51,250 nucleotides of DNA from Thermoplasmata archaeon. Its GTDB lineage: Archaea; Thermoplasmatota; DTKX01; VGTL01. Within the stretch, counting starts at the first letter, position 1. Each line of letters opens with the position of its first letter. The notes under the pieces were generated by a model, which did no database searches, was not told the origin of the DNA, and saw only the letters and a program-made list of their open reading frames with translations. The stretch is from contig JAWCLH010000005.1 of NCBI GenBank assembly GCA_038851035.1, positions 1-51,250 of the forward strand, given 5' to 3'. Made by a program: the position numbers and the translations under genes. Shown in pieces: positions 1 to 51,250 of the stretch.

Positions 1-1
1 G

Positions 2-298
2 GTTCCCGTTCTTCGCAGGAATTCCTGAAGGGTCGCCGCTCGGGCAGCTCTCCTGCACCGATATCGCCACATGCGTCTCGGACAAATACCAGTCGCCCGT
101 GGTCGTGAACTTCACATAGAAGTTCTCGTTGTCGTGCCAGACCTTCACCTCGGCCCCGATGTCCTTCTTGCCCGCGAGCAGCGGGAAGGTCACAGAGTAT
201 TGATATTCGTTTCCGCCCGCAAGGGGCACCCCTGCCAGCAGGAACATCGCCACAACGGCGAGTGCCCCCGCGCTACCGACACCGATTGACATCCTCAT
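2..298 (-). CDS. Secreted protein, N-terminal part only
   Basis: The reverse strand is open from an ATG at 298 to the window edge, giving 99 residues of a protein whose C-terminus lies outside. Residues 1-28 look like a signal peptide: a short basic start, a hydrophobic core (ALAVVAMFLLAG) and a small-residue cleavage region. The mature part contains the stretches FYVKFTTTGDWYLSETHVAI and, at the break, PAKNGN. This resembles a small beta-rich domain seen in many archaeal and bacterial surface proteins, where a 'LYVKYTTTGGWYLTETH'-type motif is followed by a GNPIPG-like turn; that match is from memory. No function can be given. The start is supported by the position of the signal peptide. It is divergent from trpS. 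Confidence 0.7.
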   Translation of the reverse strand, partial: MRMSIGVGSAGALAVVAMFLLAGVPLAGGNEYQYSVTFPLLAGKKDIGAEVKVWHDNENFYVKFTTTGDWYLSETHVAISVQESCPSGDPSGIPAKNGN

Positions 299-382
299 TT
301 CTCTCCCTCCATTTCCGACGGCTCCCATGCGGGCGCACCGCGCCCAGCGGGTTCCCGTGCGACCGCCCGATTGCGGTGTCCA

Positions 383-392
383 CTATTTAACC
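383..392. promoter_or_regulatory. TATA-like A/T-rich box in the gap before trpS
   Basis: The 299-566 gap is GC-rich apart from this ctatttaacc element. Read on the minus strand it is GGTTAAATAG and could serve the secreted-protein gene starting at 298, with an untranslated leader of about 60 bases. A weaker A/T patch at 533-541 lies about 26 bp before the trpS start. Both assignments are by inspection only. I see no RNA gene in the gap. Confidence 0.3.
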
Positions 393-566
393 AATTCTGA
401 GACCACAAGAGTTAAATGCGCTGCTCCCGTTGCCCCCCGACCCCTGTCTGACACTCCCGCTCTGGTCCGTGTTCCCTGCCGGGCTCCATTCCCTGACATG
501 GGGGGCTCCGCTCCCTCCAACTGGAATTCGCAACCATTATGATGCCCCAGCCCCCTCCGCCCCACG

Positions 567-1883
567 ATGAGAATCGACCCGTGGGCGAGCGCGCAGTTCG
601 CGGACTACGGCCGCCTCCTTCAGGAGTTCGGCATCGAGAGGTTCGAGGGCTTCGAGCTCCCGGGTCCGCACAGGCTCTTCAGGAGGGGCGTGGTCTTCGG
701 CCACAGGGGCTTCGAGCTCATCCACGACGCGATTCTGCACAGAAGGCCCTTCGCCGTCCTGACGGGCCTGATGCCCTCCGGCGACATGCACCTGGGGCAC
801 AAGATGGTTCTCGACCAGGTGATGTACTTCCAGTCCCTCGGCGCGGACGTTTTCATCGCCGTCGCGGACATCGAGGCCTACGCCACCAGAAACGTCCCTC
901 TGGAAAAGGGGAGAGAAATCGCGGTCGATCAGTACATCAAGTCCTACATCGCCCTCGGCCTCAAGAGGGACAGGTGCCAGATATACTTCCAGTCCACGAG
1001 GGGGGCGGTGAAGGACCTTGCCTACATTCTTGGAAAGAGGGTCAACCTCTCGGCCATCCGCGCCATATACGGCATGGACGACTCGACGAGCATGGCCCAC
1101 ATGTTCGCCCCGCTCGTTCAGGCCGGGGACATCCTGCACGTCCAGCTGCAGCGCTACGGCGGCCCGAGGCCCACCCTCGTCCCCGTGGGCGTCGACCAGG
1201 ACCCCCATATAAGGCTCTCCAGGGACATCGCCTCGGCCCACAGGCTCTGCAACGTTACCGTTGCGAGGGACGGGAGGGTCGGCGTCTTCGTCAAGGCGGA
1301 CGAGGGCGTGGAGGAGCTGCTCTCCCTCGCCGAGTCGGTCGCGGGCTCCGCCGGGTTCGCGAAGCTGAGGAAGATACCTGCCTACAAAGCCCTCTACATT
1401 GACGACGCATCCCCGGCCGATGTTCCGAAGCTCGACGGGGCGATGATCGCGGAGGAGTCGAAGCGCTCCGCAAACATCTTCTTTCAGCCCTCCTCCACGT
1501 ACCACCGATTCATCACCGGCCTGACGGGAGACAAGATGTCCTCATCCAGACCCGAGAGCGCGATATTCCTCTCGGACCCGCCCGCCCAAGCGGCGGAGAA
1601 GGTGATGAGGGCGAAGACCGGTGGCGCAGTCTCGGTGGAGGAGCAGAGGAGGAGCGGCGGCAAGCCCGAGGAGTGCTCGGTCTACGAGATGCTGCTCTAC
1701 CACCTCGTCGAGGACGACGCGGAGCTCGACACGATATACAACAGCTGCAGGAGCGGGGAGCGCCTCTGCGGGGCCTGCAAGAGGGAGGCGGCGGAGCTCG
1801 CCGTGCGCTTCTTAAAGGATTTTCAGGAGAGGAAGGCCTCGGTGGGGAGCTCCTGGCGGGACTGGGTCGTGGAGGACCATTAA
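567..1883 (+). CDS. trpS: Tryptophanyl-tRNA synthetase (archaeal/eukaryotic type)
   Basis: A 438-residue class I aminoacyl-tRNA synthetase that charges tRNA-Trp in the cytoplasm. The HIGH-like signature is GDMHLGHKM (MHLGH at residues 74-78), and the KMSKS loop is GDKMSSS (KMSSS at 323-327). The central VGVDQDPHIRLSRDIA stretch is typical of the archaeal/eukaryotic TrpRS branch, as is the N-terminal region before the Rossmann fold. Length is normal for that branch. The ATG at 567 was chosen because conserved sequence begins soon after it. A long open frame on the opposite strand (537-1505) is a GC-driven shadow. The gene stands alone, divergent from the truncated surface-protein gene and convergent with pcc1. 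Confidence 0.95.
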   Translation: MRIDPWASAQFADYGRLLQEFGIERFEGFELPGPHRLFRRGVVFGHRGFELIHDAILHRRPFAVLTGLMPSGDMHLGHKMVLDQVMYFQSLGADVFIAVADIEAYATRNVPLEKGREIAVDQYIKSYIALGLKRDRCQIYFQSTRGAVKDLAYILGKRVNLSAIRAIYGMDDSTSMAHMFAPLVQAGDILHVQLQRYGGPRPTLVPVGVDQDPHIRLSRDIASAHRLCNVTVARDGRVGVFVKADEGVEELLSLAESVAGSAGFAKLRKIPAYKALYIDDASPADVPKLDGAMIAEESKRSANIFFQPSSTYHRFITGLTGDKMSSSRPESAIFLSDPPAQAAEKVMRAKTGGAVSVEEQRRSGGKPEECSVYEMLLYHLVEDDAELDTIYNSCRSGERLCGACKREAAELAVRFLKDFQERKASVGSSWRDWVVEDH

Positions 1884-2069
1884 GCCCCCCTCACGAACCG
1901 AAGGACCGGAATTGGGGAGCGGGAGGCGTCGTGGGCAGTCCTCTGGCCCCTCCCGCCAGCTCTCCTCCCCCTTCTCCGTCCGGTCTCGGAGGAGCCACCG
2001 TCCTCCCCGTCCGATACGTTCCTCCCGCAGAGAACGGACGATGCCGCGCGGGGCTCCCGCCGTCCATTT

Positions 2070-2345
2070 TCACTCCTCTTCTTTCTCCTCGCGCCTCCTC
2101 TCACATCCCCCGCCCGCGCGCACCGCCACGCCGAGGCAGGCGAGGTAGTCGTCCAGCGTCTGCAGTAGTGAGGGGATTGTCCCCGCCTCTCCCTCCACGA
2201 GAAGCCTCCTGCCCTCCACCCTGCTCCTCAGGAAGCCCTCGTTGTCCGGCTCGAGCGCCGCGGCCACCCTGCGAGCCTCTCCTGCGCTCGCGAACTCCAG
2301 CTCGAGGGAGACGGAGCACCTGACACTCACATGACGCATCTCCAT
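2070..2345 (-). CDS. pcc1: KEOPS complex subunit Pcc1
   Basis: From the ATG at 2345 this is a 91-residue protein matching the Pcc1 size and pattern: an N-terminal beta strand (VSLELEFAS), a helix (AGEARRVAAALEPDNEGF), two strands with RVEGRRLLVEGE, and a C-terminal helix (TIPSLLQTLDDYLACLGVA). Pcc1 is the dimerising subunit of KEOPS, which with Kae1, Bud32 and Cgi121 makes the t6A37 modification of ANN-decoding tRNAs. The frame is open further upstream to 2486, which would add about 47 basic, low-complexity residues; the family does not have these, so I prefer 2345 or 2339. The last dozen residues are Glu/Arg-rich. It lies downstream of the YhaM-like gene on the same strand, 290 bp away. Confidence 0.75.
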   Translation of the reverse strand: MEMRHVSVRCSVSLELEFASAGEARRVAAALEPDNEGFLRSRVEGRRLLVEGEAGTIPSLLQTLDDYLACLGVAVRAGGGCERRREEKEEE

Positions 2346-2637
2346 AGGAGCCTTTCCGCCCTTCGACGCGACCGCAGGGGCCGTGATTCTTGACGAGACC
2401 TGCGCTCCGGCACTTTTCCTCCTACGCGCCCATCCGCGCGCGTGAGGCCCCTGCTCCCTCTCCGCCATCGTCGTTTCCCTCCACATTCAGCTCCCTCTCC
2501 GCCTCCACCATCATACCCCACCCTCATACCAATTCCGATTTCCTTTCCCTAGCTTCCCCTCCACGTCCTCCCCCCGGCCGCGTCGCCATTCATTTCCACA
2601 TTCCGCTCCACCGCGCAGCCTCTCACCATCCACGTTA
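2346..2637. other. Pyrimidine-rich (plus strand) spacer between pcc1 and the YhaM-like gene
   Basis: This stretch is dominated by C and T on the plus strand, so the strand pcc1 is read from is purine-rich. It is open in the pcc1 frame up to 2486 without looking like a protein domain. I see no RNA gene or clear TATA box. It belongs to the class of purine/pyrimidine-biased tracts described in the findings. Confidence 0.5.
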
Positions 2638-3627
2638 TCATTTTGTGTAGATCTCATTTCCTATCGCCCTCTGATACGACCAAGCGTCCTTCGTCTCCCT
2701 TGCAGCTTCTAGAATCTGCAGGAACTCCTTTGTCTGGGCGTCGGCGTCGTCGGCGAAGTGCAGCGCCGCCGTCTCCGGTATCTTCATCCCTTTGAGCCTG
2801 TTTTCTTCGAGGGTGCCGTGGTGCTGGAGCATCAGGTGGCCAAGCTTCATCATCAGCTCTTCCGGAAAACCGGGTATCGCCCCCGCCCTCTCGCTGACCA
2901 TCCTCTCCCCTATCGCGACGTGGCCGAGGAACCTGCCCCTGTCCGTCATTACTATGGTTGCCTTTGTTGCGTACTCCTCGAGCTTGCCGATGTCGTGCAG
3001 AATCGCGCCCGCGATGAGCAGGTCGCGGTCGAGCTCCGGATACGCGTCGCAGAGCGTCAGGCAGAGCTTCAGCACGTTGAGCGAGTGCTCCAGATTGCCT
3101 CCGAGATAGTTGTGATGATGGATGATCGCGGATGGAGAGGAGGAGTATTTCTCCACAAAAACAGGGTCTGAGAAAAAAGACTCCAATAGGGCCCTGAGAT
3201 GCTCGTTTTTTACGCTGCGCGCGATTCCGAGCAGCTCCTCCAGCATTTTCCCCCTGTCCCTCTTCGTCGACGGAAGGTACTCGGCCAGCTCCTCCTGCGG
3301 CACGCTCTCCACTTTCCTGAGCAGCTGGGTCCCCTCGTTCACGGTTATCACGGGCGCCTGCTCGAACTGGTCCATGGTGACTGTGCCCGTCAGCATCACC
3401 ACATCCCCGGGCTCGATGGAGGCGTAGAGCTCCATAACGGTCTTCGGGTCGCGCCCGCCCCAGTACTTCATCAGTATGCTTCCCGTTCTGTCAGAGAGCT
3501 GGAGTGAGAAGAACCTCCCCTCCTTCGCCCTGTACTCCCTGACCGCCTCCTTCCCCCTGACCGCGAAGCGGCCCATCACGGGGCTGCCGTCGGGGAGCGC
3601 GCGGATGTCCGAGATGTACTGTCTCAT
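2638..3627 (-). CDS. YhaM-like 3'-5' exoribonuclease (OB fold plus HD domain)
   Basis: A 329-residue protein with two parts. Residues about 10-105 look like an OB-fold nucleic-acid-binding domain (FFSLQLSDRTGSILMKYWGG, GDVVMLTGTVT). Residues about 150-310 are an HD phosphohydrolase domain with HHHNYLGGNLEHS (170-182) and the metal-binding HD pair in AGAILHDIGKLEEY (H211, D212), then HLMLQHHG. This order and length match the YhaM/Cbf1 family, Mn-dependent 3'-5' exoribonucleases best known from Gram-positive bacteria; archaeal members have not, to my knowledge, been well studied. The role here in RNA decay or maturation is inference. The ATG at 3627 lies about 35 bp from a TATA-like box at 3661-3670. 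It is divergent from the S2P gene. Confidence 0.85.
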   Translation of the reverse strand: MRQYISDIRALPDGSPVMGRFAVRGKEAVREYRAKEGRFFSLQLSDRTGSILMKYWGGRDPKTVMELYASIEPGDVVMLTGTVTMDQFEQAPVITVNEGTQLLRKVESVPQEELAEYLPSTKRDRGKMLEELLGIARSVKNEHLRALLESFFSDPVFVEKYSSSPSAIIHHHNYLGGNLEHSLNVLKLCLTLCDAYPELDRDLLIAGAILHDIGKLEEYATKATIVMTDRGRFLGHVAIGERMVSERAGAIPGFPEELMMKLGHLMLQHHGTLEENRLKGMKIPETAALHFADDADAQTKEFLQILEAARETKDAWSYQRAIGNEIYTK

Positions 3628-3660
3628 GGTCCCACGGGGCGCTCAAACCACCTCGGCCCT

Positions 3661-3670
3661 TATTTACTTT
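3661..3670 (-). promoter_or_regulatory. TATA box for the YhaM-like gene
   Basis: Minus-strand AAAGTAAATA about 35 bp before the ATG at 3627, an A/T island in otherwise GC-rich sequence. Confidence 0.5.
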
Positions 3671-3696
3671 GTCTGGTAGGTATCATCAGACCTCAA

Positions 3697-3705
3697 CCTT
3701 AATCT
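3697..3705 (+). promoter_or_regulatory. TATA box for the site-2 protease gene
   Basis: CCTTAATCT about 28 bp before the ATG at 3730, implying a very short or absent leader. With the box at 3661-3670 it makes a divergent promoter pair. Confidence 0.45.
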
Positions 3706-3729
3706 ACACCATCCCCAATCACGCGGGCG

Positions 3730-5121
3730 ATGGAGTTCGGAATAATCACGGCCCTGCTGGTCGTTACCATTTACGTGTTGCTGGTCATAGTCCTCTGGAA
3801 GGCGCGGGTGTTGGAAAAGCTGGGCGTATCCGCCGCCGGCCCTCTCCTAATGATAAGGACGAAGAGGGGCCTGAGGCTGATAGAGCGCCTCTCCGGAAGG
3901 GAGCACTTCTGGCGCCGGTTCGGCAACGTCTCTCTGGGCATTTTGGTCTTCTTCATGATTCTGGTCACCGTGGTTCTGATATGGGAAGTTCCTCTGGCTC
4001 TGCGCGTCCCGGCCTCCGCAGCGCCCGGTCCCGAGATGATTCTCGGAATTCCGGGCATCAACCCCCTGATTCCCATCGGCTACGGCATCCTGGCGCTCGC
4101 CATAGGAATCGTGGTGCACGAGTTCGCCCACGGCGTGCTCTCGCGCACAGCGGGCGTCCCGGTGAAGTCAACCGGCCTCCTTCTGTTCGTTGTTCCAATT
4201 GGGGCCTTCGTCGAGCCCGATGAGGAGGCGCTGAAGAAGCTCCCCAGACGCAAGAGAGCGAGAATGTACGCCGTGGGCCCCGCCTCCAATCTGATTCTGG
4301 CATTCGCCTGCGCCGGGATATTCTCGTGGGGCTTCATGGCCTCCACCGGACCGGTTGAGGAAGGGGTTGTCGTGACGCACGTGGTAAAGGACTACCCGGC
4401 CCACAGTGCGGGCATCCCTCCCTGGGCCTTGATAACCTCCATCCAGCTCCCCAATGAGAGCGCCGAACAGGCTGTCATCCGCGACGAGGAGGGCTTTTCA
4501 GCGCTCATGGCGCGCTCGCACTCAGGCGACAACGCCACCATCACCTACCTATTTAGGGGCGAGAGGCGCACCGTCCACGTGCTTCTGGCGGACAAATATG
4601 AATATTACAAAAAATACTACAACGAGAGCAACCGCGAGGAGTACCGAGGCCGGGGCTTCCTTGGTATAGGAACGATGTCCGCGGACCTCCTGCCGACCAC
4701 TCTCGCCCGCCCTCTGAAGCCCGATTCTTTGGAGAGGTTCGTGGCGAGCGCCGCCTACTACATCAGCCTGCCTCTGTTCAGGCTCATGCCGATGGAGTCT
4801 CCCGTGACAGACCTCTACGAAGTTCGGGGGCCGCTCTCCGTGTTTCCACCGCAGGCCTTCTGGCTACTGGCCAACACGTTCTATTGGCTATTCTGGATAA
4901 ACCTGATGATCGGGCTGACCAACTGCCTCCCCATACCAAGGCTCGACGGCGGCATGGTCTACAAGGACGCTCTAGAAAGGGCGATGGAGCTCCTCAGGCC
5001 TCTCTGGGAGGCGAGGCGCAGGGAGGCCCTCGCAACCAGAATCTACATCGCCACTGGGCTGTTCGTGATTTTTCTAATAATGTGGCAGTTCGTGGGGCCC
5101 CGTGTCGGCGCCCTCCTATGA
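3730..5121 (+). CDS. Site-2 protease family (M50) intramembrane metalloprotease
   Basis: A 463-residue polytopic membrane protein. Membrane segments are visible at about 4-23, 66-86 and 112-130, with more toward the C-terminus. The zinc-binding HExxH motif is HEFAH (H130, E131, H134), at the end of a hydrophobic segment as in S2P enzymes. The third ligand lies in NCLPIPRLDGG (D406), the family's NxxPxxxLDGG motif. A PDZ-like region (VVVTHVVKDYPAHSAGIPP) sits between, near 210-240. S2P proteases cut membrane-spanning regulators within the lipid bilayer; the substrate is unknown, and no anti-sigma-like or SREBP-like partner is adjacent. The gene is monocistronic and convergent with kptA. Confidence 0.92.
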   Translation: MEFGIITALLVVTIYVLLVIVLWKARVLEKLGVSAAGPLLMIRTKRGLRLIERLSGREHFWRRFGNVSLGILVFFMILVTVVLIWEVPLALRVPASAAPGPEMILGIPGINPLIPIGYGILALAIGIVVHEFAHGVLSRTAGVPVKSTGLLLFVVPIGAFVEPDEEALKKLPRRKRARMYAVGPASNLILAFACAGIFSWGFMASTGPVEEGVVVTHVVKDYPAHSAGIPPWALITSIQLPNESAEQAVIRDEEGFSALMARSHSGDNATITYLFRGERRTVHVLLADKYEYYKKYYNESNREEYRGRGFLGIGTMSADLLPTTLARPLKPDSLERFVASAAYYISLPLFRLMPMESPVTDLYEVRGPLSVFPPQAFWLLANTFYWLFWINLMIGLTNCLPIPRLDGGMVYKDALERAMELLRPLWEARRREALATRIYIATGLFVIFLIMWQFVGPRVGALL

Positions 5122-5277
5122 CCCGCCCGGAGCGCGGCCCCTCTATCCACGAGCGTGCCCCTCCGGCTTTTCCGGAGACTGGCAGGCGATGCTCGGGGTC
5201 TGGCGACGGGGGGCCACGCCGGTGTGGTGGCGGCCGGGGAAAACGGCGCGGCCTGAGTAGCCATCAGCCACAGGGGC

Positions 5278-5907
5278 TCAGAGCTTCGAAAGATACTCCG
5301 GAGGAATCTCCTTCGTGATGAACACTGTCTTCCCAGCGCGCTTGATCACCACCCCGCCCTCAACCGCCCCCTTTGCATCCACCCTGAGAATCACTGGCTT
5401 CTCAGTCCTGTGGGAGCCGGCGTCGGCGGCGCTCTCGGGTGTGAGGCTCAGGTGGACGTGCTTCCTGTCCGAGGGTTTCAGGCCAGTCTCGAGGAGAATC
5501 GGCACCTCCTCCTCCGTCGCGGGGTAGTAGAGCTCGTCAGGTATGCCGTCGGTCGGGAGGTCCAGGTCGACCTCGATGGAGTGGCCATATGTCGCCCTGA
5601 CCCTCCCCCTCTCCACCTGGTATCGTCCCTTCGGATCGGTCGCCGCCATCGCGACGATGTGGTGTGGCCTGAGCCAATGGAACTGGCTGCGCCTCTGGCG
5701 CACCGCCTCCACAAGCGCTCGGATATCCACCCAGCCGTGCCCATCGAGCGAGAGCTGGAACCTCTCGGGGAAGTGCCTCAGAACCCCCGCCAGAATTCTG
5801 CCGAGCTGGTCAACCTCCTCGTCGTTCATAAGGAATTTGCCCGGCTCCTTGCAGTTTGGGCAGGCGTCGGCCCTGAAGTAGCCGTGCGTTCTGCACTCCT
5901 TTATCAA
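5278..5907 (-). CDS. kptA: RNA 2'-phosphotransferase (Tpt1/KptA)
   Basis: A 209-residue member of the Tpt1/KptA family, which transfers a 2'-phosphate from RNA to NAD+, giving ADP-ribose 1'',2''-cyclic phosphate and nicotinamide. The N-terminus carries a small zinc-finger-like element (CRTHGYFRADACPNC, residues 5-19), common in archaeal members. Conserved family segments follow: GVLRHFPERFQLSLDGHGWV, a GRYQVERGRVRATYGHS block and LKPSDRKHVHLS. In eukaryotes the enzyme finishes tRNA splicing; in archaea, whose tRNA ligase leaves no 2'-phosphate, its substrate is unclear. The start is TTG at 5907, preceded by a purine-rich ribosome-binding site (GGGGGGAG) four bases upstream. TATA-like box at 5939-5948. 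Confidence 0.92.
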   Translation of the reverse strand: MIKECRTHGYFRADACPNCKEPGKFLMNDEEVDQLGRILAGVLRHFPERFQLSLDGHGWVDIRALVEAVRQRRSQFHWLRPHHIVAMAATDPKGRYQVERGRVRATYGHSIEVDLDLPTDGIPDELYYPATEEEVPILLETGLKPSDRKHVHLSLTPESAADAGSHRTEKPVILRVDAKGAVEGGVVIKRAGKTVFITKEIPPEYLSKL

Positions 5908-5938
5908 GAGCTCCCCCCATCACCGTATCGAGCTTCTC

Positions 5939-5948
5939 GCTTAATTGG
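5939..5948 (-). promoter_or_regulatory. TATA box for kptA
   Basis: Minus-strand CCAATTAAGC about 33 bp before the TTG start at 5907. Confidence 0.4.
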
Positions 5949-5982
5949 TTTGCGCAAGAGGGTTGGCGTGGGGTAAAAAAAT

Positions 5983-6000
5983 AAATTATATGGTGCATAT
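5983..6000 (+). promoter_or_regulatory. TATA box and small dyad before the aminotransferase
   Basis: AAATTATATGG lies in a 25-bp A/T-rich island about 35 bp before the GTG start at 6025. It overlaps a short inverted repeat, ATATG-gtg-CATAT (5988-6000), which could be an operator half-site pair or chance. Confidence 0.5.
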
Positions 6001-6024
6001 GGGGGGAGCGAGGGGGGGCCCCAA

Positions 6025-6903
<879 letters not shown>

Positions 6904-6924
6904 AGAAAGGTCGGACAGGGCTTC

Positions 6925-8160
6925 ATGAAAATTCTCTATCTCGCGCACCATCAAGTGTTCTCGGGCGACCACGCTGGCTTCACCCACGTCTACAATATCA
7001 CCCGCCATCTAGCTGCCCTAGGGCATGAGCTCACTCTCGTCGCTCGACCCCCGCCTGCAGGCTCTGCCCCTCCCCCACCCCCAGAGGGTGTCAGGCTCAG
7101 GTACGCCGGATGGGAGCTCGAGTACCCCCTGCCCTTCGGACCCCCTGAGCGCCTCCGGTCCCAGCTCAACATTCTCGAGCCCGCAATCGCCCTCCGGTGG
7201 CTAAAGAATATCATCGAGGAGGAGGGGGTGGATGTGATTCAGGAGAGGCACGAAATGCGCCTGGACTTGGCGCCCCTGTCCACGAAGTTGATGGGCATCC
7301 CTTCAGTTCTCGAGGTCAACAGCCCCTTCCTGGAAGAGAGCTTCCCCGAGGGCTCTTTCAGCTTCAGGAGCCGGAACTTCTTTCGAAGGATGGGCTTTGG
7401 GGGAGCCAACGCAATTATCGTCCAGACGCGTCTCCTGAAGGAGATCATATCAAAGCACACCAGCACCCCAATTCACGTGATTCCAAACGGCGCCGACCCG
7501 GAGCACTTCACGCCCTCCGCGGACCCCTCCGGTCCAGCTAGGGCTCTCTGGGGAGGGGGCAAAGGAGGGGACATAATCGGTTTCGCTGGGGCATTCCACC
7601 CTTGGCACGGGGCGCTGGACCTCGTCGAGGCCTTCTCAAAGCTCGCCCAGCGTGAGTTGTCCCTCAGGCTCCTTATGATGGGCTCCGGGGGCGAGGACCT
7701 CGAGAAGTGCAGGAAGCTCGTGAGGAGGAGGGGTCTGGAGGCGAGGGTCCGCTTCACCGGCGGAATTCCCTACACGGAGCTTCCCCGCTACTTGAATATG
7801 TGCAGTGTCCTCGCCGCCCCTTTCGCCCCCTCGAAAGACGAAAAGAGAAGGGAGCTGTTCAAACGCTACGGTCTGTGGTGGTGCCCCCTAAAGATATTCG
7901 AGTACATGGCGATGGCGAAGCCCGTGGTCTGTTCTAGCGTCGGAGCGATTCCTGATTATATACGCGGGGCCGGACTGCTCTATCCGGAGGGCGACACGGA
8001 GGCTCTGGTCGATAGACTCTCGGCCCTTCTCGCTGACCCCGGGCTACGCGAGAGGCTCGGGAGGGCTGGAAGGGAGAGGGTCGAGAAAGAGTACAATTGG
8101 TTGGAAGCCGCCAAAAAAACCCTTGCTGTCTACGAAGGGCTGGTCGAGCGACGGGCCTGA
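6925..8160 (+). CDS. Glycosyltransferase family 4
   Basis: A 411-residue GT-B glycosyltransferase. The N-terminal domain opens with KILYLAHHQVFSGDHAGFTHV, the acceptor-side Rossmann start of GT4 enzymes. The C-terminal domain has IHVIPNGADPEHF, the donor-side IGFAGAFHPWHGALDL segment and, near 330-355, KIFEYMAMAKPVVCSSVGAIPDYI, which carries the EX7E-type nucleotide-sugar-binding glutamates. It is expected to move a sugar from a nucleotide donor to a lipid or glycan at the cytoplasmic membrane face; the substrate cannot be read from sequence. It follows ilvE by 21 bp. No other glycan gene is adjacent, but sugar-nucleotide enzymes lie near 40-43 kb. Confidence 0.9.
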   Translation: MKILYLAHHQVFSGDHAGFTHVYNITRHLAALGHELTLVARPPPAGSAPPPPPEGVRLRYAGWELEYPLPFGPPERLRSQLNILEPAIALRWLKNIIEEEGVDVIQERHEMRLDLAPLSTKLMGIPSVLEVNSPFLEESFPEGSFSFRSRNFFRRMGFGGANAIIVQTRLLKEIISKHTSTPIHVIPNGADPEHFTPSADPSGPARALWGGGKGGDIIGFAGAFHPWHGALDLVEAFSKLAQRELSLRLLMMGSGGEDLEKCRKLVRRRGLEARVRFTGGIPYTELPRYLNMCSVLAAPFAPSKDEKRRELFKRYGLWWCPLKIFEYMAMAKPVVCSSVGAIPDYIRGAGLLYPEGDTEALVDRLSALLADPGLRERLGRAGRERVEKEYNWLEAAKKTLAVYEGLVERRA

Positions 8161-8230
8161 GAGCGCCTGAGCCGGTAAGGTGTTTACGGTCCGGCGAGGA
8201 CAGGTCCCTCACCCCTCTGAATGCCAAAAA

Positions 8231-8240
8231 GTCTTTATAC
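8231..8240 (+). promoter_or_regulatory. TATA box for the small coiled-coil gene
   Basis: GTCTTTATAC about 38 bp before the TTG at 8275. It lies inside the longest open frame (from 8221), which argues against the upstream ATG being used. Confidence 0.45.
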
Positions 8241-8274
8241 AACACAAAACACATGTAGGGAATCGAGGGTCGCC

Positions 8275-8502
8275 TTGGACACACGCAGAATTCTCACAAC
8301 GCTGGACGAGCGGAGAAGATGGATTCAGAGGAGGGAGGAGCTCGAGAGGGAGCTCAGCATCAGTCCACCCGAGGAATACCCTCTCCGCAAGGCCGAGCTG
8401 GAGAAGGTGGAGCAGCAGATATCATATTATGATTTCCTCCTCCGGGAAATGAAGAAAGAGCTCCGGCCCGCGGACAGATCCTCGATTCTCTCGAAAGGCT
8501 GA
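8275..8502 (+). CDS. Small charged coiled-coil protein, unknown function
   Basis: A 75-residue hydrophilic protein rich in Glu, Arg and Leu with heptad-like spacing (LDERRRWIQRREELERELS, KAELEKVEQQISYYDFLLRE), so probably a helical hairpin or coiled coil. It has no cysteines or membrane segment. The frame is open from an ATG at 8221, but that region contains the TATA-like box. TTG at 8275 has a GAGGGT ribosome-binding site five bases upstream, so I prefer it. I do not recognise the family. It is convergent with the NAC gene. Codon and amino-acid composition look like a real gene and not a shadow. Confidence 0.6.
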   Translation: MDTRRILTTLDERRRWIQRREELERELSISPPEEYPLRKAELEKVEQQISYYDFLLREMKKELRPADRSSILSKG

Positions 8503-8536
8503 CGGTCCTTGGGGGCGAGAGTAGAAGGGGGGCCGG

Positions 8537-8893
8537 TCAGACGCCCTTTTTCTCAAGGAGCTTCATTATCGCCTCCGCGGGCCGGCCCCCGGCCTCCTGA
8601 AGGGCCCGGCGCGCTTCCTCCTCGGAGGCGCCGGTCTGGCTCACAACGAGTCTGACGTCCTCGGCCTGGACGGCCCCGGCCCTCTCGACGGTCGTGGCCT
8701 CGCCAGAAACCTGATAGTACTTCTGGCCCTGGGCGGTAATCTGCGCGACCGAGGGTTTTTTTATAACGATATCCCTCGAGTTGCACCGAATCAAGACCTC
8801 CTCCACATCGTCCAGCTCCTCCATCGTCACCCCCATCCTCTTCATCATCATCTGGAGCTGCCGCGGGTTCATCCCCCTTCCGCCCGGGAACAT
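8537..8893 (-). CDS. nac: Nascent polypeptide-associated complex protein (archaeal NAC)
   Basis: From the ATG at 8893 the protein has 118 residues. It starts MFPGGRGMNPRQLQMMMKRM, the usual archaeal NAC opening, continues with the beta-barrel NAC domain (VEEVLIRCNSRDIVIKKPSV, GQKYYQVSGEA) and ends with a UBA domain (residues about 80-118: VRLVVSQTGASEEEARRALQ). NAC forms a homodimer at the ribosomal tunnel exit and shields nascent chains. The frame extends to a TTG at 8914, but a TATA-like box at 8927-8937 puts transcription start near 8905, and the ATG at 8893 has GGTGAG ahead of it. It stands alone, convergent with the coiled-coil gene. Confidence 0.93.
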   Translation of the reverse strand: MFPGGRGMNPRQLQMMMKRMGVTMEELDDVEEVLIRCNSRDIVIKKPSVAQITAQGQKYYQVSGEATTVERAGAVQAEDVRLVVSQTGASEEEARRALQEAGGRPAEAIMKLLEKKGV

Positions 8894-8926
8894 CGCCTCA
8901 CCGGACGCTTCCAACTGCTCCTATTC

Positions 8927-8937
8927 CGATATACTTT
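8927..8937 (-). promoter_or_regulatory. TATA box for NAC
   Basis: Minus-strand AAGTATATCGG about 36 bp before the ATG at 8893. Confidence 0.5.
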
Positions 8938-8993
8938 GCGCTCTGGACCGGCCACAGACCACCATGCACTACCTAGTAACCCCCTCTTGCCGG

Positions 8994-10445
8994 TCAGATG
9001 CCAAAGCCCTGGTTCCTCCATCGTCCTGGTATTTTTTTGAATAGGACACGGGAGGCGGCGAACAGGCAGATCGAGACTAGTGCGAGGACCCCGCCGGCCT
9101 CCAGGGGCGTCATGCGGAGACTGAAGGAGGCCAGTGTGACGATGATGAGAGGCGGAATTACGGCAAGAGTAAATCGGGCCAGTACACGGGCGTCGAAGAG
9201 CATCGTGTTGGTCCTCAGACCGGTCTGCCAGGACGCGACGGCCGCGACATAGGTCATCGTGGACAGGGAGACCAGCGCCGCGAGGGGAAACAGATACGCC
9301 TCTCCGTTGTAGATGCCGATGACGGCGAGATAGGCCAGCGAGAGGGGAGACGTGAGAAGGAAGTAAAGGCGCAGCTTAGCCCATATGACGTCGTCCACGC
9401 CCACGGGCTGGGCGTTCAGGAACTCGTTGGGCTCCAGATTGGTCATCCAGGAGTAGGTCATAAGCCCGAGGAAGCCCAGGATGCCTCCGTAGAACACGAT
9501 GTTGAAGTCCAGGGGAAGTTCAACACCAGTCTTTATCAGCCATATCAGGGCGTAGACCGCAAGCAGCGGGCCGAGGAAGCCCGTCACAACAGGAAGCAAG
9601 GCGCCGCTCCTCCTGAGCTCTAGCCACTCCTTTGCGAGTAGAATTGGTTGGGGACCGAAAGGAGAGATTCTCTCTTCAAGGGCCAGGAGGGACGGGGTGA
9701 ACCTCCTCTCCAAGACGGAGAATCTCTCCTTCGTGAGCACAATGGCCCCAAGAGAGATCGCGGAAGCCGCGAGGGCGGAGGCGGCCAGATAAACCGCACT
9801 TCCCCACTCCCAAAAACCGAGCGGGAGCAGGAGATATTCCGGCGGGACGAGGCCCAGCGGCCAGGCTGCAACGGTGAGCACAAGCAGGACCAGCGCGGCC
9901 GCACCCAGCGCCACTCCAGACCGCGTCGAGAGTGCGGAGAGGAGGAAGCTGACGCCCATTCCCAGCATGAAGCTCAGGAGAACCGTGAGGCCCAGAAGCG
10001 CCACACCGGCGGCACTGGCCCTGCCCAAGGGCACGAGCGCCGCGAGGCCGGCGGTCAGGGGGACGATAGAATACAGAACATAGTATATTGCGTCCTTCAC
10101 GAAGAAAACGCTCATCATAGCCCGGAAGGAGACGGGCTCGAGCACCGGGAGCCGGAGGAGGAAGCTGACCTGCCCGAGCCTGCGGGTCATCACCTCCTCA
10201 CCTATCCTCGCCAAGGCCCCGACGCCGAGGCCGTAGAGGAGGGCGCCGAGGTGCAGCGCCAGCAGAACTGTCTCCACGCTGACCCTCTTTGTTAGCAAGG
10301 GCGAGGCGATGGAGAGGACCAGGGAGAAAAGAAAAATCACGAGGGGGAAGAACCCCGAGCCCACCGCACCGACGAAGCTTTTGTGGAGCCTCCACTCCTC
10401 TTTGAGCATCGCCCAGAGGAGGGATCGATAGAGAGCCGCGGCCAT
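8994..10445 (-). CDS. ABC-2 type transporter permease
   Basis: A 483-residue integral membrane protein with about ten or more hydrophobic segments, for example FFPLVIFLFSLVLSIASPLL near 30-50, a cluster at 120-230, and SLTYVAAVA-type stretches in the C-terminal half. Large Leu/Ala/Val-rich segments broken by short charged loops are typical of ABC-2 exporter permeases. The start ATG directly follows the TAG of the ATPase gene (TAG-ATG, no gap), so the two are translationally coupled and form one transporter. The substrate is unknown; this architecture is used for lipids, polysaccharides or antibiotics. A run of seven T on the plus strand at 9030-9036 lies within the gene's last codons and is not a terminator. 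Confidence 0.85.
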   Translation of the reverse strand: MAAALYRSLLWAMLKEEWRLHKSFVGAVGSGFFPLVIFLFSLVLSIASPLLTKRVSVETVLLALHLGALLYGLGVGALARIGEEVMTRRLGQVSFLLRLPVLEPVSFRAMMSVFFVKDAIYYVLYSIVPLTAGLAALVPLGRASAAGVALLGLTVLLSFMLGMGVSFLLSALSTRSGVALGAAALVLLVLTVAAWPLGLVPPEYLLLPLGFWEWGSAVYLAASALAASAISLGAIVLTKERFSVLERRFTPSLLALEERISPFGPQPILLAKEWLELRRSGALLPVVTGFLGPLLAVYALIWLIKTGVELPLDFNIVFYGGILGFLGLMTYSWMTNLEPNEFLNAQPVGVDDVIWAKLRLYFLLTSPLSLAYLAVIGIYNGEAYLFPLAALVSLSTMTYVAAVASWQTGLRTNTMLFDARVLARFTLAVIPPLIIVTLASFSLRMTPLEAGGVLALVSICLFAASRVLFKKIPGRWRNQGFGI

Positions 10446-11204
10446 CTATCCACCGCCCTCGACGAGGCGGAGGAAGACCTCCTCAAGCCTCTCGCCGCTT
10501 GCCCCCCTCAGCTCCCCGGGAGCCCCGGTCGCCACAATCCGTCCCCGGTTTATGACCGCGACGCGGCTGCAGAGCTTTTCGGCGAGGTCGAGAATGTGGG
10601 TGCACATGAAGACCGTTCCGCCGCGGGCGACGAAATCTCGCAGGTGGTCCGTGACCCTTCTCTGGAATACGGGGTCAAGGCTGCTCAGGGGCTCGTCGAG
10701 AATCAGGAGCGGTGGTTCATGGATGAACGCGGCCGCCAGCATCACCTTCTGGCGCTGGCCCTTGGAGAGATCCCTGCAGAGGACGCTCTTTTTCTCCTCG
10801 AGCTGGAAGAACTCAAGCCAGCGAGCCACCCTCTCGCCCACGCCCTCGACTTGGCGAATTCTGCAGACGAGCTCCAGGAACTCTTGCACGGTCAGAAAGG
10901 TCGGCGGAGCCTCTGCCTCGGGGACAATGCCCGCGCTCCGCCTCATCCCTATCGGGTCGTCGGGAGGGACTCCCATCGTGAAAGCCCTCCCTGAGGTGGG
11001 GCGGAGCTGGCCCGTGAGAACCCTGACTAGGGTGGTCTTGCCCGCTCCATTGGGCCCGAGGAGCCCGAAGAGCTCACCCCGCTCTACTCGTAGGGAGACG
11101 CCACAAAGGGCCTCAAGCTCTCCGAACCTGACAACCAGCCCAGAGACCTCCACCACCGCCCCCCCTCCGCTCTCGCCGCCATCCGCTCCCGTTTCTTCGT
11201 CCAT
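10446..11204 (-). CDS. ABC transporter ATP-binding protein
   Basis: A 252-residue ABC ATPase with Walker A GPNGAGKTT (near 53-61), a Q-loop-like PEAEAPPTFLTVQEFLELV segment, the signature LSKGQRQKV in place of LSGGQ, Walker B LLILDEPLSSLDP, and the switch histidine in VFMCTHILDLAEKL. This is the CcmA/DRR-type branch that partners ABC-2 permeases. The first 17 residues are acidic and Gly-rich. The ATG at 11204 is 28 bp from a TATA box at 11229-11238, suggesting a leaderless message. The adjoining permease gene makes a two-gene operon. Confidence 0.95.
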   Translation of the reverse strand: MDEETGADGGESGGGAVVEVSGLVVRFGELEALCGVSLRVERGELFGLLGPNGAGKTTLVRVLTGQLRPTSGRAFTMGVPPDDPIGMRRSAGIVPEAEAPPTFLTVQEFLELVCRIRQVEGVGERVARWLEFFQLEEKKSVLCRDLSKGQRQKVMLAAAFIHEPPLLILDEPLSSLDPVFQRRVTDHLRDFVARGGTVFMCTHILDLAEKLCSRVAVINRGRIVATGAPGELRGASGERLEEVFLRLVEGGG

Positions 11205-11228
11205 CGGATTGTAGATTGAGCGACGGGA

Positions 11229-11238
11229 GATATAAAGC
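11229..11238 (-). promoter_or_regulatory. TATA box for the ABC-2 transporter operon
   Basis: Minus-strand CTTTATATCT 25-34 bp before the ATG at 11204. Confidence 0.6.
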
Positions 11239-11353
11239 TAGTTTGGCCGATGAGCTCCGGCGGCGTCGCCCTCTCGAATTCCGGCGCTGTTGACTGGCGG
11301 TTGGACAGGTGGCCCGTCGGAACCGCAGGCGAGACCACCTCGCCGAGGACAGA

Positions 11354-11374
11354 GGCGGGCCCAGCATGATGGTA
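11354..11374 (-). repeat. tRNA-Arg 3' trailer repeating the tRNA 3' end
   Basis: On the tRNA strand the last bases of the gene, GGGCCC-G-CC, occur again 22 bases downstream as GGGCCCGCC (11362-11354). The copy can pair over nine bases with the GGCGGGCCC of the tRNA 3' side, because the sequence at 11376-11387 is a perfect 12-bp palindrome. It may be a competing hairpin, a processing signal or the trace of an attachment site. Confidence 0.5.
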
Positions 11375-11452
11375 TGGCGGGCCCGCCGGAATTCGAATCC
11401 GGGTCGCAGATTCCGAAGACCTGCAGGATTGTCCTGACTACCCCACGGGCCC
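11375..11452 (-). tRNA. tRNA-Arg (TCG anticodon), CCA encoded
   Basis: Reading the minus strand, the acceptor arm GGGCCCG (11452-11446) pairs with CGGGCCC (11385-11379), followed by discriminator G and an encoded CCA. The D arm has GGGT/ATCC with AGTCAGGACA as loop; the anticodon arm is CAGGT-CTTCGGA-ATCTG with anticodon TCG reading CGA; the T arm is CCGGA-TTCGAAT-TCCGG. One more base than usual lies between D and anticodon arms, and a G-C pair extends the anticodon stem to six. The centre of the loop is TCG on either reading, so Arg is the best call. No intron is visible. A/T-rich box at 11477-11490. Confidence 0.85.
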
Positions 11453-11476
11453 GCGAGCTTCGGATGGCATTCCCGG

Positions 11477-11490
11477 CTATTTATTTATTC
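11477..11490 (-). promoter_or_regulatory. TATA box for tRNA-Arg
   Basis: Minus-strand GAATAAATAAATAG, 25-38 bp before the tRNA 5' end at 11452. Confidence 0.6.
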
Positions 11491-11545
11491 GCAATAAGGA
11501 GAGGGGGGCGTTGCTCGTTCAGCGGCCCTGTAAACCGCCGGAAGC

Positions 11546-12628
11546 TTATCTATTCTTTTTCAGAACATCCATTATATATGAGTGCTTGTAATAATAGGAA
11601 ATCAATACTTGTCCTAATATCGTTAAAAGAAGAGCGATTATCATTTCCCAAGAAGCGGAGTGGAGGCCGAGGAATGTGTCATGGGGGCTTATCGGGAGGG
11701 TGGGCCAGAAGGTGAATACGGAGTTGGGAATCATTAAGAGCACCGATAGCCTAGTCAGAATCTCCACGGCCCTGTTCAGCCTCTCAGTGTTCGCAATGTT
11801 GATATCTGACAAACTGGCCCTGACAGTGTTGGATATCAGTTCGAGCGTGTTCTCGAGTCCATCTCTCATCTCAATTGCCTGGGTTACGTCGTTCATCACT
11901 TTTTCGAGGTAGGACTGGTAGAGGGAGAGCTTCAGGTGCTTACCGCTCCCCTTGCGCACGAGCGAGACGAACTCCCTGAAGAGGAATATCGTGGTTCCGA
12001 ATGTCTCTGAGAGGAAAGAGTGGACCTGATATATCTGGGCCTGGGCCTCCATCGGGTCGGAATGGCGGACAATTCCCTCATATATTTTATTGACCTTTTT
12101 CCGTGAGGCGCTAATCGTGGCGATGAACTCGTCAGAGCATGCCCCCAGGAGAGCCGTAAAAACGAAGTCCCTGAAGTTGTGTAAGGGCATCTTTCCGTCC
12201 TCGGTCTCCTCGTCCACTATATCTCCGATGAAGCGCAGGGTCGACTCCACCGGCCCCCTCTCCCACGCGGTCTGGCGGATGGTCGTGATGCGGTTGGAGC
12301 TGTCGCAGATGATGTAGAGGTATTGGGTCTCAGTTGAGTTGCGGACCAGGAAAGGGACCTGAAAGACCGTCCTGTCCTCTTCATCTATGATGTAATGGTC
12401 GTTGGGCTCTTTGGATAGGGAGAACTTGTGGAGGATTTCGTCAACGTGCTGAGCGACGATGTCCAGCCAGGCCTCCCCCTCGTACTTTTTTTCCAGTGCA
12501 CTCGCCTCGTCGAAATCCACTGGTTCGAAGGATCTCGTGCTCTTCTTATCGTAGATAACGAGGCGCAGCCTCGGTATTTCGGGGGAGAGAGCCCCCTGTC
12601 CGTTTTGAGCGCAGGTCCCCTCTGCCAT
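11546..12628 (-). CDS. CorA-family-like membrane protein lacking the GMN motif
   Basis: A 360-residue protein with the CorA plan: a long soluble N-terminal alpha/beta domain, a helical stalk (residues about 200-300, e.g. YQSYLEKVMNDVTQAIEMRD) and two C-terminal membrane segments, VLLMIPNSVFTFWPTLPIS and MIIALLLTILGQVLISYYY, ending with a basic tail (KHSYIMDVLKKNR). CorA forms pentameric Mg2+ channels, and their selectivity filter is a Gly-Met-Asn at the end of the first membrane helix. Here that position reads FTFWPTLP, so no GMN is present. Transport of Mg2+ therefore cannot be assumed; the ZntB branch also departs from GMN. The first 20 residues look weakly conserved and the true start may lie inside. 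It is divergent from the C25-like gene. Confidence 0.75.
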   Translation of the reverse strand: MAEGTCAQNGQGALSPEIPRLRLVIYDKKSTRSFEPVDFDEASALEKKYEGEAWLDIVAQHVDEILHKFSLSKEPNDHYIIDEEDRTVFQVPFLVRNSTETQYLYIICDSSNRITTIRQTAWERGPVESTLRFIGDIVDEETEDGKMPLHNFRDFVFTALLGACSDEFIATISASRKKVNKIYEGIVRHSDPMEAQAQIYQVHSFLSETFGTTIFLFREFVSLVRKGSGKHLKLSLYQSYLEKVMNDVTQAIEMRDGLENTLELISNTVRASLSDINIANTERLNRAVEILTRLSVLLMIPNSVFTFWPTLPISPHDTFLGLHSASWEMIIALLLTILGQVLISYYYKHSYIMDVLKKNR

Positions 12629-12717
12629 TCTCCCGACGCCAGGAATTGCGATTGCCGGAAATATACTTTGCCTAAGCCTTCGTTAGGGAGATGAGACGCG
12701 AAGCTCCCGCCTGCACC

Positions 12718-12749
12718 ACAAATTTAATATTTCCAACCCGGTTATATAA
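12718..12749 (+). promoter_or_regulatory. Two TATA-like boxes before the C25-like protease gene
   Basis: AAATTTAATATTT (12720-12732) lies about 28 bp before the ATG at 12756 and would give a leaderless message. A second box, GGTTATATAAG (12740-12750), is only about 8 bp before that ATG and would place the start of transcription inside the coding region. Confidence 0.5.
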
Positions 12750-12755
12750 GACTGC

Positions 12756-14678
12756 ATGCCGAGCCGCGACGGATTACGAATATTTGGGGACAGGAGGTTC
12801 TGGGCGCTTGTCGCGGCCAGCATTATCGTGGCGGCCGGAGCCGGCGTTATGCTCGGCGGGAGACCACCTGTGCACATCCGCGCTCCCTCCTACGTCCTCC
12901 CAACCGATTTCATTGCGGTGGTTGAGGAACCCCAGACGGAGTGGGAAATGACCTTCATCGCTTGCCTTGCTCCCATTGTGACGCACAACGGTTACCACCC
13001 GCTCTTCGTTCTTGAAGGCGGAAAGCTCGATGACCACTCCCTCTGGACGATACAGAATTCCGACCTTGCAAACCTGCCTGTCCTCCTGTTCTCAAACTCT
13101 ACTGAAGTAGAGGAGAGCCTCGCGGCCCAGTTAGATCGCGTCGAGAGGCTCCCCATGAGCAAGCATACGCTCGAAAATTTCGCGGGCTTCAGCGGCCATA
13201 TCACCGTCCGGAGCTACAGGGAGGCCCTTTGGGTCGCGGGACTGGCCGCGGCGAGGAACTGCACCGTCGGCTTCGGACCAACGAGCTACAACACACAGGA
13301 GAGGGTCTGGAGGGAGATGAGGAAGCTGGGCATCCCAGCCTCATACGTAGTCGTCGCCAATCCGGCGGACTTCGAAACTGAGAACTTTGACATGTGGCAC
13401 GTCCGCGCGCTCTCGGCGCTGGCCGGTGAAATTGCGGCCTACCACAGGGCATACGTTGTCACGGATATTGTCCCGAGCGAAGAGGAGCTAGTGGATATGG
13501 CCGGGAACGACGAGCTCAGGAGACTGAACGCCAACGCCACAGGCCTCCTCGGGCTCCTCCGCAACATCAGCAAGGACTACGGACCAATTGAAAACGTTTG
13601 CATTGTTGGCAGTCACTCTTCAGTGCCCCAGTTCGAGCTGCCGGATTTGTCCAACAGCGAGGGCGACAAACAGGTCTCGAGCGACTCCTGCTACGGGTTC
13701 CTTGACGACGACGACTACACAATGGATGCCGCGGTCGGGAGAATCGTGAATTACAACATCCAAGGCGCCGCTAATCAGCTCGTCAGGACCTACTGCTACG
13801 ATAGAATTCTCCCCACGGTCAATGTAAACTACTCCAACGGCGATTCCGTGATTCGCAACTGGCGGACCCACGGCGCGTCCTTTAATGGATACGAAATAAC
13901 ACACAAAAGGATGCAGGCGACTCCGGGCTACTATTGGTGCGAGGATTTAGCGGATGAAGGAATGACCTACGAGTACTATGGCCCCGCGGGCATTGGGACC
14001 GCCCCCCTCTCATCACAGACGATCAAAGAGAACGACTTCGACCCGATGCTGATGGGGAGTGGCTTGATGGCCTACAGGGGCCACGGGAGCTGGCATGGCT
14101 CCCTCTACTCCCTCAGGATATACTTCGAGTTCAGGCAAGAGGGGAGCGTGGAGGCCGACGATGCGCGAGCCCTTTTCCTCCCGCCTCAGATAGCGGTCTT
14201 CGCAGCCTGCGAGAACGCCAAGATACATGGCAAAAGCTACAGCGGGACTGACATCCAATTCGATAGAATCTTCGCCCTGAGCTACCTCTACGGAGGGGCG
14301 ATAGTGCTCGTCGGAGCCACCGAGGTATCATACTCGGATGTTGGCCAGGATATCCCGGCGACCGTGGGACGGTTCACCGGCGACCACGACTGGGACAAGA
14401 ACAACGCCATGTACGCCTTTTTCTGGGACGGGATACTCAACCACGAGCAGGACAAGGACACGGTCGGCAAATGCTTTGTGTGGATGATAAACAGATACAT
14501 CAAGAACCACGGGGGCCAGCTCACCCCACTGAAGCAGCAAGACGCAACCGGCGGCGGGGCGGACTGGAAGCAGGTCGCCATGTACGTGCTTTATGGCGAC
14601 CCTGCCTTCGGACCCTTCCCCACGAAGCCCGGACCCAATGAAAAGGACGAGTGGCACAACGGGCCCAACGACACGTGA
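12756..14678 (+). CDS. Membrane-anchored gingipain-like (peptidase family C25) protein
   Basis: A 640-residue protein with one N-terminal membrane anchor (residues 12-34, FWALVAASIIVAAGAGVMLGG) and a large extracytoplasmic part. Residues about 330-560 resemble the caspase-fold catalytic domain of C25 peptidases: VCIVGSHSSVPQF, a DAAVGRI segment like the family's 'xGRIP' stretch, MAYRGHGSWHG with candidate catalytic His443, and AVFAACENAK with candidate Cys485 after a beta strand. The GHG...AC(E/N) order and the spacing of about 40 residues match gingipains. Domain limits and activity are inferred. Substrate and role (surface protein processing or nutrition) are unknown. The last 28 bp overlap only a rejected longer start of the next gene. 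The methyltransferase follows on the same strand. Confidence 0.7.
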   Translation: MPSRDGLRIFGDRRFWALVAASIIVAAGAGVMLGGRPPVHIRAPSYVLPTDFIAVVEEPQTEWEMTFIACLAPIVTHNGYHPLFVLEGGKLDDHSLWTIQNSDLANLPVLLFSNSTEVEESLAAQLDRVERLPMSKHTLENFAGFSGHITVRSYREALWVAGLAAARNCTVGFGPTSYNTQERVWREMRKLGIPASYVVVANPADFETENFDMWHVRALSALAGEIAAYHRAYVVTDIVPSEEELVDMAGNDELRRLNANATGLLGLLRNISKDYGPIENVCIVGSHSSVPQFELPDLSNSEGDKQVSSDSCYGFLDDDDYTMDAAVGRIVNYNIQGAANQLVRTYCYDRILPTVNVNYSNGDSVIRNWRTHGASFNGYEITHKRMQATPGYYWCEDLADEGMTYEYYGPAGIGTAPLSSQTIKENDFDPMLMGSGLMAYRGHGSWHGSLYSLRIYFEFRQEGSVEADDARALFLPPQIAVFAACENAKIHGKSYSGTDIQFDRIFALSYLYGGAIVLVGATEVSYSDVGQDIPATVGRFTGDHDWDKNNAMYAFFWDGILNHEQDKDTVGKCFVWMINRYIKNHGGQLTPLKQQDATGGGADWKQVAMYVLYGDPAFGPFPTKPGPNEKDEWHNGPNDT

Positions 14679-14695
14679 GCGCGCAGGAGAGGGGC

Positions 14696-15625
14696 ATGCC
14701 CAACCGCTCCCACTTCAACCCGGCGCACAGGATGATGAACCGGCTCAGGAGGGAGGGCAGAAGGCACTCGAGCGCCGTGGACTGGAAGGAGCCTGATTTT
14801 ACCTTTCACTTAGCGCAGGTGGCGGACGCAGCCACCCTGCTCCGCGAAATTCCGTCTTCATCGATTCAGCTCGCCATTATCGATCCCCCCTACAATCTCG
14901 ACATCGCCACTTGGGACAGGTTCGGGGACTACATTGGGTGGGCACGGAGTTGGCTGACCGAGCTGCCACGCGTTCTTTCGGAGAGAGGAAATCTGGTCAT
15001 CTTCGGTGGCTTCCAGTTCCGGGACGAGAGGGGCGGGGACCTACTGGAGATAATGCACCACCTGCGTCACAGCTCGGGGCTCCGCCTAGTCAACCTTATC
15101 GTCTGGAATTATTCCACTGGGATGAGCGCGCACAGGTTCTTCGCAAACAGGCATGAGGAAATCGCCTGGTACGCAAAAACAGACAGGTACTACTTCGACC
15201 TTGACGCGGTCCGAGAGAAATACGACCAGCGCACACTCGAGCAGTATATGAAGGACGAGCGCCTCAACCCAGACACCCTCCGAAGAGGCAAGAACCCCGG
15301 CAATGTTTGGCGCATCGAGAGACTCAGCGCCAACTCGCTGGAGCGGGTCGGGCATCCCACGCAGAAGCCATCGGAGCTCGTCCGCAGGCTTGTCCGGGCG
15401 CTCTCCTACCCCGGCTCGGTCGTACTCGACCCCTTCGCCGGCTCAGGTGTCACGTTTCGGGTTTGCGCTGAAGAAAAGCGGCACAGTATCGCTTCTGACT
15501 CGGACCCTGACTTTCTCGGCTACATTGAGGCGCAAAGGAAATTGATGGACGTGGCCCCGGACGCCTACCGGCTACTCGCGGGTGGGAATCTCCAGGGCTT
15601 CTTCAGCTCGGTCAGGCCCTACTAG
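14696..15625 (+). CDS. Orphan DNA methyltransferase (N4/N6 type, beta class)
   Basis: From the ATG at 14696 the protein has 309 residues. The catalytic motif IV is DPPYNL (near residue 63) and precedes the SAM-binding motif I, DPFAGSGVT (near 245), the order of beta-class amino-methyltransferases. GHPTQKP is also present. DPPY usually indicates N6-adenine methylation, though N4-cytosine enzymes of this class exist. No restriction endonuclease or specificity gene is adjacent, so it is an orphan. The frame is open from a GTG at 14651, but GGAGAGG lies four bases before the ATG at 14696, so I prefer the latter. The two genes are 17 bp apart. The acyl-CoA dehydrogenase gene is convergent, its stop overlapping this one by four bases. 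Confidence 0.92.
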   Translation: MPNRSHFNPAHRMMNRLRREGRRHSSAVDWKEPDFTFHLAQVADAATLLREIPSSSIQLAIIDPPYNLDIATWDRFGDYIGWARSWLTELPRVLSERGNLVIFGGFQFRDERGGDLLEIMHHLRHSSGLRLVNLIVWNYSTGMSAHRFFANRHEEIAWYAKTDRYYFDLDAVREKYDQRTLEQYMKDERLNPDTLRRGKNPGNVWRIERLSANSLERVGHPTQKPSELVRRLVRALSYPGSVVLDPFAGSGVTFRVCAEEKRHSIASDSDPDFLGYIEAQRKLMDVAPDAYRLLAGGNLQGFFSSVRPY

Positions 15626-16758
15626 TCTGGCCCCCTCTCGAAGCTCCAAGCGCCCATCAACCTGCGAGATATGATGAGCTTATGGATTTCTGAGGTCCCC
15701 TCGTATATCTCGAATACTTTCGAGTCTCGGAAGAGGCGCTCGAATGGGTTGGGAGCAGAGAGCGCTCTGGGGCCCATGGCTTCCAGTAGCCTTATTGCGA
15801 CATCGTTGGCCACGGTGGTGGCGCGGAGCTTCGCCATCGAAATCGCTACGGTCGACTCGAGCCCTCTGTCCCTCCTGTCCGCGGCCCAGAGCACGAGTAG
15901 GCGCGCGGCCTCGAGCTCTGCTGCGCACTCTGCGATTGTGAAATGGGTCGCCTGTCCCATCTGGGGGTCTCTCCTCCCAAGCTCGGTCGCTGCCTCAAGC
16001 GCCCCCAGCGCCGCCCCAACCGCTTGGGCCCCGATGCCTATCCTGCCAGCATCGAGCGCCATCATCGCCTGCCTGAAGCCATCGCCCTCCTTTCCGAGAA
16101 CGCGAGTAGCGGGAATCCGGCAGTCTTCGAGCACAAGCTCGCAGGTTTCGTCGGCGTGGAGGCCCATCTTGCGCTCGACCTGCCCCACGCGAAAGCCCCG
16201 GTCTCCTTTCCTGAGGATGAACATCGTCTGGCCCCGGGCGCCTTTCCCCCGCCCTGTGGCGGTAAGGACGTTGATGACCTCGCCATGGCCATTGGAGATG
16301 AAGAGCTTCACACCGTTCAGGACCCACTCGCCCCCCTCCCTGACGGCGCTTGTCGAGACCGCAGAGACGTCCGAGCCCGCTCCCGCTTCCGTGACGGCAA
16401 AGCCGGCCAGGTACTCTCCCGAGCAGATGCGCGGCAGGAGCTCCCTTCTCTGCTCCTCCGTCCCGAATTGGAGAATTGGCAGAGTGCCCACTGAGTTGTG
16501 GACCGAGAGAACCGCGCCCAGCGACGCCGATGCCTTCGATATTTCTTCTATGGCGAGCGCGTAAGCCACCGCGCCCAGTCCTGCACCCCCGTACTCCGGA
16601 GGCACCATGATGCCTGCGAGACCGATTCTTCCGCACTCGAGCAAGAGCGTCCGGGGAATTGAGGCCGCGCGCTCGAGTTCTTCAGATTTAAAGGAGGCGC
16701 CGAAGCGACGCACGCCGTCAAGGAAATTCTCCAGCTCCCGGGACACCCCGAGGTCCAT
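15622..16758 (-). CDS. Acyl-CoA dehydrogenase
   Basis: A 378-residue flavoenzyme that oxidises an acyl-CoA thioester at the alpha-beta bond and passes electrons to ETF. Visible family features are FAVTEAGAGSDVSAVSTSAV (substrate and FAD binding, near 120-140), the WVLNGVKLFISNG block, and the C-terminal IYEGTSEIHKLIISRRLMG, in which the Glu of YEG is the catalytic base. Length is typical. The start ATG directly follows the TAG of the small Zn-ribbon gene, so both belong to one transcription unit. No beta-oxidation partners (thiolase, enoyl hydratase, ETF) are in the window, so chain length and pathway are open; branched-chain acyl-CoA from amino acid breakdown is possible. Confidence 0.95.
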   Translation of the reverse strand: MDLGVSRELENFLDGVRRFGASFKSEELERAASIPRTLLLECGRIGLAGIMVPPEYGGAGLGAVAYALAIEEISKASASLGAVLSVHNSVGTLPILQFGTEEQRRELLPRICSGEYLAGFAVTEAGAGSDVSAVSTSAVREGGEWVLNGVKLFISNGHGEVINVLTATGRGKGARGQTMFILRKGDRGFRVGQVERKMGLHADETCELVLEDCRIPATRVLGKEGDGFRQAMMALDAGRIGIGAQAVGAALGALEAATELGRRDPQMGQATHFTIAECAAELEAARLLVLWAADRRDRGLESTVAISMAKLRATTVANDVAIRLLEAMGPRALSAPNPFERLFRDSKVFEIYEGTSEIHKLIISRRLMGAWSFERGPD

Positions 16759-17076
16759 CTAACATCCACCCTCGGTAGAGGTCCTCAATCCCTTCTTGAT
16801 TGTCCTCTCCATCTCATCTTTGATCGCTACCTCCTCCTCCCAGCGGTCGAGGGTGTCCAGAATCTCCTTCATCTGGCGCCAGCAGGAAAGGCATATCCAC
16901 TTTTTACCGACCTGCTTCATCGGCCTCCGCCTGTAGCCGATGGTCTCGCAGAGCGCACAGCACCTCATCTCGCCGGTCCTGTGCTCAATGTAGGTCTCCA
17001 TCGCCTGCCCCTTGAGCACCCTCTCAAGCACCTCGGCCTTTCTGAGTTGCCCCTCCCTATCCGCGGCGCGCTTCAT
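16759..17076 (-). CDS. Small zinc-ribbon-like protein
   Basis: A 105-residue protein from the ATG at 17076. Two Cys pairs, CCALCETIGY (residues about 40-45) and WICLSCWRQM (about 61-66), make a likely four-Cys zinc site, flanked by charged helices (LRKAEVLERVLKGQAMETYI; LDTLDRWEEEVAIKDEMERT). I do not recognise the family. It stops directly at the start of the acyl-CoA dehydrogenase gene, so the two are cotranscribed and may act together, for example as a metal-bound regulator or accessory protein; that is inference. A TTG at 17085 is an alternative start, but the ATG sits about 30 bp from the TATA box at 17102-17111. Confidence 0.75.
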   Translation of the reverse strand: MKRAADREGQLRKAEVLERVLKGQAMETYIEHRTGEMRCCALCETIGYRRRPMKQVGKKWICLSCWRQMKEILDTLDRWEEEVAIKDEMERTIKKGLRTSTEGGC

Positions 17077-17101
17077 GGAAATCAATGGATGATGACCGAT
17101 G

Positions 17102-17111
17102 GATTAAATAG
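17102..17111 (-). promoter_or_regulatory. TATA box for the Zn-ribbon/acyl-CoA dehydrogenase operon
   Basis: Minus-strand CTATTTAATC, 26-35 bp before the ATG at 17076. Confidence 0.55.
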
Positions 17112-17126
17112 CGATTGCGGTCGCCC

Positions 17127-19649
17127 CTACTTCAGCCCCCTCTCTGGCATCGTCACTGGGACCTCCACCTCGCCAAGGCCCGGCTCGGGCTTCTCCGTCC
17201 ATCGCCTCCAGCTCCGATGGACATAGGCCCCGAGGGCAATCAGAAGGAGGGCGAGGCCGGCGGCAAGGGCGAGCAGGCCTTGGTTGGGTTGCCTTGGGGC
17301 GGTGTAGGGCTCGTATTTGATGGTGAAGACGCGAGTCCCGGTGTTGCCCGCTCCATCAGTCGCCCTGACATGGAGCTGGTTAGTGCCGGGCTCGAGAGAG
17401 ACCTCACCCCACCAATCATCCCCGGAGGGGGAGATTCTGCATCGGCTCCAGGTCACTCCGTCGATGCTGAGCTCGACGGATGAGACGCCGGAAGGGTCGG
17501 AGGCGAGGCCCGTGACCTTGATGGTCCTCCTCGAGACCCTCTCGCTGAGCGGACTCTTCAGGCTGACCACCGGCGGCGAGGTGTCTACTGTGACGGGAAT
17601 ATAGCTCACCTGCCTCCTCTCCCTCCACACGTTCCCCGCCCGGTCGTAGACCCTGACGGATATGGTGTGGTTCCCCTCTTCAACCCGGACCTTCCCCCTC
17701 CAGCTCGTGTTTCCGGAGGCGAGAGTGAAATTTTTATCGTCGAGGCCGAGCTCGACAGTTGCGATTCCGCTCTCGTCGTCGGCGGTCCCGGAGACGTTGA
17801 CCACTGGGTCGGTGAGGATAGCGCCCTCCACCGGTGAGAGGATGTTCAGGCGGGGTGGAATCTGATCGAGCACGACTTCGACCGGGGCGATATTTACATT
17901 GCCCGCCCTGTCGACCGAGCTCACGGGAATTCGATTCCAGCCGGGCGTGAGGTTGACCCTTACGGAAAAGGTTCCGAGTTCCGAGAGTTCGACCGGCAGG
18001 TCCGCCACTGTAACGAGCGCGCCCGGCTCGGTCTCACCGAAGACAACCACCGAAGAGAAGTTGGTCAGGGATGCCGACGGCCAGGCATTGAGAGGAGGCG
18101 GGATGGTGTCGAGGAAAACGATGACTCGACAACTGGCCTCGTTACCGGCGGAATCCCGCGCCCTCACCACAACAAGATTCTCCCCCTCCTTCAGGACCAG
18201 AGAGGCCGAGAAGCGCCCGTTGTCCTTGAGGGGGACGGGCACGGGGTCGTCGCCGACGAAGACCATCGCTCCCGGCTCCGACCTCCCCTCGACCCTGAGG
18301 AGGGAAGCGTTGGTGATAAGGCCCTCCACAGGCGACTCGAGCTCGAGGAACGGGGGCTCGAGGTCGACCTCAACCGATATCCCCGTCCGGTTCTCGAGGC
18401 CTGCGCGGTCCCTGACGCGGGCGACGACCTCCCAGCTCCCCGGCCCGAGCTCGAGAGTGCAGTTCCAGAGCTGCCAGGGGGACGGGCCACCCCGGTCTGT
18501 GGCCGCAACCCAGCTAGCTCCACCGTCGCGGCTCAGCTCCACTACCGCTACCGCGTCGTTGTCGCGCGCGCTCCCCCAGAAGTCCACGATCGTTGAGTTG
18601 ACGAAGCCGTTCGAGGGGAATGTAAAGATAACGCTCGGAGGGCTGGTGTCTATAACGAGGAAGACCTCCATGGCGCGATCCACGTCCAGCGGGCCAAGGA
18701 AGGCTCTGGAGAGACCACGCCACTCGGCGCTGAAGTTGTAGGGCGAGAAAAATCTCCGGCCGGAGCGTGTGGTCTTATATTCGGAGAGCGCAGCCCTCAC
18801 CCAGCCTGAGGCGTCGCTGGAAGCCCTTAGCGCCTCGCGCCCCTGGCTGTCCAATACCGTCACGTTCGCGCCTTCCGCCGGTGTGCCGTCCCAGAAGACC
18901 GTCCTGATGCCCACGGGCCATGAGAGGTTGAGCTCGCTGCCATCGTCCTTGAACTCTACAAGGTTGGGACTGTAAGTGGAGTTCAGGAGGGAAACAGTGG
19001 AACCTAGTAGGTTGAACTCGAACCCTCCCCCGACCCCCTCCACGGAGGAGTTCAGCAGCCAAGCGTGGGAGTCGATAAGCATCAGACCGTATCTGAAGCC
19101 TCTTATCTGGGTTCCGTTGAAAAACACTTGGGATTGCGTGCCGTAGAGAACGGCATAGTTATCCTCCAGCCGGGCGCGGTTGAACTCCGCCCGGCTGCCG
19201 TCTAGTTTGACACCCGGCGTCCAGCCTTCCTCACCCGGCCCAGGGAAGCCGCAACGCGCGAGGGCGCTGTCGTTGACCCACAGCGAGGAGCCCTGGGATA
19301 TTGAGATGGAGGTGTTCGAGTCCTGATACCGGGCCGAGAGGAGGGAGCCCCCCCTCAGTACGAGCGCGCTCCCGCCCGTGACCCTGACCCTGAACTGGTC
19401 GTTGAAAGTGCAGTTTATCAGGAGCGTGGAATTGTAAAGCTCGACGAGCCCTCCGCCGCTGATGGTCAGGTTTCCACTGAGAACGATGGTCTCGTTGTAT
19501 CTCCTCTCGGCCGAGGAGTTCACCATCCAGTCCCCAGTGAGCTCGGTCGCCCTCGGAACAGCCACTCCACTCTCGCTGGCCGGTGCCGGGGTTGTTAGGG
19601 GGGTCAGGAGAATTGCGCCCAGCACCAGAATTCCGGCTCCTATGCGCAT
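17127..19649 (-). CDS. Large surface protein with Ig-like repeats and a C-terminal anchor
   Basis: An 840-residue secreted protein. Residues 1-25 are a signal peptide (MRIGAGILVLGAILLTPLTT). Residues about 35-240 are short hydrophobic/Asn-rich strands with many N-x-S/T sites, suggestive of a beta-helix. From about 335 to 785 come roughly five Ig-like domains, each opening with a DTSPP/IPP-type linker and ending with RDRAGN or DSAGN-type strands, like bacterial Big or 'Y_Y_Y/SLH-associated' Ig repeats. A membrane segment (LLALAAGLALLLIALGAYV) near 795-815 precedes a basic stop and an acidic tail. It is probably an adhesin or S-layer-associated protein. GGGAGGGGAG precedes the ATG at 19649. It starts 10 bp after the CoA-operon gene and may be read through, or use the A/T-rich GCTTTAAACC at 19674-19682. 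Confidence 0.85.
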   Translation of the reverse strand: MRIGAGILVLGAILLTPLTTPAPASESGVAVPRATELTGDWMVNSSAERRYNETIVLSGNLTISGGGLVELYNSTLLINCTFNDQFRVRVTGGSALVLRGGSLLSARYQDSNTSISISQGSSLWVNDSALARCGFPGPGEEGWTPGVKLDGSRAEFNRARLEDNYAVLYGTQSQVFFNGTQIRGFRYGLMLIDSHAWLLNSSVEGVGGGFEFNLLGSTVSLLNSTYSPNLVEFKDDGSELNLSWPVGIRTVFWDGTPAEGANVTVLDSQGREALRASSDASGWVRAALSEYKTTRSGRRFFSPYNFSAEWRGLSRAFLGPLDVDRAMEVFLVIDTSPPSVIFTFPSNGFVNSTIVDFWGSARDNDAVAVVELSRDGGASWVAATDRGGPSPWQLWNCTLELGPGSWEVVARVRDRAGLENRTGISVEVDLEPPFLELESPVEGLITNASLLRVEGRSEPGAMVFVGDDPVPVPLKDNGRFSASLVLKEGENLVVVRARDSAGNEASCRVIVFLDTIPPPLNAWPSASLTNFSSVVVFGETEPGALVTVADLPVELSELGTFSVRVNLTPGWNRIPVSSVDRAGNVNIAPVEVVLDQIPPRLNILSPVEGAILTDPVVNVSGTADDESGIATVELGLDDKNFTLASGNTSWRGKVRVEEGNHTISVRVYDRAGNVWRERRQVSYIPVTVDTSPPVVSLKSPLSERVSRRTIKVTGLASDPSGVSSVELSIDGVTWSRCRISPSGDDWWGEVSLEPGTNQLHVRATDGAGNTGTRVFTIKYEPYTAPRQPNQGLLALAAGLALLLIALGAYVHRSWRRWTEKPEPGLGEVEVPVTMPERGLK

Positions 19650-19659
19650 GCTCCCCTCC

Positions 19660-20565
19660 CTATTGGTGGTGCCGGTTTAAAGCATTCCGGTCCTCTCCAG
19701 CCAGCGCTAGAAGCCGACGAAGTGCAGAAGCGGCATCGCCCGCGGTGGCGCCGTATGGCAGAAGGGCCAGCGTCCCCTCGAGAGTGACTCTGTGAATCTC
19801 GCAGCACCTCGCCACCGCGAGTTCCCTGGGCCCCATTCTAGACCGCGCGAGCTCGCGCGGGCAGATGTCGACGAAAACTGGCCTTCGGTCGTACACGAGC
19901 CTGAAGGTCTTTTCGGTCAAGCGACAGCCCGCCAGAATTACAGGGCCGGGAGGTAGCGGCGGTGTCTTGTCCAGATATAGAAGCTCCTTCCCGGCCACCT
20001 CCATACAGCCAGCCTCGCAGGGGAACATCACACTACTTCCTTCGATTCCGGGGGTGCTGGAGATGAGGTCGAGTGCGTCCACGAGCACTGGCTCCACCAG
20101 CAAAGGCGATTCGAGCACACCCGAAGCCAGCGCTGCATTCACGAGCTCTAGGGTCTTGCTCGGTCGAGGGGGGACGATGTCCACGACCTTCACAGTTGGA
20201 ACGCTCTTGCCCCCGGTGATGAAGGATATGTGGTTAAACTTTCCAAGAACAACGACGGTTTCCTTCTCCGACCTCGCGGCGATTCTAGCCATCATGTGGG
20301 GATTCTGGACATCGCATTCAGGGTCGCGGACGAAATCGGTTTGCGCGGGGAGGGAGTGAACCGTCACAGAGGTTATCTCCCGCAACAGCTCTAGTCCCCT
20401 CCTCTTCTTCACCCCGACGACCCCCCAGCCGCCTCCGCTCTCGAGAATTATGTAGTCAGTCCCTGTGAAAATCTTCCGTCCGACCAGGCGGTGCTCTAGC
20501 TCTTCACGGGTCAGCGGAAAATCGACCCTTTTATAACCCACCTCCCTGCACCGAGGGAGCATCAT
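19660..20565 (-). CDS. Conserved-looking archaeal protein in the CoA operon, unknown function
   Basis: A 301-residue soluble protein, starting with ATG directly after the TGA of the pantoate kinase gene. Notable segments are TDYIILESGGGWGVVGVKKR (near 35-55), DPECDVQNPHMMARIAARSE, VVVLGKFNHISFI, and a cysteine-containing VMFPCEAGCMEVAG near 180. It has about eight Cys, no membrane segment and no P-loop. I do not recognise a named fold. Strict coupling to pantoate kinase and CoaBC suggests a role in CoA metabolism or its control. It is not phosphopantothenate synthetase as I know that family, and no other CoA-pathway family fits by eye. Confidence 0.8.
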   Translation of the reverse strand: MMLPRCREVGYKRVDFPLTREELEHRLVGRKIFTGTDYIILESGGGWGVVGVKKRRGLELLREITSVTVHSLPAQTDFVRDPECDVQNPHMMARIAARSEKETVVVLGKFNHISFITGGKSVPTVKVVDIVPPRPSKTLELVNAALASGVLESPLLVEPVLVDALDLISSTPGIEGSSVMFPCEAGCMEVAGKELLYLDKTPPLPPGPVILAGCRLTEKTFRLVYDRRPVFVDICPRELARSRMGPRELAVARCCEIHRVTLEGTLALLPYGATAGDAASALRRLLALAGEDRNALNRHHQ

Positions 20566-21447
20566 TCACTCCACCAGCCTGGCGCCTGCAAGGTCAACAC
20601 CTGAGATGAAGACATCGCCGCGTCCCCTCATCATTTCGACAATAGCGTCAGTGTCGCCTACAGCGAAAACCGAGTTGCCAATCATTGATACACTGGCGAG
20701 TCCCACGCCTTTGGCGGACACAGCCCGCGCGAGCTCCAGTGAGGCCCTCGACACCAGTCCCGTCCGGTGGACGAAGTTCAGGGAGAGCTCGAAGAAGCTC
20801 TCAAGAGAGGGCTTCTTTAGGAACTCGGTAAAACACCTGGAACCGGCGCGATTCACAGCCCGGCGTCGGGTCGGGTCCCGGAGAACTTCTTTGGTCCTGA
20901 GCGGCGGACCTGTTACACAGAGCACGACCTCCCTCTCCTTCGCCAATAACCTGTCCACGAAACCCCGGGGTGGCAGGCCGGGTCTCAGCCTGATCTCCCA
21001 GCCGCCCCTCGTCTGGGCTGCCACGTCCCCCAGGCCCGTTCCCTCCTCAATCTCGGCTCGGTGTGCGGCCTCTGAGGCCGCGACGAGGGTATGGGGCAGT
21101 CCGAGGGCAGAGTAGAGGGCGAGGGATGCACTCAGGGCTCCGGCAGCACTCATCCCCAGCCCCTGCGACACGGGTAGCTGGAGGGTGGTCCGGACATCAA
21201 CCGCTAGCTCTCTTTCGCCAAGAATGTATCGAATTGCCCGCTCCGTTGTCCGGGCCCTGCACCTCCGGTTGTTGATGAAGACCCTGACTGTCTGTGCTCG
21301 CGCCTCGCGGGCTTCGACCCGCGTCGTTGCGCCGAGGACTAGGTTCACGCCCGCTCCAAGCGAACCCGCCGCGAGCGGATCGCACTTCCTGTCGCATATC
21401 CTGAAAAAGCCGGTAATGTGCCCCGGACAGAATGCCGCGCCTCTCAT
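20566..21447 (-). CDS. Pantoate kinase (archaeal GHMP kinase)
   Basis: A 293-residue GHMP-superfamily kinase. The N-terminus (AAFCPGHITGFFRI) and the ATP-binding loop LPVSQGLGMSAAGALSASLA (near 110-130) match archaeal pantoate kinase, which phosphorylates pantoate to 4-phosphopantoate in the archaeal CoA route; phosphopantothenate synthetase then adds beta-alanine. The C-terminal VGLASVSMIGNSVFAVGDTD is the GHMP C-terminal motif. The start ATG overlaps the CoaBC stop (ATGA), showing translational coupling, and the CoaBC partner strengthens the assignment over other GHMP kinases. Confidence 0.9.
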   Translation of the reverse strand: MRGAAFCPGHITGFFRICDRKCDPLAAGSLGAGVNLVLGATTRVEAREARAQTVRVFINNRRCRARTTERAIRYILGERELAVDVRTTLQLPVSQGLGMSAAGALSASLALYSALGLPHTLVAASEAAHRAEIEEGTGLGDVAAQTRGGWEIRLRPGLPPRGFVDRLLAKEREVVLCVTGPPLRTKEVLRDPTRRRAVNRAGSRCFTEFLKKPSLESFFELSLNFVHRTGLVSRASLELARAVSAKGVGLASVSMIGNSVFAVGDTDAIVEMMRGRGDVFISGVDLAGARLVE

Positions 21448-22646
21448 AGAGCCTTCGCGACCTCGCTCAGAATGGCATCCGCGGCCTCGCTCTTCGTCCC
21501 TGAGAACTTCTTCACCGGCCCTTGTCTAGAGAGAATCAAAATTTCGGTGGTTTCGGCGGTGACCTTGCCCACATCATTGGCCACCGCAAAATCGGCGTCT
21601 GATGTCTCCATCATCTCCCGGGCCCTTCTCTCGAGCTCCTCCTCCCCTATCCCCGACTCAGCCTTGAAGCCCACCAAAACCCCCTTGAAGCGCCGCCGGA
21701 GGGTCGCCAGAACCTTGGGCGCGGGCCGGAGCTCTATTACAATCGCCCTCTCGGAGCCGAGCTTCCCTGGCGTCTTTTCGACGGTGTAGTCGGATATTGC
21801 CGCAGGAACGAGGATGAGGTCAAAGGCCAGCCCGGAGCGCTGGACCAGAGCGTTTAGGGATTCGAGAGTGTCGAAGCGCTTCGTCGGGATGAGGGGGGGC
21901 GGGGCCTTGGGGCTCGCGCCGTACCAGAGCTCCACATCCGCGCCCCTTGTCCAAGCTGCGAGGGCGAGCTCTGTTCCAGTTTTTCCGGTGGATATATTGG
22001 TGATGCAGCGAACGTCGTCTATCGGCTCCCGGGTGGCGCCCGCGATGATAAGTACTCGTTTGCCTTTCAGGTCGCCCCGGCCAATCAGCCTCACCACCGC
22101 CGGCACGATTTCCTCGACTGACGCCATCTTGGCCTTGTTCTCCTCTATTCTGGGCGGTATGAACTGGACCCCGAAGGCTTTGGCCCTTTCGATGTTTTCC
22201 TTCATCGCAGGATGGTTGTACATGCTCTCGTGCATCGCAGGGGCTATCATCACGGGTATCCCCGAGCCCAGCGCCGTGGCCGCGAAGGTGGTCACGGGAG
22301 TGTCGTCAATGCCGAGGGCGATTTTGGATATCGTGTTGGATGTGCAGGGGGCGATGAGAAGGAGGTCCACTCTATCCGGGACCTTGCCACAGAGAGAGAC
22401 GTGCTCAGCCTCGCCCGTCAGCTCCGTCACCGGTCGGTTCCCGGATGCGAACCAGAGGGCGTCGGGATGGATTATCCTACAGGCGGAGGGCGACATGACG
22501 GGGAAGACCTCTGCACCGTTCCGGATGAGCTCCCGGACGAGCCGGACGCACTCTACTGCGGCTATGGAGCCCGTTACGCCGAGGGCGATTCTCTTCCCTT
22601 CCAGTCTCCTGCTCTTTGTTCCGCGCAGTTCGGTGGACGGGTGCAT
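21444..22646 (-). CDS. coaBC: Bifunctional phosphopantothenoylcysteine decarboxylase / phosphopantothenate-cysteine ligase
   Basis: From the ATG at 22646 the protein has 400 residues. The CoaC half (about 1-180) is a flavodoxin-like decarboxylase with GVTGSIAAVECVRLVREL, LLLIAPCTSNTISKIALGID and the active-site lid region PAMHESMYNHPAM. The CoaB half (about 185-400) has the Rossmann start KRVLIIAGATREPIDDVRCI, the NISTGKTGTELALAA segment and ISDYTV. It makes 4'-phosphopantetheine from phosphopantothenate and cysteine. The frame opens at a TTG at 22688, but a TATA box at 22668-22677 puts transcription start close to 22646. First gene of the operon with pantoate kinase and the unknown 301-residue protein. 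Confidence 0.95.
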   Translation of the reverse strand: MHPSTELRGTKSRRLEGKRIALGVTGSIAAVECVRLVRELIRNGAEVFPVMSPSACRIIHPDALWFASGNRPVTELTGEAEHVSLCGKVPDRVDLLLIAPCTSNTISKIALGIDDTPVTTFAATALGSGIPVMIAPAMHESMYNHPAMKENIERAKAFGVQFIPPRIEENKAKMASVEEIVPAVVRLIGRGDLKGKRVLIIAGATREPIDDVRCITNISTGKTGTELALAAWTRGADVELWYGASPKAPPPLIPTKRFDTLESLNALVQRSGLAFDLILVPAAISDYTVEKTPGKLGSERAIVIELRPAPKVLATLRRRFKGVLVGFKAESGIGEEELERRAREMMETSDADFAVANDVGKVTAETTEILILSRQGPVKKFSGTKSEAADAILSEVAKAL

Positions 22647-22667
22647 GGCCGCCCGATTGGGGAATCT

Positions 22668-22702
22668 GGTATTTATTGTTATGCACAAAGTATATACGCC
22701 CT
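22668..22702 (-). promoter_or_regulatory. TATA boxes for the CoA operon
   Basis: Minus-strand AATAAATACC (22668-22677) lies about 25 bp before the ATG at 22646. A second box, CGTATATACTTT (22691-22702), would give a leader of about 25 bases. Confidence 0.55.
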
Positions 22703-22744
22703 TATCGGACCATCAACTACCCGAAAAAACGCTGAACAAAGTAA

Positions 22745-24049
22745 TCATGACCAGCCCATATATCCCCGCAAGTAGAGCTCCATCGCGACGAGGCCTATTA
22801 GCCCCACCCCGAAAGTGGCCGCTATCATCGCTCGAGAGCTCTGGCTAAGCTCCTTCGAGCCGGCGCGGACGATCATAAGCTTGTTCAGAGTGCTCATCAG
22901 GCAGGCGAGCACCGCCACCTCTCCAGCTAGGAGGGGGCTAAGGTGGCCTGTGAAGGCGAGGGTGCTCACAGAAAAAACCACAGCGGCGCTCGAAACAAAA
23001 CCCGCGAGCGCGGTCATGTATATTCCGGCACTGCCCCCACCGGAAGGAATTCGGGAGAAGAGGTACACTACCACGGATATAAGTCCTATGAGCAGCCCCA
23101 TGACCAACGCGGGCCTCATTGCGAATGGCGATTCCATCCTGAAGACCTTGCCCTTGGTCTCCGTTGCTCCGGCGACTGACCATATATAGTAGAACACTCC
23201 CAGCGACGCCATGAGGAGCGAGGGGAGAAGGAGCATTATTGCCGTCCCTAGTGTCGTATCCGATAAGGCACTGATCAGAATGTTGCGCGCCAGCATGCCC
23301 GTGTTCGCCAGCAGCACACCCGCGGTGGCAGGTTTGGCTGTGGCTGGGTATTTCCGGACGTGGGCTGCGAGCGACGCCGCGGCGGCCTCCGAGTTGACCA
23401 GTCCGCCCAACGCCCCTGTGACCGCGAGACCCTTCCGGGCTCCGAAGTACCTGATAGCGAGGAAAGACACGAACGAGAGAAGGGAGACCAGGATAATAGT
23501 GAGCACGACCGCGGAGAGGTTGACGATTTTAGAGAGATTGAAGCCGCGAATGACCACTTCGCCCACGGAGAGAGTTATAGGGTAGAGGATGAAGGCCACG
23601 AGAATGAACTGCAGTGCACCCATCATCTCCGCCTCCGTGACCGCCTCTGCGAAGGCATGGAGTTTCCCCTTGGCTAGGAGGAGAAAAGTGGTCGCTACCC
23701 CCACAGCCACACCTTCTATGAAATAACCATAACCGATGAGCACACCGATTATATACGTAACAAGGAGCGCCACCGGGGATGTCAGTCCCGTCAGTCTCAG
23801 TGAGTGGCGAATCCAGGCGTAAACGATCGCCATCGCTGCGAAGGCTCCGAGGCCCACCGTGACTGCGTATTCAACGTCCGTGGCCATCTCAAGATAGGCG
23901 AAGAGCATCCCGCCCACTGAGATCAGCGGGTAGGTCCTCACGCCTGCAATCACAAGCTCGCGCTCGCGGTGCTGCTCCCTCTCGAGACCTATCAAGCCCC
24001 CGATCGCGAGAGAAACTGCCAGTCGTAGCAGGAACTCGAGCTGGTTCAC
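22745..24049 (-). CDS. MgtC/SapB-DUF4010 family membrane protein
   Basis: A 434-residue polytopic protein. The first about 130 residues are an MgtC-like domain with the hallmark SLAIGGLIGLEREQHRE, followed by GVRTYPLISVGG. The rest (about 170-430) is a DUF4010-type domain of eight or so membrane segments with GARKGLAVTGALGGLVNSEA. Proteins of this architecture are widespread in archaea and bacteria; a role in Mg2+ homeostasis or membrane-potential control is suggested by the MgtC part but not proven. The start is GTG at 24049, 22-31 bp from the TATA box at 24071-24080. It is transcribed toward, but has its own promoter separate from, the CoA operon. Confidence 0.9.
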   Translation of the reverse strand: MNQLEFLLRLAVSLAIGGLIGLEREQHRERELVIAGVRTYPLISVGGMLFAYLEMATDVEYAVTVGLGAFAAMAIVYAWIRHSLRLTGLTSPVALLVTYIIGVLIGYGYFIEGVAVGVATTFLLLAKGKLHAFAEAVTEAEMMGALQFILVAFILYPITLSVGEVVIRGFNLSKIVNLSAVVLTIILVSLLSFVSFLAIRYFGARKGLAVTGALGGLVNSEAAAASLAAHVRKYPATAKPATAGVLLANTGMLARNILISALSDTTLGTAIMLLLPSLLMASLGVFYYIWSVAGATETKGKVFRMESPFAMRPALVMGLLIGLISVVVYLFSRIPSGGGSAGIYMTALAGFVSSAAVVFSVSTLAFTGHLSPLLAGEVAVLACLMSTLNKLMIVRAGSKELSQSSRAMIAATFGVGLIGLVAMELYLRGYMGWS

Positions 24050-24070
24050 GAATCAAAATCCGCTTCCTGA

Positions 24071-24080
24071 CTATAAACAC
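24071..24080 (-). promoter_or_regulatory. TATA box for the MgtC/DUF4010 gene
   Basis: Minus-strand GTGTTTATAG, 22-31 bp before the GTG start at 24049. Confidence 0.5.
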
Positions 24081-24114
24081 TTATCGCCGCGGGGCTAGAC
24101 TATCGCACTATTCC

Positions 24115-24333
24115 CTATTCCGCCTGAATACGGAATCCACCATCCTTATAATATATGTAGAAGCGGCCCTTCATGTGCTTAGCAAGGTTCGAGAGGGCCT
24201 CATAGATCGCACGCTCCTCCATTCCGAGGGCCCGTGCCGCCTCCGGGGTCGACCAGGGCTTCGACTCAAAATCGCGGGTTCTGATGTAATCGAAGACCCT
24301 TCTTTCGGCCTCCGTCAGCTCCTCCTCGCCCAC
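24115..24333 (-). CDS. Winged-helix DNA-binding protein, small
   Basis: A 72-residue protein with a winged-helix layout: helix TEAERRVFDYIRT, a STPEAARALGMEERAIYEAL helix-turn-helix with recognition helix, and a C-terminal wing GRFYIYYKDGGFRIQAE. It is cytoplasmic and presumably a transcriptional regulator; the target is unknown. The start is GTG at 24333, about 25 bp from the A/T-rich box at 24354-24366, so the message is probably leaderless. It lies between the MgtC-like and DUF429 genes, all on the same strand but each with its own promoter-like box. Confidence 0.8.
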   Translation of the reverse strand: MGEEELTEAERRVFDYIRTRDFESKPWSTPEAARALGMEERAIYEALSNLAKHMKGRFYIYYKDGGFRIQAE

Positions 24334-24353
24334 GGGGTTCGAGTATGGGCGCG

Positions 24354-24366
24354 GATTTAATAAATC
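24354..24366 (-). promoter_or_regulatory. TATA box for the winged-helix gene
   Basis: Minus-strand GATTTATTAAATC, a 13-bp palindrome-like A/T box 21-33 bp before the GTG at 24333. Its dyad symmetry could also let the winged-helix protein bind its own promoter. Confidence 0.5.
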
Positions 24367-24392
24367 TATCGGGGTCCGGCGCGGGGCGACTC

Positions 24393-25262
24393 TTATGGAG
24401 GACGCGAAGACCGGTGTCGGGGTTCACGCTCTTTCCCGTCGAGCCTCTCCCTGTCCCTCGTCCCCGGAGCCTTCGGAACCACGATGAACCCCCTCTCAAG
24501 AGTCCCCACGACCTCGCACAGGCTTGGGTCGCTCCTCCAAAGAAGCACCGTGTAGGCGGCCATGACGGCGTCAAGGGCGTCGCCGTGGTGGTCGAGCTGA
24601 GCTCCACTCATCGCCTTAAGCTCATTTATTTCATGCCTGAGCGGGCCGAGCTCCACACGCGGGTAGCCGGAGGGCAGTCGGTCCTCCAGCATCTCATGTA
24701 GCCTCATTAGAGCGTCCCTTTTCACACTCAAAGGTACGTTCTTGAACCGTGGCCGCTCCCCGAATATTTTCATCCACGAAGCCGTCGGGTAGACCTCGAC
24801 GACAGCCCTCTGCGCGCGTGAGGGGAGCTCCGCAACTAGTTCATATCCGGAGCCAAGGGCCCGGAGCTTTTCCAAAATAGCGACTCCCCTGCAGCCCCCG
24901 TACCAGCGCCGGAATCTGGTAGGGTTGGTAGGAAAGACACGAATTCCCATCCTCATCAACGCAAGCTCGCAGTCCCGGATGCGGGCAGTTTCCGCCGGAA
25001 CCACGAGTGGCGCGTCGATTCCCAAGGTGCACTCCCCGGGGCCCATGCGCAGACAGGCCTCAACTATCTCATTGTCACCAGAGCATTCCCTGTACTCGAG
25101 CACAGTCCCCTCCTCATCGAGGGAGACAAGAGCAGTTCTCTTCTCATCTGGGTCAGGAGCCATCTTCCATGCGAGGTCCACACCGATGTATATCAACACT
25201 GAAACCTCCCGCGTATCACCCCGGCGCCCATCTATCCTCTGGAGACCAGAGACAAGGTACAT
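24393..25262 (-). CDS. DUF429 family protein (predicted RNase H-like fold)
   Basis: A 289-residue protein. The strand IYIGVDLAWKM (near 26-36) with an acidic residue, a second acidic segment TLGIDAPLVVP, AVVEVYPTASWM and, near the C-terminus, DHHGDALDAVMAAY (with Asp residues) form the DUF429 pattern, predicted to be an RNase H-like nuclease fold with spaced acidic metal ligands. Activity is unproven. The last 25 or so residues are charged low-complexity sequence (Arg, Glu, Lys). The ATG at 25262 is about 20 bp from a TATA-like box at 25281-25292; a GTG about 60 bp further in is an alternative. It is divergent from the AbrB-like gene. Confidence 0.8.
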   Translation of the reverse strand: MYLVSGLQRIDGRRGDTREVSVLIYIGVDLAWKMAPDPDEKRTALVSLDEEGTVLEYRECSGDNEIVEACLRMGPGECTLGIDAPLVVPAETARIRDCELALMRMGIRVFPTNPTRFRRWYGGCRGVAILEKLRALGSGYELVAELPSRAQRAVVEVYPTASWMKIFGERPRFKNVPLSVKRDALMRLHEMLEDRLPSGYPRVELGPLRHEINELKAMSGAQLDHHGDALDAVMAAYTVLLWRSDPSLCEVVGTLERGFIVVPKAPGTRDRERLDGKEREPRHRSSRPP

Positions 25263-25280
25263 TTTGAGCGTTTCGGAAAT

Positions 25281-25325
25281 AATGATAAAACCAAATTATT
25301 TTGTTGCACCACCAAACTTATATAC
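25281..25325. promoter_or_regulatory. Divergent promoters between DUF429 and AbrB-like genes
   Basis: Minus-strand GGTTTTATCATT (25281-25292) serves the DUF429 gene; plus-strand CTTATATAC (25317-25325) serves the AbrB-like gene, 34-50 bp from its candidate starts. The 100-bp region is the most A/T-rich stretch nearby and would be a natural site for control by the AbrB-like protein. Confidence 0.5.
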
Positions 25326-25373
25326 ATCTGGCGCGTATAGGACAATCGGGGGGAGAAACTGTCTGCGCTTGAG

Positions 25374-25634
25374 GTGGACCTTGAAGAGGTGGAGTACGTT
25401 CAGGACACCAAACTGACCATAAGGGGCTCGCGCAGGCGTACCACCATTCCCAAGGCGATTGTGGAGAGGCTTGGGCTCTCCAACGGTAGCAGCATACGCT
25501 GGGTGCTCTTCAGGGATGGTAAAATTATCGTACTCCCGGTGTCCGTGACTATCCGGCGCGCGGTTCCCCCTCGGGGCTCGGTCTGCTCCTCCCCCTCTCG
25601 CCGGAATACCGTATTCCCGCGGAAGAAGTCGTGA
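25374..25634 (+). CDS. AbrB/SpoVT-MazE-like DNA-binding protein
   Basis: An 86-residue protein with a swapped-hairpin AbrB domain at residues about 10-55: TKLTIRGSRRRTTIPKAIVE, then LGLSNGSSIRWVLFRDGKII. The TIP(K)xIVERLGL pattern is the family's core. The C-terminal 30 residues are Arg/Ser/Pro-rich and unconserved. Such proteins are dimeric transition-state regulators or antitoxins; no toxin gene follows, so a regulator is likelier. The GTG at 25374 starts the domain closely; a CTG at 25359, in frame and four bases after GGGGGGAG, is another possibility. The TauE/SafE transporter gene begins 30 bp downstream, probably in the same operon. Confidence 0.85.
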   Translation: MDLEEVEYVQDTKLTIRGSRRRTTIPKAIVERLGLSNGSSIRWVLFRDGKIIVLPVSVTIRRAVPPRGSVCSSPSRRNTVFPRKKS

Positions 25635-25664
25635 GGTGAGTCGCTGCCCGCGAATGCCCTGCAG

Positions 25665-26408
25665 ATGCTGATGATTTTTTTCTTCGCTTTCATCTACGAG
25701 CTGGTCGACTCCTCGCTGGGGCAGGGCTATGGGACCCTTGGCACCCCGACCTTTGTTCTTCTCGGGTTCAACCCGAAGGTTGTGGTTCCGGCTATACTGC
25801 TCTCGCAGGCGACAGGGGGCCTTGTCGGCGCCTACTTCCACAACCGCTTCAGAAACGTTGACTTCAACGGCTGGGGGACTGGGGACGCAAAAAAGGTCTA
25901 TTTCATCGTCGTCTGCGGAATTACGGGCGTGATAGTGTCTAGCGCTATTGGAATCAGGCTCTCCGGGACGGTTCTCTCGTATTATATCGGAATCGTGGTG
26001 CTGGTGATGGGCGCGCTGATTCTCTCTGGAGTTACCATCAGATTCACATGGCTCAGAATGGGCGTGATAGGGGGCATCAGCGCCTTCAACAAGGGTATAT
26101 CGGGCGGAGGCTACGGACCGGTCGTCGCCGGGGGCCAGACCATAATTGGAGTTGACGCAAAAGCCGCCGTCGGTGTGACGGACCTCGCTGAGGCCCCCAT
26201 CTGCCTCGCAGGCTTCGCCGTCTGGAAGTTACTCGGCGGTACGCCGGTCGTAGAGGTGACCCTGCCGATGTGCGTCGGCGCGGGCCTGGCACCCGTTATC
26301 GGCGCCTATATAACCTTCAAGACACCGCCCCGTCTCTTTAAAAGAGTGCTCGGCGTCGTTCTCCTGATTCTCGGGGCGCTCTGTTTATTCAAAATTCTCA
26401 ACCCCTGA
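25665..26408 (+). CDS. TauE/SafE family anion exporter
   Basis: A 247-residue membrane protein with seven to eight hydrophobic segments. The first segment holds FFFAFIYELVDSSLGQGYGT, the TauE/SafE repeat motif, and the second half repeats it in GGISAFNKGISGGGYGPVVAGGQ. The family moves sulfite, sulfoacetate or other organic anions across the cytoplasmic membrane. ATG at 25665 or 25671 can start it. It follows the AbrB-like gene by 30 bp; regulation by that protein is inference. No sulfur-oxidation gene is nearby. Confidence 0.92.
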   Translation: MLMIFFFAFIYELVDSSLGQGYGTLGTPTFVLLGFNPKVVVPAILLSQATGGLVGAYFHNRFRNVDFNGWGTGDAKKVYFIVVCGITGVIVSSAIGIRLSGTVLSYYIGIVVLVMGALILSGVTIRFTWLRMGVIGGISAFNKGISGGGYGPVVAGGQTIIGVDAKAAVGVTDLAEAPICLAGFAVWKLLGGTPVVEVTLPMCVGAGLAPVIGAYITFKTPPRLFKRVLGVVLLILGALCLFKILNP

Positions 26409-26605
26409 TTTCGGACTTACCAGAGCACGCATGAGTGGGCCACCCCAACGCCCGGCTTGGGTAATAGCAGCACTTCGGTCCCGAGGGGGAGCAAAACACT
26501 GGCTTGGTGGCCGTTCACAGCACTCGCGTGAGAGTCCCGAGGGGCGGTCTTCTAGGCCAAGGTTTATCTCACAGATGTGATTTCGCTCCTTGGGAGCTGA
26601 GCGCG
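26409..26605 (+). promoter_or_regulatory. Upstream region of adenylate kinase gene, with TATA box and short repeat
   Basis: GGTTTATCTC (26561-26570) is a TATA-like box 36 bp before the ATG, and GGGAG (26592-26596) may bind the ribosome. The 11-mer GTCCCGAGGGG occurs at 26478-26488 and 26534-26544. I see no RNA gene. Confidence 0.45.
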
Positions 26606-27250
26606 ATGCCAAAAAATATCGTAATATTCGGCGCGCCGGGGGCCGGAAAGGGAACGCTTGCGGAGAAGATAAAGAAGCTGAGCCCGGTCGTCCACATAAG
26701 CACCGGAGACCTCTTGCGAGAAAACGTGCGCGAAGGGACCGAGCTCGGGAGGAAGGCAAAGAGCTTTATGGACGCGGGGAAGCTTGTTCCTGACGAGCTG
26801 GTCATAGACATGGTCAGGGAGAGGCTTTCCAGGGATGACATTGGGGAGAGGGGCTTTCTGCTCGACGGCTTTCCCCGGACGCTCGAGCAGGCGAGGGCGC
26901 TCGATGAGTTCTCAAGGGTCGACGCGGTCATCGTGATCGACATAAAGAAGGAGGAGCTGAGGAAGCGCATCCTCGGCAGGCGCTCATGCCCTAAGTGCGG
27001 GAAGATATACAATATCTACAACCCCGAGCTCATGCCCAAAAGGGAGGGCGTGTGCGACGCCGACGGCGAGAGGCTCATCCAGCGCGCGGACGATAACGAG
27101 GAGACTTTCGAGAAACGCTGGAGCACCTACCTCGAGCAGTCGGAGGGCGTGATAAAGTACTACTCCAGGAGGCCGGAGCTGGTTCACCACATCGACGGGA
27201 CGCGCACAATGAACGTCTCTGATGAGGAGCTAAGGAAGATAGTCGCCTGA
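26606..27250 (+). CDS. adk: Adenylate kinase (bacterial-type, zinc lid)
   Basis: A 214-residue adenylate kinase of the long-lid type, converting ATP plus AMP to two ADP. The P-loop is GAPGAGKGT (residues 8-16); STGDLLREN, DGFPRT and the arginine-rich segments follow. The LID (near 125-165) contains CPKCGK and VCDADGE, a likely Cys3-Asp zinc site. Many archaea use a short, trimeric AdkA instead; this bacterial-type enzyme occurs in some euryarchaea. The ATG at 26606 is set by the family's N-terminus; the longer frame from 26504 adds 34 unrelated residues. Confidence 0.97.
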   Translation: MPKNIVIFGAPGAGKGTLAEKIKKLSPVVHISTGDLLRENVREGTELGRKAKSFMDAGKLVPDELVIDMVRERLSRDDIGERGFLLDGFPRTLEQARALDEFSRVDAVIVIDIKKEELRKRILGRRSCPKCGKIYNIYNPELMPKREGVCDADGERLIQRADDNEETFEKRWSTYLEQSEGVIKYYSRRPELVHHIDGTRTMNVSDEELRKIVA

Positions 27251-27543
27251 CGGCTCGGGTGGAAAGGGTCGGTATCGAGCCGACAGCCTATCGCGCCCTT
27301 CATGGTGGGCATCCGCCGGCTAGGTGATGTGACAATATGATTGCCCCGGGGTCGGTTTTCTGCTACTGGATTGGTGACGAGCTGTCGGGATGAGAGAATT
27401 CGGATTATGTCGTGGCGGAGGCGCTTCGAGAATTCCTTTCTTAACAACCCGGACTTCCCGGACTTCGGGGACGAGGCGAGGGAATGGGGAATCGTGTTTT
27501 AAGGGTCAAGAGATGCGGGCGCTACAAGGGGGCCAACACCATT
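27251..27543. other. Gap without a recognisable gene, containing hairpins
   Basis: Directly after the adk stop lies CGGCTCG...CGAGCCG (27250-27282), which can fold with a nested GTCGG-tatcgag-CCGAC hairpin. It has no T-run, so it is not a classical terminator. A tandem CCCGGACTT repeat occurs near 27448-27464. Open frames in both directions look like shadows. I find no tRNA, SRP or RNase P signature. Confidence 0.45.
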
Positions 27544-28086
27544 TTATTGTACTGGCCCGGTGGATACCAGGGATTGAATGTTGGGAGAAATTCGGATTCT
27601 TGGATTGAGCCTGCGAATCATCTGCAGGAATGAATCGAGGGCAGCGAAAGGGACAAATATGCTGTCGTTCAAAACTTGTCCAAATAGCTCACCGATGCGA
27701 CGCATCTCGAGCAGTATTAGGTCCCTCCTCTCCCGATAATGATGGATGATGCGTGTGACGAAGCGTTTCTTGAAGCTGATGATGTTCACCAACTGGATGG
27801 GGGATATGAGGCGCGCCGGCTCCTTCTGTATCGAGAATATCTCCTCCAATTTGAGACCGGCCATACTGGAGAATCCGAGTAACAGGTATCCGTCCGTGAC
27901 CCAGGGATACGCCCGTCTTTCTCTATCCCTCCCCATGCTCAGTGTACCGACCGTAGCCCAGAACCTCACTTCTCGATGAGTCGTCCGTGGATAGCGGAAC
28001 TCACAGTGGAAGTGAGCCTTTTCGGTCCTCAGGCTCTCCTCCACCTTCCTCCAAAATGGCGGCCGCAATAGCTCCGCCAGCTCCAA
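27544..28086 (-). CDS. Unknown protein downstream of tRNA-Leu
   Basis: A soluble, Arg- and Phe-rich protein of about 180 residues; the frame is open to 28422 but runs through tRNA-Leu, so that start cannot be right. A TATA-like box at 28122-28131 and an AAGGA four bases before TTG at 28086 support a start there. Segments include FHCEFRYPRTTHREVRFWAT, WVTDGYLLLGFSSMAG, and a helical C-terminus (RFVTRIIHHYRERRDLILLE, SIFVPFAALDSFLQMIRRL). I do not recognise a family. Codon use and hydrophobic periodicity look protein-like, so I rate it as a real but orphan gene; lineage-restricted origin or transfer is possible. Confidence 0.55.
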   Translation of the reverse strand: MELAELLRPPFWRKVEESLRTEKAHFHCEFRYPRTTHREVRFWATVGTLSMGRDRERRAYPWVTDGYLLLGFSSMAGLKLEEIFSIQKEPARLISPIQLVNIISFKKRFVTRIIHHYRERRDLILLEMRRIGELFGQVLNDSIFVPFAALDSFLQMIRRLNPRIRISPNIQSLVSTGPVQ

Positions 28087-28121
28087 AATCCTTACTGCGC
28101 TCCGGGCCGCACTACTCGCCG

Positions 28122-28131
28122 CAATATATAG
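28122..28131 (-). promoter_or_regulatory. TATA box for the unknown gene
   Basis: Minus-strand CTATATATTG, 36-45 bp before the TTG at 28086. Confidence 0.45.
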
Positions 28132-28176
28132 ACCGCCGCTCCCAATGACGAGAACCTTTACCGGGTGGTATCGGAG

Positions 28177-28259
28177 TGCGGGGGAGGAGATTTGAACTCC
28201 TGAAGGCCTACGCCACAGGCTCCTAAGGCCTGCCCCTTTGACCGCTCGGGTACCCCCGC
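28177..28259 (-). tRNA. tRNA-Leu (TAG anticodon)
   Basis: The minus strand gives acceptor arm GCGGGGG (28259-28253) pairing with CCCCCGC (28184-28178), discriminator A (28177), a D arm with CCGAGCGGTCAAAGGGG, anticodon stem-loop CAGGC-CTTAGGA-GCCTG with anticodon TAG reading CTA, a long variable arm (TGGCGTAGGCC region) typical of class II Leu tRNAs, and T arm GGAG-TTCAAAT-CTCC. CCA is not encoded and no intron is visible. A TATA box lies at 28282-28290. Confidence 0.97.
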
Positions 28260-28281
28260 GCGGCGCGTGATGAGGCGCGGA

Positions 28282-28290
28282 CGATATAAC
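28282..28290 (-). promoter_or_regulatory. TATA box for tRNA-Leu
   Basis: Minus-strand GTTATATCG, 23-31 bp before the tRNA 5' end. Confidence 0.6.
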
Positions 28291-28522
28291 TGTTTTGAGC
28301 CGCCCCAAGAACACCATCGCGGGGCCCAGCGGGTTGGCCCCTCGCACGGGTCGGTTGCACTGGTCTCCCCGCCGAGTCCCCCGCCGCGCTAGTGGGAGAG
28401 AATCGAGCGACAGGGGCCTCACCTCGCTTCCCCCGGTTGATGCAGTTAAAACCCGGAGCCGCGGGAATAGAAGGGGGAGAAAAGCGGGCGGAGTTCGGGT
28501 GGTCTCCGGGCCGGCCGGAAGA
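28291..28522. other. Gap between tRNA-Leu and arginine decarboxylase genes
   Basis: GC-rich sequence with one strong hairpin (GGGGCC-cagcgggtt-GGCCCC at 28320-28340). No RNA family signature or convincing coding frame is visible. Confidence 0.4.
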
Positions 28523-28532
28523 TATCTTTAAG
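28523..28532 (+). promoter_or_regulatory. TATA box for the arginine decarboxylase gene
   Basis: TATCTTTAAG, 24-33 bp before the ATG at 28556; a leaderless message is likely. Confidence 0.55.
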
Positions 28533-28555
28533 CCAGGAAATTCCAATGCACCATC

Positions 28556-29116
28556 ATGCTCGAGGGAGGCTCCCACGTCCCCAAGAAGGTCTTCTTCGTC
28601 AAAGGTGTAGGTAAGCACAAGGAGAAGCTGACGAGCTTCGAAATGGCTCTCAGGGACGCCGGCATCGAGAAATTCAATCTCGTGCGCGTCTCCTCCATCC
28701 TACCGCCCCACTGTAAGCTCGTGAGCAAGGAGGAAGGTCTGAAGGAACTCCAACCCGGGCAGATAGTCTATGTCGTGATGAGCGAATGCGCCGGCAATGA
28801 GCCCAACCGCCTGATCGCGGCCTCCATAGGGGCCTCGATGCCTCTGGACTCCTCTGCCTTCGGCTATTTAAGCGAGCACCACGCTTTCGGGCAGAACGAG
28901 CAGATGGCGGGGGATTACGCCGAGGACCTCGCGGCCTACATGCTCGCGAGTATGCACGGAATTCAGCTAGACATGACCAAGGACTACGACGAGCAAAAGG
29001 ACATCTTCACGATAGGAGGAAAACCGGTCAAGACGCGCAACATCACTCAGAGCGCGGTCTGCGACAAGAACGGCCTCTGGACCACTGCCATAGCCGCGGC
29101 GGTCTTCATTCTTTGA
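28556..29116 (+). CDS. pdaD: Pyruvoyl-dependent arginine decarboxylase
   Basis: A 186-residue proenzyme that cleaves itself between Ser46 and Ser47 in LVRVSSILPP, leaving a pyruvoyl group on the new alpha-chain N-terminus. It decarboxylates arginine to agmatine, the precursor of polyamines and of agmatidine, which archaea place at the wobble base of tRNA-Ile2. Other family segments are MSECAGNEPNRLIAASIGAS and SSAFGYLSEHHAFGQ. Length matches the archaeal family. Four bases separate its stop from the Fap7 gene start, so the two are cotranscribed. No agmatinase or TiaS gene is in the window. Confidence 0.96.
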   Translation: MLEGGSHVPKKVFFVKGVGKHKEKLTSFEMALRDAGIEKFNLVRVSSILPPHCKLVSKEEGLKELQPGQIVYVVMSECAGNEPNRLIAASIGASMPLDSSAFGYLSEHHAFGQNEQMAGDYAEDLAAYMLASMHGIQLDMTKDYDEQKDIFTIGGKPVKTRNITQSAVCDKNGLWTTAIAAAVFIL

Positions 29117-29120
29117 AAGC

Positions 29121-29690
29121 ATGAGAGTAGCGCTGAGTGGGACCCCCGGCACCGGCAAGAGCTCGGTGGCCCGGGAGCTGCGCGGGCTTGGGGAGAAGGT
29201 TGTGGACCTGAACGAGCTCGCCCGCCAGCGTGGCCTTCTCGGGAGGAGCGACCGGCGGAGGAGGACTCGGGAGGTCGACCTCCACCGCCTGAACAAGGTC
29301 GTGCGGAGGGAGTTCTCCGGAGGGAGGGTCTTCCTCGAGGGGCACCTCTCGCACCTTCTCGATGTTGACAGGGCGGTCGTGCTCAGGTGCAGCCCGCGAG
29401 TCCTCAGGCGAAGGCTGAGGGCGAGGGGCTACCCAGAGGCCAAGGTCAGGGAGAACAGCCTAGCAGAGGCGCTGGACACAATAACGATCGAAGCGGTCGG
29501 GCGGCTCGGGAAGAGGAGTGTGGTGGAGCTGGACGCGACGCGCAGGAGCCCACGCAGTCTTGCCCTCGAGATAGCGAAAATCGCGCGCCGGGGCTTCAGG
29601 GGAGGTCGCCCTCCAGGCAGCGTGGACTTCTCGGACGACGTGCTGCGAAACCATAATTATTACATAAGAAATAACCCAGCCCGGGACTGA
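29121..29690 (+). CDS. Fap7/AK6-type adenylate kinase
   Basis: A 189-residue P-loop NMP kinase of the Fap7/hCINAP/AK6 group. Walker A is SGTPGTGKSS (residues 6-15); VVDLNELARQRGLL, FLEGHLSHLLDVDRAVVLRC and RARGYPEAKVREN follow. Archaeal and eukaryotic Fap7 assist late small-subunit maturation by contacting Rps14/uS11 and have ATPase/adenylate kinase activity. The C-terminal 30 residues are Gly/Arg-rich. It sits between the arginine decarboxylase (4 bp) and phosphatidyltransferase (12 bp) genes, in a probable operon. The bacterial-type adk is a separate gene at 26.6 kb. Confidence 0.93.
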   Translation: MRVALSGTPGTGKSSVARELRGLGEKVVDLNELARQRGLLGRSDRRRRTREVDLHRLNKVVRREFSGGRVFLEGHLSHLLDVDRAVVLRCSPRVLRRRLRARGYPEAKVRENSLAEALDTITIEAVGRLGKRSVVELDATRRSPRSLALEIAKIARRGFRGGRPPGSVDFSDDVLRNHNYYIRNNPARD

Positions 29691-29702
29691 CCGGGGAGCC
29701 CA

Positions 29703-30527
29703 ATGGTGCTGGAGGAGTATAGGGAGCAGGCTGAGCCCTACCTAACCCCTGTTGCGAGGTGGTTCGTCCACACCCACCCCAACACGATGACTTGGCTCGC
29801 CTTTTTCTTTGCCGTCATCGCGGGCCTGACCTTCCATGCAACATCCTATCTGGGCGGCGGAGGTGTCTATATCCTCCTCCCTGGCAGTGCCATGATATTC
29901 CTGAGCGCCCTCTTCGACGCCCTCGATGGTCGGGTGGCGCGGATGCGCAGGATGGAGTCAAGGCGTGGTGACTTCCTCGACCATGTTCTCGACAGGTATG
30001 CCGATGTTGCGATAATCGGCGGGATATCGGTTAGCCCCTTCTGCGACTTTCGCATCGGCCTTTTGGCGATTTTGGGTGTCGTCTTTGCCTCATACATGGG
30101 GACGCAGGCGCAGGCGGTCGGGGTGAGGAGGAACTACAGCGGAATGCTCGCCCGAGCCGACAGGCTCGTTCTTTTAATAGCGGCACCACTCGCTCAGATG
30201 GGCGTGGAGATGTCGGAGTGGATAGGCTGGATCGCTTCGGACCACAGGATGCACTTCACCGTCGCTGGCTTCCCTGTGGCTCTCTCGATTATCGAGCTGA
30301 TGATGATATGGTTCGCCGTCGCCGGCCACACCACCGCCGTCCAGCGCGCCGTGAGCACCTGGAACGAGCTGAGTGAGCGTGAGAGGGGAGAAGGAGGCGA
30401 CAGGAAGGACCTTGGGAAACATGGGGCGCGCAGGGAGAGGCGTGAGAGGATGAGGAGGGGCCCCACTAGCCGGGAGGGAGGGAACGGGAGACCGGGAGGA
30501 GATGAAAGGGGTGATGAGGGGAAATGA
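29703..30527 (+). CDS. CDP-alcohol phosphatidyltransferase (archaetidylinositol phosphate synthase-like)
   Basis: A 274-residue membrane enzyme. The family motif D(x2)DG(x2)AR(x8)G(x3)D(x3)D is complete: D72-D75-G76-A79-R80-G89-D93-D97. Membrane segments lie near 30-50, 55-72, 100-130, 150-170 and 185-215. The enzyme joins a CDP-activated lipid to a polar head group; the archaeal context suggests CDP-archaeol with inositol phosphate, but glycerol phosphate or serine are possible. The last about 50 residues (RERGEGGDRKDLGKHGARRE and on) are a highly charged low-complexity tail encoded by purine-rich DNA. Its stop overlaps the next gene's start (ATGA). Confidence 0.9.
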   Translation: MVLEEYREQAEPYLTPVARWFVHTHPNTMTWLAFFFAVIAGLTFHATSYLGGGGVYILLPGSAMIFLSALFDALDGRVARMRRMESRRGDFLDHVLDRYADVAIIGGISVSPFCDFRIGLLAILGVVFASYMGTQAQAVGVRRNYSGMLARADRLVLLIAAPLAQMGVEMSEWIGWIASDHRMHFTVAGFPVALSIIELMMIWFAVAGHTTAVQRAVSTWNELSERERGEGGDRKDLGKHGARRERRERMRRGPTSREGGNGRPGGDERGDEGK

Positions 30528-31795
30528 ATGGAAACGCGAGCCGTACAGAGGCCCTTAGCGGTAGCGGTCCGCCTCTGGAACTGAACGCTCCCGGAGGCTT
30601 CCGATACAACCCCCCACGGCCCGCTCCCCAGACCACGCATCCCTTCCCTTACTCGTCGTTTCATGCCCACGCTCCTGCCCTCGTTTGCGTCATTCTCCTG
30701 ATTCTCCTTCTCCTGTTCCCGCTCCCGTCCCACGCGACCGCCGCCTCTCCAGATGGCTCCCGCGCCGGTTCACCTGAGCTATACATTGCCATCACCTTCC
30801 CCGCTAACGGGAGCGTGGTCGGGGGTGAGGTCTGCGTTACGGGCGAGGCGTCCGGCCCTCAGGGTGCCGCGCTTGTGGTTCAGGTCTCCATTGACGGCGG
30901 TCCCTGGTCCGCGGCGGCGGGTAACCGGAGTTGGAGCTGGGTGTGGAGCACCTTCGCCTCCGGCGATGGTGAGCATGTCCTGCGCGCAAGGGTCTCGGAC
31001 GGGACTGCAGAGGCTTTTGCGGAGATCAGAGTCATCGTGGACAACACACCCCCACCGGCCAGAATATCCAGTGCGCTGCCAGCGTTCGGCCGAACCGACG
31101 CCATTGAAGGAGAGTTGATTGAATTCGCTGTCACACTCGAGGGCGGGAGCGGGGCCGAGGCCGTGCTCTGGCTGGTGGACGGAGAGCTTTGGGCGGCTGG
31201 AAAGGGCAACCTCTCATTCTGCCACTCATTCCCCCCCGGCTCAGCAGGAAACCATTCCGTCGAAGCGAGGGTGGTCAGGGGGGATGAAACTCTGGACCTG
31301 CGCCTATGGTCTGTTGAGGTCAGACCGCCCAACCGGCCGCCCTCGGTCATATCACACAGGCCGCGCGAGTTCAACCTGAGCTGTGGGGAGGGTGAGGCGC
31401 TCAACTTCAGCATTGAGGCCCTCGACCCTGACGGCGAAGCACTGGGCTTCTCCTGGAGTCTGGACGGCCTGCCAGTCGGTGAAGATGAGCCGTGGGCGAT
31501 TATTAAAATTGAATCGGCTGGAGAGCACGTTGTCGAGGTGATAGTGTCTGATGGCAACGCAACGGCCCTCCAGAGGTGGAATGTGACCGCGGTTGCGCTC
31601 CGGGGCGTCGGCATCATCGACCTCGTCCCACTCGCTGTTTATTTCATCGCCGCCGCCGCGGCGGGCGTGGTATACGGAAGGAGAAAGAGGGGGGAGGTCA
31701 GCCCGCCGAAACGCTGGGCACCCGGGGAGCTGAAGGAATGCGGGAACTCCGAGGAATCGGGATACGCCCCGGCCCGAAATGATGGCCGAAGTTGA
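30524..31795 (+). CDS. Membrane-anchored surface protein with Ig-like domains
   Basis: A 423-residue protein. About 50 polar, Pro-rich residues precede a strong hydrophobic signal (LVCVILLILLLLFPLPSHAT, near 52-72). Three Ig-like or PKD-like domains follow: PANGSVVGGEVCVTGEASG with a DNTPPPARI linker, an EGELIEFAVTLEGGS segment, and a third from NRPPSVISHRPREF that ends FSWSLDGLPVGEDEPWAII, close to a PKD-type pattern. A C-terminal membrane helix (LVPLAVYFIAAAAAGVVYG) precedes a basic stop. The unusual distance from start to signal suggests that translation may begin later, for example near 30.66 kb, though the ATGA overlap favours 30524. It resembles the 840-residue protein at 17-19.6 kb. 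Binding partner unknown. Confidence 0.75.
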   Translation: MNGNASRTEALSGSGPPLELNAPGGFRYNPPRPAPQTTHPFPYSSFHAHAPALVCVILLILLLLFPLPSHATAASPDGSRAGSPELYIAITFPANGSVVGGEVCVTGEASGPQGAALVVQVSIDGGPWSAAAGNRSWSWVWSTFASGDGEHVLRARVSDGTAEAFAEIRVIVDNTPPPARISSALPAFGRTDAIEGELIEFAVTLEGGSGAEAVLWLVDGELWAAGKGNLSFCHSFPPGSAGNHSVEARVVRGDETLDLRLWSVEVRPPNRPPSVISHRPREFNLSCGEGEALNFSIEALDPDGEALGFSWSLDGLPVGEDEPWAIIKIESAGEHVVEVIVSDGNATALQRWNVTAVALRGVGIIDLVPLAVYFIAAAAAGVVYGRRKRGEVSPPKRWAPGELKECGNSEESGYAPARNDGRS

Positions 31796-31861
31796 GGGCC
31801 GGATGGGAAGATGGGCCGATGCGGTGAGAGGGCAGGCCCTGGGCTAGTAGCTCCGTCGGTC

Positions 31862-32692
31862 TCAAAGTTCTATTCTCTCGAATATCTGGTCCCTATCGCG
31901 GGCGTTGACTATGCCCACCACCTCGAAATGCTGCTTGATTCCTGAAGTCCTTATCTTTCCTCCGAGGACGTTCTGAATCTGGAAGATGCCGGCCGAGCAG
32001 CTCATCTCGACCTCGATTCTAACGGGCTTCTCCTCGCCTTTTATAATTCTAACGTCGTTTATTGCCAGCGCGGATATCGAGTGGATGTCTTTTTTCCCCC
32101 TCTGAAAAGGTATGCGGGCCCTCCCGCCTGCCATGTCGGTCCCGTCCCCGACCTTCACACAGCCTCCCTCGACGCTTATCGCCTCCACTTCCTCGTCGTG
32201 TGTGTAAATGGCCTCTAAGGTCGCGCACTTCAGGCGCGCCAGCCTCCTCCTCTCACTCCCGTAGAGGTCCATGTATGCCGAATCGAGGAAGTCCTCGCAG
32301 AGGACGAGGGTGTGGAGGTAGTGAACGTTCCTGTGAATCGCGTTCCCCAAGTCGTGCAGGTATGCCGCCGCCATCACCACGCACTCCGCGTCCTCTAAGC
32401 TCCCCGTTTTTTCCTTTTCTATGTTGGGCTGGACGCCCCCCTCCCTCAGAAGCCTTAGAATTCGTAGCGCGTTCCGGGCAACGATGCGCGAGTGAGTAAG
32501 GCCGTGGTCGTTGTAACCGAGCCTGCCGACGACGACGATGTTCGCCATCTCTAGAAGCCCCTGGATGTACTCATCGCCCTCGAGCCTCTCCAGCAGTCTG
32601 AGCGCCTTCCTGTTGCCCCGGATCATCTCGCCGAGTTCGCCCCTAGCCTTCATCCCCATATGAATATACCCAGGTCTTTTCTCCTTCGTCAC
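31862..32692 (-). CDS. HD-domain phosphohydrolase
   Basis: A 276-residue soluble protein with an HD domain: VVGRLGYNDHGLTHSRIVAR (His residues near 58-66), AAAYLHDLGNAIHR with the HD metal pair (near 113-114), and AIYTHDEE. The C-terminal 100 residues (KDIHSISALAINDVRIIKGE, VEMSCSAGIFQIQNVLGGKI) form a separate alpha/beta region found in archaeal HD proteins of this type. HD enzymes hydrolyse phosphoesters of nucleotides or cyclic nucleotides; the substrate is unknown. It starts with GTG overlapping the Hef stop (GTGA), so it is translationally coupled to a DNA-repair helicase; a role in nucleotide clean-up is a guess. Confidence 0.85.
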   Translation of the reverse strand: MTKEKRPGYIHMGMKARGELGEMIRGNRKALRLLERLEGDEYIQGLLEMANIVVVGRLGYNDHGLTHSRIVARNALRILRLLREGGVQPNIEKEKTGSLEDAECVVMAAAYLHDLGNAIHRNVHYLHTLVLCEDFLDSAYMDLYGSERRRLARLKCATLEAIYTHDEEVEAISVEGGCVKVGDGTDMAGGRARIPFQRGKKDIHSISALAINDVRIIKGEEKPVRIEVEMSCSAGIFQIQNVLGGKIRTSGIKQHFEVVGIVNARDRDQIFERIEL

Positions 32693-35625
32693 CGTGACTC
32701 CCCCCCGACGCCTCCGTCCTTTTCCTCGTCCTTTTTTTTCACGGCCGAAATCGTGTCATTCTCCCGGTTCCCGGTTCTGACCGTCGCGCTACTAGAGTCA
32801 GCCCCCGCCTCCTCCACGGCCCCTTTCCCACTTTCTTCCACTGTCATCATTTCCCCCTCCCTCCCCTTTTCCTCCACCCGGGATGCGAGATATGGCGCCC
32901 TGATCACCCTCACGAGCTCCTCCGCAGTCTTCCTCCCGACGCCCTTGACCCGCGCCAGCTCCTCCGGAGAGGCGCGGAAGACCCCCTCCACGCTCCCGAA
33001 GTGCGCAAGCAGCCTCTGGGAGAGCACACCGGATACGTGGGGAAGACCCTCGACGATGAACTGCTGTCTCTCCGCCAGCGACATCGCGCCCTTCTCGCCC
33101 CTGACGGCCGGCATCCTGCCCTCTCCCCTCTCCCTGCGCGCTATCGCCGCGAGGAGCTCTGCGGTCTCCCTCTCGTCACGGGTGAAGACGATGGGAACGC
33201 CGTAGTCGACGAGAACCGAGGCAACGGCCCCCAGAACCGATTCCCTGCTCAGGCCGCCGCTCGTCAGGGGGCTCTCACCTTCGATCAGGAGCAGGGGCCT
33301 CATGTAGGCATTGCGCAGGGCCCTGAGCTGCTGGAAGAGCCTCCCCTCGAGAAGGGAGATCAGGAAGTCACGTGATTCCTTCCTCTCCACCCCCACCCTG
33401 TCAGATAGGATAAAGTCGCCGACCGCGAGCTGCCTTGGGGAGACCCTGACGTTGAGCTTCGATAGCTCTCGGACCACGCCGGAGCTGAGCTCGCGGTTGT
33501 CAACCACAACCTCAGGCCTCGCGTCCTCGAGCTGCGCGGAGAAGTCGAGCAGGGTGGACTGCCCTCTGCTTCTTTTTCCAGCAATTCCTGCGAGGCCACC
33601 CTCCGCAATTGCGCGCTTCCTGCGCCGGCCGGCGCGCCGGTCGGCTCCAGCCTCCTTTCTTTTCGCAAGGGCTGTTTCTCCTGCGGCGGGGGCCTCTTCG
33701 ATACCGTCTCCTCCTCCCGCCTTCGTACCACTATGTACGGAATAGACCAGCCCTTTCCCCTCCTCCTCCGCCCCGCTTCCATAAAAAGCCCCCATCCCTC
33801 CAACTCCCTTTCCGTTGCTTCCCTCGCCCGCAGCTCCTCCTTCACCTCGGCCGTTGTTGCCGGGTGCGCTGCCGCTTCTCTCGAGGTCGCTCCTCCCCTC
33901 TAAGTCTCCATTAGCCGCGGCGCCTGCTGGTACCACAGGTTCTTCAATCGGGGTCTCATTCTCCAGCGTCACCCCCTCTGTCTCCGCCTCATACGGGCGC
34001 GCCTGTTCGGTGGGTCCGGTTTCCGGTGCCGCCAGAGCCTCTCCAGCCGCGCTCTCGATGTACTTCATCGTGTCGCGCATCGAGGGGAAACCCACCGATA
34101 TCTTCTTGGCGAGCTGGCGCCTGAGCATGTCCAGCTCCTCCATCATTCTCTTCTCCTTCCTCCGCGCGGACCAGTAGTAGGCCTCGTCCCTCGTTCCCTT
34201 CGCCATCAGTATGACGACCTTCCCAGGCATCCTACGGCCAGTCCTGCCTCTCCGCTGTATCGTCCGAATCTCGGATGGTACCGGCTCGTAGAAAACCACC
34301 ATTTCCGTGCTTGGGATGTCCAGCCCCTCCTCCCCGACGGAAGTCGCCACCAGCACGTTGTACCTCCCGTCCCTAAACTGCTGAATCAGCTCCGCCTGCT
34401 CTTTTTGGGAGAGGCCCTCGTCCTCTCCCCGCGTCGCCTGCCCGACGAACCTGACGGGCCGGCAACCCCGGATACCCTCCAGCACCCTCGCGACAGTATC
34501 GGAGGTGTCCCTGTAGTGCGTGAAGACGATGATGCGAGAATCAGGCTTCAAACGGAGCTGGTCCGCAACCACCTTCCCGACCTTCTCGAGCTTCGGATGC
34601 TCGATCGTGATGTGCCTAGCCAAGAAGCGCGCCCGGATTATGTCCTCGTCCATCATAACGATTCTGGCGGCGCGTGAGTGGCCCTTGCCACTTGCCTTCT
34701 CCTCGAGTCTGTGAAAATAACTGTTCAGGGCCGAGACGCCCTGAGTCTCTAGTAGCTCCAAGGCGTGGTTGATCTCGACCGCCGCCGCCTGAACCGCAGC
34801 CGCGTGGAAGAGCGAGGGGGGAGGTCTCCCCCCGGCCGAGGCCATCCTCTGGCGAATCGCCCTCTGGGCCTCCAGAAGTTCCTTCACCGAGTGCCTCTCG
34901 CCCTTTCGGATCAGCCCGAAATCCTGAAGCACCTTCACCTGCTTCTTAAGTGCATTCTTCAGATACCCGAGCACCCTGAGCAGGTCCGGAGGCATCTCCA
35001 CGACCAACCAGTGAACGCGGATGTCGTGGACATAGGGCCTCACGTCCGGGTCATACTCCCTTCTGATTTCCACCCGCTTTATGTTAAGGTTTCCGCAAAC
35101 CTCGAGAATTTTCTCCGCCGTGCTCCCAGGCGATGCGGTGATGCCGAGCGCCAAACCCGCAGGCCCGTACTTCTCAGCAATGAAGACGTAGGCGTAATTC
35201 CCCACCGCCCTATGGGCCTCGTCGTAAATTATTAGTGAGAAATCGTCTAGGTTTAGGGCCCCCGAGACTAGATCGTTCAGGATCACCTGCGGCGTGGACA
35301 CAATGACAGGGCTCTCCCTCCACTCTCCCGCCCTCTTCGAGGGCTCAACCTCGCCGGTGAAGGTCCGAATCGGCCCCAAGGTGAGCAATCTCTCGAGCGT
35401 CTGGGCGTGCTGAAGCACCAGGGGCTTGGTCGGCGCGAGGAAAAGGGCCCTTCCCCCGCGCCTCCTGAGTGTTTCGGCAATCACGAGCGCCGCGATGACA
35501 GTCTTGCCCAGGCCCGTCGGGAGAACCACGAGCGTCGATTCCTCCACACAGGCCCGGCTGATGCTGATCTGGTACGCCCGGGCCTCTATCACACCAGGCC
35601 GAATGAACGGGTGCTCCACGTACAT
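32689..35625 (-). CDS. hef: Hef: SF2 helicase fused to XPF-type nuclease
   Basis: A 978-residue protein of the Hef/Mph1/FANCM family. The helicase part has Walker A PTGLGKT (36-42), DEAH (135-138), a helical insertion at about 215-330 and motif VI IQRRGRTGR (near 460). After a long linker comes the ERCC4 nuclease (about 705-840) with VVDNREL, GDFILSDRVGVERKESRDF and a metal-binding core, and a helix-hairpin-helix dimerisation region (EELARVKGVGRKTAEELV, near 890). Hef processes stalled forks and is restricted to euryarchaea. The linker (about 560-700) is Gly/Glu/Ser low complexity from purine-rich DNA, and the last 40 residues are acidic. The ATG at 35625 is about 30 bp from a TATA box. Confidence 0.97.
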   Translation of the reverse strand: MYVEHPFIRPGVIEARAYQISISRACVEESTLVVLPTGLGKTVIAALVIAETLRRRGGRALFLAPTKPLVLQHAQTLERLLTLGPIRTFTGEVEPSKRAGEWRESPVIVSTPQVILNDLVSGALNLDDFSLIIYDEAHRAVGNYAYVFIAEKYGPAGLALGITASPGSTAEKILEVCGNLNIKRVEIRREYDPDVRPYVHDIRVHWLVVEMPPDLLRVLGYLKNALKKQVKVLQDFGLIRKGERHSVKELLEAQRAIRQRMASAGGRPPPSLFHAAAVQAAAVEINHALELLETQGVSALNSYFHRLEEKASGKGHSRAARIVMMDEDIIRARFLARHITIEHPKLEKVGKVVADQLRLKPDSRIIVFTHYRDTSDTVARVLEGIRGCRPVRFVGQATRGEDEGLSQKEQAELIQQFRDGRYNVLVATSVGEEGLDIPSTEMVVFYEPVPSEIRTIQRRGRTGRRMPGKVVILMAKGTRDEAYYWSARRKEKRMMEELDMLRRQLAKKISVGFPSMRDTMKYIESAAGEALAAPETGPTEQARPYEAETEGVTLENETPIEEPVVPAGAAANGDLEGRSDLERSGSAPGNNGRGEGGAAGEGSNGKGVGGMGAFYGSGAEEEGKGLVYSVHSGTKAGGGDGIEEAPAAGETALAKRKEAGADRRAGRRRKRAIAEGGLAGIAGKRSRGQSTLLDFSAQLEDARPEVVVDNRELSSGVVRELSKLNVRVSPRQLAVGDFILSDRVGVERKESRDFLISLLEGRLFQQLRALRNAYMRPLLLIEGESPLTSGGLSRESVLGAVASVLVDYGVPIVFTRDERETAELLAAIARRERGEGRMPAVRGEKGAMSLAERQQFIVEGLPHVSGVLSQRLLAHFGSVEGVFRASPEELARVKGVGRKTAEELVRVIRAPYLASRVEEKGREGEMMTVEESGKGAVEEAGADSSSATVRTGNRENDTISAVKKKDEEKDGGVGGESR

Positions 35626-35651
35626 TTTCGGAAAAGCACACGGCTCTGCGC

Positions 35652-35662
35652 GGTATTAAAGG
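35652..35662 (-). promoter_or_regulatory. TATA box for the hef operon
   Basis: Minus-strand CCTTTAATACC, 27-37 bp before the ATG at 35625. Confidence 0.55.
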
Positions 35663-35712
35663 TTGCAATGAAGTGGGTGAAAGTGGCCCTAAGAGCCAGA
35701 CTCACTCAGAAA

Positions 35713-35907
35713 TCAGGTCAATGGGTGGGTCTTCCGGTAGTGGGTCACATACCCGGCTATCCTATTCCGAAGTCCTACGTATTTAACGTCAGTTAGCTCC
35801 GCTACCTTGGCCTTATTATGCTGGTAGTCCGTTGTGAACTGGTCGGGATAGGTCTTCAGTAGCTCGATTGCCACACGCTTTATATAGGTCGGACGGATGC
35901 GGCCCAT
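35713..35907 (-). CDS. rps17e: Ribosomal protein S17e (eS17)
   Basis: A 64-residue small-subunit ribosomal protein. It starts MGRIRPTYIKRVAIELLKTY and continues QFTTDYQHNKAKVAEL and KYVGLRNRIAGYVTHYRK, a full match to archaeal S17e in length and sequence. It is found only in archaea and eukaryotes. It has its own strong promoter (35948-35960), which overlaps the 3' end of the radical SAM gene upstream; 35908-35959 is otherwise a short leader of about 20 bases. Confidence 0.98.
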   Translation of the reverse strand: MGRIRPTYIKRVAIELLKTYPDQFTTDYQHNKAKVAELTDVKYVGLRNRIAGYVTHYRKTHPLT

Positions 35908-35947
35908 TCCTCTCTTCCTCGCTTTGGGGCGTCAGATTGGGGTTCTT

Positions 35948-35960
35948 GTATATATAAATT
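35948..35960 (-). promoter_or_regulatory. Strong TATA box for rps17e
   Basis: Minus-strand AATTTATATATAC, 41-53 bp before the ATG at 35907, giving a leader of roughly 15-25 bases. Confidence 0.65.
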
Positions 35961-37153
35961 TAGTAGCCCATCAGCCCACAACACCTGCTGCAGAGGGGGA
36001 AGACACCATCGGGTGCGCTCCGGAGGGCCCTCCTGAAGGCCCTGAATTTTTCATTGTTGTAGATGTCGAGGAGGGGGGTTTCTCGAATATTTCCCATCAC
36101 GATATCCGGGAAGTCGCGACAGTTGACAACGTCCCCGTTCGGCATTATGTCAACTTGGAACCATGGCGCGAGGCACCTCTTCCAGCCTAGAAAATTCTCG
36201 GGATGGCGGTAGTAGGTCTCGAGCTCCCACGTCTCGAGCTGAGGGATGAAGAGGACTGGGGGGTCCATCCTAGATTTTTTAATAATCTCAACCTGCCTCG
36301 CGAGCAGGGCGGTGTCTATCTTAGAGGTGTCGCGGACATAGCTTTTCCAGGCGAATGGCTCGACCCCCAGAGCCCCCTTCATGACTTCGGAGTGCCTCCT
36401 CCCGACCTCCTCGCTCGTGAACCAAGAGTAGTAAACAGCCCTCACCTCGGGTCCAAGCGCCTTCGCCTCCTCAAGTGTCTCCAGGAGAACCGCTTGATTT
36501 GTCTCCGAAATAGTGGTGAGAGTGTAGACCACGGGGGTCGTCTTGCGTAGCTGCTTCTTGACCTCCTGAAGCCTCCGGAGCCCCCTCTCCATCGTGTCGA
36601 AGGCCCCCTTTAGCCCTCTGCACCGGTCGTGGATTTCCCGCGGCCCGTCGAGTGAGACACAGACCATGTCCCAGCCGCTCCTCACGATTTCCTCCGCGTT
36701 TTTCTCGAGCCCGACGCCGTTGGTCACAACCTGCACAGACAGACCATGCCGCTTCATATAGTCGACAAGGGGAACGAGGTCTTTATAGAGGAAGGGCTCG
36801 CCCCCGGTTATATAGATATGGGGCCTGAGGGGAGAGACTTCATCCACGAGGTTCATGTATGTTTCCAGAGGAACCTCGCCGACAACCTTGGGTGCGTCCG
36901 GTAGCCTGTTATAGCCCCGTTCTCCCCACTGGCCGCATATCGCGCATCTGTGGTTGCACCGGTGCGTGATTCTGATGCTGACCATCCAGAGTGAGGCGCT
37001 CCGGCCGTCAGGTCTTCTGTAGTCCCTCTTGGAAAGCCCGTATTTGTGATACACCCCCCGTATCATCTTCAGAAAAAGGCGCGGGTGGCGGCACATCGGG
37101 GTCCAGAGCTGGGTCGGGACCCTGTTGAACCTTTTCAGGGAGAACTCGGTCAT
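35960..37153 (-). CDS. Radical SAM enzyme with SPASM-like C-terminus
   Basis: From the ATG at 37153 this is a 397-residue protein. The 4Fe-4S site is CNHRCAIC (C66, C70, C73), in the canonical CxxxCxxC spacing, followed by YITGGEPFLYKDLVPLVDYM. The C-terminus holds CLAPWFQVDIMPNGDVVNCRDF and CSRCCGLMGY, a SPASM-like set of Cys for an auxiliary cluster. Such enzymes modify peptides, sugars or cofactors by radical chemistry. The first 50 residues (MTEFSLKRFNRVPTQLWTPM) place a basic segment ahead of the barrel. A TATA-like box at 37181-37190 supports the start; the open frame to 37327 is not used. It is divergent from the MurG-like gene and may act on the same envelope glycan. Confidence 0.9.
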   Translation of the reverse strand: MTEFSLKRFNRVPTQLWTPMCRHPRLFLKMIRGVYHKYGLSKRDYRRPDGRSASLWMVSIRITHRCNHRCAICGQWGERGYNRLPDAPKVVGEVPLETYMNLVDEVSPLRPHIYITGGEPFLYKDLVPLVDYMKRHGLSVQVVTNGVGLEKNAEEIVRSGWDMVCVSLDGPREIHDRCRGLKGAFDTMERGLRRLQEVKKQLRKTTPVVYTLTTISETNQAVLLETLEEAKALGPEVRAVYYSWFTSEEVGRRHSEVMKGALGVEPFAWKSYVRDTSKIDTALLARQVEIIKKSRMDPPVLFIPQLETWELETYYRHPENFLGWKRCLAPWFQVDIMPNGDVVNCRDFPDIVMGNIRETPLLDIYNNEKFRAFRRALRSAPDGVFPLCSRCCGLMGY

Positions 37154-37180
37154 TCCGGGGGCGCTGAAACGTCTCCCCGG

Positions 37181-37190
37181 AGATAAAGAT
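37181..37190 (-). promoter_or_regulatory. TATA box for the radical SAM gene
   Basis: Minus-strand ATCTTTATCT, 28-37 bp before the ATG at 37153. Confidence 0.5.
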
Positions 37191-37442
37191 AGCGTGGCTG
37201 GGGAGCTACGCACTCCATCGTCTTCAGGTAGCCGATGTTGGTGGGTCAACAAGAGAACGCAAAGCCTCCCAAGCCCTTTGGATGGTTGAAAGGCGCACGG
37301 GAGTCCATCCCCGGTTTTTTGTCCCATTAGCTAGCGGTCCAGAATTCTTCAGGAATTGGGCTCCCCAAAGCTGGACGAGATTGGGCGTTGGGGGAAACCA
37401 ATTGGCCAGATAGCCCCCCGGATAAACGGTCGACTTCCCCAA

Positions 37443-37474
37443 CTTCTTAATAGGGCGGACTCTCATCCGCCCTA
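37443..37474 (+). promoter_or_regulatory. TATA-like box followed by a perfect 9-bp dyad before the MurG-like gene
   Basis: CTTCTTAATA (37443-37452) is a TATA-like box. TAGGGCGGA (37451-37459) and TCCGCCCTA (37466-37474) form a perfect inverted repeat with a 6-base loop (ctctca), ending 15 bp before the TTG start at 37490. Between TATA box and the expected transcription start, this is where an archaeal repressor would bind. It could instead be a hairpin in the leader. Confidence 0.55.
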
Positions 37475-37489
37475 GGGGTTGGGTCCCGG

Positions 37490-38653
37490 TTGAAGAAAGT
37501 CTACATAGCGGCCTGCGGAATAGGCCTGGGCCACATCGGCCGAATGGTTTCCGTTGCGGACCGCCTGAAGGAGATGGGAGTCGAGTGCGTTTTCTCGACC
37601 TACGGACCGGCCCAGAGGTACATCACGGAGGCAGGCTACCGTTCCTTTGAGTCGCCGGCTCTGATGTGGGAGGAGAACGAGGATGGCTCAATTGCAATGG
37701 GGCGGAGCCTAGCGCGCTGCGGAAGCTACATACGCATATTCCTCACCCACCTTAGGCATGAGGAGGAGAGAATTCGCTCTCAGAGACCGGACGCCATCGT
37801 CTCCGACTCGCGCTACTCGACCCTCTTCCTCGAAGATAAATTCGACGTCCCCTTCTTTTTTGTCTCGAACCAGATTCGCTTTCTGATGCCCCGGTGGATG
37901 GAGGGCGGCTGGCTTCGCCTCGCAAGCGAGCTGATTTCGCGGGTGAACTACCACTGGCTCCGGGACCCAGACGTGCTTTTTGTCCCAGATTTCCCTCCTC
38001 CGGACACGATATCCCGGGAGAACATGCAAGTACCCCCCGGAATGCTCAGACGCCTCACCTTCACAGGCCCCGTGTCAAGGAGGTCCCCCGAAGAGTTGCC
38101 AGATGTCGCGGATATAAGAAAGAAATGGGGGTTCGGGGAGGATCTCTTCGTGTATGCAGCGATAAGCGGCCCGGGGCGCTCTAGGGAGCCCTTAATAAAG
38201 ATACTGACCCGCGTGCTGCCGGAATTCAGGAGGAAGTCTGTTATCGACAGAGGCGAGCCCGGGAGCGAGCTCAACGAGTGGAGGGGCGAGTACCTTAATA
38301 TCCGCGGTTGGGCAAAGGACCGCTTCGAGCTATTGAAGGCCTGCGACGTCGTCGTCTCGAGGCCGGGGCTGACCACGATAAGCGAGATTATACGGTTCGG
38401 TAAGCCGTGCGTCTTGATACCGACCCCGACGCAATCTGAGCAGGAGGGGAACGCACGTAGCATGCGCGACCATGGCGCTGCAAGGGTAATAGAGCAGAGT
38501 AGGATGAGTGTAGAAGCGATGAGGGAGGCCCTGAGCGATATCGTCGGGCGCTCTTCGGAGTACCTAGCCCGCGCTCGGCGCCTCCAGAGGATGGCCGCGG
38601 AAATGAACGGCGCAGAATTCATGGCGCGCAGAATTCTCGAGTTCATCAGGTGA
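37490..38653 (+). CDS. MurG-like GT-B glycosyltransferase (GT28 type)
   Basis: A 387-residue glycosyltransferase. The N-terminus KKVYIAACGIGLGHIGRMVS carries the GxGLGH loop of GT28/MurG-type enzymes. The C-terminal half has FVYAAISGPGRSREPL and DVVVSRPGLTTISEIIRFGK, whose SRPGLTT-E pattern is the donor-binding site, and a final helical bundle. It probably transfers a sugar from UDP- or another nucleotide to a lipid-linked acceptor at the inner membrane face. The start is TTG at 37490. It is divergent from the radical SAM gene; a promoter dyad lies in between. The 220-bp gap after it (38654-38873) shows nothing recognisable. Confidence 0.88.
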   Translation: MKKVYIAACGIGLGHIGRMVSVADRLKEMGVECVFSTYGPAQRYITEAGYRSFESPALMWEENEDGSIAMGRSLARCGSYIRIFLTHLRHEEERIRSQRPDAIVSDSRYSTLFLEDKFDVPFFFVSNQIRFLMPRWMEGGWLRLASELISRVNYHWLRDPDVLFVPDFPPPDTISRENMQVPPGMLRRLTFTGPVSRRSPEELPDVADIRKKWGFGEDLFVYAAISGPGRSREPLIKILTRVLPEFRRKSVIDRGEPGSELNEWRGEYLNIRGWAKDRFELLKACDVVVSRPGLTTISEIIRFGKPCVLIPTPTQSEQEGNARSMRDHGAARVIEQSRMSVEAMREALSDIVGRSSEYLARARRLQRMAAEMNGAEFMARRILEFIR

Positions 38654-38873
38654 GCGCCCCCTACCCTTGCTTGATTAACGTTGTCCATTGGCCGCAGGGA
38701 CCGCTTTCGAGTCCTTTCGAATCATATCCTCAACCCCTCTCCCTATCTGCTCTTCCGAGGAACTTCTGCAGGCCGCTATATCAACATCCCGGGCCGTTTA
38801 GCTCCCCATTGAATGGGGCGAGGGTCAGGTCACCGATACCTCACCCGGGGCTTTAGAATTCACCTCTCCGGGC

Positions 38874-39356
38874 CTACTCCCTTATTATCGCCCTCGCAAG
38901 TCTCTTGACCATCCTGAAGTGCCTCTCCTCCGCCGCACGAGAGTCAATCGACACGAGCACAACCGAATTTCTTTTCAAAGTATCATCTCTGATGTAGTTG
39001 AAGAATTTGAACACAGTGCTGAAGTCGTTCGAGCTGACCAGCTGGTTGAATATATCGAGGAGCACCACGCTACCCCCCTCCCCCACCACGAACCTCTCTC
39101 TCACTGCATTTATCTGGTCAACTAGCGATGGCCTCAGTGCGCTCGGCGCTTCCGCCTCAGTTACCCAGACCACACCCACTCCCTCCGGAATTCCGCGCGC
39201 GCTTCTGAGTTGCTCCGGTGGGTCAGAGGATATTATGAGCCCCCTCCTTCCCTCCCCGACTAGGCCGAGGAAGAGCGATACGGAGAGGCACGGAAACTCC
39301 TCATCCACGATGTACATCCCCCCCGGCTCAAGATTTCTCGGACCCGCCGCATTCAT
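38874..39356 (-). CDS. DUF835 domain protein
   Basis: A 160-residue protein matching the DUF835 pattern: a GRRGLIISSDPPEQLRSARG strand-loop, VGVVWVTEAEA, and the conserved SVVLLDIFNQLVSSNDFSTV block, ending with KRNSVVLVSIDSRAAEE. The fold resembles a P-loop or RecA-like core without a visible Walker A. DUF835 proteins are common in euryarchaea and Thermoplasmatota, often near sensor or chemotaxis genes; function is unknown. The start (ATG at 39356) is by frame length; a later Met is possible. It is divergent from the epimerase gene at 39444. Confidence 0.8.
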   Translation of the reverse strand: MNAAGPRNLEPGGMYIVDEEFPCLSVSLFLGLVGEGRRGLIISSDPPEQLRSARGIPEGVGVVWVTEAEAPSALRPSLVDQINAVRERFVVGEGGSVVLLDIFNQLVSSNDFSTVFKFFNYIRDDTLKRNSVVLVSIDSRAAEERHFRMVKRLARAIIRE

Positions 39357-39411
39357 CCAGACAGGTAGAGCGCTTAGGGGGGTATCTAACTATCGCCATG
39401 GGAAGCCAAGT

Positions 39412-39422
39412 GATAAATATTA
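39412..39422 (+). promoter_or_regulatory. TATA box for the RmlC-like gene
   Basis: GATAAATATTA, 22-32 bp before the GTG at 39444. Confidence 0.5.
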
Positions 39423-39443
39423 TGCTTTCGAATAAGGGATCCG

Positions 39444-39914
39444 GTGAGCGCCGTGGAGCTTATAGATGGGGTGAGGGAGAAGAAGCTTAGGCTCATTCCG
39501 GACGAGCGCGGATGGCTGATGGAAATTCTCCGCTCGGACGAAGAGCTTTTCGAGAAGTTCGGCCAGGTATATGTAACCGCCTGCTACCCTGGCGTCGTAA
39601 AGGCCTGGCATTATCATAGGAGGCAGACAGACAACTTCTGCGCTGTCTGGGGAATGGCGAAGGTAGTTCTTTACGATGGGAGGGAGGGCTCGCCAACGAG
39701 GGGTAGAATAAATGAGTTCCACATCGGAGAGCTCAACCCGACTCTACTTAGAATCCCACCGCTCGTGCTCCACGGTTTCACGGCTGAAGGAGGCGAGCCC
39801 ACCCTCATCGTCAACGTCCCCACGGAGGTCTACAACCGTGAGAAGCCCGACGAGCACAGGGTCCCCTACGACAGCCCCGAGATTCCCTATGACTGGAGGG
39901 TGAGACATGGGTAG
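39444..39914 (+). CDS. dTDP-4-dehydrorhamnose 3,5-epimerase-like protein (RmlC family)
   Basis: A 156-residue cupin of the RmlC family. PDERGWLMEI, then VVKAWHYHRRQTDNFCAVWG with the catalytic His region, KVVLYDGREGS, and LLRIPPLVLHGFTAEG are family features. It epimerises 4-keto-6-deoxy sugars, or isomerises them in relatives. The enzyme is slightly shorter than typical RmlC (about 180). The start is GTG at 39444. It precedes an RmlB-like gene by 171 bp; in between, GGGCC-ggag-GGCCC (39925-39938) followed by T5 (39949-39953) could be a weak terminator. Confidence 0.9.
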   Translation: MSAVELIDGVREKKLRLIPDERGWLMEILRSDEELFEKFGQVYVTACYPGVVKAWHYHRRQTDNFCAVWGMAKVVLYDGREGSPTRGRINEFHIGELNPTLLRIPPLVLHGFTAEGGEPTLIVNVPTEVYNREKPDEHRVPYDSPEIPYDWRVRHG

Positions 39915-39924
39915 ACGAAGTTCA

Positions 39925-39953
39925 GGGCCGGAGGGCCCCCCTTGGCGGTTTTT
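39925..39953 (+). terminator. Possible weak terminator after the RmlC-like gene
   Basis: A 5-bp hairpin, GGGCC-ggag-GGCCC, is followed 11 bases later by TTTTT. Archaeal termination depends mainly on the T-run; the stem may be chance. Confidence 0.25.
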
Positions 39954-40085
39954 CCAGTCGGTCTTGGGGTCCTCTCCGGAGGCGATTGGAGGGGCGGGGG
40001 GCTGCCCGAGCTCGTCCTCCCCTGAGAATTCACCAACCCGATCAAAGACGAAATCAGGTTGGAGACCAGCCGGGGGTGGGGCCGC

Positions 40086-41090
40086 GTGAGGCTCCTGGTC
40101 ACTGGGGGCGCCGGGTTCATCGGGAGCAACTTCGTGCACTATATTTTCGAGAACCATCCGGACTGGAGCGTGACGGTTCTCGACAAGCTGACCTACGCGG
40201 GCAACCCGGACAACCTCAGGGACCTGCGGGGGAGGAGGGGCTACGGGTTCGTGAAGGGGGACATATGCGATCGGAGCGTCGTTGAGAGACTTGTCAGAAG
40301 ATGCGACCTCGTGGTCAACTTCGCAGCCGAGACCCACGTCGACCGCTCGATTCTGGAGGCGGGGAGCTTCGTGATGACAGACGTCTACGGTACCTTCGTC
40401 CTTCTGGAGGCGGTGAGGAAGAGAAAGGGCTGCCGCTTTCTCCAGATATCAACAGACGAGGTTTACGGCGAGGCTGGGAGGAGGCCTCCGGCGGAGGACG
40501 CGCCCCTGATGCCCAAGAGCCCCTACGCCGCGAGCAAAGCGGGAGCCGACAGATTGACCTTTTCATATTGGTGCACCCATGGAACCTCCGTTGCAATCAC
40601 GAGGTGCACAAACAACTATGGGCCTTACCAGTTCCCGGAAAAGCTGGTCCCCCTCTTCACTACCAACGCGATAATGGGAAAGCCCCTACCCGTCTATGGG
40701 AGCGGTAGGAACACCCGCGACTGGATTCATGTTCTAGACCACTGCAGGGCGCTGGATGCAGTAATTGAGCGAGCCCCGTTCGAGGGAGAGGTCTACAATA
40801 TCGGTGCGGGTGAGGAGCACAGTGTTCTGGAAATAGCGGACATCGTTCTGAAGACTCTCAACAAGCCTGAGAGCTTGATAGAGCATGTCGCGGACAGGCC
40901 AGGCCACGTGACCCGGCACGCCGTCGACAGTAGGAAAATCAGGAGGGAGCTCGGCTGGGCCCCGAGAGAGGATTTCAGAAAGGCAATGAGGGAGACCGTT
41001 CTCTGGTACCGCGACAATGAGTGGTGGTGGAGAAAGCTGTTGAAGAAGAGGTTGGACTTCGCTGGAAGGTTCGCCCGGGCGCGCAACTAG
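40086..41090 (+). CDS. dTDP-glucose 4,6-dehydratase-like protein (RmlB family)
   Basis: From GTG at 40086, a 334-residue extended short-chain dehydrogenase. RLLVTGGAGFIGSNFV binds NAD; VNFAAETHVDRSI, the catalytic STDEVYGE block (Thr, Asp and Glu) and YAASKAGADRL (Tyr-x3-Lys) are hallmarks of RmlB. It converts dTDP-glucose to dTDP-4-keto-6-deoxyglucose, the substrate of RmlC. GGGGGTGGGG lies before the GTG; the longer frame from a TTG at 40059 is less likely. RmlA and RmlD are absent from the window, so L-rhamnose is not assured; another 6-deoxy sugar is possible. The HAD phosphatase gene follows within 15 bp. Confidence 0.93.
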   Translation: MRLLVTGGAGFIGSNFVHYIFENHPDWSVTVLDKLTYAGNPDNLRDLRGRRGYGFVKGDICDRSVVERLVRRCDLVVNFAAETHVDRSILEAGSFVMTDVYGTFVLLEAVRKRKGCRFLQISTDEVYGEAGRRPPAEDAPLMPKSPYAASKAGADRLTFSYWCTHGTSVAITRCTNNYGPYQFPEKLVPLFTTNAIMGKPLPVYGSGRNTRDWIHVLDHCRALDAVIERAPFEGEVYNIGAGEEHSVLEIADIVLKTLNKPESLIEHVADRPGHVTRHAVDSRKIRRELGWAPREDFRKAMRETVLWYRDNEWWWRKLLKKRLDFAGRFARARN

Positions 41091-41102
41091 CTCGCCCGGG
41101 CC

Positions 41103-42119
41103 ATGCCCCATTTCTCCGGAGGACCTGGCCCCTTGTGCCGTCATAGCCCTTCAAAGGCCAGCCCGTCCATGTCCCGCATGACCTCCCCAGAGACCGCTCC
41201 TTTGTCGCCCGGCTCCCGCGCCGGTGTGTTCCCGGGCAGAGCGCGTTACATATCACCCATCCCATGGCCCCGCACCCTCGCCGCGGACATTGAAGGAACC
41301 CTGACAGACAAGTCCGGCCGCCGGACCTCGGCCCAGCTTGTCGGGGCTCTCAGAAGGTTGGAAGTGCAGGGGGTCTTAGTGATTCTCTGTTCGGGGAGGG
41401 GCGTGGAGTACCAGAGGACGCTCAGGAGGAGGTGGGGTCTGAGCCCCGAAGCCCCTCTGGTCGCTGAGAATGGATGCTCGATTTTTATTGGGGGCAGGGA
41501 GATACTGACCTATCGACCCACCGGCTTCAGGAGGGACAAGCTCCTTAAACGGCTGCAAGCGATGGGGGTCGGGGCCGTCGGCGAGCTTGACCCGGAAAAG
41601 AGGCACGCGATAACCGTTTATCCGAGAGGCTTCATGAAGGGAGGGGACTACACTGAAGAGGACATAGATCGCATCTGCGATTTCCTGAGAAAAGCGCTAA
41701 GAGGGGTCCAGTGTCGCATATTCCGGACCTCGGCCTCGGGAGAGGTGCTCCCGGCCGGTACGGATAAGGGGAGGGGGCTGAGGCTCCTCTTGCGCGAGCT
41801 CCGAATTCCTCCGTTGGAGGTGCTTTTTATAGGCGACGGACAGAACGATGTGCCGGCGGCGCGCTTCGTCAAACGAGCGGGGGGCAAGGTGGGGGTGCCG
41901 GCAAACGCTACAGGGGAGATGAGAGCGCTGGCGGACTATGTGTCGCGGGGAGCGTTCTACGAGGGCGCGCTCGAAATTCTAGAGGCCTTCTTTAATCGGT
42001 TCTCTTCGCAAAACAAAAGAGATAATAGAAGGGGGAGGCATTTAAGTCTTGATGAGGCTGAGGGGCATCAGGGCCGTCGTCACGGGCGGCGCGGGCTTCA
42101 TCGGCTCGCACATAGTTGA
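41103..42119 (+). CDS. HAD phosphatase of the archaeal phosphoglycolate phosphatase family, with DIE in place of DxD
   Basis: A 338-residue HAD (Cof/SPP-type) phosphatase. The core starts near residue 57: LAADIEGTLTD holds the nucleophile Asp62, but the general acid two residues on is Glu64 where the family has Asp. VILCSGRGVEYQRTLRRRWG and LVAENGCSIF are the next conserved blocks, TDKGRGLRLLLRELRI carries the Lys, and VLFIGDGQNDVPAARFV the metal-binding DxxND. Thermoplasma and Pyrococcus relatives hydrolyse phosphoglycolate. The first 55 residues are Pro/Ser/Arg-rich and unlike the family, so the real start may be later (41169 or 41178). The last about 25 residues overlap the epimerase gene by 68 bp and are unconserved. 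The surroundings suggest a sugar-phosphate substrate. Confidence 0.8.
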   Translation: MPHFSGGPGPLCRHSPSKASPSMSRMTSPETAPLSPGSRAGVFPGRARYISPIPWPRTLAADIEGTLTDKSGRRTSAQLVGALRRLEVQGVLVILCSGRGVEYQRTLRRRWGLSPEAPLVAENGCSIFIGGREILTYRPTGFRRDKLLKRLQAMGVGAVGELDPEKRHAITVYPRGFMKGGDYTEEDIDRICDFLRKALRGVQCRIFRTSASGEVLPAGTDKGRGLRLLLRELRIPPLEVLFIGDGQNDVPAARFVKRAGGKVGVPANATGEMRALADYVSRGAFYEGALEILEAFFNRFSSQNKRDNRRGRHLSLDEAEGHQGRRHGRRGLHRLAHS

Positions 42120-43200
42120 CTCGCTACTCTCGGAGAATGATGTGGTGGTGGTAGACGACTTTTCAACAGGCAAAGAGGAGAACCTCATCGCCCACGGCGC
42201 GGGTCCGCGTTTCGCGGATGGGGATGCGGAACCAATAGGGGGAGTGGAGGGAGGTGGCATGAGGCGCGCCGAAGGATTCGCGGGGCCCCCTGCCGAGATG
42301 GAGGGAGAGGGCGGGAGCAGCGGCAGGTGCGCGAGAGGGCCCAGGAAAGTCCCGCTCACGGGGGAGGGAGCAAGGGGGGGGAGAAGGAGGGGGCGAGAAT
42401 TTGCCCGCCGGCGTGGGCTGATAATCCTCAGGGGCTCGGTGACTGACGAAGGGCTCCTCCGACTCGCGCTCAGGGACGCGGACGTCGTCTTCCACCTAGC
42501 TGCCATTCCCGGAGTTCCTGCGAGCGTCCGAGACCCCGCCGGAACGGCGCGCGTGAATCTCATGGGAACCTTGGCGGTGCTTGAGGCCGCGCGCCACTGC
42601 GGCGTGAGCAAGGTCATTTTCTCGTCCTCGTGCGCGGTTTATGGAGACGCCAGACCGCCGGTCAGCGAGACGACACTGCCGTGCCCGAAATCGCCCTACG
42701 CGGTCCAGAAGCTAGCTGGTGAGCACCTGTGCCGCGTCTACCACGAGCTCCATGGCCTGAAGACGGTTTGCCTGCGCTTATTCAACGTTTTCGGTCCCAG
42801 GCAGGACCCCGAATCCGAGTACGCGGCCGTGATCCCACGGTTCGTGAAGGATATGAGGGAAAGGGGACGAGTGACGATATTCGGCGATGGAAGGCAGACG
42901 AGGGACTTTATTTACGTCGGGGATGTTGTGAGGGCCACCCTTCTAGCGGCGGAGAGGAGTTCCGCTGATGGGAGGGTCGTGAATGTCGCAACTGGAAAGG
43001 GGACGAGTGTGAGCGAGCTCGCGAGGGAGCTTGCAGCCGTCCTCGGCCTCCCGCTGCGGGTCAGACGGGCCAGCCGTAGGGAGGGGGACATAAGGCACTC
43101 ATGGGCCGACACGACGCTCGCCCAGAAAGTTCTGGGCTTCAGGGCCTGCGTTCCGCTTCGCAGAGGCCTCCGCGCGCTCGCCTCCGCCCTCCCTTGCTGA
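42052..43200 (+). CDS. NAD-dependent sugar epimerase/dehydratase with a low-complexity insertion
   Basis: A 382-residue extended SDR of the UDP-glucose 4-epimerase type. RAVVTGGAGFIGSHIVDSLL binds NAD; VFHLAAIPGVPASVRD, SSSCAVYGDARPPVSE and the catalytic YAVQK follow, then LRLFNVFGPRQDPESEYAAV and the DFIYVGDVVRAT block. Residues about 48-122 (42193-42415) are an insertion of Gly, Arg and Glu between the first Rossmann strands; its DNA is almost pure purine with GGGAGGG runs. Relatives have about 15 residues there. The fold around it is intact, so the enzyme may still work. Start: ATG at 42052 behind GGGGGAGG. Its 3' end overlaps the convergent TPR gene by about 100 bp. Confidence 0.88.
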   Translation: MRLRGIRAVVTGGAGFIGSHIVDSLLSENDVVVVDDFSTGKEENLIAHGAGPRFADGDAEPIGGVEGGGMRRAEGFAGPPAEMEGEGGSSGRCARGPRKVPLTGEGARGGRRRGREFARRRGLIILRGSVTDEGLLRLALRDADVVFHLAAIPGVPASVRDPAGTARVNLMGTLAVLEAARHCGVSKVIFSSSCAVYGDARPPVSETTLPCPKSPYAVQKLAGEHLCRVYHELHGLKTVCLRLFNVFGPRQDPESEYAAVIPRFVKDMRERGRVTIFGDGRQTRDFIYVGDVVRATLLAAERSSADGRVVNVATGKGTSVSELARELAAVLGLPLRVRRASRREGDIRHSWADTTLAQKVLGFRACVPLRRGLRALASALPC

Positions 43201-43998
43201 GCCCCTTCCAGAGAGCATAACCGCCACCGAGATTAGAATCAGCACAACGCCCACGGATATCGAAATTCCCCGGAAGAGTAGGACGTTGCCCCCCTTTATC
43301 GTGGGCACGAGAGCTCCGAGTGAGACTAGTAAAATTCCGGGCAGGAGGAAGCCGACCACGAAGGGGAGTCTCTCGAGCCCGCTCCAGCGCTCCCACAGAC
43401 CCTCCCACCTACGTGCCCTCTCCATCTCCCTGTACTGGTCGAGCTGCCCAAGCCTGTAGACCGCTTGCATATTGTGCGGGTTGACCTTGAGCACCCTCCT
43501 GTAGAAGTCAGCCGCCTCATCCCTCCGGCCAATCCTCCGCGCCGCCTCAGCCCTCAGAAATAGGCCATCCTCTTCGAGCGGGTTCAGAGCGACGGCCCTG
43601 CATGCCAGCTCCAGCGCTCTATAATGGTCTCCAAGCTCGAGAAGCGCACGCGCCGAGTTACAAGCGGCGGCGTAGTGCGAGGGGCTGAGCTCCAAGGCCT
43701 TTTCCGCGCTCTCCAGAGCGTCCCTGTATCTCCCGAGCTCGAGCAGGGCAAAGGCGCGGTCGTTCCAGAGGTCGGGGTCCCCTGGCTTTATCCTAAGCGC
43801 TCTGTCGTAGCAATCGAGCGCCCTCGCCGGCCGGCCAAGGCTTATGTGGCAAAAAGCGCTCTCGTGCAGGGCCTCCGCGCCCAGCGAATCCCCCTCCGGA
43901 ATTCTCTCGAGCAGCCTCAAGGCGGCTTCAAAGTCCTCACGCCCGAGCGCCCGGCGCGCTTCAGCCATCAGCTCCTCGGCCTCTCCGGGCACCCGCAA
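43099..43998 (-). CDS. TPR-repeat protein with C-terminal membrane segments
   Basis: A 299-residue protein. Residues about 1-190 are five or so tetratricopeptide repeats with A-L-x-CYDRALRIKPGDPDLWND and ALELSPSHYAAAC-type units, so a superhelical protein-binding scaffold. Two hydrophobic segments follow (LPFVVGFLLPGILLVSLGAL, near 215-235; ISISVGVVLILISVAVML, near 250-268), placing the repeats in the cytoplasm or outside depending on topology. The tail is charged. TTG at 43998 directly follows the M48 protease stop (TGA-TTG), so both are coupled, and the TPR part may bring substrates to the protease; that is inference. It overlaps the convergent epimerase by 102 bp. Confidence 0.83.
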   Translation of the reverse strand: MRVPGEAEELMAEARRALGREDFEAALRLLERIPEGDSLGAEALHESAFCHISLGRPARALDCYDRALRIKPGDPDLWNDRAFALLELGRYRDALESAEKALELSPSHYAAACNSARALLELGDHYRALELACRAVALNPLEEDGLFLRAEAARRIGRRDEAADFYRRVLKVNPHNMQAVYRLGQLDQYREMERARRWEGLWERWSGLERLPFVVGFLLPGILLVSLGALVPTIKGGNVLLFRGISISVGVVLILISVAVMLSGRGSAREGGGERAEASAKRNAGPEAQNFLGERRVGP

Positions 43999-45519
43999 TC
44001 ACCCACCGGCCCCGCTCGAGAGCCGCTTGAGCACCGCCACCCTCTCCTCAGTGGGGGGCTGGCTGGAGAAGAGGGCGCTAACCCAGCCCCGCCTGAAGGG
44101 GCTGATGGCGAAAAGATGAGCGGTCGCGGGGTTGGCCCCGAGATGGCTCCCACCGGCCCCAGACTCCAGCTTCTCCAGGGCTCTGGCGAGCGCGGGCGCA
44201 CTGGCACCTAGGGCCAAGGCCACCTTGTCCGCCCTGGTCTCCCTTCCCCGCGGGGCAGAGAGATGAATCAAGAGGCTGAAGAAGGGTGCGGCAATGGCTA
44301 GGACAGGGATTATCAGCGGGTAAAGCTCGCTCCCCCTCTCCTCCAGAAGCGGGCGCGCGAGACTCCCAACGGGGGAGGCTAGCGCGGCCGCCAAGGTGGC
44401 GGGCGCGAGCTCTCTCTCCCTTATGTGGGCTAGCTCGTGAGCCAAAAGCGACTCCAGCTCCTCCTCGCTCAGCCGCTCCAGAAGCCCTGTGCTCAGTGCG
44501 ATGACTGCGCGGGAAGGGCCGCGGCCAGCGGATAGGAGGTTTGGGGCGTCCGAAACCATGAGGGCTACTCTCGGAGGGGGGAGTCGCGCTCGTGAGGAGA
44601 GTTCCCTAAGCCTTCCGTAGACCTCCGGCAGCTGCACTTCGTCCACAACCCGGGCCCCGCTGGCCCTCAGAACCCAGCTTTCCGATAGGTAATATATCAG
44701 GAGGTCAAACCCAGCACCGCACGCGGTGAAGACCAGCACGAGCCCCTGAGAAAGGCCGAAGGGTCTGCCCAGGACATAGCCGAACGCGGCGAAGACATCG
44801 ATGGGGACTAGCAGCAACATGAGCAGCCGGGCTGCGGACGGCAGAACGAATATACTGACCAGCACAGAAAGTATGAAGAGGGCGGGAACCCAGAGGCCCG
44901 ACATCCCAGTCAGGAAGGCCGCTACATAGCCCAAGCCCATCATGAAGCATGCGAGGACTGAGTGGAGCGCAAGCGATATCGCGCCGTCCTCGGAGCTCAC
45001 GACTGATAAGAAGCAGCCGGCGGAGAGGAAGAGGAGCGCCGTTAGGATGGTGGCGCCGAGCGCCAGGCCGAGCAGCGCTCCGGCGCAACCAGCCGCCACT
45101 GTTACTAGTGCCGATAGGAGCGCCCTCTGGACGCTCCTGAGGACTGGGATATACAGAGATAGGAAGAGAGACAGGAGGAAGGCTCCGCTGACCCAGAGCT
45201 GCGCTCTACCGTACAAGGCTCCCGCGACGTGGCCCGCACCCATCACCAGTGTGGAGAAAACACCCGTGGTCATCAACCATACCACCGTTCTGGAGCGCAG
45301 GGCCGTCCCGAGCGCCAGCCCGGCAAGAAACAGAATACCCGAAACGGGCGCAATCATTCTGGGCGAGAAGGGCGCGACCAGCAGCGCTGTCAGGCCCGCG
45401 AGCACAACTCCTCCCGCAAAACCCCTGAGTAGCGCGGGCGTTTTTTCCTCCACAATCGAGAATGCCCGTTCATGAAGAAAACCTTTTTCCCATCGCCCGC
45501 CATCTCCCGCCAAGGACAT
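43999..45519 (-). CDS. Polytopic M48 (HtpX-like) metalloprotease
   Basis: A 506-residue protein. The catalytic motif is HELAH in LESLLAHELAHIRERELAPA (near 361-365), with a likely third ligand in RGRETRADKVALALG near 440. Unlike HtpX, which has two to four membrane segments ahead of the domain, this has about eight in residues 30-290 (e.g. AGGVVLAGLTALLVAPFSP, LYIPVLRSVQRALLSAL, VPALFILSVLVSIFVLP), so it is a fused polytopic membrane module. The substrate is presumably membrane protein. The ATG at 45519 overlaps the divergent beta-CASP ATG in a CATG; a GTG at 45453 is a better fit to the family and avoids the overlap. The TPR gene follows. Confidence 0.85.
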   Translation of the reverse strand: MSLAGDGGRWEKGFLHERAFSIVEEKTPALLRGFAGGVVLAGLTALLVAPFSPRMIAPVSGILFLAGLALGTALRSRTVVWLMTTGVFSTLVMGAGHVAGALYGRAQLWVSGAFLLSLFLSLYIPVLRSVQRALLSALVTVAAGCAGALLGLALGATILTALLFLSAGCFLSVVSSEDGAISLALHSVLACFMMGLGYVAAFLTGMSGLWVPALFILSVLVSIFVLPSAARLLMLLLVPIDVFAAFGYVLGRPFGLSQGLVLVFTACGAGFDLLIYYLSESWVLRASGARVVDEVQLPEVYGRLRELSSRARLPPPRVALMVSDAPNLLSAGRGPSRAVIALSTGLLERLSEEELESLLAHELAHIRERELAPATLAAALASPVGSLARPLLEERGSELYPLIIPVLAIAAPFFSLLIHLSAPRGRETRADKVALALGASAPALARALEKLESGAGGSHLGANPATAHLFAISPFRRGWVSALFSSQPPTEERVAVLKRLSSGAGG

Positions 45520-45553
45520 GGGCTGTCCAAAGGGCGAGCGAATCGTGGGCGTG

Positions 45554-46918
45554 ATGAAAATAGAGTTCTATGGAGGCGCCGGCACCGTCACCGGCTCGCA
45601 CTATGTTGTCCAGACGCCAGGGGCGAGAATCGGCATAGACGCCGGCCTCTTTCAAGGACCGCCCGAGCTCGAAGCGCTCAACTCCGCCGGTTTCGGCAAC
45701 TCAGTTGGGGAATTAGACGCCCTCGTCCTCACCCACGCCCACATAGACCACAGCGGGAGGCTACCGCTCCTCATTAGGTGGGGCTTCGAGGGCAGAATAA
45801 TATCCACATCCGCCACGGCCGACCTCTGTGACATAATGCTCCGCGACTCCGCCCACCTCCTGATGGAGGATGCCGAGAGGAAGGCCCGGCGGCGCAGGGC
45901 TGCCCCCCGCCCCCTCTACACCCTCGAAGACGTGGATGCAGTGATGCGCAGGTTCGAGACGGTGGAATATGAAAGGGAGTTCCGGGTTGGTGACGTGAAG
46001 GTCCGTTTACTCGACGCCGGCCACATCCTCGGCTCTGCGATGATAGAGCTCGAGGCTGAGGGAAAAAAGGTGGTTTTCAGCGGCGACCTCGGGAGACCCG
46101 GGGCGCCCCTCCTGCGGGATCCAACTAGAGTCGAGGATGCGGACGCCCTCGTTCTTGAATCTACCTATGGAGGGAGGGTCCACTCCGAAAAGGCCGACCG
46201 CTCCGGGAAGCTCTTTAGGGTCGTGAAGTCCACAGTGGAGGCGGGCGGGAATGTCATCATCCCGGCCTTTGCAGTGGGCAGGACCCAAGACGTTCTCTAC
46301 ACCCTCAATCCTTACATGGAGGCCGGCGAGCTGCAAGGCCTCAGGACCTTCGTGGACAGCCCGATGGCCATAAAAGCCGGCGAGATATACCGGAATCACC
46401 CCGAGTGCTTCGACGCCGAAACTCTGGCGCTTCTAGAGAGTGGCGACGACCCCCTCGACTTCCCGGGTGTCCATCTGACCCGCACGCTCGAGGAATCTAG
46501 AAAAATCGACCGGGTACGCCAGCCCCACATTATTATTTCTGCCAGCGGGATGTGCACGGGGGGGAGAGTGCTGCACCACCTATCCCGCAATATCGGCAGG
46601 CCCGAATGCACCGTCCTCTTCGTCGGATACCAAGCCATCGGGACCCTGGGCCGCAAGCTGAGGGATGGCGCTAGGAGCGTCAGGATACTGGGCAGGGTCC
46701 GGGAGGTTTTGGCGAGGGTCGAGGCACTAGACAGCTTCTCTGCCCACGCCGACCATTCTGAGATTATGGAGTGGCTGCGCGGGTTCAAACGATTTCCGGA
46801 GAACGTCTTCCTCGTCCACGGCGAGAAGGAGGGTGCCAACGCCCTAGCAAGCGCTATAGCTCTGGAGTGGGGAGCCCGCACCCGAATTCCATGGCCGGGG
46901 AGTTCCTGGGAGCTCTAA
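45554..46918 (+). CDS. Beta-CASP metallo-beta-lactamase RNase
   Basis: From the ATG at 45554, 454 residues. The MBL part has KIEFYGGAGTVTGSHYVV, motif 2 THAHIDHSGRLP (HxHxDH), the AGHILGSAMI segment and FSGDLGRP; the beta-CASP domain follows, with PAFAVGRTQDVLYTL, IIISASGMCTGGRVLHHL and a final HADHSE. This is the CPSF73/YSH1/RNase J superfamily without an N-terminal KH domain, close to the archaeal aCPSF2-type exo- or endoribonuclease. It acts in RNA 3'-end formation or decay. An ATG at 45518 is possible, but the family N-terminus fits 45554. It is divergent from the M48 gene. The 124-bp gap after it holds nothing recognised. Confidence 0.93.
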   Translation: MKIEFYGGAGTVTGSHYVVQTPGARIGIDAGLFQGPPELEALNSAGFGNSVGELDALVLTHAHIDHSGRLPLLIRWGFEGRIISTSATADLCDIMLRDSAHLLMEDAERKARRRRAAPRPLYTLEDVDAVMRRFETVEYEREFRVGDVKVRLLDAGHILGSAMIELEAEGKKVVFSGDLGRPGAPLLRDPTRVEDADALVLESTYGGRVHSEKADRSGKLFRVVKSTVEAGGNVIIPAFAVGRTQDVLYTLNPYMEAGELQGLRTFVDSPMAIKAGEIYRNHPECFDAETLALLESGDDPLDFPGVHLTRTLEESRKIDRVRQPHIIISASGMCTGGRVLHHLSRNIGRPECTVLFVGYQAIGTLGRKLRDGARSVRILGRVREVLARVEALDSFSAHADHSEIMEWLRGFKRFPENVFLVHGEKEGANALASAIALEWGARTRIPWPGSSWEL

Positions 46919-47042
46919 CCGCTCTGCGGGCTCTGGCCACCTCTACCGGAGCCCGTCAATGACTAGACTGGGGGCCATGTGATTTGGGAAGGGATGGAAT
47001 TGGCGCTGTCCAGTAACGACACCACCTCATGGGATGGCATAA

Positions 47043-48629
47043 TCACGCTAGGGCCATCTTCCTCGTCAGGGCAAGGGGGACCAGAATAACGACAAGAACG
47101 GTGGCGTAGGGGCCGACTGGTGTCTGCTGGGGAGCGGACGCCTCCACTCTTATGCTGGTGCCGTAGACCGATAGCCCACCCCACTCGACGAGCGGGAAAA
47201 ACACATAGGTGCCGGGTGAGAGGAGACGAATCGTTAGGGCCAGGCGGGCCTCCCTCCCCGGAGCGAGGGTGGGGACGGGTATGTGGGGCGTCTCGGCGAT
47301 TCTCCCCTTCTCCACGAGGCCCCTCTCTTTGAAGTCGAGGAAGAAGTGGGCCTTCGCGCCCTGAATCGTCTGGTTGGAATGATTGCGCAGAATCACCCTA
47401 CGCGTCAGGAGCGCCCCCGTCTCTCCATAGCATACCTTCTCCCCGCTCTCGAGCTGGAGGAGAATGGGCGAGCGCACGGAGACCGGTCTGGAGATATTGC
47501 TTGTGGTTCCGTCAAGATTTCCCCTGAAATCTAGAAAGAAGCTACCCCCCGTTTCCGAAGCCCGGCAGATTTTGGGCTGGATTGAGAATTCCCTCGGCAC
47601 CTGCACGCCCGGCCTCATTCCGCCGAGCTCGATGTGTCTGTCCCACTCCACTCTGGATTTGACGAGACTTATGAACTCCTCGAAGCGCTCTTCAGCTGGG
47701 TAGTCGTTGAGTTCTCCGCGCGCCTCGATGTCCGTTCTGAGCCTTACCTCGACTCTGGCCTCCATGACTGGGAGCGATTTCCTGCTCTCAAAATAGACTG
47801 TGACCGTGGTCCTTTTCCCGAGCTCGAAGACGTCGCTCGATAGCTCCACGCCGAGAAGCTCCCTCGCCGCCAACGTGAACTCGAATCTCGTCACATTATA
47901 GGCGCCAAGGGGCCCGACGTCATAGCCGTAGATGGCGACCCCATCCCCGATGCTCACGACTGGCTGAATGAGTCGGGTGCCGAGTGAGGGCAGGGATGAG
48001 CCGTTGAAGGTGAAGAGGCGAGTTGCCCCGGGGGGAATACTCCCGACCTCAAAGGTCACAGGGGCGGTTGGGTCCGACGCTGGAGGGGCATCCGCGACGT
48101 CCCTAGCCTGGAGCGTTAGAGTGGGGTTGAGTGGCAAGGCGCCCCAATTGGTGAAGTTCACCCGCGCCGTGTAGCTCTGCCCGACTCCTAACATAGCGGT
48201 CCTTCCGTTGTCGCAGGGCAGCTCGAACTTGCACGAGAGCGGCTGGAGGAACACGGCGGCCGCCAGATGCCTGCTTGAGATTTCTCCTCTCCTCATAACT
48301 GCGGTCAGGAAGTACTCACCCGGCGCAGGCGCGGACACTTTCACCTCCAGAACGAATCTCCCACCGCCGGAGAGCGTCACGTTGGTGACCGTGGGCGAAA
48401 CGCTCAGGCCGGGGGCTGAGACCTCGACCGTGAAGCAGGCCTCGATGGGCAGGTAGCTGTTGAGAGAGACATTGGCGATCATCACCCTTCCCGTGAGTTC
48501 GAAAAAGAAGGACCTCTCCCAGATGACCTCGAACTCAATGCCCGTGGTGGTCTGGGGCGATGAGGACGGAACCAATGCCAGCAGAATAAGCGCAGCGAGC
48601 GAGGCGCGCGCGAGAGCCACGGCCCTCAT
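47043..48629 (-). CDS. Membrane-anchored surface protein of the ABC cassette
   Basis: From the ATG at 48629, 528 residues. A signal peptide (MRAVALARASLAALILLALV) precedes about 450 residues of beta-rich sequence with Ig/'NEW3'-like features: APGLSVSPTVTNVTLSGGGR, NFTNWGALPLNPTLTLQARD and AYNVTRFEFTL, i.e. strands spaced as in extracellular structural repeats. Near the C-terminus GPYATVLVVILVPLALTRKM is a membrane anchor with a short basic end. The start overlaps the stop of the ABC permease gene (ATGA), so it is translationally coupled; it may be a substrate-binding, accessory or secreted partner of that transporter. Function is not recognisable. Confidence 0.8.
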   Translation of the reverse strand: MRAVALARASLAALILLALVPSSSPQTTTGIEFEVIWERSFFFELTGRVMIANVSLNSYLPIEACFTVEVSAPGLSVSPTVTNVTLSGGGRFVLEVKVSAPAPGEYFLTAVMRRGEISSRHLAAAVFLQPLSCKFELPCDNGRTAMLGVGQSYTARVNFTNWGALPLNPTLTLQARDVADAPPASDPTAPVTFEVGSIPPGATRLFTFNGSSLPSLGTRLIQPVVSIGDGVAIYGYDVGPLGAYNVTRFEFTLAARELLGVELSSDVFELGKRTTVTVYFESRKSLPVMEARVEVRLRTDIEARGELNDYPAEERFEEFISLVKSRVEWDRHIELGGMRPGVQVPREFSIQPKICRASETGGSFFLDFRGNLDGTTSNISRPVSVRSPILLQLESGEKVCYGETGALLTRRVILRNHSNQTIQGAKAHFFLDFKERGLVEKGRIAETPHIPVPTLAPGREARLALTIRLLSPGTYVFFPLVEWGGLSVYGTSIRVEASAPQQTPVGPYATVLVVILVPLALTRKMALA

Positions 48630-49609
48630 CTGACCACCTCGCTTCTCCTGAAGAACCACCCCGCCAGTGCAGCAAAGGCCGCGGCCTCCAGCGCGAGCGC
48701 GGCCGCCGGTAAGGGACTATCGAGCGCGCCGTCGACCAAGTCGACCGTGGTGAGGTACTCGTGGTATCCCGGGCTCAGAATCATTGCCCCCCCTGCCATC
48801 TCGACCGGGAAGTACCCCGATGTGAAGAATATTAGAAGCACCGCAACCAGTCCCGCGAAGGGCGCACCGCGTCCCCTTACCGCGGCAGATATGAGGAGGA
48901 GGAGGGAGAGCCCCGCGAAGAAGAGCAACGTTGCGGAGAGCAGCCTCGCAAGCCACAGAATCGCAAATTGTTCCCCGAGCCCCTGTGTGAGATAGACGGC
49001 ACAGAGCGCCGCAAGGGTCAGTAGCCAGGCGATGATGGGGACGAGCGCCTTTGCGGCGAGCATAACGCCCCGGCTCGCGGGCGTTCCGAAGAGAAGCGGG
49101 GCCGTACCCCTCTCATGCTCCCTCGAAATTGCGTCGACCCCGAAGACGAAAGCACAGCCCAACGCCGCGAGCACCACGAGAGGCCCCTGGGATATGGCCG
49201 TCTCATAAGGAAAAGTGTCAGGGGGCAGGTACGAACCGAGCAAGAGAAGGGCAGCGAGGAATAGGGAGTAGGCAAGGACCTTCCAGTTCCTTATGTTGAT
49301 AAGAAGCTCCTTGCGCAGCGAAGCCGAGAGGGTGCGGAGCGGGCCATAACCGCCCTTTTTATTATCACTCATGGCGGGAGCTCTCCCACCGGCCCGGAAA
49401 GGACCGGCACCTGTGGCTCCTCTCTCCTCGTAACGATTCGCACTTCTTCCCACCCTTCCCTCCGCCCCCTCCTTCCCATCCCGCTCCCTAGCCGAGCCAA
49501 CATTCGCCAACGCCCCGTCTTCCCCTCCCCCCCTTTCGTCCCATCCCTGCGCTCTCATGCCTTCTCTCTCTCCTCCCCCCGATTCTATCTCTCTATCCGC
49601 CGCCGCCAT
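48626..49609 (-). CDS. ABC-2 permease with a low-complexity N-terminal extension
   Basis: From the ATG at 49609, 327 residues. The membrane part (from about residue 80) is an ABC-2-type permease: SLRKELLINIRNWKVLAYSL, then six hydrophobic segments (VVLAALGCAFVFGVDAISRE; WLLTLAALCAVYLTQGL; LSATLLFFAGLSLLLLISAA and others), ending FAALAGWFFRRSE. The first 79 residues are Gly, Arg and Glu-rich and encoded by purine-rich DNA. Start 49609 overlaps the ATPase stop (TAATG), which supports translation of the extension; but the family-like part starts at an ATG at 49372, so a shorter protein of 248 residues is also possible. It forms a transporter with the ATPase. Confidence 0.82.
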   Translation of the reverse strand: MAAADREIESGGGEREGMRAQGWDERGGGEDGALANVGSARERDGKEGAEGRVGRSANRYEERGATGAGPFRAGGRAPAMSDNKKGGYGPLRTLSASLRKELLINIRNWKVLAYSLFLAALLLLGSYLPPDTFPYETAISQGPLVVLAALGCAFVFGVDAISREHERGTAPLLFGTPASRGVMLAAKALVPIIAWLLTLAALCAVYLTQGLGEQFAILWLARLLSATLLFFAGLSLLLLISAAVRGRGAPFAGLVAVLLIFFTSGYFPVEMAGGAMILSPGYHEYLTTVDLVDGALDSPLPAAALALEAAAFAALAGWFFRRSEVVR

Positions 49610-50292
49610 TAGCTCACCACCTCTGAGAAGAGCTTCTCTAGAGCGGGTCCGTCCATACTTCCCGTGAACTTCACCTCGCCCTCGTGCAGCAGGCATACCC
49701 GGTCTGCCACGAGAGCGGCCTCGCGGAGGTCGTGGGAGGATATCAGAACCGAGGCCCCCCTCTCCTTGAGAGTGCCGATGATTTGCCGTAGGAGCAATCT
49801 GCCCAGAGGATCGAGGCCGGTGGAGGGCTCGTCCCAGAGCACGAGCTCCGGCTCCCCGACCAAGGAGAGCGCGAGGCAGAGCCTCTGCCTCATTCCCTTC
49901 GAGAACTCCCTGACGAGCTTCCTTTCCCTCTGAAGCCCGACGAGCTCTAGCAGCTCCTGCGTCCGTCTCCTAGCCTCACGGGCCGGGAGGCCACGAAGGG
50001 TGCAGAAGTACTCCATGTTCTCGCGAGCGGTGAGCTCGTCATAGCATGCGGCGTTCTCGGGAAGATAACCCGTAATAGCGCGGGCCTCTCTGGGTCTGAG
50101 GCCCTTCCCTCCCATTCGGACGGCGCCGGACGAGGGTTCCAGAAATCCTGCGGCGATTTTGAGGAGCGTGGATTTACCAGCGCCGTTGGGTCCGACGAGA
50201 ACCACGACCTCCCCGCTACCTACATTGAGCGTCACATTGTTTAGGGCCCGGAAGCCGTCGTAATACCTGCTCACTCGCTCGAACTCCATCAC
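49609..50292 (-). CDS. ABC transporter ATP-binding protein
   Basis: A 227-residue ABC ATPase: Walker [12 protein letters not shown] (near 33-43), the Q-loop [18 protein letters not shown], signature [13 protein letters not shown] (in place of LSGGQ), Walker [20 protein letters not shown], and the H-loop SSHDLREA. It belongs to the branch that drives ABC-2 permeases, like the ATPase at 10.4 kb but only distantly similar to it. Start GTG at 50292 overlaps the stop of the upstream surface-protein gene (GTGA); its own stop TAA overlaps the permease start (TAATG). Four genes thus read as a single coupled operon. Confidence 0.95.
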
Positions 50293-51250
50293 CCCTCCTC
50301 CCTCCTTCTCGATGGCCTCAGGATGTAGGCCGCGGCCGCTACGGTAACGAGTAAGAGCGCGGCCCCGGCCGCGGGGTTGGTCTCTCTAGAATGAGAAGTC
50401 TTCTGGCCGATGAGCCATACGTCTGGGTTGTACGGCGCAGGGTCGCTGTTGTCGCCCACACCGTCGCCGTCAGCGTCCCTCCAGTCGAGCGGGTCCTCCG
50501 GAAAGGCGTCGGCCGTGTCCGTGTATCCATCACCGTCTGAGTCCGCGTCCTCGACCACCCTGAGATAGAGAATCATTGTCCCGTAGAATTTGATGTCCGG
50601 AATCATCCTCCAGCAGATGTAGAGCCTGTGCTTGTATTCGATGAGGCGTGGGTCGTTATCCATGCTGACGAAGTTTGGCCTCCAGTCGTCCAGGAAGGAC
50701 CAGCCAGTGGGGAGTCCCGCTGGGTCGAGCTCTACTGGCCTCGCGCCCTTGAGCTGCCAGGCGGGGGGGACGGTCTCGTCACCTGGAGGAGTGGCCTCCC
50801 TTATCTCGCTCCACGCCTCCCCGTCGTAGCTCCGTAGGCCTATGTCATAGTCCTCCCCGGTCGAGACGTAGTCGTTTGAGGTGGCCCAGGCAAGGTATAT
50901 TTTTTGTTTGTAGACAGTCACTCCGATTCGGCCCAGGCCCGTCGCCCGGCCGGCCTTCGTCACCGGGGCCGCCTCCCTCGGCTCGCTCCAGCGCTCGCCG
51001 TCGAAAACGGAGTGCTGGACGGCCGCGGACAGCATATATTGCCCCCTCGGCACGCCCATTACCCTCCAGAAGACGTGCAGCTCCGGCCGGCCGGTTCTAG
51101 GGTTGTCATAGTAGATGAGTTTTGGATATGAGTCCTTGTAGCCGGGGTCCGTCGACTCGGTAATGAGTGTGAGGGGTCCGAGAGCCTCACCATCATAGCT
51201 CCTTGCGAATAGCTGCCATCTCCAAGCCGCGGGGTTGCGGAAGTCTATCC
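50289..51250 (-). CDS. Surface protein with repeats and calcium-type motifs, C-terminal part
   Basis: The frame is open from the window edge to 50289, 320 residues, with the N-terminus outside. Repeated units around [31 protein letters not shown] and [15 protein letters not shown], with W-rich strands, suggest a beta-propeller. Near the C-terminus [20 protein letters not shown] and [13 protein letters not shown] are thrombospondin-type-3-like calcium motifs, typical of surface proteins of Thermoplasmatota and related archaea. A last hydrophobic segment ([20 protein letters not shown]) is the anchor. It starts the operon with the ABC ATPase (GTGA overlap), permease and second surface protein. 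Confidence 0.85.

What the first reader, a model, noticed from the sequence alone, without database searches (positions are those of the whole stretch)
2346..49609. Purine-biased low-complexity tracts attached to or inserted in unrelated genes
At least five unrelated genes carry Gly/Arg/Glu-rich segments, absent from their families as I know them, encoded by DNA that is almost all purine on the coding strand with GGGAGGG-type runs: the epimerase insertion (42193-42415), ABC permease N-terminus (49373-49609), Hef linker (about 33500-33950), phosphatidyltransferase tail (30380-30527) and the open stretch before pcc1 (2346-2486). They keep the reading frame in coding regions. This suggests a genome-wide process that expands or inserts purine-rich sequence, or protein tails selected together. 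I know of no name for it.
Basis: partly seen in the sequence, partly recalled or inferred. Interest (0 to 1): 0.7.

Follow-up and report, generated by a model that had tools for sequence, protein, structure and literature searches.

The report
Purine-rich filler between and inside genes
In this archaeon, stretches of DNA rich in A and G on the gene-sense strand have grown between genes of the same operon and, more rarely, inside genes as floppy protein loops; the pattern is real and genome-wide, but it looks like tolerated filler with a strand bias rather than a new kind of genetic element.

Summary
Partly confirmed. Of the five places, only the epimerase segment is a clear insertion in a gene: 78 residues where 40 relatives have 2-9, modelled as a disordered loop. 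The ABC and pcc1 tracts are intergenic spacers; in the sister genome the ABC junction is 19 nt, here 236 nt. The Hef linker and phosphatidyltransferase tail have hydrophilic counterparts, of other composition, in orthologues.

The genome-wide pattern is real. In 831 kb, co-directional spacers carry 60-nt windows with at least 75% purine on the mRNA-like strand 43 times against 7 the other way (p = 2e-7); sampled relatives do not show this. Among 185 orthologue pairs with the only same-family genome, 17 genes here carry 21 low-complexity insertions; the clearly separable ones all keep the frame. The tracts share no sequence, end repeats or motif. Synonymous sites are only slightly purine-enriched.

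Best explanation: unrelated small DNA gains at tolerated sites, kept when purine-rich on the transcript strand, which gives an unobtrusive mRNA and a soluble disordered peptide. Mobile elements, missed genes, Shine-Dalgarno arrays and quadruplexes are not supported. A strand-biased insertion mechanism is not excluded. Closest known idea: purine loading (Szybalski's rule), whose synonymous-site feature is not met.

The parts
42052..43200 (+). NAD-dependent sugar epimerase/dehydratase gene that holds the insertion
   Evidence: Pfam Epimerase PF01370, E 4e-66; G001 orthologue 68% identical
42190..42423 (+). In-frame insertion in the epimerase, residues 47-124, net gain about 72 residues, 68% purine
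   Evidence: 40 relatives have 2-9 residues there; net gain 213 nt by tblastn, 72 residues by global alignment, no stops; residues 57-113 modelled with pLDDT below 50 in a core above 90; no copy elsewhere in the genome
49373..49608 (-). Expanded spacer between ABC ATPase and permease genes, purine-rich on the sense strand (74%)
   Evidence: 236 nt here, 19 nt in G001; homology of the permease starts at nt 49372
48626..49372 (-). ABC-2 permease gene, likely true extent
   Evidence: G001 orthologue aligns from residue 109 of the long ORF; Pfam ABC2_membrane_2
2346..2637 (-). Spacer upstream of pcc1, dense purine part from about 2448
   Evidence: tract 2448-2672; Pcc1 domain lies at residues 58-123 of the ORF
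33526..34053 (-). Interdomain linker of the Hef-like helicase-nuclease, longer than in G001
   Evidence: linker also present and variable in G001 and G003; third-position purine at expectation
30378..30524 (+). Hydrophilic C-terminal tail of the CDP-alcohol phosphatidyltransferase, 79% purine
   Evidence: orthologues in G001 and G003 have hydrophilic tails of other sequence

Best explanation
This archaeon has gained short stretches of unrelated, unconserved DNA at tolerated places in its transcription units: junctions between genes of an operon, gene ends, interdomain linkers and surface loops. Those that persist are purine-rich on the mRNA-like strand. Shown: lineage-specific length gain, frame retention in genes, strand coupling in spacers, absence of a repeat family. 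Inferred: the DNA arises by ordinary local insertions or duplications, and selection decides which gains and which base changes are kept, acting on the transcript (purine-rich RNA pairs little with other purine-rich mRNAs) and on the protein (Gly/Arg/Glu/Lys loops stay soluble and disordered). No special element or enzyme is needed.
For: Sense purine windows in co-directional spacers 43 vs 7, none of this excess in divergent or convergent spacers, and 13 vs 2 when both flanking genes have orthologues. 21 low-complexity insertions in 17 of 185 genes compared, purine above that of their own genes, p 0.004. Fourteen junctions tight in G001 and expanded here, mean purine 0.65. The insertions large enough to split a match are multiples of three without stops. 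Spacers are noncoding by periodicity and open-frame tests. No shared words, copies or end repeats. Genome-wide third positions are not purine-rich, 0.484, which speaks against a uniform transcription-linked substitution bias. Purine excess in insertions is mainly at amino-acid level: synonymous sites 439 vs 412, z 2.3.
Against: Predicted folding does not explain the choice of purine: the complementary pyrimidine-rich strand would fold even less (-0.202 vs -0.275 kcal/mol per nt), so the argument must rest on pairing between RNAs, which was not tested. Thermophily, the usual reason for purine loading, is unsettled: 16S GC 58%, no reverse gyrase, but an amino-acid estimate of 61 C. Only one sister genome; junction polarity is not established.
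Confidence: 0.5

Rival explanations
1. A strand-biased mutational mechanism adds purine-rich DNA to the non-template strand in transcribed regions, for example at stable G-rich RNA:DNA hybrids or by non-templated synthesis at breaks.
For: Strand coupling in noncoding spacers; small DNA-level excess in insertions, with Gly codons shifted to GGG and GGA; tracts that run across stop codons; faint direct repeats in three window tracts.
Against: Third codon positions genome-wide not purine-rich; repeated words in purine-rich spacers not above expectation; no Ku; G-quadruplex motifs not above expectation.
Confidence: 0.2
2. Ordinary thermophile-type purine loading of mRNAs (Szybalski's rule) plus ordinary variable linkers and tails; nothing else is needed.
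For: CDS purine 0.538, higher than G001 at 0.512; amino-acid estimate of growth temperature 61 C vs 35 C in G001.
Against: Third positions not purine-rich, 0.484; no reverse gyrase match over the cut-off; 16S GC only 58%; does not by itself explain gains of length at junctions and in the epimerase.
Confidence: 0.2
3. A mobile or repeated element that inserts in frame into genes, like the Rickettsia palindromic elements.
For: In-frame insertions in unrelated genes.
Against: No copies (11 weak hits against 18.6 for shuffled sequences), no shared words among spacers, no inverted or direct repeats at the ends above permuted pairs, no unusual fold.
Confidence: 0.04
4. Assembly or gene-calling artefact.
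For: A run of 78 G at G000:C1:95145 beside undetermined bases suggests a local assembly fault; gene calls here are home-made.
Against: Frame retention, sense orientation and position between conserved orthologous genes; the spacer bias holds where both flanking genes have orthologues.
Confidence: 0.06

Closest known systems
Purine loading of mRNA, Szybalski's transcription direction rule (Lao and Forsdyke 2000; polypurine tracts in thermophile mRNAs, Paz et al. 2004; both seen only as references in PMC2447400 and PMC1574309)
   Same: Purines cluster on the RNA-like strand of transcribed DNA
   Different: Here the excess is in spacers and in unconserved segments, synonymous positions are not purine-rich genome-wide, and length is gained
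Rickettsia palindromic elements inserted in frame in genes (from my own knowledge; related papers listed)
   Same: In-frame insertions in unrelated genes
   Different: No common sequence, no palindrome, no end signature
Low-complexity insertions in proteins, as in Plasmodium (from my own knowledge)
   Same: Disordered insertions at loops whose composition follows the genome
   Different: Purine-biased in a G+C-rich archaeon, and the same bias is seen in noncoding operon junctions

Membership tests
Purine loading (Szybalski's rule) of the thermophile type | Purine excess on the coding strand of genes | tested here: met
   CDS purine 0.538; G001 0.512
Purine loading (Szybalski's rule) of the thermophile type | Purine excess at synonymous third positions | tested here: not met
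   0.484 genome-wide
Purine loading (Szybalski's rule) of the thermophile type | High growth temperature | tested here: inconclusive
   16S GC 58%, amino-acid estimate 61 C, no reverse gyrase over the cut-off
Mobile in-frame elements (Rickettsia palindromic element type) | Copies share sequence | tested here: not met
Mobile in-frame elements (Rickettsia palindromic element type) | Palindromic sequence or terminal repeats | tested here: not met
Mobile in-frame elements (Rickettsia palindromic element type) | Insertion in frame in genes | tested here: met
Low-complexity protein insertions | Low-complexity, predicted disordered, absent from orthologues | tested here: met
   epimerase; 21 insertions in 17 genes:
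Slippage-grown microsatellite tracts | Internal repeats above base composition | tested here: inconclusive
   repeated 9-mers in purine-rich spacers 37 vs 47 expected, but a lag-12 autocorrelation with z 5 and faint direct repeats in three window tracts

The most novel reading that the evidence does not exclude
A transcription-coupled insertion mechanism in this archaeal lineage adds purine-rich DNA to the non-template strand, lengthening operon junctions and creating new disordered protein segments.
Probability: 0.12. Interest if true: 0.8.

Novelty: new variant of a known kind. Interest (0 to 1): 0.4.

Why it matters
The same strand-biased filler appears in noncoding operon junctions and, in frame, inside enzymes. 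That gives a natural set in which to ask whether new disordered protein segments start as noncoding-like DNA, and whether mutation or selection sets the purine content of transcripts outside codons.

Tried and rejected
Mobile element or repeat family: rejected. The 7-nt inverted repeat GCCCACG/CGTGGGC at the ends of the epimerase insertion looked suggestive, but over 21 insertions end repeats are no longer than in permuted pairs. Hidden coding sequence in spacers: no codon periodicity, open frames as expected. Arrays of Shine-Dalgarno sites: GGAGG 76 vs 67 expected. G-quadruplex selection: 11 vs 13.7. Stable RNA structure: none. Spliced or bypassed insertions: not supported, because the clear insertions are multiples of three without stops; I judged the frame-shifted hits spurious by eye (Gly-rich antisense matches and wrong partners). 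Non-homologous end joining: no Ku. Sharing of the pattern by the sister genome: its tracts are symmetric inverted microsatellites, a different thing. A first tblastn run with strict settings missed most insertions and was repeated. Third-position statistics over tracts chosen for high purine (genome-wide part) are circular and were replaced by the test on insertions, whose filter is by amino-acid content. Literature searches for purine-rich in-frame insertions in archaea found nothing directly on the subject.

Full report
Setting. The window is contig 5, bases 1-51250, of a 2.69 Mb genome (G000) in 50 contigs, 99% complete. Only one genome of the same family is held (G001), with three more of the same class. 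I took 831 kb of G000 and, in the end, 1.17 Mb of G001 as loci and called genes with a script of my own; gene starts are therefore approximate.

The five places. The epimerase insertion is real and unusual. The G001 orthologue reads ENLLGPAGHRIVRGS where this protein has ENLI, then 78 residues, then ILRGS. In an alignment of 41 proteins the other 40 have 2 to 9 residues there. AlphaFold gives a core mostly above 90 and a segment 57-113 below 50. The ABC tract is not an N-terminus: homology with G001 starts at residue 109, and in G001 the ATPase stop and the permease start are 19 nt apart where here they are 236 nt apart. The pcc1 tract is a spacer; its dense part is about 2448-2637. The phosphatidyltransferase tail and the Hef linker correspond to hydrophilic tails and linkers in orthologues that differ in sequence.

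Strength of the bias. In G000 there are 868 purine tracts against about 430 in local shuffles. With a stricter score, tracts in genes are 109 sense and 6 antisense. Spacers between co-directional genes have a sense purine window in 43 cases and the reverse in 7; divergent and convergent spacers have no sense excess. Of the sampled relatives, G002, G005, G018 and G045 have at most two such spacers each; G035 has 3 of 12, too few to judge; G003 gave only 3 spacers. G001 has as many tracts, but both orientations are equal in co-directional spacers, because the tracts are arms of inverted microsatellites.

Growth. Of 185 orthologue pairs at 45% identity or more, 17 G000 genes carry 21 low-complexity insertions of 15 or more residues (21% Gly, 13% Ala, 12% Pro, 11% Arg, 10% Glu); G001 has 10 in 9 genes, Pro/Ala-rich. 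Median purine is 0.62 against 0.52 (p = 0.024). The low-complexity filter was set by amino-acid content, not by purine, but Gly, Arg, Glu and Lys are among the residues it counts. Four low-complexity insertions large enough to split a tblastn match (213, 189, 186 and 156 nt) are all multiples of three without stops. At operon junctions, 14 are tight in G001 and 60 nt or longer here, mean purine 0.65; at least one of these (91 nt) looks like a missed gene start. In one operon with iron-sulphur redox genes three successive junctions overlap by 4 nt in G001 and are 84, 83 and 79 nt here, purine 0.73 to 0.77; at two of them the purine-rich stretch runs across the stop codon.

Level of the bias. 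In the window's coding segments the amino-acid-matched third position is close to expectation (z 0.6 to 2.7). Over the 21 insertions it is 439 against 412 (z 2.3), with Gly codons shifted to GGG and GGA. Genome-wide third positions are not purine-rich (0.484). So the coding bias is mainly at amino-acid level with a small DNA-level part, whereas the spacers, being noncoding, carry it at DNA level.

What it is not. No shared words between spacers beyond chance, no copies of insertions, no terminal repeats, no motif, quadruplex or structure excess, no Ku.

Mechanism. Shown: growth at tolerated sites, frame retention, sense coupling. Inferred: ordinary small gains filtered by selection on transcript and protein. 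A biased insertion mechanism remains possible. Avoidance of folding within the RNA is a weak reason for purine, since the pyrimidine-rich complement would fold even less; avoidance of pairing between RNAs is the better form of the argument and was not tested. Thermophile-type purine loading is the nearest concept (PMC1574309, PMC2447400), but its synonymous-site feature is not met and thermophily is unsettled.

Limits. One sister genome, about a third of each genome sampled, home-made gene calls, no expression data, polarity of junction changes not established.

Noticed in passing
L099:16140-16360 and L103:6700-6945 (G001): Sister genome carries intergenic inverted microsatellites: a purine arm of 8-nt units (GGCAGCAA) or 14-nt units, a short centre often with CGTCGTCCC, then a complementary pyrimidine arm.
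   Followed up: partly
G001 contig 12, genes at 25170-27245 and 33686-36880 (L166-L169 region of contigs 11-12): GGGTGCC heptamer arrays in G001, 12 intergenic and 6 in called genes, appear to be translated in frame as GAGCRVPGAG...HPAPGTR in HdrA-like proteins.
   Followed up: partly
41103-42119 and 42052-43200: A HAD-type phosphatase ORF runs 68 nt into the epimerase gene in another frame; its last 40 or so residues look like read-through beyond a lost stop or a frameshift.
   Followed up: no
G000:C1:95145-95274 (L074): A run of 78 G next to undetermined bases inside a Gly-rich ORF, probably an assembly fault.
   Followed up: no
G000:C1:151804-152191 (L112): A 388-nt purine-rich segment with imperfect repeats inside what looks like a B12-binding protein; third-position purine 98 vs 74 expected.
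   Followed up: no
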